The notes under the pieces are model-generated. The model did no database searches and was not told the origin of the DNA. It was given only the letters and a program-made list of their open reading frames with translations. The translations under genes were made by a program, and so were the position numbers. 64,000 nt of DNA from Eledone cirrhosa. Its lineage: Eukaryota > Mollusca > Cephalopoda > Octopoda > Eledonidae. Shown in pieces: positions 1 to 64,000 of the stretch. The first letter of the stretch is position 1. Each line of letters starts with the position of its first letter. The stretch covers positions 126,724,919 through 126,788,918 of the forward strand of contig OZ024743.1 of NCBI GenBank assembly GCA_964016885.1, written 5' to 3'.

Positions 1-434
1 TGCCACAGTCAAAAGGAGCAAGCAGCGTCCTTCTTCCTGGAGTTCAATGTAGAGTGTGAGCACGAGCAAAATACACAAGAAATTTGGTGTTTTGTCCCTG
101 TGAAGTGACCGTTTTCAGTATCCTTAAATGATACAACACATTGGGTAAGGCTTCTTTTGATTTCACTAAGTGGTTATTTCTACCATAAACACACACTTAC
201 ACATATATACAAAGTCGAACATATATATAGTTAGCACATATGTAATGAATGCACATGTATTAATTCTCGTGTACAATACACGAACAATACGTGAACATCT
301 CGATATATCATAGAGGGAGGACAAGGAGAAAAAATGACAGAAGTCTGCAAACAAAAAAATTAAAGCAACATCTTTGGGGCACACAAAGACTTTCTATTGT
401 TTAGAATCTTAAAATGAGGCATCCGCCTGCACAG

Positions 435-506
435 GCCTCGGTGGTGTAATGGCTAGCATGGTTGCATTACAAGCAGTTGATCCGTTTTCAACTCTCGGCC
501 GACGCA
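435..506 (+). pseudogene. Decayed tRNA-Gly-like copy, array A unit 1, anticodon TAC
   Basis: 72 nt matching the consensus at both ends. The loop is ATTACAA, so the anticodon would be TAC, and the T arm (ccgttttcaactctcgg) no longer pairs. The A box is changed too (tgtaatggct). Confidence 0.7.
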
Positions 507-1470
507 TAGGTTTAGTGTTTGATGGAAGAGCTTTGTCTTTTTAATCATAACATTGTATATATAATTAAAATAAGAGAGAGAAAAAACAGGGGTTAAAAAC
601 GTCAAATTCTACTACATCAGTTGCGAAATATATCTCAGATACATCTCGTGAACCAAATGACAAACGGCGTACTTTACATTCCGAGATCAAATCCCACCAG
701 TTATGTCGTTGATATTTATTTGTGATACCATATGCAAGATGGATAACGTGAAGTCGGGGATAATCGCGGAATTTCTCTGTTTACACAAAAGTCCAAGTGA
801 AAAAAATGGCAACATTTCTACTGGAAACCCAAAGTGGATTGAGGGGACGTAGTAATAGAATCTTGAAACAACTCTAGAATTGTGGGTTGTTAAGAAAAAC
901 AAAAAAAGAAATACAACCCACGTATTAATAATGACATTCCTGATCTCTGACATTTACATGGAGATGAGTAAAAGAAAACGTTAACAAGTCAGGAGGAAAG
1001 GTTGTTTACTATCAGAATTTATCTCAATGTGGCTACCTAGGGTTGAGAGTAGAGTGCTTCCTCGGACATTGGCAATACACAAAGAGAGAAATTCGTCTTT
1101 TATGTTTGCATGTAGCCCAGCTTTTCTCCCACTAACTAATGTAAGTGTTCAGAACTAGAGATCAACTTGTGTCACATAGTTCTCATGCCAGAGAGCAATG
1201 ACAACAGTTGTCTTTTCTGGCTATCAAAAACCTCCGCGTACTAGCCACATAAGAGGGCCTGATTTCTGTATCGAGTGATTTTGAGAAGATAACAAAGACC
1301 ATATAAAATTCTTTGTTATTCCCAATATTTAACATATTTATATATCATACAGATAATAAAACCTATAGAAAACCTGACTGAGTTGAGGGAAAACTTAAAG
1401 CAGTAGCTTTGGTAGACAGAACAATTTTGTATTATTCAATATCTTTAAATGATGGGATAACATCCTAGAG

Positions 1471-1542
1471 GCGTCGGTGGTGTAACGGTTAGCAGGGTTG
1501 CCTTCCAAGCAGTCGATCCGGGTTCGACTCCCGGCCGACGCA
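1471..1542 (+). tRNA. tRNA-Gly (TCC), array A unit 1
   Basis: A 72-nt cloverleaf. The acceptor pairs GCGTCGG with CCGACGC, followed by discriminator A. The anticodon loop CTTCCAA gives TCC and sits on a 5-bp stem that includes wobble pairs. The T arm is CCGGG-TTCGACT-CCCGG. The A box (tggtgtaacgg) and B box (ggttcgactcc) match the Pol III consensus. TTTTT follows directly at 1543-1547 as a terminator. The only change from the locus consensus is T25 to G, which weakens the D stem. It would read GGA codons and, by wobble, GGG. Confidence 0.85.
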
Positions 1543-2319
1543 TTTTTAATGTACTTTTTTTATATAGACATTCTTCAATAAGATTTTTCTTATTTTATTT
1601 TCACAACGATTTCTACTGCATGTGACATGTCTAACGTTTCAGACTACCTATATCTGCCTAAATATCAAGTATAAGTAAGAAAACTATATTGAGAACAGAA
1701 TAATTCGGCACCCTCAGTTGGACAGCATATCTCTGCTATATCTTGAAGACTTGAGGTAAAACTGTGTACTTTACATTCCGATATGAAATCACGCAACTGA
1801 TGATTTTCATATTAAAGAGACAAAAAAGATGATATAAAAACGGGTTTTATCGAGAGATTTCTCTACTTGCTCCCTGCTTGCTCTCTGCCACAGTCAAAAG
1901 GAGCAAGCAGCGTCCTTCTTCCTGGAGTTCAATGTAGAGTGTGAGCACGAGCAAAATACACAAGAAATTTGGTGTTTTGTCCCTGTGAAGTGACCGTTTT
2001 CAGTATCCTTAAATGATACAACACATTGGGTAAGGCTTCTTTTGATTTCACTAAGTGGTTATTTCTACCATAAACACACACTTACACATATGTACAAAGT
2101 CGAACATATATATAGTTAACACATATGTAATGAATGAACATGTATTAATTCCCGTGTACAATACACGAACAATACGTGAACATCTCGATATATCATAGTG
2201 GGAGGACAAGGAGAAAAAATGACAGAAGTTTGCAAACAAAAAAATTAAAGCAACAGCTTTGGCGCACACAAAGACTTTCTATTGTTTAGAATCTTAAAAT
2301 GAGGCATCCGCCTGCATAG

Positions 2320-2344
2320 GCGTCGGTTGTGTAATGGCTAGCAT
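2320..2344 (+). pseudogene. Truncated tRNA-Gly-like stub, array A unit 2
   Basis: Only the first ~25 nt remain. Sequence jumps from the first gctagcat to the flank that normally follows gacgcat, consistent with deletion between two 'gcat' repeats. Confidence 0.7.
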
Positions 2345-3308
2345 AGGCTTAGTTTTTGATGGAAATGCTTTGTCTTTTTAATCATAACATTTCTTTGATT
2401 TTTATATATAATTCAAATAAGGTCAGGGGTTAAAAACGTCAAATTCTTCTACATCAGTTGCGAAATATATCTCAGACACATCTCGTGAACCAAATGACAA
2501 ACGGCGTAATTTACATTCCGAGATCAAATCCCAACAGTTCCATCGTTGATATTTATTTGGGATACCATATGCAAGATGGATAACGTGAAGTCGGGGATAA
2601 TCGCGGAATTTCTCTGTTTACACAAAAGTCCAAGTGAAAAAAATGGCAACATTTCTACTGGAAACCCAAAGTGGATTGAGGGGACGTAGTAAGAGAATCT
2701 TGAAGCAACCCTAGAATTGTGGGTTGTTAAGAAAAACAAAAAAAAGAAATACAACCCACGTATTAATAATGAAATCCTTGATCTCTGACATTTACACGGA
2801 GATGAGTAAAAGAAAACGTTAAAAAGTCAGGAGGAAAGGTTGTTTACTATCAGGATTTATCTCAATGTGGCTACCTAGGGTTGAGAGTAGAATGCCTCCT
2901 CGGACATTGGCAACACACAAAGAGAGAAATTCGTCTTTTATGTTTGCATGTAGCCCAGCTTGTCTCCCACTAACTAATGTAAGTGTTCAGAACTAGAGAT
3001 CAACTTGTGTCACATAGCTCTCATGCCAGTGAGTAATGAGAACAGTTGTCTTTTCTGGCTATCAAAAACCTCCTCGTACCAGCCACATAACCGGGTCTGA
3101 TTTCTGTATCGAGTGATTTTGAGAAGATAACAAAGACCATATAAAATTCTTTGTTATTCCCAATATTTAAAATATTTATATATCATACAGATAATAAAAC
3201 GTATAGAAAACCTGACTGAGTTGAGGGAAAACTTAAAGCAGTAGCTTTGGTAGACAGAAAAATTTTGTATTATTCAATATCTTTAAATGATGGTATAACA
3301 TCCCAGAG

Positions 3309-3379
3309 GCGTCGGTGGTGTAACGGTTAGCATGGTTGCCTTCCAAGCAGTCGATCCGGTCCGACTCCCGGCCGACGCA
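3309..3379 (+). pseudogene. Pseudo-tRNA-Gly, array A unit 2
   Basis: 71 nt. The acceptor and TCC anticodon are intact, but one base is lost and one changed in the T arm (ccggtccgactcccgg). This destroys the T stem and B box. T5 still follows. Confidence 0.75.
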
Positions 3380-4159
3380 TTTTTAATGTACTTATTTTAT
3401 ATAGACATTCTTCAATAAGATTTTTCTTATTTTATTTTCACAACAATTTCTACTACATGTGACATGTCTAACGTTTTAGACTACCTATATCTGCCTAAAT
3501 ATCAAGTATAAGTAGTTAAGAAAACTATATTGAGAACAGAATAAATCGGCGCTCTCAGTTGGACAGCATATCTCTGCTATATCTTGAAGACTTGAGGTAA
3601 AACGGTGTACTTTATATTCCGATATGAAATAACGCCACTGATAATTTTCATATTAAAGCGACAAAAAGGATGATATAAAAACAGGTTTTATCGAGAGATT
3701 TCTCTACTTGCTCCATGCTTGCTCCCTGCCACAGTCAAAAGGAGCAAGCAGCGTCCTTCTTCCTGGAGTTCAATGTAGAGTGTGAGCACGAGCAAAATAC
3801 ACAAGAAATTTGGTGTTTTGCCCCTGTGAAGTGACCGTTTTCAGTATCCTTAAATAATACAACACATTGGGTAAGGGTTCTTTCGATTTCACTAAGTGTT
3901 TATTTATACCATAAACACACACTGACACATATATACAAAGTCGAACATATATATAGTTAACACATATGTAATGAATCAACATGTATTAATTCTCGTGTAC
4001 AATACATGAACAATACGTGAACATCTCGATATGTCATAGAGGGAGAACAAGGAGAAAAAATGACAGAATTCTGCAAAAAAAAAATTAAAGCAACATCTTT
4101 GGCGCACACAAAGACTTTCTATTGTTTAGAACCTTAAAATGAGGCATCCGCCTGCATAG

Positions 4160-4184
4160 GCCTCGGTGGTGTAATGGCTAGCAT
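4160..4184 (+). pseudogene. Truncated tRNA-Gly-like stub, array A unit 3
   Basis: Same deletion breakpoint as the stub at 2320, so the two units descend from one deleted ancestor. Confidence 0.7.
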
Positions 4185-5147
4185 AGGCTTAGTTTTTGAT
4201 GGAAATGCTTTGTCTTTTTAATCATAACATTTCTTTGATTTTTATATATAATTCAAATAAGGTCAGGGGTTAAAAACGTCAAATTCTACTACATCAGTTG
4301 CGAAATATATCTCAGACACATCTCGTGAACCAAATGACAAACGGGGTACTTTACATTCCGAGATCAAATCCCACCAGTTACGTCGTTGATATTTATTTGG
4401 GATACCATATGCAAAATGGATAACGTGAAGTCGGGGATAATCGCGGAATTTCTCTATTTACTCAAAAGTCCAAGTGAAAAAAATGGCAACATTTCTACTG
4501 GAAACCCAAAGTGGATTGAGTGGACGTAGTAAGAGAATCTTGAAACAACTCTAGAATTGTGGGTTGTTAAGAAAGACAAAAAAAGAAATACAACCCACGT
4601 ATTAATAATGACATGATTGATCTCTGACATTTACACGGAGATGAGTAAAAGAAAACGTTAACAAGTCAGGAGGAAAGGTTGTTTACTATCAGAATTTATC
4701 TCAATGTGGCTACCGAGGATTGAGAGTAGAGTGCTTCCTCGGACATTGGCAATACACAAAGAGAGAAATTCGTCTTTTATGTTTGCATGTAGCCCAGCTT
4801 TTCTCCCACTAACTAATGTAAGTGTTCAGAACTAGAGATCAACTTGTGTCACATAGCTCTCATGCCAGAGAGCAATGACAACAGTTGTCTTTTCTGGCTA
4901 TCAAAACCCTCCGCGTACTAGCCACATAAGAGGGCCTGATTTCTGTATCGAGTGATTTTTAGAAGATAACAAAGACCATATAAAATTCTTTGTTATTCCC
5001 AATATTTAACATATTTATATATCATACAGATAATAAAACCTATAGAAAACCTGACTGAGTTGAGGGAAAACTTAAAGCAGTAGCTATGGTAGAGAGAACA
5101 ATTTTGTATTATTCAATATCTTTAAATAATGGGATAACATCCTAGAG

Positions 5148-5219
5148 GCGTCGGTGGTGTAACGGTTACCATGGTTGCCTTCCAAGCAGTCGATCCGGGT
5201 TCGACTCCCGGCCGACGCA
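5148..5219 (+). tRNA. tRNA-Gly (TCC), array A unit 3
   Basis: Full-length copy with perfect acceptor and T arms, anticodon TCC and an immediate T5 terminator. It differs from the consensus only at G22 to C (ggttaccat). The type 2 genes of array B share this change, which leaves a 3-bp D stem. Confidence 0.86.
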
Positions 5220-6000
5220 TTTTTAATGTACTTTTTTTATATAGACATTCTTCAATAAGATTTTTCTTATTTTATTTTCACAACGATTTCTACTGCATGT
5301 GACATGTCTAACGTTTCAGACTACCTATATCTACCTAAATATCAAGTATAAGTAGTTAAGAAAACTATATTGAGAACAGAATAATTCGGCACCCTCAGTT
5401 GGACAGCATATCTCTGCTATATCTCGAAGACTTGAGGTAAAACTGTGTACTTTACATTCCGATATGAAATAACGCCACTGATGATTTTCATATTAAAGAC
5501 ACAGAAAGAACGATATAAAAACGGGTTTTATCGAGAGATTTCTCTACTTGCTCCCTGCTTGCTCTCTGCCACAGTCAAAAGGAGCAAGCAGCGTCCTTCT
5601 TCCTGGAGTTCAATGTAGAGTGTGAGCACGAGCAAAATACACAAGAAATTTGGTGTTTTGTCCCTGTGAAGTGACCGTTTTCAGTATCCTTAAATGATAC
5701 AACACATTGGGTAAGGCTTCTTTTGATTTCACTAAGTGGTTATTTCTACCATAAACACACACTTACACGTATATACAAAGTCGAACATATATATAGTTAA
5801 CACATATGTAATGAATTAACATGTATTAATTCTCGTGTACAATACACGAACAATACGTGAACATCTCGATATATCATAGTGGGAGGACAAGGAGAAAAAA
5901 TGACAGAAGTCTGCAAACAAAAAAATTAAAGCAACATCTTTGGGGCACACAAAGACTTTCTATTGTTTAGAATCTTAAAATGAGGCATCCGCCTGCACAG

Positions 6001-6072
6001 GCCTCGGTGGTGTAAAGGCTAGCATGGTTGCATTCCAACCAGTTGATCCGTTTTCAACTCTCGGCCGACGCA
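6001..6072 (+). pseudogene. Decayed tRNA-Gly-like copy, array A unit 4
   Basis: Anticodon TCC, but G39 to C breaks the stem. A box reads tgtaaaggc, and the T arm (ccgttttcaactctcgg) is unpaired. Confidence 0.7.
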
Positions 6073-7046
6073 TAGGCTTAGTTTTTGATGGAAATGCTTT
6101 GTCTTTTTAATCATAACATTTCTTTGATTTTTATATATAATTCAAATAAGAGAGGGAAAGGACAGGGGTTAAAAACGTCAATTTCTTCTACATCAGTTGC
6201 GAAATATATCTCAGACACATCTCGAGAACCAAATGACAAACGGCGTACTTTACACTCCGAGAACAAATCCCACCAGTTACGTCGTTGATATTTATTTGTG
6301 ATACCATATGCAAGATGGATAACGTGAAGTCGGGGATAATCGCGGAATTTCTCTGTTTACACAAAAGTCCTAGTGGAAAAAATGGCAACATTTCTACTGG
6401 AAACCCAAAGTGGATTGAGTGGACGTAGTAAGAGAATCTTGAAACAACTCTAGAATTGTGGGTTGTTAAGAAAGACAAAAAAAGAAATACAACCCACGTA
6501 TTAATAATGAAATCCTTGATCGCTGACATTTACGAGGAGATGAGTAAAAGAAAACGTTAACAAGTCAGGAGGAAAGGTTGTTTACTATCAGAATTTATCT
6601 CAATGTGTCTACCTAGGGTTGAGAGTAGAATGCTTCCTCGGACATTGGCAATACACAAAGAGAGAAATTCGTCTTTTATGTTTGCATGTAGCCCAGCTTT
6701 TCTCCCACTAACTAATGTAAGTGTTCAGAACTAGAGATCAACTTGTGTCACATAGCTCTCATGCCAGAGAGCAATGACAACAGTTGTCTTCTCTGGCTAT
6801 CAAAAACCTCCGAGTACTAGCCACATAAGAGGGCCTGATTTCTGTATCGAGTGATTTTGTGAAGATAACAAAGACCATATAAAATTCTTTGTTATTCCCA
6901 ATATTTAACATATTTATATATCATACAGATAATAAAACCTATAGAAAACTTGACTGAGTTGAGGGAAAACTTAAAGCAGTAGCTTTGGTAGACAGAAAAA
7001 CTTTATATTATTCAATATCTTTAAATGATGTGATAACGTCCCAGAG

Positions 7047-7118
7047 GCGTCGGTGGTGTAACGGTTAGCATGGTTGCCTTCCAAGCAGTCGATCCGGGTT
7101 TGACTCCCGGCCGACGCA
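7047..7118 (+). tRNA. tRNA-Gly (TCC), array A unit 4, T-loop variant
   Basis: All stems and the TCC anticodon are kept, and T5 follows. The T loop reads TTTGACT instead of TTCGACT. This changes the nearly invariant C of the T loop (standard C56) and a core B-box base, so both transcription and folding are likely weakened. Could be an early pseudogene. Confidence 0.55.
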
Positions 7119-7890
7119 TTTTTAATGTACTTATTTTATATAGACATTCTTCAATAAGATTTTTTTCTTTTCTTTTCACAGCGATTTCTACTACATGTGA
7201 CATGTCTAACGTTTTAGACTACCTATATCTGCCTAAATATCAAGTATAAGTAGTTAAGAAAACTATATTGAGAACAGAATAATTCGGCACCCTCAGTTGG
7301 ACAGCATATCTCTGCTACATGTCGAAGACTTGAGGTAAAACTGTGTACTTTACATTCCGATATGAAATAACGCCACTGATGATTTTCATATTAAAGACAC
7401 AAAAAGCGACGATATAAAAACGGGTTTTATTGAGAGATTTCTCTACTTGCTCCCTGCTTGCTCTCTGCCACAGTCAAAAGGAGCAAGCAGCACCCTTCTT
7501 CCTGGAGTTCAATGTAGAGTGTGAGCACGAGCAAAATACACAAGAAATTTGGTTTTTTGTGAAGTGACCGTTTTCAGTATCCTTAAATGATACAACACAT
7601 TGGGTATGGCTTCTTTTGATTTCACAAAGTGGTTATTTCTACCATAAACACACACTTACACATATATACAAAGTCGAACATATATATAGTTAACATATAT
7701 GTAATGAATTAACATGTATTAATTCTCGTGTACAATACATGAACAATACGTGAACATCTCGATATATCATTGAGGGAGAACAAGGAAAAAAATGACAGAA
7801 GTCTGCAAAAGAAAATTAAAGCAACATCTTTGGGGCACACAAAGGCTTTCTATTGTTTAGAATCTTAAAATGAGGCATCCGCCCGCATAG

Positions 7891-7962
7891 GCTTCGGTGG
7901 TGTAATGGCTAGCATGGTTGCATTCCAAGCAGTTTATCCGTTTTCAACTCTCAGCCGACTCA
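7891..7962 (+). pseudogene. Decayed tRNA-Gly-like copy, array A unit 5
   Basis: Anticodon TCC. Multiple losses in the variable region and T arm (agtttatccgttttcaactctcag), and the 3' acceptor reads ccgactca. Confidence 0.7.
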
Positions 7963-8861
7963 TAGGTTTAGTTTTTGATGGAAATGCTTTGTCTTTTTAA
8001 TCATAACATTTCTTTGATTTTTATATATAATTCAAATAAGAGAGGGAAAGGACAGGGGTTAAAAACGTCAAATTCTTCTACATCAGTTGCGAAATATATC
8101 TCAGACACATCTCGTGAACCAAATGATAAACGGCGTACTTTACATTCCTAGATCAAATCCCACCAGTTACGGCGTTGATATTTATTCGGGATACCATATG
8201 CAAGATGGATAACGTGAAGTCGGGGATAATCGCGGAATTACTCTGTTTACACAAAAGTCCAAGTGAAAAAAATGGCAATATTTCTACTGGAAACCCAAAG
8301 TGGATTGAGGGGACGTAGTAAGAGAATCTTGAAACAGCTCTAGAATTGTGGGTTGTTAAGAAAAACATAAAAGATATACAACCCGCGTATTAATAATGAC
8401 ATCCTTGATCTCTGACATTTACACGGAGATGAGTAAAAGAAAACGTTAACAAGTCAGGAGGCAAGGTTGTTTACTATCAGAATTTATCTCAATGTGGCTA
8501 CCTAGGGTTGAGAGTAGAATGCTTCCTCGGACATTGGCAATATACAAAGAGAGAAATTCTTCTTTTATGTTTGCATGTAGCCCAGCTTGTCTCCCACTAA
8601 CTAATGTAAGTGTTCAGAACTAGAGATCAACTTGTGTCACATAGCTCTCATGCCAGAGAGTAATGATAATAGTTGTCTTTTCTGGCTATCAAAAACCTCC
8701 GCGTACTAGCCACATAAGAGGACCTGATTTCTGTATCGAGTGATTTTAAGAAGATAACAAAGACCACATAAAATTCTTTGTTATTCCCAATATTTAACAT
8801 ATTTATATATCATACAGAGAAAAAAACGTATTGAAAACCTGACTGAGTTGAGGGAAAACTT

Positions 8862-8920
8862 AAAGCAGTAGCTTTGGTAGTCAGAAAAATGTTGTATTGC
8901 TCAATATATTTAAATGATGG
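8862..8920 (+). promoter_or_regulatory. Conserved 5' flank of array A tRNA-Gly
   Basis: Two blocks before the gene at 8936: near-palindrome aaagcagtagcttt at -74 to -61, and attgctcaatatatttaaat at -40 and onward. The same spacing occurs before array B type 1 genes although the rest of the units differ. Candidate external Pol III promoter elements; function is inferred. Confidence 0.5.
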
Positions 8921-8935
8921 GCTAACATCCCAGAG

Positions 8936-9007
8936 GCGTCGGTGGTGTAACGGTTAGCATGGTTGCCTTCCAAGCAGTCGATCCGGGTTCGACTCCCGGC
9001 CGACGCA
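8936..9007 (+). tRNA. tRNA-Gly (TCC), array A unit 5
   Basis: Exact match to the locus consensus, identical over all 72 nt to the copies at 10829, 25739, 32266, 38812 and 45363. Followed at once by TTTTT. The upstream element aaagcagtagcttt lies 74-61 bp before the gene. Confidence 0.93.
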
Positions 9008-9783
9008 TTTTTAATGTACTTATTTTATATAGACATTCTTCAATAGGATTTTTCTTATTTTATTTTCACAACGATTTCTACTACATGTGACATGTCTAAC
9101 GTTTTAGACTAATCTGCCTAAATATCAAGTATAAGTAGTTAAGAAAACTATATTGAGAACAGAATAATTCGGCACCCTCAGTTGGACAGCATATCTCTAC
9201 TACATCTCGAAGACTTGAGGTAAAACTGTGTACTTTACATTCCGATATGAAATAACGCCACTGATGATTTTCATATTAAAGACACAAAAAGGATGATATA
9301 AAAACGGGTTTTATCGAGAGATTTCTCTACTTGCTCCTTGCTTGCTCTCTGCCACAGTCAAAAAGGAGCAAGCAGCGTCCTTTTTCCTAGAGTTCAATGT
9401 AGAGTGTGAGCACGAGCAAAATACACAAGAAATTTGGTGTTTTGTCCCAGTGAAGTGACCGTTTTCAGTATCCTTAAATGATACAACACATTGGGTATGG
9501 CTTCTTTTGATTTCACAAAGTGGTTATTTCTACCATAAACACACACTTACACATATATACAAAGTCGAACATATATATAGTTAAGACATATGTAATGAAT
9601 TAACATGTATTAATTCTCGTGTACAATACACGAACAATACGTGAACACCTCGATATATCATAGAGGGAGAAAAAGGAAAAAAAATGACAGAATTCTGCAA
9701 AAAAAAATTAAAGCAACATCTTTGTTGGCACACAAAGGCTTTCTATTGTTTAGAATCTTAAAATGAGGCATCCGCCTGCACAG

Positions 9784-9855
9784 GCCTCGGTGGTGTAATG
9801 GCTAGCATGGTTGCATTCCAAGCAGTTGATCCGTTCTCAACTCTCGGCCGACGCA
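9784..9855 (+). pseudogene. Decayed tRNA-Gly-like copy, array A unit 6
   Basis: Anticodon TCC with a good anticodon stem. T arm ccgttctcaactctcgg no longer pairs, and the acceptor has a mismatch at nt 3 (GCC). Confidence 0.7.
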
Positions 9856-10828
9856 TAGGTTTAGTGTTTGATGGAAGAGCTTTGTCATTTTAATCATAAC
9901 ATTCCTTTGATTTTTATATATAATTCAAATAAGAGAGGGAAAGGACAGGGGTTAGAAACGTCAAATTCTACTACATCAGTTGCGAAATATATCTCAGACA
10001 CATCTCGTGAACCAAATGATAAACGGCGTACTTTACATTCCTAGATCAAATCCCACCAGTTACGTCGTTGATATTTATTTGGCATACCATATGCAAGATG
10101 GATAACGTGAAGTCGGGGATAATCGCGGAATTACTCTGTTTACACAAAAGTCCAAGTGAAAAAAATGGCAATATTTCTACTGGAAACCCAAAGTGGATTG
10201 AGGGGACGTAGTAAGAGAATCTTGAAACAGCTCTAGAATTGTGGGTTGTTAAGAAAAACATAAAAGATATACAACCCGCGTATTAATAATGACATCCTTG
10301 ATCTCTGACATTTACACGGAGATGAGTAAAAGAAAACGTTAACAAGTCAGGAGGAAAGGTTGTTTACTATCAGAATTTATCTCAATGTGGCTACCTAGGG
10401 TTGAGAGTAGAATGCTTCCTCGGACATTGGCAATATACAAAGAGAGAAATTCTTCTTTTATGTTTGCATGTAGCCCAGCTTGTCTCCCACTAACTAATGT
10501 AAGTGTTCAGAACTAGAGATCAACTTGTGTCACATAGCTCTCATGCCAGAGAGTAATGATAATAGTTGTCTTTTCTGGCTATCAAAAACCTCCGCGTACT
10601 AGCCACATAAGAGGACCTGATTTCTGTATCGAGTGATTTTAAGAAGATAACAAAGACCACATAAAATTCTTTGTTATTCCCAATATTTAACATATTTATA
10701 TATCATACAGAGAAAAAAACGTATTGAAAACCTGACTGAGTTGAGGGAAAACTTAAAGCAGTAGCTTTGGTAGTCAGAAAAATGTTGTATTGCTCAATAT
10801 ATTTAAATGATGGGCTAACATCCCAGAG

Positions 10829-10900
10829 GCGTCGGTGGTGTAACGGTTAGCATGGTTGCCTTCCAAGCAGTCGATCCGGGTTCGACTCCCGGCCGACGCA
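10829..10900 (+). tRNA. tRNA-Gly (TCC), array A unit 6
   Basis: Identical to the consensus gene. Its unit is nearly identical to the preceding one for well over 1 kb on both sides, so the two are products of a recent tandem duplication. T5 terminator follows directly. Confidence 0.93.
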
Positions 10901-11676
10901 TTTTTAATGTACTTATTTTATATAGACATTCTTCAATAGGATTTTTCTTATTTTATTTTCACAACGATTTCTACTACATGTGACATGTCTAACGTTTTAG
11001 ACTAATCTGCCTAAATATCAAGTATAAGTAGTTAAGAAAACTATATTGAGAACAGAATAATTCGGCACCCTCAGTTGGACAGCATATCTCTACTACATCT
11101 CGAAGACTTGAGGTAAAACTGTGTACTTTACATTCCGATATGAAATAACGCCACTGATGATTTTCATATTAAAGACACAAAAAGGATGATATAAAAACGG
11201 GTTTTATCGAGAGATTTCTCTACTTGCTCCTTGCTTGCTCTCTGCCACAGTCAAAAAGGAGCAAGCAGCGTCCTTTTTCCTAGAGTTCAATGTAGAGTGT
11301 GAGCACGAGCAAAATACACAAGAAATTTGGTGTTTTGTCCCAGTGAAGTGACCGTTTTCAGTATCCTTAAATGATACAACACATTGGGTATGGCTTCTTT
11401 TGATTTCACAAAGTGGTTATTTCTACCATAAACACACACTTACACATATATACAAAGTCGAACATATATATAGTTAAGACATATGTAATGAATTAACATG
11501 TATTAATTCTCGTGTACAATACACGAACAATACGTGAACACCTCGATATATCATAGAGGGAGAAAAAGGAAAAAAAATGACAGAATTCTGCAAAAAAAAA
11601 TTAAAGCAACATCTTTGTTGGCACACAAAGGCTTTCTATTGTTTAGAATCTTAAAATGAGGCATCCGCCTGCACAG

Positions 11677-11748
11677 GCCTCGGTGGTGTAATGGCTAGCA
11701 TGGTTGCATTCCAAGCAGTTGATCCGTTCTCAACTCTCGGCCGACGCA
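11677..11748 (+). pseudogene. Decayed tRNA-Gly-like copy, array A unit 7
   Basis: Same sequence as the copy at 9784, in line with the recent duplication of these units. Confidence 0.7.
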
Positions 11749-12692
11749 TAGGTTTAGTGTTTGATGGAAGAGCTTTGTCATTTTAATCATAACATTCCTT
11801 TGATTTTTATATATAATTCAAATAAGAGAGGGAAAGGACAGGGGTTAGAAACGTCAAATTCTACTACATCAGTTGCGAAATATATCTCAGACACATCTCG
11901 TGAACCAAATGATAAACGGCGTACTTTACATTCCTAGATCAAATCCCACCAGTTACGTCGTTGATATTTATTTGGGATACCATATGCAAGATGGATAACG
12001 TGAAGTCGGGGATAATCGCGGAATTTCTCTGTTTACTCAAAAGTCCAAGTGAAAAAAATGGCAACATTTCTACTGGAAACCCAAAGTGGATTGAGTGGAC
12101 GTAGTAAGAGAATCTTGAAACAACTCTAGAATTGTGGGTTGTTAAGAAAAACAAAAAAAGAAATACAACCCACGTATTAATAATGAAATCCTTGATCTCT
12201 GACATTTACACGGAGATGAGTAAAAGGAAACGTTAACAAGTCAGGAGGAAAGGTTGTTTACTATCAGAATTTATCTCAACGTGGCTACCTATGGTTGAGA
12301 GTAGAATGCTTCCTCGGACATTGGCAATACACAAAGAGAGAAATTCGTCTTTTATGTTTGCATGTAGCCCAGCTTGTCTCCCACTAACTAATGTAAGTGT
12401 TCAGAACTAGAGATCAACTTGTGTCACCTAGCTCTCATGCCAGAGAGTAATGACAACAGTTGTCTTTTCTGGCTATGAAAACCCTCCCCGTATCAGCCAT
12501 ATAACAGGGCCTGATTTCTGTATCGAGTGATTTTGTGAAGATAACAAAGACCATATAAAATTCTTTGTTATTCCCAATATTCAACATATTTATATATCAT
12601 ACAGAGAATAAAACGTATAGAAAACTTGACTGAGTTGAGGGAAAACTTAAAGCAGTAGCTTTGGTAGACAGAAAAATTTTGTATTATTCAAT

Positions 12693-12869
12693 GATTGGCA
12701 GTATCGGTAGAGGGTCGGACGCCATGCTTTCCAGCATAGTTACGTCCCTTTACGATCTGAGTTCAACTCCCGCCGAGGTTGACTTTGCCTTTCATCCTTA
12801 CGGGGTCGATAAAATAAAGTACCAGTAATGCACTGGGTAATTGCTGGCCTTGTGCCTAAAGTAGAAACA
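12693..12869 (+). mobile_element. tRNA-derived SINE (cephalopod type), in array A unit 7
   Basis: tRNA-like head (ggcagtatcggtagagggtc, B-box-like gagttcaactcc), then the cephalopod central block (ctttgcctttcatccttac, ggggtcgataaaataaagta) and a tail ending gtagaaacaatt. Flanked by attattcaat at 12683-12692 and 12870-12879, a target-site duplication. No other array A unit has it, so it inserted after the array had formed. Confidence 0.88.
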
Positions 12870-12909
12870 ATTATTCAATATATTTAAATGATGGGATAAC
12901 ATCCCAGAG

Positions 12910-12981
12910 GCGTCGGTGGTGTAACTGTTAGCATGGTTGTCTTCCAAGCAGTCGATCCGGGTTCGACTCCCGTCCGACTCA
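12910..12981 (+). pseudogene. Pseudo-tRNA-Gly, array A unit 7
   Basis: Anticodon TCC kept, but the 3' end reads ccgtccgactca, breaking a T-stem pair and an acceptor pair, and the A box is changed (gtaactgtt). A SINE sits 40 bp upstream and displaces the native 5' flank, so loss of promoter context may have preceded decay. Confidence 0.75.
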
Positions 12982-13762
12982 TTTTTAATGTACTTTTTTT
13001 ATATAGACATTCTTCAATAAGATTTTTCTTATTTTATTTTCACAACGATTTCTACTGCATGTGACATGTCTAACGTTTTAGACTACCTATATCTGCCTAA
13101 ATATCAAGTATAAGTAGTTAAGAAAACTATATTGAGAACAGAATAATTCGGCATCCTCAGTTGGACAGCATATCTCTGCTACATCTCGAAGACTTGAGGT
13201 AAAACAGTGTACTTTACATTCCGATATGAAATAACGCCACTGATGATTTTCATATTAAAGAGACAAAAAGTATGATATAAAAACGGGTTTTATTGCGAGA
13301 TTTCTCTACTTGCTCCCTGCTTGCTCTCTGCCACAGTCAAAAGGAGCAAGCAGCGTCCTTCTTCCTGGAGTTCAATATAGAGTGTGAGTACGAGCAAAAT
13401 ACACAAGAGATTTGGTGTTTTGTCCCTGAGAAGTGACCGTTTTCAGTATCCTTAAATGATACAACACATTGGGTAAGGCTTCTTTTGATTTCACTAAGTG
13501 GTTATTTCTCCCATAAACACACACTTACACATATATACAATGTCGAACATATATATAATTAACACATATGTAATGAATTAACGTGTATTATTTCTCGTGT
13601 ACAATACACGAACAATACGTGAACACCTCGATATATCATAGAGGGAGGACAAGGAGAAAAAATGACAGCAGTCTGCAAACAAAAAAATTAAAGCAACATC
13701 TTTGGGGCACACAAAGACTTTCTATTGTTTAGAATCTTAAAATGAGGCATCCGCCTGCACAG

Positions 13763-13834
13763 GCCTCGGTGGTGTAATGGCTAGCATGGTTGCATTACAA
13801 GCAGCTGATCCGTTTTCAACTGTCGGCCGACGCA
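13763..13834 (+). pseudogene. Decayed tRNA-Gly-like copy, array A unit 8, anticodon TAC
   Basis: Loop ATTACAA gives anticodon TAC, as at 435. T arm ccgttttcaactgtcgg is broken. Confidence 0.7.
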
Positions 13835-14807
13835 TAGGTTTAGATTTTCATGGAAATGCTTTGTCTTTTTAATCATAACATTTCTTTGAATTTTATATAT
13901 AATTCAAATAAGAGAGAGAAAGGACAGGGGTTAAAAACGTCAAATTCTTCTACATCAGTTGCGAAATATATCTCAGATACATCTCGTGAACCAAATGACA
14001 AACGGCGTACTTTACATTCCTAGATCAAATCCCACCAGTTACGTCGTTGATATTTATTTGTGATACCATATGCAAAATGGATGACGTGAAGTCGGGGATA
14101 ATCGCGTAATTTCTCTGTTTACTCAAAAGTCCAAGTGAAAAAATGGCAGCATTTCTACTGGAAACCCAAAGTGGATTGAGGGGACGTAGTAAGAGAATCT
14201 TGAAACAACTCTAGAATTGTGGGTTGTTAAGAAAAACAAAAAAAGAAATACAACCCACGTATTAATAATGACATCCTTGATCTCTGACATTTACACGGCG
14301 ATGAGTAAAAGAAAACGTTAACAAGTCAGGAGGAAAGGTTGTTTACTATCAAGATTTATCTCAATGTGACTACCTAGGTTTGAGAGTAGAATGCTTCCTA
14401 GGACATTGGCAATACACAAAGAGAGAAATTCGTCTTTTATGTTTGCATGTAGCCCAGCCTTTCTCCCACTAACTAATGTAAGTGTTCAGAACTAGAGATC
14501 AACTTGTGTCACATAGCTCTCATGCCAGAGAGTAATGACAACAGTTGTCTTTTCTGGCTATCAAAAACCTCCGCGTACTAGCCACATAAGAAGGCCTGGT
14601 TTCTGTATCGAGTGATTTTGAGAAGATAACAAAGACCATATAAAATTCTTTGTTATTCCCAATATTTAACATATTTATATATCATACAGAGAAAAAAACG
14701 TATAGAAAACCTGACTAAGTTGAGGAAAAACTTAAAGCAGTAGTTTTGGTAGACAGAAAAATTTTGTATTATTCAATATCTTTAAATGATGGGACAACAT
14801 CCCAGAG

Positions 14808-14879
14808 GCGTCGGTGGTGTAACGGTTAGCATGGTTGCCTTCCAAGGAGTCGATCAGGGTTCAACTCCCGGCCGACGCA
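14808..14879 (+). pseudogene. Pseudo-tRNA-Gly, array A unit 8
   Basis: Acceptor arm intact. C40 to G breaks the anticodon stem, the T stem carries C49 to A, and the T loop reads TTCAACT (G56 to A). T5 follows. Confidence 0.7.
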
Positions 14880-15646
14880 TTTTTAATGTACTTTTTTTAT
14901 ATAGACATTCTTCAATAACATTTTTCTTATTTTATTTTCACAACGATTTCTACTACATGTGAAATGTCTAACATTTTAGACTACCTATATCTGACTAAAT
15001 GTGAAGTATAAGTAGTTAAGAAAACTATATTGAGAACAGAATAATTCGGCACCCTCAGTTGGACAGCATATCTCTGCTACATCACGAAGACTTGAGGTAA
15101 AACGGTGTACTTTACATTCCGATATGAAATCACGCCACTGATGATTTTCATATTAAGAGACAAGAAGGATGATATAAAAACGGGTTTTATCGAGAGATTT
15201 CTCTACTTCCTCCCTGTTTGCTCTCTGCCACAATCAAAAGGTGCAAGCAGCGTCCTTCTTCCTGCAATTCAATGTAGAGTGTGAACACGAGCAAAATACA
15301 CAAGAAATTTGGTGTATTGTCCCTGTGAAGTGACCGTTTTCAGTATCCTTAAATGATACAACATATTGCATAAGGCTTCTTTTGATTTCACTAAGTGGTT
15401 ATTTCTACTATAGACACACACTTACACATATATAAAAAGTCGAACATATCTAGATAGTTAACATATATGTAATGAATTAACATGTATTAATGCTCGTGAA
15501 CAATACTATAACATCTTGATATATCATAGAGGGAGGAGACGGAGAAAAATCACAGAATTCTGCAAAAATAATTAAAGCATCAGCTTTGGGGCACACAAAG
15601 ACTTTCTATTGATTAGAATCTTAAAATGAGCCGTCTACCTGCATAG

Positions 15647-15705
15647 GCTTCTGTGGTGTAACGGTTAGCATGGTTTCCTTCCAAGCAGTCGATCCGGCCG
15701 ACGCA
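15647..15705 (+). pseudogene. Pseudo-tRNA-Gly lacking the T arm, A/B junction
   Basis: 59 nt. The sequence runs from the anticodon region straight from gatccgg into ccgacgca. The 13 nt between two copies of 'ccgg' are missing, as expected for deletion between short direct repeats. Its upstream flank is of array A type and its downstream flank of array B type, so it marks the boundary. Confidence 0.8.
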
Positions 15706-15820
15706 TTTTCAATTTTTTTCTTTATGTAGACATTGTTCATTCAGATGGTTCAGATTATTATTTCATAACTTTTTCAACTGCATGTTACCTGTCTAACGTC
15801 TTAAAAATCAAGTATAAGTA

Positions 15821-15848
15821 ACCATGCTAACCGTTACACCACCGACGC
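15821..15848 (-). pseudogene. tRNA-Gly stub type 7 (first 28 nt), minus strand
   Basis: Exact copy of nt 1-28 of the consensus, then an abrupt switch to tacttatacttg. That sequence belongs to the downstream flank of plus-strand tRNA copies, so this is an inversion breakpoint. Confidence 0.75.
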
Positions 15849-16159
15849 TTCATACAAGTCCGATCATCATTTAAGGTACTGAACTATACAAAATACTGGT
15901 GTCTACCAAAGCTGCTGCTTTAAATATTCTCTGAATTCAGCCAAGCTTTCTCTTATCATTGCTCTCTGGCGTGAGGGTCCATGGCACACAAGTTGAACTG
16001 ATGTAGTAGAAGTTGATACTTTTTAACCTCTGTCCTTTCCCTCTTTTAATTGAATTATATATAAAAAAGGAATAACATTAGAATTTGCACAAACGGAAGA
16101 CGACAGACTTTAAAACACAGCATAGCTTAGTAAGGCCGTTTGCTTGCAAACGGTTCGAA

Positions 16160-16176
16160 TATTATTATTATTATTC
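16160..16176 (+). repeat. Short ATT microsatellite in array B
   Basis: attattattattatt, flanked by tcgaat / attcga so that the region can fold back. Recurs in every unit (22620, 29149, 35699, 42246 and 48796 areas). Confidence 0.7.
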
Positions 16177-16251
16177 GATATAACCCATACTTACATTTAA
16201 AAAAGAAATGTTATGATTGAAAAGATAAAACACATCCATAAGTGACTCAGT

Positions 16252-16323
16252 TGCGTCTGCCAGGAGCCGAATCCGGACCTACTGCTTGGAAAGCAACCAT
16301 GCTTACCGTTACACCACAGACGT
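16252..16323 (-). tRNA. tRNA-Gly-like type 5 (TCC), minus strand, borderline
   Basis: 72 nt. Anticodon loop TTTCCAA (TCC) with a full stem including wobbles. In the acceptor, G6 became T and C66 became A, so the pair is kept in a new form; only nt 1 (A against C71) mismatches. T stem has one mismatch and one wobble, T loop TTCGGCT. Possibly a divergent gene, possibly an early pseudogene. Confidence 0.5.
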
Positions 16324-17091
16324 CTTTCCGATGCGGTGAATCATTTAAAGATTCTAAGCTATATATAATTTTCGTGTCTATCAAAGCTACTGTTTTAATT
16401 TTTTTGCTATATTCATCCATTTTTCTCCTTCATTGTGTGTTGGCAATGTTGGAGGAGGCATTCTGTGCTCAACTGAAGGTAGCCGTATTGAAATAAGACC
16501 TGATACTAAACTACCTTTCCTCAAGACCCGACAAGCGTGTGCGTTCTACATTTTGCGAGTATGTAGAGAATGTATTCGTGAAATCAAAAGAGTCCTTATG
16601 CAATGTGAAGTATCATTAAAGGATTCTGAAAACCTGCATCTCTCGGAGACAAATCACCAAATTTAAGTCTTCTGCCTGACTTGGCACTCTACATTGAATT
16701 ACGTATAGAAGTACCATGAATATCTCCCTCTGACTATGTTGAACAAACAGAGAGAAAGTAGAGAAATCTCTCGATGAACCCGTTTTTAGATTATCCTTCT
16801 TGTGTATGGTTCTGAAATAAACATGAAAAGCATCAATGGCGGGATTTGATTTCGGAACGTAAACTACACTGTTTTGATATGGAGTCCACAGGGTGTAGCA
16901 GAGCTATGTTTTCCAACTGAGGGTGTAGATATCTTCTTTTCTTAATATATATTTCTCAACTACATATACTTGACTTTTAGGAAGATATAGAGAGTCTAAA
17001 ATGTTAGACATATGACATACAGTAGAGATCGTGATGAAAATATAATAAGAAAAATCTGCATGAACAGTGTCTAAACAAACAAATTTAAAGA

Positions 17092-17163
17092 TGTGTCGGC
17101 CGGGAGTCGAAACCGGATCGACTGCTTGGAAGGCAGCCATTCTAACCGTTACACCACCGAAGC
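17092..17163 (-). pseudogene. tRNA-Gly-like type 6 (TCC), minus strand
   Basis: Only type 6 copy that still has TCC (loop CTTCCAA) and an improved anticodon stem (C28-G42). T stem has one mismatch (T52-C60), and the acceptor is poor at nt 2 and 3 (GCTTCGG against CCGACAC). Confidence 0.6.
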
Positions 17164-17615
17164 CTCATACGGGCTCTGCCCTCAGTTAAAGATACGAAAC
17201 CATAGAAAATATTTGTGTCTACCAAACTGCGGCTTTAAGTTTTCTCTGAACTCAGTCATCTTTTCTATACCTTCTCTTCTTTTTTATGATATATAAATAT
17301 GTTAAATATTGGAAAGAACAAAGTATTTTATGTGATCTTTGTTGACTTCACGAAATCATTCGATACAGAAATCAGATCATGCTATGTGACTGGTACTCAG
17401 GTGACACAGAGTGAACTCCAGTTCTGAACACTTACATGCGGTAATGGGAGACAAACTGGACTGCATACAAAATTACAACAAAAATTCTCTCTTTGTGTGT
17501 TGGCAATGTTCGAGGAGGCATTCTGTGCTCAACAGAAGGTAGCCGTATTGAAATAAGACCTGATATTAAACAACCTTTTCTCGTTAACTTGTTCTTCTAC
17601 AGATCACCAATTCTA

Positions 17616-17670
17616 GAACCCGGATCGACTGCTTGGAAGGCAACCATGCTAACCTTTACACCACCGACAC
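17616..17670 (-). pseudogene. tRNA-Gly stub type 8 (nt 1-55), minus strand
   Basis: Matches the consensus from nt 1 to the middle of the T loop (gggttc), then diverges to tagaa. Anticodon TCC and the anticodon stem are perfect; acceptor 3' strand and T stem 3' strand are absent. A box carries one change (gtaaaggtt). Confidence 0.75.
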
Positions 17671-18559
17671 CCCATACAAACTCTAAACTGGGCTGCATAC
17701 AAAATGCTTACGAGCATTAATATATGTTTATTCAGTACATATTTGCTAATGTCTATGTATATGTTCGAGTTTGTGTATGTGTGTAAGTGTGTGTTTATAG
17801 TAGAAATAACCACTCCTGAAAAGCAAGCGTACTTCTTGTACATATTAGGCGTGTGTAGAGAATGCTTTCGTGAAATCCAAAGAGTCCATATGCAATGTGC
17901 TGAATCATTTATGGATACTGAAACTCTTCATCACTCGGAGACAAAACACTGAATTTGTGGTGTCATTTGCACGTCCTCTCATTCTCCATTCAAATCCAGG
18001 AAGAAGTACTGTGCTTTTCTTTCTCTGTTGAGCAACCAGAGAGCAAGTAGAGAAATCTCTTGATAAAAAACCTGTATTTATATTTTCCTTCTTGTGTTAT
18101 GGGTTCTCAAATAAATATGAAAAGCATCACTGGTGGGATATCGGAACGTAAAGTACACAAGTGAAGTCCACAACATGTCCACAAGATTTCTCCACGTACT
18201 CTCTGTTTGCTCAACAGAGTCAGGAGGGGACTTAATGGTATTTCTACACGGAATTCAATGCTGAGTGAAAGGGCAAAGGCACCAAGAATTTGATGTTTTG
18301 GTCTGAGAGATGCAGAGGTTCAGTATCCTTAAATAAAACAACACATTGCATAAGGATCCTTTTGATTTCACTAAGTGGTTATTATCTACTATAAACACAC
18401 ATACCCACAAACACAAACTCGAACACACACATAGACATTAACACATGTAATGAATAACCATATATTAATGCTCGTGTACAATAGTGTAACTTATCTATTT
18501 ATCATAGAAGGAAAAGAAAGAGAAAAAATGACTGAATTCGGCAAAAAACTTAGACGTTG

Positions 18560-18605
18560 TAGGTTTGGTTGACAATCACTTTCTATTACACCCGGCCGAC
18601 TTATG
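18560..18605 (+). other. Deleted type 9 locus in the first B unit
   Basis: Where other units have the type 9 tRNA-like copy, this unit passes directly from ctttctatta to cacccggccgacttatg. Only the last ~17 nt of the copy and its flanks remain. Confidence 0.7.
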
Positions 18606-19191
18606 TCCTCTTTATTAAGGTACTGTTAAAATACTTTTTATTTTAATTTCTCTTTCTTGATTAAATTTGTCTTTTTAATGATGCCATTTGTTTTTCTTTG
18701 TAATTCAAATGAAATAGGGAAAGGGCAAATGTAAAAAAAGTATCAAATTCTACATCAGCTGCGAATATATCTAAGACACATCTCATGGACATAATGACAA
18801 ATGGCGTAATTTACATTCCGAGTCCAAATCCCACCAGTTGTGTCGCTGAAATATTTTTGAGACACCATATACAAGATGGATGACGTGAAGACGAGGATTA
18901 TCGAGGAATTTCTCTGTTTATCTCATTGTGGCTACCTCCAGTTATGCAGAGTGCTTCCTCCAGCATTGCAAACACACAAAGGGAGAATTTCGTTTTTCTG
19001 GGTATCAAAACCCTATGAGTACCAGCCATATGATACGACCTGGTATCTGTATCGAATGATTTGTTGAAGTCAACAAAGACTACATACAATACTTTGTTAT
19101 TTCTAAAGAGAAAACTTAAAGCAGCAGCTTTGCGAGACACAAACATTTTGTATAGTTCAATATCTTTAAATGATGGTAAAGTTTGTATGAG

Positions 19192-19263
19192 GCGTCGGTG
19201 GTGTAACGGTTAGCATGGTTGCCTTCCAAGCAGTCGATCCGGGTTCGACTCCCGGTCGACGCA
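19192..19263 (+). tRNA. tRNA-Gly (TCC), type 1, array B
   Basis: Type 1 gene of the first B unit. One change, C65 to T, turns the last acceptor pair G7-C65 into a G-T wobble; everything else is consensus. The downstream T tract is TTT, then TTTT about 9 nt later. The upstream -74 element lies at 19118-19131. Confidence 0.88.
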
Positions 19264-19578
19264 TCTTTAATTTTATTTGTTTAGACACTGTTCATGCAGA
19301 TTTTTCTTATTATATTTTCATAACGATTTCTACTGCATGTTACATGTCTAACGTTTTAGACTATCTATATCTGCCTAAAAGGCATAAATTGTTGAGAAAA
19401 AGTTATTAAGAAAAGAATAATTCTATACCCTCATTTAGACAGCATATCTCTATTACACCTGGCGGATTGGTGTAAACGGAGTACTTTACCCTTCTGAAAT
19501 CAAATCCAGAAGCGTCTTTGGTAGACACAAAAAACTTCCTTTGTTTAGAATCTTTAAATGGTTTTGCCCGTTGAAAAG

Positions 19579-19650
19579 ACGTCGGTGGTGTAACAGTTAG
19601 CATGACTTGCTTCCAAGCAATCGATCCGAGTTCGACTACCGACCGAGTCA
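19579..19650 (+). pseudogene. tRNA-Gly-like type 4, array B
   Basis: 72 nt aligned end to end. First base A, A box changed (taacagtt), the anticodon arm gacttgcttccaagc pairs only as a 4-bp stem around a 6-nt loop, and the T arm ccgagttcgactaccga has two mismatches. 3' end gagtca. Confidence 0.7.
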
Positions 19651-19993
19651 TCTTCGACAGGAGTTTAACTTGTGTGCCATTAACTCTCATGCCAGACAGC
19701 GATGATAAATGCAAACGTTTCTGGGTATCAAAACCCTCTGAGTACCAAGGATATGTCACAACCCACCAGTGATGTTGATATTTATTTGAGACACCATGTG
19801 CAAGATGGATGACATGAAGTCTGGCATTAGCGATGAAATACTCTATTTGCTCAAAAGTGTCAGTAAGAAAATCACAGCAGTTCTACCAGAAACTCAAAAT
19901 GGATAGAGGGACGTGGTACGGGCACCATGAAACAACGCTAGAACTGTTTGTTCGGAAAAACAAGAAATGGAAAGAAACCGCTTATTAATAATT

Positions 19994-20179
19994 GTTTCTA
20001 CCTTTGGCAAAAGGCCAGCATTTATCCCAGTGTATTACTGGTACTTCATTTTATCGACCCCGTAAGGATGAAAGGCAAAGTTAACCTCGGCGGGATTTAA
20101 ACTCAGATAATAAATGGCCCTAACTCTTTGCTGCAAAGTATGGCATCCGACCCTCTATCGATACGGGCAATCCACCGCC
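19994..20179 (-). mobile_element. SINE, minus strand, in array B unit
   Basis: Same family as at 12693, reversed (tttctacctttggcaaaagg ... ggcaatccaccgcc), with duplication cttattaataatt on each side (19981-19993 and 20180-20192). Present at the same point in five B units, so it inserted before their amplification. Compared with the other copies, the head region is diverged (actcagataataaa). Confidence 0.85.
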
Positions 20180-20326
20180 CTTATTAATAATTATCTCCTC
20201 TTCAAATATTGGCAACAACCAAGAGGGAATTCTTTTCTTATTTGTGCATGCGTCCCAGCTTCACACCCAGTACAGTATGTAACTGTTCAGAACTGGAGTT
20301 GAAATTGTGTGATATGAGCTCTTCTT

Positions 20327-20374
20327 CCAGAGAGCAATGATAAGAGAGTACCAGAGAGCAATGATAAGAGAGTA
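20327..20374 (+). repeat. 24-bp direct duplication in array B unit
   Basis: A 24-bp sequence beginning ccagagagcaatgataag occurs twice back to back. It is also double at 33405-33452, 39952-39999 and 46503-46550, but single at 26879-26902. Confidence 0.85.
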
Positions 20375-21151
20375 CCAGCCACATAGCATGGTTTGATTTC
20401 TGTATAGAATGATTTCGTAAAGTCAACAAAGATCACATAAAATACTTTGGTCTTTCCAATATTTAACATATTTATATATCATACAGAGAAAAGAAGGTAT
20501 AGAAAACATGACTGAGTTGAGAGAAAACTTAAAGCAGCAGCTTTGGTAGACACAAATATTTTGTATAGTTTAGTATCTTTAAATGATAGCGTAAATAAAA
20601 AAAGAAACTACGTTTTAATAATGAGATTCTGGACGTCTGATATTTTCGACGAGATCTGTAAAAGAACATGTTACCCGGTCAGGAGGAAAGGTAGTTAAGT
20701 ATCAGGTCTTATTTCAATGCAGCTACCTTCAGTTGAGCACAGAATGCCTCCTCGAACATTGCCAACACTCAAAGAGTGAACTTTTGTTGTAAATTTGTCT
20801 CCCATTACCACATGTAAGTGTTCAGAACTGGATATAATCCTGTGTCACCTGAGCCGTCATGGCAGAGAGCAATGATAAGAGTAAACTTTTCTGGGTATCA
20901 AACCCTCTAAGTACCAGCCACATAGCATGACCCGATTTCTGCATGGAATCATTTCGTGATGTCAACAAAGATCACATAAAATACTTTGTTCTTTCCAATA
21001 TTTAACATATTTATATGTTATAATCCAACATTTATATTCTAATATTTAACATGTTTAGATACAGAGAAGAGAAGGTATAGAAAACATGACATGTAGGCAG
21101 AAACAATTTATATAGTTCAGTATCTTTAAATGATGGCGGTGTTAGCATGAG

Positions 21152-21222
21152 GCTTCGGTGGTGTAACGGTTAGCATGTTGCCGTCCAAGCAGTCGATCCG
21201 CGTTTGACTCTCGGCCGACGCA
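21152..21222 (+). pseudogene. tRNA-Gly-like type 3 (U33 lost), array B
   Basis: 71 nt. Anticodon loop CGTCCAA: TCC is kept, but the universally conserved U33 is G. G51 to C breaks the T stem, the T loop is TTTGACT, and the acceptor has a T3 mismatch. One base is missing in the atgttg segment before the anticodon stem. Confidence 0.75.
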
Positions 21223-22074
21223 TGAGTTTCGTTTTTGATGGAGGTGCTTTGTGTTTTTAATCATAACATTTCTTTGATTTTTATATATAATTCAAATAAG
21301 AGAAGGAAAGGACAGGGGTTAAAAACGTCAAATTCTACTACATCAGTTGAGAAATATATCTCAGACACAATCGTGAACCCAATGACAAACGGCGTACTTT
21401 ACATTCCGAGATCAAATACCACCAGTTATGTCGTTGATATTTGTTTGAGACACCATATGCAAGATGGATAACGTGAAGACGAGGATAATCGAGGAATTTC
21501 TCTGGTTACTCAAAAGTCCAAGTGAAGAAAATGACAACATTTCTACTGGAAACCGAAAGTGGATTGAGGGGACATAGTAAGAGAATCTTGAAACAACTCT
21601 AGAATTGTGGGTTGTTAAGAAAAAGAAACGGCGTATTAATAATGACAGCCTTGACCTCTGTCATTTACGGGGTGATGAGTAAAACAAAATGTTAACAACT
21701 CAGGAAAAAAGGTTGTTTACTATCAGGTCTTATCTGAATGTGGCTACCTGGGGTTGAGAGTAGAATGCTTCCTCGATCATTGGCAATACACAAAGAGAGA
21801 AATTCGTCTTTTATGTTTGCATGTAGCCCAGCTTGACTCCCACTACCACATGTAAGTGTTCAGAACTGGAGTAACTTGTGTCACCTAGCTCTCATGCCAG
21901 AGAGCAATGATAACAGTGGTCTTTTCTGGCTGTCAAAACCCTCCGAGTACCAGCCACATCGTAGTATATAAAACATGACGAGTTCAGAGACAACTTAAAG
22001 CAGACAAACATTTTGGGAGAGACAAACATTTTGTATTGTTCAGTATCTTTAAATGATGGCGAAACTTTCATGAG

Positions 22075-22146
22075 GCGTCGGTGGTGTAACGGTTACCATG
22101 GTTGCTTTCCAAGCAATCGATCCGGGTTCGACTCCCGGCCGACGCA
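22075..22146 (+). tRNA. tRNA-Gly (TCC), type 2, array B
   Basis: Full cloverleaf with perfect acceptor and T arms. Type 2 differs from type 1 at G22 to C, C32 to T and G42 to A. The last change converts the T28-G42 wobble of the anticodon stem to a T-A pair. Anticodon loop TTTCCAA, anticodon TCC. TTTT, then a T7 run, follow within about 20 nt. Identical to four other type 2 copies. Confidence 0.9.
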
Positions 22147-22280
22147 ACATTACTTTTGTTTTTTTATGTAGACATTGTTCATTCAGATAGTTCAGATTTT
22201 ATTTTCATAACTTTTCACTTTCATGTTACATGCCTAACGTTTTAGACTATCTATCCCTGCCTAAAAATCAAGTATAAGTA

Positions 22281-22308
22281 ACCATGCTAACCGTTACACC
22301 ACCGACGC
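22281..22308 (-). pseudogene. tRNA-Gly stub type 7, minus strand
   Basis: Same 28 nt and same breakpoint; lies 135 bp after, and opposed to, the intact type 2 gene at 22075. Confidence 0.75.
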
Positions 22309-22711
22309 TTCATACAAGTCCGATCATCATTTAAGGTACTGAACTATACAAAATACTGGTGTCTACCAAAGCTGCTGCTTTAAATATTCTCTGAATTCAG
22401 CCAAGCTTTCTCTTATCATTGCTCTCTGGCGTGAGGGCCCATGGCACACAAGTTGAACTGATGTAGTAGAAGTTGATACTTTTTAATCTCTGTCCTTTCC
22501 TTCTTTTAATTGAATTATATATAAAAAAGGAATAACATTAGAATTTGAACAAACGGAAGACGACAGACTTTAAAACACAGCATAGCTTAGCAAGGCCGTT
22601 TGCTTGCAAGCGGATCGAATATTATTATTATTATTCGATATAACCCATACTTACATTTAAAAAAGAAATGTTATGATTGAAAAGATAAAACACATCCATA
22701 AGTGCCTCAGT

Positions 22712-22783
22712 TGCGTCTGCCAGGAGCCGAATCCGGACCTACTGCTTGGAAAGCAACCATGCTTACCGTTACACCACAGACGT
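22712..22783 (-). tRNA. tRNA-Gly-like type 5 (TCC), minus strand, borderline
   Basis: Same sequence as 16252, including the compensated 6-66 pair. Upstream on its own strand is the AT-rich block seen before the other tRNA copies (tatatagcttagaatcttta). Confidence 0.5.
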
Positions 22784-23540
22784 CTTTCCGATGCGGTGAA
22801 TCATTTAAAGATTCTAAGCTATATATAATTTTTGTGTCTATCAAAGCTACTGTTTTAATTTCTTTGCTATATTCATCCATTTTTCTCCTTCATTGTGTGT
22901 TGGCAATGTTCGAGGAGGCATTCTGTGCTCAACTGAAGGTAGCCGTATTGAAATAAGACCTGATACTAAACTACCTTTCCTCAAGACCAGACAAGCGTGT
23001 GCGTTCTACATTTTGCGAGTATGTAGAGAATGTATTCGTGAAATCAAAAGAGTCCTTATGCAATGTGAAGTATCATTTAAGGATTCTGAAAACCTGCATC
23101 TCTCGGAGACAAATCACCAAATTTAAGTCTTCTGCCTGACTTGGCACTCTACATTGAATTACGTATAGAAGTACCATGAATATCTCCCTCTGACTATGTT
23201 GAACAAACAGAGAGAAAGTAGAGAAATCTCTCGATAAACCCGTTTTTAGATTATCCTTCTTGCGTAAATAAACATGAAAAACATCAATGGCGAGATTTGA
23301 TTTCGGAACGTAAACTACACTGTTTTGATATGGAGTCCACAGGGTGTAGCAGAGATATGTTTTCCAACTGATGGTGTAGAGATCTTCTTTTCTTAATATA
23401 TATTTCTCAACTACATATACTTGACATTTAGGAAGATATAGAGAATCTAAAATGTTAGACATGTGACATACAGTAGAGATCGTGACGAAAATATAATAAG
23501 AAAAATCTGCATGAACAGTGTCTAAACAAACAAAATTAAA

Positions 23541-23610
23541 TGTCGGTTGGGAGTCGAACCCGGATCGACTGTTTGTAAGGCATCCATTCTAACCGTTACA
23601 CCAGCGAAGC
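23541..23610 (-). pseudogene. tRNA-like type 6 with anticodon TAC, minus strand
   Basis: 70 nt. Loop CTTACAA gives anticodon TAC. T loop TTCGACT is perfect, but the T stem 3' strand reads CCCAA, and the anticodon stem is weakened (GCC against AAC). 3' acceptor is shortened (ccgaca). Confidence 0.7.
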
Positions 23611-24063
23611 CTCATACAGACTCTATCCTCAGTTACAAATACGAAACCATAGAAAATATTTGTGTCTACCAAAGCTGCTGCTTTCAGTTTTCTCTGAACT
23701 CACTCATGTTTTCTATACCTTCTCTTCTTTTTTATGATATATAAATATGTTAAATATTGGAAAGAACAAAGTATTTTATGTGATCTTTGTTGACTTCACG
23801 AAATCATTCATTCCAGAAATCAGATCATGCTATGTGGCTGGTACTCAGGTGACACAGAGTGAACTCCAGTTCTGAACACTTACATGCGGTAATGGAAGAC
23901 AAACTGGGCTGCATACAAAATTACAACAAACATTCTCTCTTTGTGTGTTGGCAATGTTCGAGGAGGCATTCTGTTCTCAACAGAAGGTAGCCGTATTGAA
24001 ATAAGACCTGATATCAAACAACCTTTTCTCGTTAACTTGTTCTTCTACAGATCCACAATTCTA

Positions 24064-24118
24064 GAACCCGGATCGACTGCTTGGAAGGCAACCATGCTAA
24101 CCTTTATACCACAGACAC
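24064..24118 (-). pseudogene. tRNA-Gly stub type 8, minus strand
   Basis: Same truncation after nt 55; 5' end GTGTCTG and A box further changed (ggtataaagg). Confidence 0.75.
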
Positions 24119-25077
24119 CCCATACAAACTCTAAACTGGGCTGCATACAAAATGCTTACGAGCATTAATATATGTTTATTCAGTACATATTTGTTAATGT
24201 CTATGTATATGTTCGAGTTTGTGTATGTGTGTAAGTGTGTGTTTATAGTAGAAATAACCACTCCTGAAAAGCAAGCGTACTCCTTGTACATATTAGGCGT
24301 GTGTAGAGAATGCTTTCGTGAAATCCAAAAAGTCCATATGCAATGTGCTGAATCATTTATGGATACTGAAACTCTTCATCACTCGGAGACAAAACACTGA
24401 ATTTGTGGTGTCATTTGCACGTCTTCTCATTCTCCATTCAAATCCAGGAAGAAGTACTGTGCCTTTCTTTCTCTGCCTCTGTTGAGAAAACAGAGAGCAA
24501 GTAGAGAAATCTCTTGATTAAAAACCCGTATTTATATTATCCTTCTTGTGTTATGGGTTCTCAAATAAATATGAAAAGCATCACTGGTGGGATATCGGAA
24601 CGTAAAATACACAAGTGAAGTCCACAACATGTCCACAAGATTTCTCCACGTACTCTCTGTTTGCTCAACAGAGTCAGGAGGGGAAATTAATGGTATTTCT
24701 ACACGGAATTCAATGCTGAGTGAAAGGGCAAAAGGCACCAAGAATTTGATGTTTTGGTCTGAGAGATGCAGAGGTTCAGTATCCTTAAATAAAACAACAC
24801 ATTGCATAAGGATCCTTTTAATTTCACTAAGTGATTATTTCCACTATAAACACACACATACCGACAAACACAAACTCGAACACATACATACGCATTAACA
24901 CATGTAATGAATAACCATATATTAATGCTCGTGTACAATAGTGTAACTTATCTATTTATCATAGAGGGAAAAGAAAGAGAAAAAATGACTGAATTCGGCA
25001 AAAAAACTTAGACGTTGTAGGTTTGGTTGACAAAGACTTTCTATTAGAATATTTAAAAGATCCTGTTCGTTAAAAGG

Positions 25078-25149
25078 ATGTCGGTAGTGTAACGGTTAGC
25101 ATGGTTTCTTTCATAGCAATTGTTCGTGGTGCGACACCCGGTCGACTTA
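25078..25149 (+). pseudogene. tRNA-like type 9 with anticodon TCA
   Basis: 72 nt. A box matches (tagtgtaacgg). Anticodon loop TTTCATA would give TCA with U33 kept but T at 37. Acceptor ATGTCGG against TCGACTT is largely paired. T loop is damaged (gtgcgacaccc) and the T stem has mismatches. Confidence 0.65.
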
Positions 25150-25664
25150 TGTCCTCTTTATTAAGGTACTGTTAAAATACTTTTTTATTTTCATTTCTCT
25201 TTCTTGATTAAATTTGTCTTTTTAATGATACCATTTGTTTTTCTTTATAATTCAAATGAAATAGGGAAAGGGCAGATGTAAAAAAAGTATCAAATTCTAC
25301 ATCAGCTGCGAATATATCTAAGACACATCTCATGGACATAAGGACAAATGGCGTAATTTATATTCCGAGATCAAATCCCACCAGTTGTGTCGCTGAAATT
25401 TTTTTGAGACACCATATGCAAGATGGATGACGTGAAGACGAGGATTATCGAGGAATTTCCCCATTTATCTCATTGTGGCTACCTCCAGTTATGCAGAGTA
25501 CTCCCTCTAGCATTGCAAACTCACAAAGGGAGAATTTCGTTTTTCTGAGTATCAAAACCCTATGAGTACCAGCCATATGATACGACCTGGTATCTGTATC
25601 GAATGATTTGTTGAAGTCAACAAAGACTACATACAATGCTTTGTTATTTCTCAAGAGAAAACTT

Positions 25665-25723
25665 AAAGCAGCAGCTTTGCTAGACACAAACATTTTGTAT
25701 AGTTCAATATCTTTAAATGATGG
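25665..25723 (+). promoter_or_regulatory. Conserved 5' flank of array B type 1 tRNA-Gly
   Basis: aaagcagcagcttt at 25665-25678 (-74 to -61), then an AT-rich block ending ctttaaatgatgg (-47 to -17). Repeated before every type 1 gene (19118, 32192, 38738, 45289 and 51830 by the same spacing; the 38738 copy reads aaagccgcagcttt). Type 2 and 3 genes keep only the AT-rich block. Confidence 0.5.
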
Positions 25724-25738
25724 TAAAGTTTGTATGAG

Positions 25739-25810
25739 GCGTCGGTGGTGTAACGGTTAGCATGGTTGCCTTCCAAGCAGTCGATCCGGGTTCGACTCCC
25801 GGCCGACGCA
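25739..25810 (+). tRNA. tRNA-Gly (TCC), type 1, array B
   Basis: Identical to the locus consensus, including the array A copies at 8936 and 10829, although the distal flanks differ. First TTTT is about 9 nt downstream. Confidence 0.93.
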
Positions 25811-26130
25811 TCTTCAATTTTGTTTGTTTACACACTGTTCATGCAGATTTTTCTTATTATATATTTTCATAACGATTTCTACTGCATGTTACATGTCATC
25901 GTTTGAGACTATCTATATCTACCTAAAAGGCAAGTATAAATGGTTGAGAAAAAGTTATTAAGAAAAGAATAATTCTATACCCTCATTTAGACAGCATATC
26001 TCTATTACACCTGGCGGATTGGTGTAAACGGTGTACTTTACCCTTCTGAAATCAAATCCAGAAGCATCTTTGGTAGACACAAAAAACTTCCTTTGGTTAG
26101 AATCTTTAAATGGTTTTACTCGTTGAAAAG

Positions 26131-26202
26131 ACGTCGGTGGTGTAACAGTTAGCATGACTTGCTTCCAAACAATCGATCCGAGTTCGACTACCGACCGAAT
26201 CA
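26131..26202 (+). pseudogene. tRNA-Gly-like type 4, array B
   Basis: Type 4, with G39 changed to A (ttccaaac), further breaking the anticodon stem; 3' end gaatca. Confidence 0.7.
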
Positions 26203-26545
26203 TCTTCGACAGGAGTTTAACTTGTGTGCCATTAACTCTCATGCCAGACAGCGATGATAAATACAAACGTTTCTGGGTATCAAAACCCTCTGAGTACCAA
26301 GGATATGTCACAACCCACCAGTGATGTTGATATTTATTTGAGACACCATGTGCAAGATGGATGACATGAAGTCTGGCATTAGCGATGAAATACTCTATTT
26401 GCTCAAAAGTGTCAGTAAGAAAATCACAGCAGTTCTACCAGAAACTCAAAATGGATAGAGGGACGTGGTACGGGCACCATGAAACAACGCTAGAACTGTT
26501 TGTTCGGAAAAACAAGAAATGGAAAGAAACCGCTTATTAATAATT

Positions 26546-26731
26546 GTTTCTACCTTTGGCAAAAGGCCAGCATTTATCCCAGTGTATTACTGGTACTTCA
26601 TTTTATCGACCCCGTAAGGATGAAAGGCAAAGTTAACCTCGGCGGGATTTGAACTCAGATAATAAAGGGCCCTAACTCTTTGCTGCAAAGTATGGCATCC
26701 AACCCTCTATCGATACGGCCAATCCACCGCC
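26546..26731 (-). mobile_element. SINE, minus strand, in array B unit
   Basis: Orthologous position to 19994, same flanking duplication; multiplied with the unit rather than by its own transposition. Confidence 0.85.
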
Positions 26732-27679
26732 CTTATTAATAATTATCTCCTCTTCAAATATTGGCAACAACCAAGAGGGAATTCTTCTCTTATTTTTGCA
26801 TGCGTCCCAGCTTCACACCCAGTACAGTATGTAACTGTTCAGAACTGCAGTTGAAATTGTGTGCTATGAGCTCTTCTTCCAGAGAGCAATGATAAGAGAG
26901 TACCAGCCACATAGCATGGTCTGATTTCTGTATAGAATGATTTCGTAAAGTCAACAAAGATCACATAAAATACTTTGGTCTTTCCAATATTTAACATATT
27001 TATATATCATACAGAGAAAAGAAGGTATAGAAAACATGACTGAGTTGAGAGAAAACTTAAAGCAGCAGCTTTGGTAGACACAAATATTTTGTATAGTTTA
27101 GTATCTTTAAATGATAGCGTAAATAATAAAAGAAACTATGTTTTAATAATGAGATTCTGGACGTCTGATATTTTCGACGAGATCTGTAGAAGAACATGTT
27201 ACCCGGTCAGGAGGAAAGGTAGTTAAGTATCAGGTCTTATTTCAATGCAGTTACCTTCAGTTGAGCACAGAATGCCTCCTCGAACATTGCCAACACTCAA
27301 AGAGTGAACTTTTGTTGTAAATGTGTCTCCCATTGCCACATGTAAGTGTTCAGAACTGGATATAATCCTGTGTCACCTGAGACGTCATGGCAGAGAGCAA
27401 TGATAAGAGTACACTTTTCTGGGTATCAAACCCTCTAAGTACCAGCCACATAGCATCACCCGATTTCTGCATGGAATCATTTCGTGATGTCAACAAAGAT
27501 CACATAAAATACTTTGTTCTTTCCAATATTTAACATATTTATATGTTATAATCCAACATTTATATTCTAATATTTAACATGTTTAGATACAGAGAAGAGA
27601 AGGTATAGAAAACATGACATGTAGGCAGAAACAATTTATATAGTTCAGTATCTTTAAATGATGGCTGCGTTAGCATGAG

Positions 27680-27751
27680 GCTTCGGTGGTGTAACGGTTA
27701 GCATGGTTGCCGTCCAAGCAGTCGATCCGCGTTCGACTCCCGGCCGACGCA
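27680..27751 (+). pseudogene. tRNA-Gly-like type 3 (U33 lost), array B
   Basis: 72 nt with U33 to G and G51 to C, otherwise the best of the type 3 copies (TTCGACT loop, CCCGG). The same U33 change occurs in all five type 3 loci, so it predates the B-unit amplification. Confidence 0.75.
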
Positions 27752-28603
27752 TGAGTTTCGTTTTTGATGGAGGTGCTTTGTGTTTTTAATCATAACATTT
27801 CTTTGATTTTTATATATAATTCAAATAAGAGAAGGAAAGGACAGGGGTTAAAAACGTCAAATTCTACTACATCAGTTGAGAAATATATCTCAGACACAAT
27901 CGTGAACCCAATGACAAACGGCGTACTTTACATTCCGAGATCAAATACCACCAGTTATGTCGTTGATATTTGTTTGAGAAACCATTTGCAAGATGGATAA
28001 CGTGAAGACGAGGATAATCGAAGAATTTCTCTGGTTACTCAAAAGTCCAAGTGAAGAAAATGACAACATTTCTACTGGAAACCGAAAGTGGATTGAGGGG
28101 ACGTAGTAAGAGAATCTTGAAACAACTCTAGAATTGTGGGTTGTTAAGAAAAAGAAACGGCGTATTAATAATGACATCCTTGACCTCTGTCATTTACGGG
28201 GTGATGAGTAAAACAAAATGTTAACAACTCAGGAAAAAAGGTTGTTTACTATCAGGTCTTATCTGAATGTGGCTACCTGGGGTTGAGAGTAGAATGCTTC
28301 CTCGATCACTGGCAATACACAAAGAGAGAAATTCGTCTTTTATGTTTGCATGTAGCCCAGCTTGACTCCCACTACCACATGTAAGTGTTCAGAACTGGAG
28401 TAACTTGTGTCACCTAGCTCTCATGCCAGAGAGCAATGATAACAGTGGTCTTTTCTGGCTGTCAAAACCCTCCGAGTACCAACCACATCGTAGTATATAA
28501 AACATGACGAGTTCAGAGAAAACTTAAAGCAGACAAACATTTTGGGAGAGACAAACATTTTGTATTGTTCAGTATCTTTAAATGATGGCGAAACTTTCAT
28601 GAG

Positions 28604-28675
28604 GCGTCGGTGGTGTAACGGTTACCATGGTTGCTTTCCAAGCAATCGATCCGGGTTCGACTCCCGGCCGACGCA
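28604..28675 (+). tRNA. tRNA-Gly (TCC), type 2, array B
   Basis: Identical to the type 2 gene at 22075. A minus-strand tRNA stub (type 7) lies about 130 bp downstream, so the two are convergent. Confidence 0.9.
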
Positions 28676-28809
28676 ACATTACTTTTGTTTTTTTATGTAG
28701 ACATTGTTCATTCAGATAGTTCAGATTTTATTTTCATAACTTTTCACTTTCATGTTACATGCCTAACGTTTTAGACTATCTATCCCTGCCTAAAAATCAA
28801 GTATAAGTA

Positions 28810-28837
28810 ACCATGCTAACCGTTACACCACCGACGC
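28810..28837 (-). pseudogene. tRNA-Gly stub type 7, minus strand
   Basis: Same 28 nt and breakpoint. Confidence 0.75.
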
Positions 28838-29240
28838 TTCATACAAGTCCGATCATCATTTAAGGTACTGAACTATACAAAATACTGGTGTCTACCAAAG
28901 CTGCTGCTTTAAATATTCTCTGAATTCAGCCAAGCTTTCTCTTATCATTGCTCTCTGGCGTGAGGGCCCATGGCACACAAGTTGAACTGATGTAGTAGAA
29001 GTTGATACTTTTTAATCTCTGTCCTTTCCCTCTTTTAATTGAATTATATATAAAAAAGGAATAACATTAGAATTTGAACAAACGGAAGACGACAGACTTT
29101 AAAACACAGCATAGCTTAGCAAGGCCGTTTGCTTGCAAGCGGATCGAATATTATTATTATTATTCGATATAACCCATACTTACATTTAAAAAAGAAATGT
29201 TATGATTGAAAAGATAAAACACATCCATAAGTGCCTCAGT

Positions 29241-29312
29241 TGCGTCTGCCAGGAGCCGAATCCGGACCTACTGCTTGGAAAGCAACCATGCTTACCGTTA
29301 CACCACAGACGT
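29241..29312 (-). tRNA. tRNA-Gly-like type 5 (TCC), minus strand, borderline
   Basis: Type 5 with the T6-A66 pair kept; acceptor ACGTCTG against CAGACGC. Confidence 0.5.
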
Positions 29313-30067
29313 CTTTCCGATGCGGTGAATCATTTAAAGATTCTAAGCTATATATAATTTTTGTGTCTATCAAAGCTACTGTTTTAATTTCTTTGCTATA
29401 TTCATCCATTTTTCTCCTTCATTGTGTGTTGGCAATGTTGGAGGAGGCATTCTGTGCTCAACTGAAGGTAGCCGTATTGAAATAAGACCTGATACTAAAC
29501 TACCTTTCCTCAAGACCCGACAAGCGTGTGCGTTCTACATTTTGCGAGTATGTAGAGAATGTATTCGTGAAATAAAAAGAGTCCTTATGCAATGTGAAGT
29601 ATCATTTAAGGATTCTGAAAACCTGCATCTCTCGGAGACAAATCACCAAATTTATGTCTTCTGCCTGACTTGGCACTCTACATTGAATTACGTATAGAAG
29701 TACCATGAATATCTCCCTCTGACTATGTTGAACAAACAGAGAGAAAGTAGAGAAATCTCTCGATAAACCCGTTTTTAGATTATCCTTCTTGCGTAAATAA
29801 ACATGAAAAACATCAATGGCGAGATTTGATTTCGGAACGTAAACTACACTGTTTTGATATGGAGTCCACAGGGTGTAGCAGAGATATGTTTTCCAACTGA
29901 TGGTGTAGAGATCTTCTTTTCTTAATATATATTTCTCAACTACATATACTTGACATTTAGGAAGATATAGAGAATCTAAAATGTTAGACATGTGACATAC
30001 AGTAGAGATCGTGACGAAAATATAATAAGAAAAATCTGCATGATTTGTCTAAACAAACAAAATTAAA

Positions 30068-30137
30068 TGTCGGTTGGGAGTCGAACCCGGATCGACTGTT
30101 TGTAAGGCATCCATTCTAACCGTTACACCAGCGAAGC
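30068..30137 (-). pseudogene. tRNA-like type 6 with anticodon TAC, minus strand
   Basis: Same sequence as 23541. Its 3' flank carries a short variant (gcatgatttgtctaaac) shared with the 49715 copy. Confidence 0.7.
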
Positions 30138-30590
30138 CTCATACAGACTCTATACTAAGTTAAAAATACGAAACCATAGAAAATATTTGTGTCTACCAAA
30201 GCTGCTGCTTTCAGTTTTCTCTGAACTCAGTCATATTTTCTATACCTTCTCTTCTTTTTTATGATATATAAATATGTTAAATATTGGAAAGAACAAAATA
30301 TTTTATGTGATCTTTGTTGACTTCACGAAATCATTCATTCCAGAAATCAGATCATGCTATGTGGCTGGTACTCAGGTGACACAGAGTGAACTCCAGTTCT
30401 GAACACTTACATGCGGTAATGGAAGACAAACTGGGCTGCATACAAAATTACAACAAAAATTCTCTCTTTGTGTGATGGCAATGTTCGAGGAGGCATTCTG
30501 TGCTCAACAGAAGGTAGCCGTATTGAAATAAGACCTGATATCAAACAACCTTTTCTCGTTAACTTGTTCTTCTACAGATCCACAATTCTA

Positions 30591-30645
30591 GAACCCGGAT
30601 CGACTGCTTGGAAGGCAACCATGCTAACCTTTATACCACAGACAC
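30591..30645 (-). pseudogene. tRNA-Gly stub type 8, minus strand
   Basis: Same sequence and truncation as 24064. Confidence 0.75.
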
Positions 30646-31604
30646 CCCATACAAACTCTAAACTGGGCTGCATACAAAATGCTTACGAGCATTAATATAT
30701 GTTTATTCAGTACATATTTGTTAATGTCTATGTATATGTTCGAGTTTGTGTATGTGTGTAAGTGTGTGTTTATAGTAGAAATAACCACTCCTGAAAAGCA
30801 AGCGTACTCCTTGTACATATTAGGTGTGTGTAGAGAATGCTTTCGTGAAATCCAAAAAGTCCATATGCAATGTGCTGAATCATTTATGGATACTGAAACT
30901 CTTCATCACTCGGAGACAAAACACTGAATTTGTGGTGTCATTTGCACGTCTTCTCATTCTCCATTCAAATCCAGGAAGAAGTACTGTGCCTTTCTTTCTC
31001 TGCCTCTGTTGAGAAAACAGAGAGCAAGTAGAGAAATCTCTTGATTAAAAACCCGTATTTATATTATCCTTCTTGTGTTATGGGTTCTCAAATAAATATG
31101 AAAAGCATCACTGGTGGGATATCGGAACGTAAAATACACAAGTGAAGTCCACAACATGTCCACAAGATTTCTCCACGTACTCTCTGTTTGCTCAACAGAG
31201 TCAGGAGGGGAAATTAATGGTATTTCTACACGGAATTCAATGCTGAGTGAAAGGGCAAAAGGCACCAAGAATTTGATGTTTTGGTCTGAGAGATGCAGAG
31301 GTTCAGTATCCTTAAATAAAACAACACATTGCATAAGGATCCTTTTAATTTCACTAAGTGATTATTTCCACTATAAACACACACATACCGACAAACACAA
31401 ACTCGAACACATACATAGACATTAACACATGTAATGAATAACCATATATTAATGCTCGTGTACAATAGTGTAACTTATCTATTTATCATAGAGGGAAAAG
31501 AAAGAGAAAAAATGACTGAATTCGGCAAAAAAACTTAGACGTTGTAGGTTAGGTTGACAAAGACTTTCTATTAGAATATTTAAATGATCCTGTTCGTTAA
31601 AAGG

Positions 31605-31676
31605 ATGTCGGTAGTGTAACGGTTAGCATGGTTTCTTTCATAGCAATTGTTCGTGGTGCGACACCCGGTCGACTTA
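31605..31676 (+). pseudogene. tRNA-like type 9 with anticodon TCA
   Basis: Same sequence as 25078, including the damaged B box. Confidence 0.65.
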
Positions 31677-32265
31677 TGTCCTCTTTATTAAGGTACTGTT
31701 AAAATACTTTTTTATTTTCATTTCTCTTTCTTGATTAAATTTGTCTTTTTAATGATACCATTTGTTTTTCTTTATAATTCAAATGAAATAGGGAAAGGGC
31801 AGATGTAAAAAAAGTATCAAATTCTACATCAGCTGCGAATATATCTAAGACACATCTCATGGCCATAAGGACAAATGGCGTAATTTATATTCCGAGATCA
31901 AATCCCACCAGTTGTGTCGCTGAAATTTTTTTGAGACACCATATGCAAGATGGATGACGTGAAGACGAGGATTATCGAGGAATTTCTCCATTTATCTCAT
32001 TGTGGCTACCTCCAGTTATGCAGAGTACTCCCTCTAGCATTGCAAACTCACAAAGGGAGAATTTCGTTTTTCTGAGTATCAAAACCCTATGAGTACCAGC
32101 CATATGATACGACCTGGTATCTGTATCGAATGATTTGTTGAAGTCAACAAAGACTACATACAATGCTTTGTTATTTCTCAAGAGAAAACTTAAAGCAGCA
32201 GCTTTGCTAGACACAAACATTTTGTATAGTTCAATATCTTTAAATGATGGTAAAGTTTGTATGAG

Positions 32266-32337
32266 GCGTCGGTGGTGTAACGGTTAGCATGGTTGCCTTC
32301 CAAGCAGTCGATCCGGGTTCGACTCCCGGCCGACGCA
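32266..32337 (+). tRNA. tRNA-Gly (TCC), type 1, array B
   Basis: Consensus sequence with no change over 72 nt; upstream flank matches that of 25739. Confidence 0.93.
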
Positions 32338-32656
32338 TCTTCAATTTTGTTTATTTACACACTGTTCATGCAGATTTTTCTTACTATATATTTTCATAAC
32401 GATTTCTACTGCATGTTACATGTCATCGTTTGAGACTATCTATATCTACCTAAAAGGCAAGTATAAATGGTTGAGAAAAAGTTATTAAGAAAAGAATAAT
32501 TCTATACCCTCATTTAGACAGCATATCTCTATTACACCTGGCGATTGGTGTAAACGGTGTACTTTACCCTTCTGAAATCAAATCCAGAAGCATCTTTGGT
32601 AGACACAAAAAACTTCCTTTGGTTAGAATCTTTAAATGGTTTTACTCGTTGAAAAG

Positions 32657-32728
32657 ACGTCGGTGGTGTAACAGTTAGCATGACTTGCTTCCAAGCAATC
32701 GATCCGAGTTCGACTACCGGCCGAATCA
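32657..32728 (+). pseudogene. tRNA-Gly-like type 4, array B
   Basis: Type 4 with ttccaagc kept and T-stem end ccgg; 3' end gaatca. Confidence 0.7.
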
Positions 32729-33071
32729 TCTTCGACAGGAGTTTAACTTGTGTGCCATTAACTCTCATGCCAGACAGCGATGATAAATGCAAACGTTTCT
32801 GGGTATCAAAACCCTCTGAGTACCAAGGATATGTCACAACCCACCAGTGATGTTGATATTTATTTGAGACACCATGTGCAAGATGGATGACATGAAGTCT
32901 GGCATTAGCGATGAAATACTCTATTTGCTCAAAAGTGTCAGTAAGAAAGTCACAGCAGTTCTACCAGAAATTCAAAATGGATAGAGGGACGTGGTACAGG
33001 CACCATGAAACAACGCTAGAACTGTTTGTTCGGAAAAACAAGAAATGGAAAGAAACCGCTTATTAATAATT

Positions 33072-33257
33072 GTTTCTACCTTTGGCAAAAGGCCAGCATT
33101 TATGCCAGTGTATTACTGGTACTTCATTTTATCGACCCCGTAAGGATGAAAGGCAAAGTTAACCTCGGCGGGATTTGAACTCAGATAATAAAGGGCCCTA
33201 ACTCTTTGCTGCAAAGCATGGCGTCCGACCCTCTATCGATACGGCCAATCCACCGCC
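33072..33257 (-). mobile_element. SINE, minus strand, in array B unit
   Basis: Same position and flanks in the third complete unit; head reads gcaaagcatggcgtccgacc, a variant shared with the copy at 46170. Confidence 0.85.
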
Positions 33258-34229
33258 CTTATTAATAATTATCTCCTCTTCAAATATTGGCAACAACCAA
33301 GAGGGAATTCTTCTCTTATTTTTGCATGCGTCCCAGCTTCACACTCAGTACAGTATGTAACTGTTCAGAACTGGAGTTGAAATTGTGTGCTATGAGCTCT
33401 TCTTCCAGAGAGCAATGATAAGAGAGTACCAGAGAGCAATGATAAGAGAGTACCAGCCACATAGCATGGTCTGATTTCTGTATAGAATGATTTCGTAAAG
33501 TCAACAAAGATCACATAAAATACTTTGGTCTTTCCAATATTTAACATATTTATATATCATACAGAGAAAAGAAGGTATAGAAAACATGACTGAGTTGAGA
33601 GAAAACTTAAAGCAGCAGCTTTGGTAGACACAAATATTTTGTATAGTTTAGTATCTTTAAATGATAGCGTAAATAATAAAAGAAACTACGTTTTAATAAT
33701 GAGATTCTGGACGTCTGATATTTTCGACGAGATCTGTAAAAGAACATGTTACCCGGTCAGGAGGAAAGGTAGTTAAGTATCAGGTCTTATTTCAATGCAG
33801 CTACCTTCAGTTGAGCACAGAATGCCTCCTCGAACATTGCCAACACTCAAAGAGTGAACTTTTGTTGTAAATTTGTCTCCCATTGCCACATGTAAGTGTT
33901 CAGAACTGGATATAATCCTGTGTCACCTGAGACGTCATGGCAGAGAGCAATGATAAGAGTACACTTTTCTGGGTATCAAACCCTCTAAGTACCAGCCACA
34001 TAGCATCACCCGATTTCTGCATGGAATCATTTCGTGATGTCAACAAAGATCACATAAAATACTTTGTTCTTTCCAATATTTAACATATTTATATGTTATA
34101 ATCCAACATTTATATTCTAATATTTAACATGTTTAGATACAGAGAAGAGAAGGTATAGAAAACATGACATGTAGGCAGAAACAATTTATATAGTTCAGTA
34201 TCTTTAAATGATGGTGGCGTTAGCATGAG

Positions 34230-34301
34230 TCTTCGGTGGTGTAACGGTTAGCATGGTTGCCGTCCAAGCAGTCGATCCGCGTTCGACTCCCGGCCGACGC
34301 T
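34230..34301 (+). pseudogene. tRNA-Gly-like type 3 (U33 lost), array B
   Basis: Type 3 with further end decay: first base T, and the discriminator A replaced by T. Confidence 0.75.
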
Positions 34302-35153
34302 TGAGTTTCGTTTTTGATGGAGGTGCTTTGTGTTTTTAATCATAACATTTCTTTGATTTTTATATCTAATTCAAATAAGAGAAGGAAAGGACAGGGGTTA
34401 AAAACGTCAAATTCTACTACATCAGTTGAGAAATATATCTCAGACACAATCGTGAACCCAATGACAAACGGCGTACTTTACATTCCGAGATCAAATACCA
34501 CCAGTTATGTCGTTGATATTTGTTTGAGAAACCATTTGCAAGATGGATAACGTGAAGACGAGGATAATCGAAGAATTTCTCTGGTTACTCAAAAGTCCAA
34601 TTGAAGAAAATGACAACATTTCTACTGGAAACCGAAAGTGGATTGAGGGGACGTAGTAAGAGAATCTTGAAACAACTCTAGAATTGTGGGTTGTTAAGAA
34701 AAAGAAACGGCGTATTAATAATGACATCCTTGACCTCTGTCATTTACGGGGTGATGAGTAAAACAAAATGTTAACAACTCAGGAAAAAAGGTTGTTTACT
34801 ATCAGGTCTTATCTGAATGTGGCTACCTGGGGTTGAGAGTAGAATGCTTCCTCGATCACTGGCAATACACAAAGAGAGAAATTCGTCTTTTATGTTTGCA
34901 TGTAGCCCAGCTTGACTCCCACTACCACATGTAAGTGTTCAGAACTGGAGTAACTTGTGTCACCTAGCTCTCATGCCAGAGAGCAATGATAACAGTGGTC
35001 TTTTCTGGCTGTCAAAACCCTCCGAGTACCAACCACATCGTAGTATATAAAACATGACGAGTTCAGAGAAAACTTAAAGCAGACAAACATTTTGGGAGAG
35101 ACAAACATTTTGTATTGTTCAGTATCTTTAAATGATGGCGAAACTTTCATGAG

Positions 35154-35225
35154 GCGTCGGTGGTGTAACGGTTACCATGGTTGCTTTCCAAGCAATCGAT
35201 CCGGGTTCGACTCCCGGCCGACGCA
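35154..35225 (+). tRNA. tRNA-Gly (TCC), type 2, array B
   Basis: Identical type 2 gene. The trailer begins 'atatt', a variant shared only with the copy at 48252 (the others have 'acatt'). Confidence 0.9.
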
Positions 35226-35359
35226 ATATTACTTTTGTTTTTTTATGTAGACATTGTTCATTCAGATAGTTCAGATTTTATTTTCATAACTTTTCACTTT
35301 CATGTTACATGTCTAACGTTTTAGACTATCTATCCCTGCCTAAAAATCAAGTATAAGTA

Positions 35360-35387
35360 ACCATGCTAACCGTTACACCACCGACGC
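35360..35387 (-). pseudogene. tRNA-Gly stub type 7, minus strand
   Basis: Same 28 nt and breakpoint. Confidence 0.75.
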
Positions 35388-35790
35388 TTCATACAAGTCC
35401 GATCATCATGTAAGGTACTGAACTATACAAAATACTGGTGTCTACCAAAGCTGCTGCTTTAAATATTCTCTGAATTCAGCCAAGCTTTCTCTTATCATTG
35501 CTCTCTGGCGTGAGGGCCCATGGCACACAAGTTGAACTGATGTAGTAGAAGTTGATACTTTTTAATCTCTGTCCTTTCCCTCTTTTAATTGAATTATATA
35601 TAAAAAAGGAATAAAATTAGAATTTGAACAAACGGAAGACGACAGACTTTAAAACACAGCATAGCTTAGTAAGGCCGCTTGCTTGCAAACGGATCGAATA
35701 TTATTATTATTATTCGATATAACCCATACTTACATTTAAAAAAGAAATGTTATGATTGAAAAGATAAAACACATCCATAAGTGCCTCAGT

Positions 35791-35862
35791 TGCGTCTGCC
35801 AGGAGCCGAATCCGGACCTACTGCTTGGAAAGCAACCATGCTTACCGTTACACCACGGACGT
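35791..35862 (-). pseudogene. tRNA-Gly-like type 5, minus strand, acceptor broken
   Basis: Type 5, but nt 6 is C (ACGTCCG), losing the compensated pair with A66. The acceptor then has two mismatches. Confidence 0.55.
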
Positions 35863-36619
35863 CTTTCCGATGCGGTGAATCATTTAAAGATTCTAAGCTA
35901 TATATAATTTTTGTGTCTATCAAAGCTACTGTTTTAATTTCTTTGTTATATTCATCCATTTTTCTCCTTCATTGTGTGTTGGCAATGTTCGAGGAGGCAT
36001 TCTGTGTTCAACTGAAGGTAGCCGTATTGAAATAAGACCTGATACTAAACTACCTTTCCTCAAGACCCGACAAGCGTGTGCGTTCTACATTTTGCGAGTA
36101 TGTAGAGAATGTATTCGTGAAATCAAAAGAGTCCTTATGCAATGTGAAGTATCATTTAAGGATTCTGAAAACCTGCATCTCTCGGAGACAAATCACCAAA
36201 TTTAAGTCTTCTGCCTGACTTGGCACTCTACATTGAATTACGTATAGAAGTACCATGAATATCTCCCTCTGACTATGTTGAACAAACAGAGAGAAAGTAG
36301 AGAAATCTCTCGATAAAACCGTTTTTAGATTATCCTTCTTGCGTAAATAAACATGAAAAACATCAATGGCGGGATTTGATTTCGGAACGTAAACTACACT
36401 GTTTTGATATGGAGTCCACAGGGTGTAGCAGAGATATGTTTTCCAACTGACGGTGTAGAGATCTTCTTTTCTTAATATATATTTCTCAACTACATATACT
36501 TGACATTTAGGAAGATATAGAGAATCTAAAATGTTAGACATGTGAAATACAGTAGAGATCGTGACGAAAATATAATAAGAAAAATCTGCATGAACAGTGT
36601 CTAAACAAACAAAATTAAA

Positions 36620-36689
36620 TGTCGGTTGGGAGTCGAACCCGGATCGACTGTTTGTAAGGCATCCATTCTAACCGTTACACCAGCGAAGC
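36620..36689 (-). pseudogene. tRNA-like type 6 with anticodon TAC, minus strand
   Basis: Same sequence as 23541. Confidence 0.7.
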
Positions 36690-37142
36690 CTCATACAGAA
36701 TCTATCCTCAGTTACAAATACGAAACCATAGAAAATATTTGTGTCTACCAAAGCTTCTGCTTTCAGTTTTCTCTGAACTCAGTCATGTTTTCTATACCTT
36801 CTCTTCTTTTTTATGATATATAAATATGTTAAATATTGGAAAGAACAAAGTATTTTATGTGATCTTTGTTGACTTCACGAAATCATTCATTCCAGAAATC
36901 AGATCATGCTATGTGGCTGGTACTCAGGTGACACAGAGTGAACTCCAGTTCTGAACACTTACATGCGGTAATGGAAGACAAACTGGGCTGCATACAAAAT
37001 TACAACAAAAATTCTCTCTTTGTGTGTTGGCAATGTTCGAGGAGGCATTCTGTGCTCAACAGAAGGTAGCCGTATTAAAATAAGACCTGATATTAAACAA
37101 CCTTTTCTCGTTAACTTGTTCTTCTACAGATCACCAATTCTA

Positions 37143-37197
37143 GAACCCGGATCGACTGCTTGGAAAGCAACCATGCTAACCTTTATACCACCGACAC
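37143..37197 (-). pseudogene. tRNA-Gly stub type 8, minus strand
   Basis: Same truncation; 5' end GTGTCGG, and C31 changed to T (gctttccaagc). Confidence 0.75.
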
Positions 37198-38150
37198 CCC
37201 ATACAAACTCTAAACTGGGCTGCATACAAAATGCTTACGAGCATTAATATATGTTTATTCAGTACATATTTGTTAATGTCTATGTATATGTTCGAGTTTG
37301 TGTATGTGTGTAAGTGTGTGTTTATAGTAGAAATAACCACTCCTGAAAAGCAAGCGTACTCCTTGTACATATTAGGCGTGTGTAGAGAATGCTTTCGTGA
37401 AATCCAAAAAGTCCATATGCAATGTGCTGAATCATTTATGGATACTGAAACCCTTCATCACTCGGAGACAAAACACTGAATTTGTGGTGTCATTTGCACG
37501 TCTTCTCATTCTCCATTCAAATCCAGGAAGAAGTACTGTGCTTTTCTTTCTCTGTTGAGCAACCAGAGAGCAAGTAGAGAAATCTCTTGATAAAAAACCG
37601 GTATTTATATTATCCTTCTTATGTTATGGGTTCTCAAATAAATATGAAAAGCATCACTGGTGGGATATCGGAACGTAAAATACACAAGTGAAGTCCACAA
37701 CATGTCCACAAGATTTCTCCACGTACTCTCTGTTTGCTCAACAGAGTCAGGAGGGGAAATTAATGGTATTTCTACACGGAATTCAATGCTGAGTGAAAGG
37801 GCAAAAGGCACCAAGAATTTGATGTTTTGGTCTGAGAGATGCAGAGGTTCAGTATCCTTAAATAAAACAACACATTGCATAAGGATCCTTTTGATTTCAC
37901 TAAGTGATTATTTCTACTATAAACACACACATACCGACAAACACAAACTCGAACACATACATAGACATTAACACATGTAATGAATACCCATATATTAATG
38001 CTCGTGTACAATAGTGTAACTTATCTATTTATCATAGAGGGAAAAGAAAGAGAAAAAATGACTGAATTCGGCAAAAAAACTTAGACCTTGTAGGTTTGGT
38101 TGACAAATACTTTCTATTAGAATATTTAAATGATCCTGTTCGTTAAAAGG

Positions 38151-38222
38151 ATGTCGGTAGTGTAACGGTTAGCATGGTTTCTTTCATAGCAATTGTTCGT
38201 GGTTCGACACCCGGCCGACTTA
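38151..38222 (+). pseudogene. tRNA-like type 9 with anticodon TCA, intact B box
   Basis: Best type 9 copy: B box ggttcgacacc is perfect and the 3' acceptor CCGACTT pairs with ATGTCGG at six of seven positions. The T stem still has two mismatches and nt 37 is T. Confidence 0.6.
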
Positions 38223-38811
38223 TGTCCTCTTTATTAAGGTACTGTTAAAATACTTTTTTATTTTCATTTCTCTTTCTTGATTAAATTTGTCTTTTTAATG
38301 ATACCATTTGTTTTTCTTTATAATTCAAATGAAATATGGAAAGGGCAGATGTAAAAAAAGTATCAAATTCTACATCAGCTGCGAATATATCTAAGACACA
38401 TCTCATGGACATAAGGACAAATGGCGTAATTTATATTCCGAGATCAAATCCCACCAGTTGTGTCGCTGAAATTTTTTTGAGACACCATATGCAAGATGGA
38501 TGACGTGAAGACGAGGATTTTCGAGGAATTTCCCCATTTATCTCATTGTGGCTACCTCCAGTTATGCAGAGTACTCCCTCTAGCATTGCAAACTCACAAA
38601 GGGAGAATTTCGTTTTTCTGAGTATCAAAACCCTATGAGTACCAGCCATATGATACGACTTGGTATCTGTATCGAATGATTTGTTGAAGTCAACAAAGAC
38701 TACATACAATGCTTTGTTATTTCTCAAGAGAAAACTTAAAGCCGCAGCTTTGCTAGACACAAACATTTTGTATAGTTCAATATCTTTAAATGATGGTAAA
38801 GTTTGTATGAG

Positions 38812-38883
38812 GCGTCGGTGGTGTAACGGTTAGCATGGTTGCCTTCCAAGCAGTCGATCCGGGTTCGACTCCCGGCCGACGCA
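38812..38883 (+). tRNA. tRNA-Gly (TCC), type 1, array B
   Basis: Consensus sequence, all stems paired, TCC anticodon. Confidence 0.93.
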
Positions 38884-39203
38884 TCTTCAATTTTGCTTGT
38901 TTAGACACTGTTCATGCAGATTTTTCTTATTATATATTTTCATAACGATTTCTACTGCATGTTACATGTCATCGTTTGAGACTATCTATATCTACCTAAA
39001 AGGCAAGTATAAATGGTTCAGAAGAAGTTATTAAGAAAAGAATAATTCTATACACTCATTTAGACAGCATATCTCTATTACACCTGGCGGATTGGTGTAA
39101 ACGGTGTACTTTACCCTTCTGAAATCAAATCCAGAAGCATCTTTGGTAGACACAAAAAACTTCCTTTGGTTAGAATCTTTAAATGGTTTTACTCGTTGAA
39201 AAG

Positions 39204-39275
39204 ACGTCGGTGGTGTAACAGTTAGCATGACTTGCTTCCAAGCAATCTATCCGAGTTCGACTACCGGCCGAATCA
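39204..39275 (+). pseudogene. tRNA-Gly-like type 4, array B
   Basis: As at 32657, but the variable region reads caatctatcc (G45 to T). Confidence 0.7.
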
Positions 39276-39618
39276 TCTTCGACAGGAGTTTAACTTGTGT
39301 GCCATTAACTCTCATGCCAGACAGCGATGATAAATGCAAATGTTTCTGGGTATCAAAACGCTCTGAGTACCAAGGATATGTCACAACCCACCAGTGATGT
39401 TGATATTTATTTGAGACACCATGTGCAAGATGGATGACATGAAGTCTGGTATTAGCGATGAAATACTCTATTTGCTCAAAAGTGTCAGTAAGAAAATCAC
39501 AGCAGTTCTACCAGAAACTCAAAATGGATAGAGGGACGTGGTACAGGCACCATGAAACAACGCTAGAACTGTTTGTTCGGAAAAACAAGAAATGGAAAGA
39601 AACCGCTTATTAATAATT

Positions 39619-39804
39619 GTTTCTACCTTTGGCAAAACGCCAGCATTTATCCCAGTGTATTACTGGTACTTCATTTTATCGACCCCGTAAGGATGAAAGG
39701 CAAAGTTAACCTCGGCGGGATTTAAACTCAGATAATAAATGGCCCTAACTCTTTGCTGCAAAGTATGGCATCCGACCCTCTATCGATACGGGCAATCCAC
39801 CGCC
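39619..39804 (-). mobile_element. SINE, minus strand, in array B unit
   Basis: Same position and flanks; shares the variants atttaaactcag and ataaatggccc with the copy at 19994. Confidence 0.85.
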
Positions 39805-40776
39805 CTTATTAATAATTATCTCCTCTTCAAATATTGGCAACAACCAAGAGGGAATTCTTTTCTTATTTGTGCATGCGTCCCAGCTTCACACCCAGTACAG
39901 TATGTAACTGTTCAGAACTGGAGTTGAAATTGTGTGATATGAGCTCTTCTTCCAGAGAGCAATGATAAGAGAGTACCAGAGAGCAATGATAAGAGAGTAC
40001 CAGCCACATAGCATGGTTTGATTTCTGTATAGAATGATTTCGTAAAGTCAACAAAGATCACATAAAATACTTTGGTCTTTCCAATATTTAACATATTTAT
40101 ATATCATACAGAGAAAAGAAGGTATAGAAAACATGACTGAGTTGAGAGAAAACTTAAAGCAGCAGCTTTGGTAGACACAAATATTTTGTATAGTTTAGTA
40201 TCTTTAAATGATAGCGTAAATAAAAAAAGAAACTACGTTTTAATAATGAGATTCTGGACGTCTGATATTTTCGACGAGATCTGTAAAAGAACATGTTACC
40301 CGGTCAGGAGGAAAGGTAGTTAAGTATCAGGTCTTATTTCAATGCAGCTACCTTCAGTTGAGCACAGAATGCCTCCTCGAACATTGCCAACACTCAAAGA
40401 GTGAACTTTTGTTGTAAATTTGTCTCCCATTGCCACATGTAAGTGTTCAGAACTGGATATAATCCTGTGTCACCTGAGCCGTCATGGCAGAGAGCAATGA
40501 TAAGAGTAAACTTTTCTGGGTATCAAACCCTCTAAGAACCAGCCACATAGCATGACCCGATTTCTGCATGGAATCATTTCGTGATGTCAACAAAGATCAC
40601 ATAAAATACTTTGTTCTTTCCAATATTTAACATATTTATATGTTATAATCCAACATTTATATTCTAATATTTAACATGTTTAGATACAGAGAAGAGAAGG
40701 TATAGAAAACATGACATGTAGGCAGAAACAATTTATATAGTTCAGTATCTTTAAATGATGGCGGCGTTAGCATGAG

Positions 40777-40848
40777 GCTTCGGTGGTGTAACGGTTAGCA
40801 TGGTTGCCGTCCAAGCAGTCGATCCGCGTTCGACTCTCGGCCGACGCA
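40777..40848 (+). pseudogene. tRNA-Gly-like type 3 (U33 lost), array B
   Basis: Type 3 with an additional T-stem change (CTCGG), shared with the copy at 21152. Confidence 0.75.
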
Positions 40849-41700
40849 TGAGTTTCGTTTTTGATGGAGGTGCTTTGTGTTTTTAATCATAACATTTCTT
40901 TGATTTTTATATATAATTCAAATAAGAGAAGGAAAGGACAGGGGTTAAAAACGTCAAATTCTACTACATCAGTTGAGAAATATATCTCAGACACAATCGT
41001 GAACCCAATGACAAACGGCGTACTTTACAATCCGAGATCAAATACCACCAGTTATGTCGTTGATATTTGTTTGAGACACCATATGCAAGATGGATAACGT
41101 GAAGACGAGGATAATCGAGGAATTTCTCTGGTAACTCAAAAGTCCAAGTGAAGAAAATGACAACATTTCTACTGGAAACCGAAAGTGGATTGAGGGGACA
41201 TAGTAAGAGAATCTTGAAACAACTCTAGAATTGTGGGTTGTTAAGAAAAAGAAACGGCGTATTAATAATGACAGCCTTGACCTCTGTCATTTACGGGGTG
41301 ATGAGTAAAACAAAATGTTAACAACTCAGGAAAAAAGGTTGTTTGCTATCAGGTCTTATCTGAATGTGGCTACCTGGGGTTGAGAGTAGAATGCTTCCTC
41401 GATCATTGGCAATACACAAAGAGAGAAATTCGTCTTTTATGTTTGCATGTAGCCCAGCTTGACTCCCACTACCACATGTAAGTGTTCAGAACTGGAGTAA
41501 CTTGTGTCACCTAGCTCTCATGCCAGAGAGCAATGATAACAGTGGTCTTTTCTGGCTGTCAAAACCCTCCGAGTACCAGCCACATCGTAGTATATAAAAC
41601 ATGACGAGTTCAGAGACAACTTAAAGCAGACAAACATTTTGGGAGAGACAAACATTTTGTATTGTTCAGTATCTTTAAATGATGGCGAAACTTTCATGAG

Positions 41701-41772
41701 GCGTCGGTGGTGTAACGGTTACCATGGTTGCTTTCCAAGCAATCGATCCGGGTTCGACTCCCGGCCGACGCA
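41701..41772 (+). tRNA. tRNA-Gly (TCC), type 2, array B
   Basis: Identical type 2 gene with the 'acatt' trailer, as at 22075 and 28604. Confidence 0.9.
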
Positions 41773-41906
41773 ACATTACTTTTGTTTTTTTATGTAGACA
41801 TTGTTCATTCAGATAGTTCAGATTTTATTTTCATAACTTTTCACTTTCATGTTACATGCCTAACGTTTTAGACTATCTATCCCTGCCTAAAAATCAAGTA
41901 TAAGTA

Positions 41907-41934
41907 ACCATGCTAACCGTTACACCACCGACGC
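41907..41934 (-). pseudogene. tRNA-Gly stub type 7, minus strand
   Basis: Same 28 nt and breakpoint. Confidence 0.75.
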
Positions 41935-42337
41935 TTCATACAAGTCCGATCATCATTTAAGGTACTGAACTATACAAAATACTGGTGTCTACCAAAGCTG
42001 CTGCTTTAAATATTCTCTGAATTCAGCCAAGCTTTCTCTTATCATTGCTCTCTGGCGTGAGGGCCCATGGCACACAAGTTGAACTGATGTAGTAGAAGTT
42101 GATACTTTTTAATCTCTGTCCTTTCCCTCTTTTAATTGAATTATATATAAAAAAGGAATAACATTAGAATTTGAACAAACGGAAGACGACAGACTTTAAA
42201 ACACAGCATAGCTTTGCAAGGCCGTTTGCTTGCAAGCGGATCGAATATTATTATTATTATTCGATATAACCCATACTTACATTTAAAAAAGAAATGTTAT
42301 GATTGAAAAGATAAAACACATCCATAAGTGCCTCAGT

Positions 42338-42409
42338 TGCGTCTGCCAGGAGCCGAATCCGGACCTACTGCTTGGAAAGCAACCATGCTTACCGTTACAC
42401 CACGGACGT
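42338..42409 (-). pseudogene. tRNA-Gly-like type 5, minus strand, acceptor broken
   Basis: Same C6 variant as the copy at 35791. Confidence 0.55.
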
Positions 42410-43166
42410 CTTTCCGATGCGGTGAATCATTTAAAGATTCTAAGCTATATATAATTTTTGTGTCTATCAAAGCTACTGTTTTAATTTCTTTGCTATATTC
42501 ATCCATTTTTCTCCTTCATTGTGTGTTGGCAATGTTCGAGGAGGCATTCTGTGTTCAACTGAAGGTAGCCGTATTGAAATAAGACCTGATACTAAACTAC
42601 CTTTCCTCAAGACCCGACAAGCGTGTGCGTTCTACATTTTGCGAGTATGTAGAGAATGTATTCGTGAAATCAAAAGAGTCCTTATGCAATGTGAAGTATC
42701 ATTTAAGGATTCTGAAAACCTGCATCTCTCGGAGACAAATCACCAAATTTAAGTCTTCTGCCTGACTTGGCACTCTACATTGAATTACGTATAGAAGTAC
42801 CATGAATATCTCCCTCTGACTATGTTGAACAAACAGAGAGAAAGTAGAGAAATCTCTCGATAAAACCGTTTTTAGATTATCCTTCTTGCGTAAATAAACA
42901 TGAAAAACATCAATGGCGGGATTTGATTTCGGAACGTAAACTACACTGTTTTGATATGGAGTCCACAGGATGTAGCAGAGATATGTTTTCCAACTGATGG
43001 TGTAGAGATCTTCTTTTCTTAATATATATTTCTCAACTACATATACTTGACATTTAGGAAGATATAGAGAATCTAAAATGTTAGACATGTGACATACAGT
43101 AGAGATCGTGACGAAAATATAATAAGAAAAATCTGCATGAACAGTGTCTAAACAAACAAAATTAAA

Positions 43167-43236
43167 TGTCGGTTGGGAGTCGAACCCGGATCGACTGTTT
43201 GTAAGGCATCCATTCTAACCGTTACACCAGCGAAGC
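43167..43236 (-). pseudogene. tRNA-like type 6 with anticodon TAC, minus strand
   Basis: Same sequence as 23541. Confidence 0.7.
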
Positions 43237-43689
43237 CTCATACAGACTCTATCCTCAGTTACAAATACGAAACCATAGAAAATATTTGTGTCTACCAAAG
43301 CTGCTGCTTTCAGTTTTCTCTGAACTCAGTCATGTTTTCTATACCTTCTCTTCTTTTTTATGATATATAAATATGTTAAATATTGGAAAGAACAAAGTAT
43401 TTTATGTGATCTTTGTTGACTTCACGAAATCATTCATTCCAGAAATCAGATCATGCTATGTGGCTGGTACTCAGGTGACACAGAGTGAACTCCAGTTCTG
43501 AACACTTACATGCGGTAATGGAAGACAAACTGGGCTGCATACAAAATTACAACAAAAATTCTCTCTTTGTGTGTTGGCAATGTTCGAGGAGGCATTCTGT
43601 GCTCAACAGAAGGTAGCCGTATTGAAATAAGACCTGATATCAAACAACCTTTTCTCGTTAACTTGTTCTTCTACAGATCCACAATTCTA

Positions 43690-43744
43690 GAACCCGGATC
43701 GACTGCTTGGAAGGCAACCATGCTAACCTTTATACCACAGAGAC
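43690..43744 (-). pseudogene. tRNA-Gly stub type 8, minus strand
   Basis: Same truncation; 5' end decayed to GTCTCTG. Confidence 0.7.
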
Positions 43745-44701
43745 CCCATACAAACTCTAAACTGGGCTGCATACAAAATGCTTACGAGCATTAATATATG
43801 TTTATTCAGTACATATTTGTTAATGTCTATGTATATGTTCGAGTTTGTGTATGTGTGTAAGTGTGTGTTTATAGTAGAAATAACCACTCCTGAAAAGCAA
43901 GCGTACTCCTTGTACATATTAGGCGTGTGTAGAGAATGCTTTCGTGAAATCCAAAAAGTCCATATGCAATGTGCTGAATCATTTATGGATACTGAAACTC
44001 TTCATCACTCGGAGACAAAACACTGAATTTGTGGTGTCATTTGCACGTCTTCTCATTCTCCATTCAAATCCAGGAAGAAGTACTGTGCCTTTCTTTCTCT
44101 GCCTCTGTTGAGAAAACAGAGAGCAAGTAGAGAAATCTCTTGATTAAAAACCCGTATTTATATTATCCTTCTTGTGTTATGGGTTCTCAAATAAATATGA
44201 AAAGCATCACTGGTGGGATATCGGAACGTAAAATACACAAGTGAAGTCCACAACATGTCCACAAGATTTCTCCACGTACTCTCTGTTTGCTCAACAGAGT
44301 CAGGAGGGGAAATTAATGGTATTTCTACACGGAATTCAATGCTGAGTGAAAGGGCAAAAGGCACCAAGAATTTGATGTTTTGGTCTGAGAGATGCAGAGG
44401 TTCAGTATCCTTAAATAAAACAACACATTGCATAAGGATCCTTTTAATTTCACTAAGTGATTATTTCCACTATAAACACACACGTACCGACAAACACAAA
44501 CTCGAACACATACATAGACATTAACACATGTAATGAATAACCATATATTAATGCTCGTGTACAATAGTGTAACTTATCTATTTATCATAGAGGGAAAAGA
44601 AAGAGAAAAAATGACTGAATTCGGCAAAAAAACAGACGTTGTAGGTTTGGTTGACAAAGACTTTCTATTAGAATATTTAAATGATCCTGTTCGTTAAAAG
44701 G

Positions 44702-44773
44702 ATGTCGGTAGTGTAACGGTTAGCATGGTTTCTTTCATAGCAATTGTTCGTGGTGCGACACCCGGTCGACTTA
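44702..44773 (+). pseudogene. tRNA-like type 9 with anticodon TCA
   Basis: Same damaged B-box form as 25078. Confidence 0.65.
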
Positions 44774-45362
44774 TGTCCTCTTTATTAAGGTACTGCTAAA
44801 ATACTTTTTTATTTTCATTTCTCTTTCTTGATTAAATTTGTCTTTTTAATGATACCATTTGTTTTTCTTTATAATTCAAATGAAATAGGGAAAGGGCAGA
44901 TGTAAAAAAAGTATCAAATTCTACATCAGCTGCGAATATATCTAAGACACATCTCATGGACATAAGGACAAATGGCGTAATTTATATTCCGAGATCAAAT
45001 CCCACCAGTTGTGTCGCTGAAATTTTTTTGAGACACCATATGCAAGATGGATGACGTGAAGACGAGGATTATCGAGGAATTTCCCCATTTATCTCATTCT
45101 GGCTACCTCCAGTTATGCAGACTACTCCCTCTAGCATTGCAAACTCACAAAGGGAGAATTTCGTTTTTCTGAGTATCAAAACCCTATGAGTACCAGCCAT
45201 ATGATACGACCTGGTATCTGTATCGAATGATTTGTTGAAGTCAACAAAGACTACATACAATGCTTTGTTATTTCTCAAGAGAAAACTTAAAGCAGCAGCT
45301 TTGCTAGACACAAACATTTTGTATAGTTCAATATCTTTAAATGATGGTAAAGTTTGTATGAG

Positions 45363-45434
45363 GCGTCGGTGGTGTAACGGTTAGCATGGTTGCCTTCCAA
45401 GCAGTCGATCCGGGTTCGACTCCCGGCCGACGCA
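45363..45434 (+). tRNA. tRNA-Gly (TCC), type 1, array B
   Basis: Consensus sequence, the sixth perfectly identical copy in the window. Confidence 0.93.
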
Positions 45435-45754
45435 TCTTCAATTTTGTTTGTTTAGACACTGTTCATGCAGATTTTTCTTATTATATATTTTCATAACGAT
45501 TTCTACTGCATGTTACATGTCATCGTTTGAGACTATCTATATCTGCCTAAAAGGCAAGTATAAATGGTTCAGAAAAAGTTATTAAGAAAAGAATAATTCT
45601 ATACCCTCATTTAGACAGCATATCTCTATTACACCTGGCGGATAGGTGTAAACGGTGTACTTTACCCTTCTGAAATCAAATCCAGAAGCATCTTTGGTAG
45701 ACACAAAAAACTTCCTTTGGTTAGAATCTTTAAATGGTTTTACTCGTTGAAAAG

Positions 45755-45826
45755 ACGTCGGTGGTGTAACAGTTAGCATGACTTGCTTCCAAGCAATCGA
45801 TCCGAGTTCGACTACCGGCCGAATCA
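45755..45826 (+). pseudogene. tRNA-Gly-like type 4, array B
   Basis: Same sequence as the copy at 32657. Confidence 0.7.
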
Positions 45827-46169
45827 TCTTCGACAGGAGTTTAACTTGTGTGCCATTAACTCTCATGCCAGACAGCGATGATAAATGCAAACGTTTCTGG
45901 GTATCAAAACGCTCTGAGTACCAAGGATATGTCACAACCCACCAGTGATATTGATATTTATTTGAGACACCATGTGCAAGATGGATGACATGAAGTCTGG
46001 CATTAGCGATGAAATACTCTATTTGCTCAAAAGCGTCAGTAAGAAAATCACAGCAGTTCTACCAGAAACTCAAAATGGATAGAGGGACGTGGTACGGGCA
46101 CCATGAAAGAACGCTAGAACTGTTTGTTCGGAAAAACAAGAAATGGAAAGAAACCGCTTATTAATAATT

Positions 46170-46355
46170 GTTTCTACCTTTGGCAAAACGCCAGCATTTA
46201 TCCCAGTGTATTACTGGTACTTCATTTTATCGACCCCGTAAGGATGAAAGGCAAAGTTAACCTCGGCGGGATTTGAACTCAGATAATAAAGGGCCCTAAC
46301 TCTTTGCTGCAAAGCATGGCGTCCGACCCTCTATCGATACGGCCAATCCACCGCC
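46170..46355 (-). mobile_element. SINE, minus strand, in array B unit
   Basis: Same position and flanks in the fifth complete unit. The next unit (52.67 kb) is broken just before this site and has no SINE. Confidence 0.85.
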
Positions 46356-47327
46356 CTTATTAATAATTATCTCCTCTTCAAATATTGGCAACAACCAAGA
46401 GGGAATTCTTCTCTTATTTTTGCATGCGTCCCAGCTTCACACCCAGTACAGTATGTAACTGTTCAGAACTGGAGTTGAAATTGTGTGCTATGAGCTCTTC
46501 TTCCAGAGAGCAATGATAAGAGAGTACCAGAGAGCAATGATAAGAGAGTACCAGCCACATAGCATGGTCTGATTTCTGTATAGAATGATTTCGTAAAGTC
46601 AACAAAGATCCCATAAAATACTTTGGTCTTTCCAATATTTAACATATTTATATATCATACAGAGAAAAGAAGGTATAGAAAACATGACTGAGTTGAGAGA
46701 AAACTTAAAGCAGCAGCTTTGGTAGACACAAATATTTTGTATAGTTTAGTATCTTTAAATGATAGCGTAAATAATAAAAGAAACTACGTTTTAATAATGA
46801 GATTCTGGACGTCTGATATTTTCGACGAGATCTGTAAAAGAACATGTTACCCGGTCAGGAGGAAAGGTAGTTAAGTATCAGGTCTTATTTCAATGCAGTT
46901 ACCTTCAGTTGAGCACAGAATGCCTCCTCGAACATTGCCAACACACAAAGAGTGAACTTTTGTTGTAAATTTGTCTCCCATTGCCACATGTAAGTGTTCA
47001 GAACTGCATATAATCCTGTGTCACCTGAGACGTCATGGCAGAGAGCAATGATAAGAGTACACTTTTCTGGGTATCAAACCCTCTAAGTACCAGCCACATA
47101 GCATCACCCGATTTCTGCATGGAATCATTTCGTGATGTCAACAAAGATCACATAAAATACTTTGTTCTTTCCAATATTTAACATATTTATATGTTATAAT
47201 CCAACATTTATATTCTAATATTTAACATGTTTAGATACAGAGAAGAGAAGGTATAGAAAACATGACATGTAGGCAGAAACAATTTATATAGTTCAGTATC
47301 TTTAAATGATGGCGGCGTTAGCATGAG

Positions 47328-47399
47328 GCTTCGGTGGTGTAACGGTTAGCATGGTTGCCGTCCAAGCAGTCGATCCGCGTTCGACTCTAGGCCGACGCA
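47328..47399 (+). pseudogene. tRNA-Gly-like type 3 (U33 lost), array B
   Basis: Type 3 with a T-stem 3' strand reading CTAGG, which adds further mispairing. Confidence 0.75.
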
Positions 47400-48251
47400 T
47401 GAGTTTCGTTTTTGATGGAGGTGCTTTGTGTTTTTAATCATAACATTTCTTTGATTTTTATATCTAATTCAAATAAGAGAAGGAAAGGACAGGGGTTAAA
47501 AACGTCAAATTCTACTACATCAGTTGAGAAATATATCTCAGACACAATCGTGAACCCAATGACAAACGGCGTACTTTACATTCCGAGATCAAATACCACC
47601 AGTTATGTCGTTGATATTTGTTTGAGAAACCATTTGCAAGATGGATAACGTGAAGACGAGGATAATCGAAGAATTTCTCTGGTTACTCAAAAGTCCAAGT
47701 GAAGAAAATGACAACATTTCTACTGGAAACCGAAAGTGGATTGAGGGGACGTAGTAAGAGAATCTTGAAACAACTCTAGAATTGTGTTTTGTTAAGAAAA
47801 AGAAACGGCGTATTAATAATGACATCCTTGACCTCTGTCATTTACGGGGTGATGAGTAAAACAAAATGTTAACAACTCAGGAAAAAAGGTTGTTTACTAT
47901 CAGGTCTTATCTGAATGTGGCTACCTGGGGTTGAGAGTAGAATGCTTCCTCGATCACTGGCAATACACAAAGAGAGAAATTCGTCTTTTATGTTTGCATG
48001 TAGCCCAGCTTGACTCCCACTACCACATGTAAGTGTTCAGAACTGGAGTAACTTGTGTCACCTAGCTCTCATGCCAGAGAGCAATGATAACAGTGGTCTT
48101 TTCTGGCTGTCAAAACCCTCCGAGTACCAACCACATCGTAGTATATAAAACATGACGAGTTCAGAGAAAACTTAAAGCAGACAAACATTTTGGGAGAGAC
48201 AAACATTTTGTATTGTTCAGTATCTTTAAATGATGGCGAAACTTTCATGAG

Positions 48252-48323
48252 GCGTCGGTGGTGTAACGGTTACCATGGTTGCTTTCCAAGCAATCGATCC
48301 GGGTTCGACTCCCGGCCGACGCA
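48252..48323 (+). tRNA. tRNA-Gly (TCC), type 2, array B
   Basis: Identical type 2 gene; trailer variant shared with 35154. Confidence 0.9.
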
Positions 48324-48457
48324 ATATTACTTTTGTTTTTTTATGTAGACATTGTTCATTCAGATAGTTCAGATTTTATTTTCATAACTTTTCACTTTCA
48401 TGTTACATGTCTAACGTTTTAGACTATCTATCCCTGCCTAAAAATCAAGTATAAGTA

Positions 48458-48485
48458 ACCATGCTAACCGTTACACCACCGACGC
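48458..48485 (-). pseudogene. tRNA-Gly stub type 7, minus strand
   Basis: Same 28 nt and breakpoint. Confidence 0.75.
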
Positions 48486-48887
48486 TTCATACAAGTCCGA
48501 TCATCATTTAAGGTACTGAACTATACAAAATACTGGTGTCTACCAAAGCTGCTGCTTTAAATATTCTCTGAATTCAGCCAAGCTTTCTCTTATCATTGCT
48601 CTCTGGCGTGAGGGCCCATGGCACACAAGTTGAACTGATGTAGTAGAAGTTGATACTTTTTAATCTCTGTCCTTTCCCTCTTTTAATTGAATTATATATA
48701 AAAAAGAATAAAATTAGAATTTGAACAAACGGAAGACGACAGACTTTAAAACACAGCATAGCTTAGTAAGGCCGTTTGCTTGCAAGCGGATCGAATATTA
48801 TTATTATTATTCGATATAACCCATACTTACATTTAAAAAAGAAATGTTATGATTGAAAAGATAAAACACATCCATAAGTGCCTCAGT

Positions 48888-48959
48888 TGCATCTGCCAGG
48901 AGCCGAATCCGGACCTACTGCTTGGAAAGCAACCATGCTTACCGTTACACCACAGACGT
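48888..48959 (-). tRNA. tRNA-Gly-like type 5 (TCC), minus strand, borderline
   Basis: Type 5 with T6-A66 kept and C69 to T, giving a G3-T69 wobble. Confidence 0.45.
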
Positions 48960-49714
48960 CTTTCCGATGCGGTGAATCATTTAAAGATTCTAAGCTATAT
49001 ATAATTTTTGTGTCTATCAAAGCTACTGTTTTAATTTCTTTGCTATATTCATCCATTTTTCTCCTTCATTGTGTGTTGGCAATGTTCGAGGAGGCATTCT
49101 GTGCTCAACTGAAGGTAGCCGTATTGAAATAAGACCTGATACTAAACTACCTTTCCTCAAGACCCGACAAGCGTGTGCGTTCTACATTTTGCGAGTATGT
49201 AGAGAATGTATTCGTGAAATCAAAAGAGTCCTTATGCAATGTGAAGTATCATTTAAGGTTTCTGAAAACCTGCATCTCTCGGAGACAAATCACCAAATTT
49301 AACTCTTCTGCCTGACTTGGCACTCTACATTGAATTACGTATAGAAGTACCATGAATATCTCCCTCTGACTATGTTGAACAAACAGAGAGAAAGTAGAGA
49401 AATCTCTCGATAAACCCGTTTTTAGATTATCCTTCTTGCGTAAATGAACATGAAAAACATCAATGGCGAGATTTGATTTCGGAACGTAAACTACACTGTT
49501 TTGATATGGAGTCCACAAGGTGTAGCAGAGATATGTTTTCCAACTGATGGTGTAGAGATCTTCTTTTCTTAATATATATTTCTCAACTACATATACTTGA
49601 CATTTAGGAAGATATAGAGAATCTAAAATGTTAGACATGTGAAATACAGTAGAGATCGTGACGAAAATATAATAAGAAAAATCTGCATGATTTGTCTAAA
49701 CAAACAAAATTAAA

Positions 49715-49784
49715 TGTCGACTGGGAGTCGAATCCGGATCGACTGTTTGTAAGGCATCCATTCTAACCGTTACACCAGCGAAGC
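49715..49784 (-). pseudogene. tRNA-like type 6 with anticodon TAC, minus strand
   Basis: Type 6 TAC copy with three substitutions in the 3' half (tgtcgactgggagtcgaatc on +): the T stem begins CCGGA. Confidence 0.7.
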
Positions 49785-50237
49785 CTCATACAGACTCTAT
49801 ACTCAGTTAAAAATACGAAACCATAGAAAATATTTGTGTCTACCAAAGCTGCTGCTTTCAGTTTTCTCTGAACTCAGTCATGTTTTCTATACCTTCTCTT
49901 CTTTTTTATGATATATAAATATGTTAAATATTGGAAAGAACAAAGTATTTTATGTGATCTTTGTTGACTTCACGAAATCATTCATTCCAGAAATCAGATC
50001 ATGCTATGTGGCTGGTACTCAGGTGACACAGAGTGAACTCCAGTTCTGAACACTTACATGCGGTAATGGAAGACAAACTGGGCTGCATACAAAATTACAA
50101 CAAAAATTCTCTCTTTGTGTGTTGGCAATGTTCGAGGAGGCATTCTGTGCTCAACAGAAGGTAGCCGTATTGAAATAAGACCTGATATTAAACAACCTTT
50201 TCTCGTTAACTTGTTCTTCTACAGATCACCAATTCTA

Positions 50238-50292
50238 GAACCCGGATCGACTGCTTGGAAGGCAACCATGCTAACCTTTATACCACCGACAC
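50238..50292 (-). pseudogene. tRNA-Gly stub type 8, minus strand
   Basis: Same truncation; 5' end GTGTCGG as at 37143. Confidence 0.75.
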
Positions 50293-51242
50293 CCCATACA
50301 AACTCTAAACTGGGCTGCATACAAAATGCTTACGAGCATTAATATATGTTTATTCAGTACATATTTGTTAATGTCTATGTATATGTTCGAGTTTGTGTAT
50401 GTGTGTAAGTGTGTGTTTATAGTAGAAATAACCACTCCTGAAAAGCAAGCGTACTCCTTGTACATATTAGGCGTGTGTAGAGAATGCTTTCGTGAAATCC
50501 AAAAAGTCCATATGCAATGTGCTGAATCATTTATGGATACTGAAACCCTTCATCACTCGGAGACAAAACACTGAATTTGTGGTGTCATTTGCACGTCTTC
50601 TCATTCTCCATTCAAATCCAGGAAGAAGTACTGTGCCTTTCTTTCTCTGCCTCTGTTGAGAAAACAGAGAGCAAGTAGAGAAATCTCTTGATTAAAAACC
50701 CGTATTTATATTATCCATCTTGTGTTATGGGTTCTCAAATAAATATGAAAAGCATCACTGGTGGGATATCGGAACGTAAAGTACACAAGTGAAGTCCACA
50801 ACATGTCCACAAGATTTATCCACGTACTCTCTGTTTGCTCAACAGAGTCAGGATATGGTATTTCTACACGGAATTCAATGCTGAGTGAAAGGGCAAAAGG
50901 CACCAAGAATTTGATGTTTTGGTCTGAGAGATGCAGAGGTTCAGTATCCTTAAATAAAACAACACATTGCATAAGGATCCTTTTGATTTCACTAAGTGAT
51001 TATTTCTACTATAAACACACACATACCGACAAACACAAACTCGAACACATACATAGACATTAACACATGTAATGAATAACCATATATTAATGCTCGTGTA
51101 CAATAGTGTAACTTATCTATTTATCATAGAGGGAAAAGAAAGAGAAAAAAATGACTGAATTCGGCAAAAAACTTAGACCTTGTAGGTTTGGTTGACAAAG
51201 ACTTTCTATTAGAATATTTAAATGATCCTGCTCGTTAAAAGG

Positions 51243-51314
51243 ATGTCGGTAGTGTAACGGTTAGCATGGTTTCTTTCATAGCAATTGTTCGTGGTTCGAC
51301 ACCTGGCCGACTTA
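51243..51314 (+). pseudogene. tRNA-like type 9 with anticodon TCA, intact B box
   Basis: B box ggttcgacacc is perfect, as at 38151, but the T stem 3' strand reads CCTGG. Confidence 0.6.
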
Positions 51315-51903
51315 TGTCATCTTTATTAAGGTACTGTTAAAATACTTTTTTATTTTCATTTCTCTTTCTTGATTAAATTTGTCTTTTTAATGATACCATT
51401 TGTTTTTCTTTATAATTCAAATGAAATAGGGAAAGGGCAGATGTAAAAAAAGTATCAAATTCTACATCAGCTGCGAATATATCTAAGACACATCTCATGA
51501 ACATAATGACAAATGGCGTAATTTACATTCCGAGATCAAATCCCACCAGTTGTGTCGCTGAAATTTTTTTGAGACACCATATGCAAGATGGATGACGTGA
51601 AGACGAGGATTATCGAGGAATTTCCCCATTTATCTCATTGTGGCTACCTCCAGTTATGCAGAGTACTCCCTCTAGCATTGCAAACTCACAAAGGGAGAAT
51701 TTCGTTTTTCTGAGTATCAAAACCCTATGAGTACCAGCCATATGATACGACCTGGTATCTGTATCGAATGATTTGTTGAAGTCAACAAAGACTACATACA
51801 ATGCTTTGTTATTTCTAAAGAGAAAACTTAAAGCAGCAGCTTTGCTAGATACAAACATTTTGTATAGTTCAATATCTTTAAATGATGGTAAAGTTTGTAT
51901 GAG

Positions 51904-51975
51904 GCGTCGGTGGTGTAACGGTTAGCATGGTTACCTTCCAAGCAGTCGATCCGGGTTCGACTCCCGGTCGACGCA
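51904..51975 (+). tRNA. tRNA-Gly (TCC), type 1, array B, stem-damaged
   Basis: Last type 1 copy, near the array edge. G30 to A breaks a pair in the anticodon stem (A30-C40), and C65 to T gives a wobble in the acceptor, as at 19192. The two outermost type 1 copies share the C65T change, while the four inner ones are perfect. Confidence 0.65.
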
Positions 51976-52294
51976 TCTTCAATTTTGTTTGTTTAGACAC
52001 TGTTCATGCAGATTTTTTTTATTATATTTTCATAACGATTTCGGCTGCATGTTACATGTCCATCGTTTGAGACTATCTATATCTGCCTAAAAGGCAAGTA
52101 TAAATGGTTGAGAAAAAGTTATTAAGAAAAGAATAATTCTATACCCTCATTTAGACAGCATATCTCTATTGCACCTGGCGGATTGGTGTAAACGGAGTAC
52201 TTTACCCTTCTGAAATCAAATCCAGAAGCATCTTTGGTAGACACAAAAAACTTCCTTTGGTTAGAATCTTTAAATGGTTTTACTCGTTGAAAAG

Positions 52295-52366
52295 ACGTCG
52301 GTGGTGTAACAGTTAGCATGACTTGCTTCCAAGCAATCGATCCGAGTTCGACTACCGGCCGAATCA
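52295..52366 (+). pseudogene. tRNA-Gly-like type 4, array B
   Basis: Same sequence as the copies at 32657 and 45755; last array B tRNA relic before the break at 52,686. Confidence 0.7.
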
Positions 52367-52686
52367 TCTTCGACAGGAGTTTAACTTGTGTGCCATTAAC
52401 TCTCATGCCAGACAGCGATGATAAATGTTTCTGGGTATCAAAACCCTCTGAGTACCAAGGATATGTCACAACCCACCAGTGATGTTGATATTTATTTGAG
52501 ACACCATGTGCAAGATGGATGACATGAAGTCTGGCATTAGCGATGAAATACTCTATTTGCTCAAAGTGTCAGTAAGAAAATCACAGCAGTTCTACCAGAA
52601 ACTCAAAATGGATAGAGGGACGTGGTACGGGCACCATGAAACAACGCTAGAACTGTTTGTTCGGAAAAACAAGAAATAGAAAGAAA

Positions 52687-52887
52687 TATGCAAGATGGAT
52701 AACGTGAAGACGAGGATAATCGAGGAATTTCTCTGGTTACTCAAAAGTCCAAGTGAAGAAAATGACAACATTTCTACTGGAAACCGAAAGTGGATTGAGG
52801 GGACGTAGTAAGAGAATCTTGAAACAACTCTAGAATTTAGGGTTGTTAAGAAAAAGAAAAAAGAAAAAGAAACCACGTGTTAATAGG
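52687..52887 (+). repeat. Rearranged B-unit fragment between array and LINE
   Basis: At 52,686 the sequence leaves the stretch just before the SINE site and joins the segment normally lying after the type 3 tRNA (tgcaagatggataacgtgaa, homologous to 21459 onward). It continues to a purine-rich stretch (aaagaaaaaagaaaaagaaa) and ends at ccacgtgttaata, where the LINE begins. Confidence 0.75.
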
Positions 52888-53105
52888 CGTTTCCCTGGAG
52901 GACGGCAAGGGAGGCGCGCTGGAAAAGCCACTCCAACTGGCGGGTCTCACACCTGCGGCTGGCCAGCTCAGCGCCTATGGTGATGAGTAGGGAGGTAGCA
53001 CTAGGGTCAAGGACACAAGAAGTCTCCACTGCCAGGGGTACAACCGCAAACCTGTCGGAGAGCGACCGGTATTTGAGGAGTTTGGCTCCTCAGCCCGAAC
53101 CTGGG

Positions 53106-53438
53106 TTAGTCGCAGAGTGCACCAGGTTGCGGCTGCAGAAACTGTCGGTGCAAGTGGCATCCCAGAGGAAGGGTTTGCCACCACGGAACGGGAAGATGGT
53201 CATCTGACCATTTGCCGCCCTCTCGGTCCATCTCCACCGGCTCGAGCTGGGAAGGAAAGCCTGCAGCGTCCAAGCCATGCTTTATGACCTCGTTGAGGGC
53301 AGCATGGCGTGCAAGGCGGCCGGCACTGTGGCGACAGGAAAGCGGGTGGAGGCCGAAAGAGTCTACGGTGCATCCGCAGCCACATTGGTGTGGCTCGCAG
53401 ACCCGGAGGCCGAGCGTCAAGGAAACGCCGATGCACAT
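53106..53438 (-). pseudogene. Cys/His and nuclease-like C-terminal part of the LINE (partial)
   Basis: Open 110-residue stretch, extended upstream in frame to about 53,590. H17, C19, C21, C23, H31, C35 and H45 form a Cys/His cluster (HQCGCGC, GLHPLSC, ARHAALN). It is followed by GGKWSDD and then a frameshift near 53.2 kb, after which another frame gives MTIFPFRGG and LWDATCTDSF. The order Cys/His cluster, PD-like site, WDATC recalls PD-(D/E)XK, restriction-like nuclease domains at the C terminus of RLE-type LINEs. Family assignment is inferred. Confidence 0.65.
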
Positions 53439-54023
53439 GCTATTGTTGTCTAGCTGCGTGCCAGTGGAGAGGGCGAGCAGGCCGTGGAGCCAGGCACCAC
53501 TGTGGGGTTTGGAGGCCGCACGAAAACAGGCAAGGCGGAGCTGGTCGAGCTGGTGCGTGAGCCTGTCTGAGGCCAGGCTGCACTGGATGGCATCCCAAGT
53601 GCTTTGGGGGGACTTGACATCAACAAGAGGTGAGGGGGAGGGACGTCTACTGGGCTAATCGCAGCCGGTCCCACGTCTCACAGGCGGCCTCACGTTCTCT
53701 GAACACAGAAGGTTCTATTGTGTTTTGAAGAACCCTGCTGACGAGGACGCGGTATGAGCTTGCCGACGAAATATACGCCGACAAAGCCAGTGAGATCGGG
53801 GACCGGAGGCCAAGACCGCCATACCTGACAGGTAAAGTGGCCTATTGCCATCCAATGTCGTCAAACTTGACGTTGCATATCGCCTCGGCGGCTGCTCGGA
53901 TACAAGTATCGAGGTCAGCGAGGAAAGATGTGTGGATGTAGCACGGAGAGCTGCGAAGGGTTTAGAGGAGCTTCGGCATGGCGAAGCAGTTCCTCAACAG
54001 AAAGAGAGTTGGGTGGCCGTCGA

Positions 54024-54557
54024 TCAAGCCCAGTCGGCTCGTGAGAGTCTGGACCTGATGGTGGAGCGGATGGCCGGCGGGTGGATCGGTGACCCGAGGA
54101 TGAGGACATCCTCTTTGGGGGTCACCTGTACCTGGTGGAGAATGGACCGCACGCCCGAGACGGAGGCTGCAAAGTTCTCAGCATCGTGGCTGAGATTCAC
54201 CACCTCCGACTTGGCCGAGTTGACTTGGAGGCCGATTCCTGCCAGGGCTGGAACCACCGATTGTAGGTCATGGCAGACAGTCTGTACGGGCCCGCCCAAC
54301 GTAGCATCATCCAGATACCAAACGTTGAGAGAGGCCGTAATACTCCGGGCGATGTGGTCAATACCAAGGGCAAACAGGAGGGGTCCCAAAGGGTCACCCT
54401 GTTGGACCCCAGTGGCCGCAGATATGACCGTATCAGCAGCAAGGAGCATGCTCGGGGCTCCATACGACAGGTAGGCCAGCGGGTAGACAGAGGGGGCTCG
54501 GCTGAGGCAGGCATCGAGCAGATGGTCCCGGCGTAAGCAGTTGAAGGCATTCCTCAT
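54024..54557 (-). pseudogene. Reverse transcriptase palm domain of the LINE (partial)
   Basis: 177-residue open stretch. NAFNCLRRDHLL at 3-14 fits the RT motif A region (in the preceding codons the frame reads LIVKLD before MRNAFN, so the start is not a real initiator). GVQQGDPLGP at 50-59 is the conserved non-LTR loop, and YLDD at 81-84 (54317-54306) is the catalytic YXDD. AKSEVV at 115-120 matches the following motif with a conserved Lys. The N-terminal fingers are separated by a stop, so the protein is broken. Confidence 0.88.
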
Positions 54558-54759
54558 GTCAAGCTTGACAATGAGGTGCTTGGAGTCTCTGGATGCCGGT
54601 TCCGATGAGAGGCTGTTGAAGAGCTGCCTGGTTGCATGTGCGGACCCCTAATAGGCACCGGACACGCCGACATCCAATTGCACAGGACTGAACTCCTCAC
54701 CCACTTCGGGTGTTATGGACCTGCAGACCACCTTGGTTGATGGTAGAGTTTGTATACAG

Positions 54760-54831
54760 GCGTCGGTGGTATAACGGTTAGCATGGTTGCCTTCTCAGCA
54801 GTCGATCGGGGTTCGACTCTCGGCCAACGCA
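54760..54831 (+). pseudogene. tRNA-Gly-like copy with anticodon TCT, array tail
   Basis: 72 nt. Loop CTTCTCA would give anticodon TCT with a pyrimidine at nt 37. A box tggtataacgg is acceptable. T arm tcggggttcgactctcgg is partly mispaired, and acceptor GCGTCGG against CCAACGC has one mismatch. Confidence 0.65.
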
Positions 54832-55653
54832 TATTCAATTTAGATTTTTTTGTGTAGGCACTATTCGTACAGATTTTACTTATTTTATTTTCAAAACTAT
54901 TTTTACTGCATGTTACATGTCTAACGTTTTAGACTATCTTTAATTTACTTTTATATGTAGACATTCTTCTTGAAGATTGTTCTTATTTTATTTTCATAAC
55001 CATTTCTACTGCATGTTACATGTCTAACGTTTTAATCGCATCGTTGACTTAATTTTATCGAGGTGTCGTTTAAAAAGAGACACCGTATGTACGATGGATG
55101 ACACGAAGACGAGGATTATCGAAGAATTTCTCTGTTTGCTGAAAAGACTGAGTATTAATAATGAGGACCTTGAACTCTGTTATTTATGACGAGATCTGTA
55201 GTAGAACGGGTTAACAGGTCAAGAGGAAAGGTAGCTTAAAACCAGGTCTTATCTCAATATGGCTACCTTCAGTTGAGAACAGAATGCCGCCTCGAGCATT
55301 ACTAACACATAAAGAGAGAATTTGTTTTGTAACTTTGCATGCAGCCCAGCTTGATAAGTATTATAAGTATGACATGAAGACGAGGATTATCGAGGAATTT
55401 CTCTATCACCTGTGTGACATATCCTCATCTGCCAACTATCAACGATAAGAGTAAACTTTTCTGGGTATCAAAACCCTCTGAGTACCAGCCACATAGCACG
55501 GCCTGATTTCTGTATCGAATGATTTCGTGAAGTCAACAAAGACCACATACAATGTTTTGATCTTTCCAAGCAAAAACTTAAAGCAGCAGCTTTGGAAGAC
55601 ACAAATATTCTGTATAGTTTAGTATCTTTAAGTGATGGCAGAGTTTGTATGAG

Positions 55654-55727
55654 GCGGCGGTGGTGTGTAACGACCAGCATGGTTTCCTTCCGAGCAGACG
55701 ACCCGGGTTCGACTTCCTACCGACGCA
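55654..55727 (+). pseudogene. Decayed tRNA-Gly-like copy, array tail
   Basis: 74 nt. Two bases are inserted in the A box (ggtgtgtaacg), D loop changed, anticodon arm tttccttccgagc disrupted, and T-stem 3' strand ttcct. B-box core ttcgact and 3' end cgacgca survive, followed by T5. Confidence 0.7.
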
Positions 55728-56377
55728 TTTTTAATTTAATTTTTTTTTATGTAGACACTATTCATACAGATTTTACTTATTTTATTTTCATAACTATTTT
55801 TACTGCATGTGACACGTCTAATGTTTTAGACTACCTATATCTGCCTAAATATCAAGTATAAGTAGTTAAGAAAACTATATTGATAACAGAATAATTCGGC
55901 ACTCTCAGTTGGGCAGCATATCTCTGCTACATCTCGAAGACTTGAGGTAAAACGGTGTACTTTACATTCCAATATAAAATCACGCCACTGATGCTTTTCA
56001 TATTTATTGGAGAACCCATACACAAGAAGGATGATATAAAAACGGATTTATCGAGAGATTTCTCGGCTTGCTCCCTGTTTAGTCAACAGAGTCAGAGGGG
56101 AAAAAATCATGGTACTTCTACCCGTAATTCAATGTAGAGTGAAAGGACACCACGAATGTGACGTTTTTTCTCTGGGAGATGCAGGGTTTCAGTATCCTTA
56201 AATAATACAACACATTGCATAAGGATTCTTTTTATTTCACTAAGTGGTTATTTCTACTATAAACACACACACACTTACACATATATACAAACTGCTTTGA
56301 AGTATAAGGAAACCCAAATGGTAAAAAGACAAATTTAATTAAGAATGAGAAGAAAAATTAAATAAAGTAATTAAATG

Positions 56378-56390
56378 CCCCCCCCCCCCA
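56378..56390 (+). repeat. Poly-C run
   Basis: A run of about 12 C in AT-rich sequence between the decayed array and the internally deleted pseudo-tRNA. Confidence 0.8.
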
Positions 56391-56418
56391 TCCCCACTCC
56401 ATAAAACAGATTTAAACT

Positions 56419-56476
56419 TGCCTCGGCGGGGCGTTGAAACCGGAGGCAACCATGCTAACAGTTGCACCACCGACAC
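56419..56476 (-). pseudogene. Internally deleted tRNA-Gly-like copy, minus strand
   Basis: 58 nt. The 5' half (gtgtcggtggtgcaactgtt) runs through ggttgcct and then directly into ccggtttcaacgccc. The anticodon's 3' side is missing. Confidence 0.6.
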
Positions 56477-56609
56477 CTTTGTGTTGACCAAAGAACTTTC
56501 CTCTCCTTCTCCCGTATGATACATAGAGATTGTAGAGTATTGTACACGAGCATTAATATATGTTTATTCAATATATATGTATTAATGTCTATATATGTAT
56601 GTTTCTGTG

Positions 56610-56614
<5 letters not shown>

Positions 56615-56645
<31 letters not shown>
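56615..56645 (+). repeat. (GT)n microsatellite
   Basis: About 15 GT repeats, growing out of the GT-rich flank (gtatgtttctgtgcgtttg) that is also part of the array units. Confidence 0.9.
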
Positions 56646-56647
<2 letters not shown>

Positions 56648-56809
56648 TAATTGCAGAAATAATCTTTCCGTGCGTAAACTCAAGCGTACTGCATGTATAG
56701 ACACATACACGATCTTCAGCTTATAAGGCAAAGAAACTTGGGTCTGTCACTGAATTCACCAAGTTTCTTCTAAAGAATGTGTTACAGCACCTCACATCCC
56801 ATTTCCTTC

Positions 56810-57500
56810 TCTTAGGTCTAACCCCACCGGTTCGAGCTGCAATGAAAGGCCAGGATCATTCAAGCCACGATTAACGAACTGAGGCGGCGTGACAGCCTAT
56901 GAAGACCGAAAGCGTTTACCATGGATCTGCAACAGCATTTGTGTTGCTCGCAGATCCGGAGACTGAACCTCAGGGAAACACAGATATGGAGACAGTCGCT
57001 CTCCAGCTAGGTACCAGTTGACAGCGAAGATGCAGCGTTCAGCCAGGCATCTGCTATGTAGTTGAGAGGCTAGTCAGAAACATGCTAGACCAGGCATGTC
57101 AAACTGTGGGTTCCCTGAGGACCACATCGGTCGCATATGTGTTGCCTGAGGGCAACACACGATAACTATTGCGCACATTACAACTATTTTTTAATATTTT
57201 ATATTACGAAGATAAAACATACTTGTGAAAACTTCGTGCGGGCCGCAGGTGTACTTGTAAAGGGCCACATGTTTGACATGCCTGTGCTAGACTGCTAGAC
57301 GATGCTGGTAGAGCAGGTGCGTAAGGCCGGCCAAAGCTTTGTCGTACTGGTTTACGTTCCATTTACATGCCGTCAATGCCAATGAAACTTGAGACCGATG
57401 ATCAAAACCACTGTATCTGACAGGTAAGGTGGTTTGTTGCCATCCGGTATTATCGAACTGAACGTTGCATATCTCCCCTGCCCAAAAGTTATGAATTATA
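56810..57500 (-). mobile_element. Older copy of the same LINE family, split by a MITE
   Basis: Matches 53.2-53.4 kb and 53.76-53.89 kb at DNA level (ccaccggttcgagctg; ctgacaggtaaggtgg; gaacgttgcatatc). On minus, the right part encodes ICNVQFDNTGWQQ and TLPVRYSGF, the thumb region that the larger copy also has. The left part aligns with the Cys/His region but is full of stops. The hAT-type element at 57091-57284 interrupts it. Confidence 0.8.
57091..57284. mobile_element. hAT-type MITE, 194 bp
   Basis: Perfect 14-bp terminal inverted repeats CAGGCATGTCAAAC / GTTTGACATGCCTG, flanked by the exact 8-bp duplication tgctagac (57083-57090 and 57285-57292). Eight-bp duplications and CAGG..CCTG ends are typical of hAT elements. 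No coding capacity. Subterminal sequence (tgtgggttccc / agggccacat) extends the repeat imperfectly. Removing it and one duplication restores the LINE alignment. Confidence 0.92.
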
Positions 57501-57606
57501 GAAATTTCGTGTAGATGAAGGGAATTTTTCGATTGAACTATCAACGATGTGAGTTTGTGATGACATATATAGAGACGTGTAAACATGAAAGGGTGCGTGT
57601 ATGAGA

Positions 57607-57608
<2 letters not shown>

Positions 57609-57674
<66 letters not shown>

Positions 57675-57782
57675 CAGGAGGGAGAGAGAGCAAACAAGCG
57701 AGCGCGCGCGAGAGAGAGAGAGTGCGAGAAAGAAAGAGAGATGAGAGGAGGGACGATAGAGAGAGAAAGAGGAAGGGAGTGT
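57609..57782 (+). repeat. (GA)n microsatellite and purine tract
   Basis: A pure GA run (57611-57672), then about 110 bp of degenerate purine sequence with a short GCGCGCG insert. Open frames here are simple Arg/Glu or Leu/Ser repeats, not genes. Confidence 0.9.
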
Positions 57783-57954
57783 GAGTGAAAGATAATCTAA
57801 AGATGCGAGCTATCAAATTAGAAAAAGTAAGCAGCAAGGGTGGTGCCCCAGCATGGCCTCAGCCGGATGGCTGGAACAGGTAAAAGAGTAAAAGAGTGCA
57901 GTTCGACAGATGGTTCCACCTCGCTGGCCAGGAAAAATAGCAGTCTGCTAACTG

Positions 57955-58100
57955 ATTAGGTGAGCGCGAGATTATGTTGTGTTTGGTCATTTCACGGGAT
58001 TTTTGTGTGCGATCTTTAGTTATTTATACAAGATGACCAAAAATGGCCGTCATTTTGGTGAAAATAACATGATAGCTGTATACTCTTTCGCTACTATAGT
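57955..58100 (+). repeat. Unclassified dispersed repeat, copy 1
   Basis: Aligns with 58,712-58,850: shared blocks include ggtcatttcacgggattttt versus ggtcatttggtgtgattttt, and ttggtgaaaata in both. Direct orientation, diverged. Confidence 0.6.
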
Positions 58101-58711
58101 TTCCGGCTTAGATTGTTGAGAAAAAAGAAAGCAAAAAATAACAAAAGTTAGTGAAAGAAAAGTCATAATGATGTTAGTATGTGTGGTTACTTGGATTTAA
58201 GACCTGGGCTGATTGAGAGCTCGGCGGAGTGTTAAATGATGCGACGAAATTTCTATGATCGACCAAGTGTTCAAGTGAGCTTCAACTAGTGCAAGTAATT
58301 ACGTACTTCTGTGAGTGAAAGTAGCTGGGAGCAGTGCAGTGTAATGCAGCTGCATTTTCAGTGCAAGCTTGCATGTCCAAGTAAATCTGAACAGTTGTGG
58401 GATTAATTCGTCTAATATGTACTTAACAGAGGTTAGTTGAAGGACGAGAGGAAAAAGTATCTACAAAATAATCTCAAATAAGACATCCATATACAGCATG
58501 GACGTGTATTTTTGTGAAGTTGCGTGATACATGTGAACTGTATGCAAATGAGTGTAAACATACTAAATCCAATGAACAAAGACAGGAAAGAAAAACAATA
58601 TGAATTGTCTAAGCGCCGAAAATTGGCAAATAGAAAAGGAAAAGAGAAGCAAAAAATAAATTATATATAATAAAAATAAATAATATATAATCGTCCAGAC
58701 AGTTAAGAGTT
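58101..58711. other. Unannotated AT-rich spacer
   Basis: No tRNA, open frame or repeat recognised. Mixed AT-rich sequence with A-rich strings near 58,560-58,690. Confidence 0.6.
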
Positions 58712-58850
58712 GAGCGAGGGCAATCTCATGCTGTGTTCGGTCATTTGGTGTGATTTTTGTGCACCTAATTTAGTTATTGGGACAAAATGATTAAAATGGT
58801 TGTTAACTTGGTGAAAATATATAAGACATTTTTGTTATTAGTCACAGTTG
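58712..58850 (+). repeat. Unclassified dispersed repeat, copy 2
   Basis: Partner of the segment at 57955. The ~610 bp between them has no recognised content except an AT-rich stretch (58,600-58,690). Confidence 0.6.
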
Positions 58851-58946
58851 TATAAATAACATTACAAATATTCACAAAGTTGGCTTAAAAACCATTGATA
58901 ATTACATAAATATGAAAAAGCAAAATTAAGAAATAGAGGAAGGGTT

Positions 58947-59345
58947 TGTAGTGACCCCTAGCGGTTAAATCCAGAAGTAATGAGAATTACGTCCCTTCGG
59001 GACTGTAGGGACCCCTAGTGTCAACAACAAGAAGTAAATGGGGACTATATATTGAGACAGCGAGACACCTCTTCCTCTCTTACACGGCCAGCCGTCCGGG
59101 AATCAAGATGCAACTCTGCCTTCTCCGACTTTTAGTTCACCTACTCCAGTGAACATGTTAAGAGCAACTCTCTCACTAACTATGGTGGCAGCCTACAACA
59201 GCCCCATGAACAAATAACGAATAACATCGTCAACCTTCGCAACTCGTGGTAATATGTTTATTGTCCTTTTTTGACTCAAGTGAAGTAAACCTTTGTATAT
59301 AAACCAAAAAGCCATTCTTGTTCTTTCAACAACAACTGTTAAAAT
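58947..59345 (+). other. Possible solo LTR or other repeat with internal duplication
   Basis: Starts tgtagtgacccctagcgg; a related 34-bp block recurs at 59004-59037 (tgtagggacccctagtg), both ending agaagtaa. A TATA-like tatatattgag follows at about 59,046. A TG start and an ACAACA string near 59,330 would suit an LTR, but no flanking duplication or internal domain is visible. Confidence 0.3.
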
Positions 59346-59376
59346 AATAACTGTACTAATACCATTCTTCTAAAGG

Positions 59377-59808
59377 TTAAAGATCTGGCTGTATGGGAAA
59401 GTAGAGGAAAGGATTATAAAATCCGTAAATGAGAGGAAAAGGAGAGGAAAGCAAGAATTCTAAGGCCACGGTTGAAAGGGAGGAGGAAATGGAGAGGGTG
59501 ATGGGATCTGGGCTGAGGGCGCGGCGGTGTTGGGACTGCGGACAAAACTGCAAAAGCATTTCCGCGGGCACCCGCTGCACCAGCCATCCCACCTCGTGGA
59601 GCTCTTTCTTCTGGCAGGCTGCTGACGTTCTGATCTTGCAGAGGAGCTCGGCACTACGAGCTCCGAGTACGCCTGAGATCTCGACGGCGAATGGTGCGAA
59701 GAGGAAGCAAACCGGACAATCCCCGTTATTTGTTTGTCCCCGTTTCCGCTGCATTGCGGGCCACACTACCGGGGTTTATGGTCATCAAAATATCTATATA
59801 CGATTGCG

Positions 59809-59810
<2 letters not shown>
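59377..59810. other. GC-richer unclassified segment
   Basis: Open on both strands for about 130-155 codons (59377-59766 minus, 59429-59896 plus), yet neither reading has a recognisable domain; the plus one runs into the CA repeat. Base composition is like the LINE pieces nearby, so a transposon origin is likely, but I cannot place it. Confidence 0.4.

Positions 59811-59870
<60 letters not shown>
59811..59870 (+). repeat. (CA)n microsatellite
   Basis: About 30 CA repeats with one CG interruption. Confidence 0.92.
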
Positions 59871-59877
<7 letters not shown>

Positions 59878-60149
59878 CTTCAAGAAACGGAGATAACACC
59901 GACAATATCAGTAGACTTATTTTTTTATATTTTGAACACCCTGTTTAATCTATTATTTTATAAATAGTTACAGTAATGCTCTAAAATTTCTAGTTTTAAA
60001 GTTTCTAATTTCATCAGCAATAGGTTAATGCCTTTGTGCAGATACGTTCTTTAAGAAAGCATTTGTTTATCCTATCATAATGAATCCACAGATTTACATG
60101 CCTGTTGTGAAATGGGGAGTAATACCGTAATTGTACATCAATATACACT

Positions 60150-60350
60150 GTTGACAGGTGCAATGTGTCCGAACACGGAAGAACCGAACTGCCACCGTCA
60201 TCGCCCCCATCTCTCTGTATAGTGGGCAAATGGGGTCCCACGTGCTGGCCGCCCCACATCCCCGGCGGGGGGGGGGGGACAGAATGGAGAAGGCGTTGCG
60301 CCGAAGGATGGTAAGGGAGATGCGCTGGAAGAGCCATTCCATAGTTCTTT
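60150..60350 (-). mobile_element. LINE 3'-end fragment, minus strand
   Basis: Minus-strand frame gives MEWLFQRISLTILRRNAFSIL, the C-terminal signature of the LINE at 52,888 (WLFQRASLAVLQGNA). DNA there matches tggtaagggagatgcgctgg against the corresponding gacggcaagggaggcgcgct. An interrupting poly-G run lies at about 60267-60278. Confidence 0.7.
60267..60278 (+). repeat. Poly-G run
   Basis: About 12 G inside the LINE fragment at 60150, shifting its reading frame. Confidence 0.8.
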
Positions 60351-60354
60351 GAGC

Positions 60355-60508
60355 AAGGCAGCGAATTGGTAGATCGTTATAACGTCAAATAGAATGCTTT
60401 ATGGTATTCGTTTTGGTTCTCTGCTCTCTGAGTTCAAATCCCGCCGAGGTCAACTTTGCCTTTCATCCATTCGAGGTCGATAAAAAAAAAGTAATAGTCT
60501 AGTACTGG
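60355..60508 (+). mobile_element. Second SINE subfamily, 3' truncated
   Basis: Head gcaaggcagcgaattggtag with the B-box-like gagttcaaatcc, joined to the same central block (ctttgcctttcatccattcg, aggtcgataaaa). The tRNA-like head differs from that of the other SINEs here, so this is a distinct subfamily. Right end is unclear. Confidence 0.7.
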
Positions 60509-60995
60509 GGTGGATTATTCCTCTGTATCTCTTTCTCATTTCCACTCTCTCACTTTCTATCTTTCTCTGGAAGAAATCTGCTGTACTCAGGCCTGGAGAG
60601 GGATGGGCTCCAATGCCCAAGAAATGCTGTATGTCAATACGGCGCCCCTACGACTCTATCAGGAGTTACGGGACCATACCACAGTTCTTTGAGCACTTTA
60701 ACGTGCATTCGTTTGGCTACGTAATTAATCAATATTTGAAGATTTTATAGTAAATTAAATGTAGATATAACTACAAATTTTGAATTACAAACTTCTCTGA
60801 GGAGAGAATGAAATACATAGAAAAGCATAAGACATTATCGTTATGCCTAGGGTTTAGATATTATTTTCTTCTCCATGCGGAGTAATATTACTTTAGCAGT
60901 ATTATATATGGCATACAGCATACAGAAAATACCTGATACGGGCAGTTCAATTTGCATGAGGAGTATACTCTTGGAGGCGTAATGAAATAAATAAT

Positions 60996-61176
60996 TGTTT
61001 CTACTTTAGGCACAAAGCCAGCAATTACCCAGTGCATTACTGGTACTTTATTTTATCGACCCCGTAAGGATGAAAGGCAAAGTCAACCTCGGCGGGATTT
61101 GAACTCAGATCGTAAAGGGACGTAACTATGCTGGAAAGCATGGCATCCGACCCTCTACCGATACTGCCAATCCACC
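60996..61176 (-). mobile_element. SINE, minus strand
   Basis: Complete copy of the 12693 family, flanked by aataaataat at 60986-60995 and 61177-61186. Confidence 0.85.
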
Positions 61177-61186
61177 AATAAATAAT

Positions 61187-61215
61187 GATTTCTATTTTAG
61201 GCACAAGGTCAGGTT
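61187..61215 (-). mobile_element. SINE 3'-end fragment, minus strand
   Basis: gatttctattttaggcacaa resembles the reversed tail of the adjacent SINE and breaks off after ggtcagg. Probably an older copy into whose edge the SINE at 60996 inserted. Confidence 0.5.
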
Positions 61216-61436
61216 TTAGTGAAAGTGGAGTGAGCGATGAATATAGTGGGAGGCGAATATAGTGATGGCAAAAATAGCTTCTTAAGGTGTGAGTGTGGAG
61301 AGGGTGGGGTTAATGGGTCACGTTATATCTTTAATATTGGTAGACGAGTCTTCACCAGTAAACGTCATCAGTCCTCGCAGTCCTTCGTCGTCTCTGCCAC
61401 TCATAGGCATCTGTATGAGTGTGTGTGTAAGTACAT

Positions 61437-61476
61437 GTGTGTGTGTGTGTGTGCGTGTGCGTGTGCGTGTGCGCGC

Positions 61477-61535
<59 letters not shown>
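61437..61535 (+). repeat. GT/GC alternating purine-pyrimidine tract
   Basis: A continuous ~99-bp alternating tract: GT repeats, GCGTGT mix, a pure (GC)10 core at about 61471-61490, then (GT)~22. Strict purine-pyrimidine alternation of this length is a strong candidate for Z-DNA. Confidence 0.9.
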
Positions 61536-61536
<1 letters not shown>

Positions 61537-61831
61537 CAGAATAGTAGATTCAATACAAAAGCACAACTTGTGACAACAGCTACCAGCCACCATATTTTAT
61601 TCTGGTGTTCTCTGTACGTTCCACTGTTCCAACATATCTTCTTAAGATTGAATCATTTGCAAACAAAAACAAAATACTCAGCCCCACTGTACCAATTTAA
61701 CTCCATTAAAGAACTATATATTCACACACACACATACACACTCAGGCACAGACACGCGCACGCACGCAACCACTCATGTACTTACACACACACTCATGCA
61801 CATACACACACTCCATGGAAAAAACTGTCTA
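61536..61831. other. Spacer between dinucleotide tracts
   Basis: No gene seen; the second half grades into CA-rich simple sequence. Confidence 0.6.
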
Positions 61832-61832
61832 G

Positions 61833-61903
<71 letters not shown>

Positions 61904-61959
61904 ATATATATATATATATACACATACATATATATAGTTAATAAATGAAACAAAATAAA

Positions 61960-62010
<51 letters not shown>
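61832..62010 (+). repeat. (TA)n microsatellites
   Basis: Two long TA runs (61832-61920 and 61964-62000) separated by an AT-rich linker; nearby ACAC/CATA runs from 61723 onward. Able to form cruciforms. Confidence 0.9.
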
Positions 62011-62198
62011 TGTGTTTGTATGTATGTATTCTCCACTTCTTCCAAGCGTGAGCCTAATATTACTGTAATTTTGCTTCCTGTGTTTTGTATATATATGTGT
62101 GTGTGTTTATATATAAAAATACAAAGAAGAATAGTTATTTTAGAAAAAAAAAGCCTAATTAACATGTAAACCAAATATTATATCTTATTCCGCCTCCA

Positions 62199-62387
62199 GG
62201 GCGGTCGATTGGCAGTATCGGTAGAGGGTCGGGCGCCATGCTTTGAAGCATAGAGTTACCTCCCTTTATGATCTGAGTTCAAATTCCGCCGAGGTTAACT
62301 TTGCCTTTCATCCTTACGGGGTCGATAAAATAAAGTACCAGTAATGCACTGGGTTAATTGCTGGCCTGGTGCCAAAAGTAGAAACAA
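62199..62387 (+). mobile_element. SINE with long target-site duplication
   Basis: Full-length 12693-type SINE. A 21-bp sequence beginning ttatatcttattcc occurs exactly on both sides (62178-62198 and 62388-62408), so it is a young, clean insertion made by LINE-type machinery. Confidence 0.9.
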
Positions 62388-62408
62388 TTATATCTTATTC
62401 CGCCTCCA

Positions 62409-62872
62409 TGCCCTTACCACCCATTTTCCGCCCCCACAACTAAAATATTAGATCAGCATTCCTCCCCTCTACAGCATCATTCGCCCTCATCCTCCCGCTT
62501 TCGTGCCGACAACTCAAACATTAGATTAGCAACATCCCACGTCACCTCATTCATTCACAACACCCCCACTATTGTTCCCTACTACTCAAATATTTTATAT
62601 TGAAAATACAATGTACCAAACATGTCTTTGGAACTGTCGACATTTTCCTAATCTTCAAAAAAGAAGAGTGTCGTGTACAAAGGGAGGGAATGGTATAATC
62701 TCATCTGTACACAAACTGGTTTTATCCCTTAATTAACTATCAAACAGAATGAGTAAGTCAATAAAAAGCGGATTGATGATGGAACCTCCGTTGGTTTCCA
62801 CGATGAACACCTAGATTCCTATCTTCACTGGCGGCTCGCCTAACAGAGGTAACTTGTTAAGCTCGTGGGGGC
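62409..62872. other. Unannotated C-rich then AT-rich spacer
   Basis: 62,409-62,580 is C-rich on + (many ccc strings) with a repeated motif around tagattagcaac / tagatcagcatt. No open frame or RNA recognised. Confidence 0.5.
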
Positions 62873-62941
62873 GCTTGGTTGTTCCAGCGCATCAGCCTCA
62901 CCATCACCCGGGGTAACGCCGCGAGCGTGCTGGCATGTCTC
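62873..62941 (+). mobile_element. LINE 3'-end fragment, plus strand
   Basis: 23 uninterrupted codons read AWLFQRISLTI followed by TRGNAASVLACL, the best-preserved version of the family's C terminus in this window. Nothing recognisable upstream, so it is a very short relic. Confidence 0.7.
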
Positions 62942-63142
62942 AAAAATTATTAGAGAGGTTTTCCAGTGCTCCTCGTGATACTGTTATCTTTTACTTTGGT
63001 AGTGACTCGGTTGTCCACCCCTTTACATTTGCCTTTTGTTGTATGTGGTCCTAGGTATGTGTGCTAACCGCAAAAAAACAAAACAAAAACAAAAAAAAAA
63101 CAACAAAAAAATAAACACCCAGTTGTTCGATCAAGTGTACGT

Positions 63143-63186
63143 CCGACTATTTGTATTAACAAATCCGACTATTTGTATTAACAAAT
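63143..63186 (+). repeat. 22-bp tandem duplication
   Basis: A 22-bp block beginning ccgactatttgtatt is present twice in direct succession; just upstream is an A-rich stretch (63,070-63,110). Confidence 0.85.
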
Positions 63187-64000
63187 ACGTAGCTGAGTAT
63201 TCCTTAAACATATGTACCCCGACCGTAATTCCTCAATAAGAATCAGCGTGCCACTGTGTGTGACAAGGCTGGCTCTTTCAACTGAATTACATATGCAGCA
63301 AGCTACTTTCCTTTGGCGCATTGATACCCTTTCCGTAAGTTGTTTGGCTGAGTTGAGCCAATCGCTATCAGTGTAGGGATATGTATCTCAACTTCGCTCA
63401 AATGGAGAAATTCCCGCTTCTTTTAATAAACTAATTCTCTTTGCGCGTGAACTGCGGTAAGATAAACACCTATTCTTCTTTCGCTCCGCAAACATCACTC
63501 CAAAATGTAACTACAAAACATTACCGCGGCCTGGCTTCTCACTTCAGCCACTGGACCGTGTCTTCTCTTACAGATCTTAATTTGTTTGTTCATTTCTTTT
63601 GGCATGCAAACCAAGCTTAATACAGCTCTTCTCACCTTAAACATTGTTAATAAATTCTGTTACAACGAACTACATGTTGCCGTCAACATTATTTTATCTT
63701 ACTTCTAAACTGGTTATATATTACAAGCTGCTATACTGATAACATAATACATCATCATCTTATGTTATAAACTGCTTCACTGGTGACTTCTGTTGATACA
63801 CAATACACAATACACAAATACAAATATTATCATTCTCATTTATATCTTATTAAATGTTATCTTCACATATGTAGTGTATCTTCTATTAAAACGTAAGTGG
63901 TTGAATATTCCACAGTTTGTAATCCAATGAGTAACAAGGCTGGACATTTGGATTGCAGGTACAGTTCATCCACTGGACTTTCACACAGTTCTCGTTGGCT
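63187..64000. other. Unannotated terminal region
   Basis: No tRNA, array unit, SINE or transposon signature, and no convincing exon seen. May be ordinary intergenic sequence or UTR/intron. Confidence 0.5.

Follow-up and report, generated by a model that had tools for sequence, protein, structure and literature searches.

Tandem arrays of tRNA genes have been described in Entamoeba (Tawari et al. 2008, PMC2652664), human and mouse (Darrow and Chadwick 2014, PMC4041453), Hydractinia (PMC11067881), Arabidopsis (PMC10701932) and Xenopus (PMC11500080), and the authors of the Hydractinia study regard such arrays as unusual outside Entamoeba. According to the accessible parts of these papers, Entamoeba has 25 array units with up to 5 tRNA genes and short tandem repeats between them, accounting for more than 10% of the genome, while the human and mouse 1q23.3 repeat consists of a tandem 7.3-kb unit with several tRNA genes, the human unit being GC-rich and binding CTCF, with one period described. 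In Arabidopsis, 27 Ser-Tyr-Tyr units extend across almost 40 kb and a tRNA-Cys cluster of variable unit number carries a pseudogene at its edge; the portion of that paper at hand describes a single level of repetition. The tandemly arrayed tRNA genes of Xenopus are tied, in the text available, to early-embryo supply, and the available part of the Hydractinia paper mentions neither nesting nor a relic layer. Among the literature matches listed (the best 15 of 42 and the best 25 of 55 in two listings), no tandem tRNA array in a cephalopod was found; in their accessible text, one paper covered mitochondrial tRNAs only (PMC12564688), and no nuclear tRNA result was found in another (PMC10700109).

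The window analysed here, a stretch of 64,000 nucleotides from Eledone cirrhosa, was built from position 1 to ~56.6 kb almost entirely by layered duplication of a single tRNA-Gly-bearing block (Table 1). It resembles the 1q23.3 repeat in the size of its larger unit (6.54 kb), but is AT-rich (36-39% GC in array windows), is devoted to one isoacceptor, and has two nested periods, many relics and an inverted block. With Entamoeba it shares tandem tRNA genes and repeated spacers, although a single family is involved and the spacers derive from earlier duplicates of the block itself. The one- or two-family arrays of Arabidopsis, with a decayed edge copy in the Cys cluster, are likewise similar apart from their single level, and, in contrast to Xenopus, the Eledone array has no known link to egg or embryo. 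What is novel relative to the described arrays is the nesting with an inverted block; the preliminary description had called the organisation unusual, which holds for these two properties but not for tandem arrangement as such.

Two adjacent arrays with periods of ~1.88 and ~6.54 kb had been proposed, and eight and five full units, respectively, were found. The 1.88-kb units are 94.7-98.3% identical in all 28 pairs, and eight is a lower bound for the size of this array, which is cut by the window start. Full 6.54-kb units (6527-6551 bp) are 98.2-99.0% identical in 10/10 pairs, against 94.0-94.6% between the edge copy and inner units. The 6.54-kb array proper, with partial units at either end of the five full ones, spans 15,585-52,686 and is followed by a decayed tail, which corrects the preliminary description. 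Both strand orientations do occur within one unit, as had been noted, there being four minus-strand tRNA elements in each of the five full 6.54-kb units. Units of both types are regular, head to tail and separated by homologous spacers, which is the arrangement of a tandem tRNA gene array.

Table 1. Positions of array features, tRNA-Gly elements and inserted transposons in the window
Feature	Position	Strand	Remarks
1.88-kb array	1-15225	+	eight units, each one relic plus one full-length tRNA-Gly element
1.88-kb unit starts	1, 1886, 3727, 5567, 7460, 9351, 11244, 13329	+	unit length 1840-2085 bp
Ninth 1.88-kb unit, truncated	15226-15696	+	87% to unit a6; meets second array at ~15,585-15,696
Edge copy of 6.54-kb array, partial	15585-18588	.	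3.0 kb
Five full 6.54-kb units, b1-b5	18588-51298	.	starts 18588, 25134, 31661, 38207, 44758
Sixth 6.54-kb unit, partial	51299-52686	.	
Array tail, decayed	52687-56636	.	tRNA elements 54760, 55654, 56476(-); LINE inside
Inverted block of unit b4	41902-44239	-	four minus-strand tRNA elements
Intact-like tRNA-Gly(TCC)	1471-1542	+	56.8 bits
Intact-like tRNA-Gly(TCC)	5148-5219	+	58.5 bits
Intact-like tRNA-Gly(TCC)	7047-7118	+	59.8 bits; one B-box change
Intact tRNA-Gly(TCC)	8936-9007	+	62.5 bits; consensus body
Intact tRNA-Gly(TCC)	10829-10900	+	62.5 bits; consensus body
Upstream TATA-like element (gene 10829)	10798-10813	+	consensus TATCTTTAAATGATGG; at -31 to -16
Intact-like tRNA-Gly(TCC), lineage B1	19192-19263	+	59.0 bits
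Intact tRNA-Gly(TCC), lineage B4	22075-22146	+	61.2 bits
Intact tRNA-Gly(TCC), lineage B1	25739-25810	+	62.5 bits
Intact tRNA-Gly(TCC), lineage B4	28604-28675	+	61.2 bits
Intact tRNA-Gly(TCC), lineage B1	32266-32337	+	62.5 bits
Intact tRNA-Gly(TCC), lineage B4	35154-35225	+	61.2 bits
Intact tRNA-Gly(TCC), lineage B1	38812-38883	+	62.5 bits
Intact tRNA-Gly(TCC), lineage B4	41701-41772	+	61.2 bits
Intact tRNA-Gly(TCC), lineage B1	45363-45434	+	62.5 bits
Intact tRNA-Gly(TCC), lineage B4	48252-48323	+	61.2 bits
Intact-like tRNA-Gly(TCC), lineage B1	51904-51975	+	51.9 bits
Damaged gene, 1.88-kb array	3309-3379	+	45.4 bits
Damaged gene, 1.88-kb array	12910-12981	+	43.4 bits
Damaged gene, 1.88-kb array	14808-14879	+	44.9 bits
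Relic element of 1.88-kb unit	9784-9855	+	
Further 1.88-kb-unit relics	435, 2320, ~4160, 6001, 7891, 11677, 13763		
Relic, lineage B6	43165-43236	-	A and B boxes unchanged; body and upstream element decayed
Other lineage B6 copies	23610, 30137, 36689, 49784		49784 with one B-box change
SINE (~190 bp; 183 bp here)	12693-12875		in one unit only; separate from tRNA monomers
LINE	~52,886-54,737		inserted in decayed tail

ARAGORN called 32 tRNAs, 30 of them Gly-TCC, one 'Val' and one 'Arg'. The Rfam tRNA model gave 29 matches above cut-off, 33 when laxer filters were applied, and the top 16 were unchanged; these copies have a TCC anticodon and score 51.9-62.5 bits, as tRNA-Gly(UCC) should under the covariance model. 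A nhmmer search with one intact copy as query returned 74 rows with E ≤ 10, and dropping two antisense rows within intact genes and one weak row within a SINE left 71 tRNA-Gly-like elements. With the border set at 51.9 bits, which was our own choice, these comprise 16 intact-like copies and 55 relics, in agreement with the approximate numbers given earlier. The relics include 16 partial matches shorter than 60 nt, as well as weak elements at 2320 (E 0.58) and 4161 (E 0.27) that were counted for being in register. Three of the eight 1.88-kb units have damaged genes (<46 bits), which counts against a dosage reading.

TATA-like elements occur upstream of tRNA genes elsewhere, and such an element is present here, with at most one mismatch, at -31 to -16 of all 16 intact-like genes. 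The A box is unchanged in 16/16 and the B box in 15/16 of these copies, and each is followed by a T-run of at least 4 that begins no more than 8 bases past the gene; internal boxes and terminator are thus those of a tRNA-Gly(UCC) gene. Under the same box, element and T-run limits, with one B-box change allowed, 2/55 other elements passed, a comparison that is partly circular for the boxes because the consensus was drawn from intact copies. In ungapped comparison of four well-kept classes, the TATA-like element was 93% conserved, against 83% immediately upstream, 70% farther up and 49% immediately downstream; the four include B3, whose best copy among the matches listed reached only 37.0 bits (27680) and whose body diverges from A_relic in relic-like fashion. 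Upon RNA folding of five copies, B4 folded best as a cloverleaf (z -3.4), the consensus gene 10829 did not (z -1.6), and the signal was absent for B3, B5 and the 9784 relic.

The proposal that both unit types are built from the same ancestral block was borne out by alignment. Unit b4 aligns to the 1.88-kb unit, inverted in part, across 6354/6551 bases, while 0/7301 bases of the right flank (56,700-64,000) aligned and a base-shuffled control unit (n=1) gave 0 matches, and this partly inverted homology indicates that the 1.88-kb and 6.54-kb units descend from one older block. Monomer flanks are 72-86% identical between lineages in 17/18 pairs, the remaining pair, B6-P17 (95%), being two copies of one lineage, whereas the units are 94.7-99.0% identical; diverged monomers within far more alike multimers characterize a higher-order repeat of the satellite type. 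Spread of a tRNA-derived SINE by retroposition was considered as the origin of the relics and rejected, because it needs dispersed copies with short target duplications and without a common flank, and the monomers are alike to the left and right of the tRNA, in places for hundreds of bases. The array monomers are, on this sequence evidence, segmental copies.

Private variants number 17-43 in the 6.54-kb units and 1-38 in the 1.88-kb units, with the most in b1 (43) and a8 (38), and exact runs between neighbours extend to 888 bases (a5-a6) and 732 bases (a6-a7). These variant peaks and long runs, together with an edge copy that is only 94% identical, support unequal exchange. Against it, variants shared among 6.54-kb units do not follow neighbour order (b1-b4, 20 sites; b3-b5, 17 sites), and b5, at the right end, has 26 private variants, no more than inner b3 (28).

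Gene bodies were compared with their flanks, using one copy per lineage, the A_full copy having been picked for its consensus body. For the pairs among A_full, B1 and B4, the 72-base bodies differ at 0/72, 3/72 and 3/72 positions and the flanks by 20%, 27% and 23% (Fisher p 7e-7, 5e-6 and 9e-5), while in 6/6 relic-relic pairs the bodies diverge like the flanks (p 0.43-0.95); one of these six, B6-P17, pairs two copies of one lineage that are not independent, P17 being the edge copy of lineage B6. The comparison indicates that three monomer lineages kept good genes while their flanks diverged, and identical bodies between lineages could also stem from short gene conversion. Since the last amplifications, no constraint was detectable by within-array variability of gene bodies, which counts against the dosage reading. 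Among the full tRNA bodies in the 1.88-kb array, 1.91% of cells are variable compared with 2.53% overall, a level that 26% of windows of equal length match or undercut. For the B1 and B4 bodies the figure is 1/720 cells compared with 0.74% overall, matched or undercut by 31% and 17% of windows, respectively. Variability is higher than usual in the 40 bases preceding the full 1.88-kb gene, with the TATA-like element among them (5.0%, exceeding 97% of windows), and in the 30 bases that follow B1 (4.0%). Methylation-driven decay of the relics was not adopted, there being at most a weak sign of it: in nine relics, the proportion of altered positions was roughly double at CpG sites (29/156 vs 46/476 elsewhere), but only 12/29 of the changes were of the deamination type, and the CpG observed/expected ratio of the arrays (0.80 and 0.77) is like that of the right flank (0.79).

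The interpretation we favour, with a probability of about 0.7, is that the locus serves tRNA-Gly(UCC) dosage as a Pol III array that evolves by birth-and-death and has been remodelled by unequal exchange. Array growth would have taken at least three rounds, whose homology is observed and whose mechanism and order are our reconstruction. In the first, ~1-kb blocks with one tRNA gene were duplicated and most gene copies then decayed, as the homologous flanks around degraded bodies show; in the second, a dimer of relic plus gene, ~1.9 kb long, would have become the unit; and in the third, unequal exchange would have amplified both the ~1.88-kb dimer and a ~6.54-kb unit composed of pieces that resemble the dimer, some of them inverted. 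Transcription of the intact copies by Pol III, via the A and B boxes, the TATA-like element at -31 and the T-run terminator, is probable and would supply tRNA-Gly(UCC), the relics being presumptive by-products of birth-and-death. The array may persist because each unit type holds at least one intact gene lineage, which would buffer dosage, with homogenisation and decay apparently proceeding together. Of the roles raised in the preliminary description, dosage thus fits best, through past constraint on the gene bodies and with no recent constraint seen, and barrier function and selfish expansion keep some weight.

Selfish or neutral tandem expansion by recombination alone would make the array a macrosatellite whose tRNA genes are passengers, decaying without consequence. 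Both the 55/71 elements that are relics and the undetectable constraint since the last amplifications agree with this, and unequal exchange without selection is expected to yield higher-order units whose edge copy has decayed. Passengers would, however, decay as the relics did, and the bodies of three lineages are 96-100% identical despite flank divergence of 20-27%, with promoter-like element and terminator kept alongside, so that this explanation is considered unlikely. It could also be that collapsed, duplicated or mis-joined repeats gave rise to the apparent two periods, as long near-identical repeats assemble poorly. Such an artefact is very improbable given that ambiguous bases are absent, every unit has private variants, the SINE is present in one unit alone and exact runs between 6.54-kb units reach 793 bases at most, where wholesale artificial duplication would give longer ones; the exact copy number in the assembly may still be wrong.

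TFIIIC docking occurs at box-only sites, and the boxes of the B6 relics are retained across the five full units (A box unchanged in 5/5, B box in 4/5). In comparison with the intact lineages, conservation of the B6 body slightly exceeds that of its flank (p 0.04, 0.18 and 0.05), and the same holds for its edge copy P17 (p 0.004, 0.02 and 0.002). By analogy with what has been proposed for the human and mouse 1q23.3 repeat, part of the mouse version of which was reported to have barrier activity (Darrow and Chadwick, PMC4041453, in the text available), intact genes and box-bearing relics might, through bound TFIIIC, delimit a domain and act as a chromatin boundary or insulator. We regard this as very unlikely, since the p-values are explainable by the constrained intact half of each comparison alone, B6 shows no excess body conservation against relic F2 (p 0.78), and on neither side of the array is there any identified gene or domain. 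A combined scheme, also improbable, would see the array as a self-renewing reserve in which a few founder lineages stay functional for long periods and the units around them are re-amplified time and again before decay, while box-bearing relics (the five B6 copies, for instance) dock TFIIIC and organise or insulate the locus.

The SINE may be a Ceph-SINE, the cephalopod kind. An ORF in the LINE gave a Pfam match to RVT_1, and the three best-scoring named relatives of its reverse transcriptase come from cuttlefish (two proteins) and octopus (one); the LINE may be of the R2 type. Both elements make a cephalopod source of the DNA plausible. Past the LINE, the array begins again 22 bases before the 54760 tRNA. 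Targeting of tRNA genes by the LINE is not claimed, the array piece on its other side being non-matching by eye and a short segment of this LINE family (57369-57476, 72%) lying outside the array. The Pfam scan took 8 of the 20 long ORFs listed, and as regards protein genes in the units, no match was found for four array ORFs representing three repeated ORF families.

The locus is a readable fossil record of the renewal of a tRNA gene family, with three duplication layers and well-kept and dead copies together. The homologous flanks of the copies provide a rough neutral clock, and with such a record one can ask in related species whether tRNA arrays are kept by dosage selection or by recombination alone.

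At its left edge the window cuts into a tandem array, and the first array is therefore incomplete on that side. The units of the two arrays and the features related to mobile elements are collected in the table. The eight 1.88-kb units (a1-a8) were found to be 94.7-98.3% identical over aligned bases (28 pairs), and the five full 6.54-kb units (b1-b5) 98.2-99.0% identical (10 pairs). Homology to the 1.88-kb unit was absent from the right-hand 7.3 kb of the window (0/7301 bases), and microsatellites were abundant there.

Array units and features related to mobile elements (window positions)
Feature	Position	Strand	Size or remark
1.88-kb array units	starts 1, 1886, 3727, 5567, 7460, 9351, 11244, 13329		1840-2085 bp, n = 8
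Ninth 1.88-kb unit, truncated	meets second array at about 15.6 kb
6.54-kb array, edge copy	15,585-18,588		3.0 kb; 94.0-94.6% to other units
Five full 6.54-kb units	18,588-51,298		6527-6551 bp each
Partial sixth 6.54-kb unit	ends 52,686
Decayed tail, same material as arrays	to about 56.6 kb		split by LINE
SINE-like repeat	12693-12875; 60990-61172(-); 62207-62391; 19987-20172(-)		~190 bp
LINE piece with reverse transcriptase	about 52,886-54,737	-	Pfam RVT_1, 3e-10
RT motif A-like stretches	19077, 25624, 32151, 38697, 45248, 51789, 55540, 20430, 26958, 33508, 40055, 46606	-
RT motif A-like stretch	17338	+

The tRNA content was counted with nhmmer, using one intact copy as query. Of the 74 rows obtained, two were antisense within intact genes and a further one was a weak row within a SINE; with these three set aside, 71 elements were left, 16 of them intact-like (an Rfam tRNA score of at least 51.9 bits, a line set by us) and 55 relics, 16 of which are partial; the preliminary description, which had about 16 full-length copies and about 55 relics, was therefore right. 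Of the intact-like copies, five lie in the 1.88-kb array, whose remaining three full-length genes (eight in all) score 43.4, 44.9 and 45.4 bits; the 6.54-kb array contributes six B1 and five B4 copies, B1 and B4 being two of its lineages. With the Rfam model, 29 matches passed the cut-off (16 at 51.9-62.5 bits, the other 13 at 29.0-45.4), and 33 reached it under laxer filters. ARAGORN called 32 tRNAs in the window, 30 of them Gly-TCC; the remaining Val and Arg calls are, judged on sequence, relics whose anticodons have changed. The anticodon TAC was seen in the relics at 13763-13834 (called Val) and 435-506, the latter uncalled by ARAGORN yet with the same anticodon bases, and TCT in that at 54760-54831 (called Arg); these are anticodon shifts in decaying copies. 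The B4 copies (22075, 28604, 35154, 41701, 48252) have a D-arm change in common with the copy at 5148, as well as anticodon-arm changes, and the one B4 copy folded gave a clean cloverleaf (z -3.4).

The array is built in layers. Each 1.88-kb unit carries two tRNA elements, one relic and one full, with spacings of about 1.04 and 0.85 kb. An alignment can still be made between the two parts of the unit (62% over 568 columns). Homology to this unit covers 6354 of the 6551 bases of b4, partly inverted; the aligned pieces are up to 2.4 kb long and 59-88% identical. One base-shuffled unit used as a control gave no match to the 1.88-kb unit. Since one collinear piece (38,727-41,137, 61%) is longer than one 1.88-kb period of the doubled query, and the 6.54-kb unit contains two mutually matching places at a distance of 1.96 kb (75%, 207 columns), the alignments, which are weak, suggest that an array of the dimer period predates the 6.54-kb unit. 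Different lineages share flanking sequence to either side of the tRNA, and in the pairs that match best this sharing extends for hundreds of bases; the copies are therefore segmental duplicates, and a retroposed origin was rejected. Inverted repeats of ~400 bases were measured in b4 (38727-39134 and 42917-43321, 80%), and could promote inversion or hairpin formation.

Three gene lineages in these layers, namely A_full (the full-length lineage of the 1.88-kb unit), B1 and B4, record past constraint or conversion, and promoter-like and terminator-like features were kept with them. Homologous flanks served as the clock for divergence of the tRNA body, and every pair compared was counted (15 in one class, 3 in the other). 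Between the three lineages, 0, 3 and 3 positions of the 72-base body are changed, whereas divergence of the flanks (242-251 bases) amounts to 20%, 27% and 23% (Fisher p 7e-7, 5e-6 and 9e-5). Body and flank diverged alike in the six relic-relic pairs (p 0.43-0.95), that is, B6-F2, B6-P17 and F2-P17 in one class (B6 being a 6.54-kb lineage, F2 a relic and P17 the B6 edge copy) and, in the other, A_relic-B3, A_relic-B8 and B3-B8 (the relic lineage of the 1.88-kb unit and two lineages of the 6.54-kb unit). The nine intact-relic pairs were intermediate (p 0.002-0.65). Among intact-like copies the A box is exact in 16/16 and the B box in 15/16, and all 16 have the upstream element TATCTTTAAATGATGG at -31 with at most one mismatch and a T-run starting within 8 bases; with one B-box change allowed, two of the 55 other elements (3309, 14808) fall within the same limits. 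In the four classes that were kept best (A_full, B1, B3, B4), conservation of the upstream element stands at 93%; the 15 bases that follow it reach 49%, the stretch immediately preceding it 83% and bases farther upstream 70%, a gradient without a sharp upstream edge. Conservation of the element among seven relic classes is 45%, a comparison that is partly circular since intact copies supplied the definition of the motif; no such circularity affects the comparison with adjacent bases. All this is best explained by purifying selection acting on a few lineages, the alternative being gene conversion confined to the gene body.

Within the present arrays, constraint was not detectable when variation per cell was compared with windows of the same length, and for this reason the leading competing explanation is a neutral macrosatellite. 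The full tRNA varies at 11/575 cells in the eight 1.88-kb units (1.91%, against 2.53% overall), and B1 and B4 at 1/720 cells in the five 6.54-kb units (against 0.74% overall); 26% of windows vary as little as the former, and 31% and 17% as little as B1 and B4. The 40 bases upstream of the 1.88-kb full gene show 5.0% variation, above 97% of windows, which counts against present promoter constraint. The engine of the array would be unequal exchange. Private variants were most numerous in b1 (43) and a8 (38), both adjoining array edges, other units having 17-28 (6.54-kb) and 1-28 (1.88-kb), with b5 (26) not above b3 (28); two neighbouring pairs are identical without a break over 888 bases (a5-a6) and 732 bases (a6-a7). 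These edge variants and neighbour runs are broadly as unequal exchange predicts. Neighbour order is not respected by the variants common to b1 and b4 or by those common to b3 and b5, which suggests that additional exchange or conversion took place.

Among the 1.88-kb units the 183-bp SINE at 12,693-12,875 is unique to a7, and each of the five full 6.54-kb units has a relative of it at a single place. The a7 copy is 98.4% identical to the copy at 61 kb and 86.6-89.2% identical to those in the 6.54-kb units, stops 35 bases short of the 12910 tRNA on its upstream side, and is bracketed by a ~10-base repeat, ATTATTCAAT, read by eye. No tRNA was found inside the SINE-like repeat by ARAGORN. We take the ~190-bp repeat to resemble cephalopod SINEs. 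One study reports Ceph-SINEs in squids as well as octopuses (PMC7708342). At the 54760 tRNA, the LINE piece in the tail stands in place of the upstream element. Directly downstream of that tRNA lies a ~105-bp tandem duplication (54831-54954 / 54936-55058, 79% identical), and a stretch related to the LINE was seen at 57369-57476. Of 210 matches to the reverse transcriptase of the LINE piece 120 were listed, and an organism is given for eight of these: three come from the tardigrade Ramazzottius, two from cuttlefish, two from Octopus sinensis and one from a 'bacterium'. The best three scores among the eight belong to Acanthosepion pharaonis, a cuttlefish, with 52% and 54% identity, and to Octopus sinensis with 48%. 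Taken with the SINE, these matches make a cephalopod origin of the sequence likely. A part of the LINE further downstream may encode a zinc finger and an endonuclease of the R2 type. Thirteen in-frame stretches resemble reverse-transcriptase motif A (e.g. YVVFVDFTKSFDT), several directly upstream of an opposite-strand tRNA element; the one such ORF scanned, 38431-38829, had no Pfam match. These stretches may be left over from a LINE in the ancestral monomer.

By its organisation the array belongs to the tandem tRNA arrays, which published work describes in Entamoeba (PMC2652664), the human/mouse 1q23.3 repeat (PMC4041453), Hydractinia (PMC11067881), Arabidopsis (PMC10701932) and Xenopus (PMC11500080). 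What sets it apart from these is that a single isoacceptor makes up the nested units, that there are two periods and an inverted block, and that most of its elements are relics. In one survey across eukaryotes (PMC2888827), most pairs of neighbouring tRNA genes in a cluster run in the same direction, and the inverted block is therefore less usual. Neither a nested tRNA array of this kind nor a cephalopod tRNA array was found among the literature matches listed. For tRNA genes, the mode described is concerted or birth-and-death evolution in which pseudogenes form rapidly (PMC4981973). The intact copies are probably transcribed by Pol III and the array probably contributes to tRNA-Gly(UCC) dosage; lineage B4 would provide a natural marker for expression.
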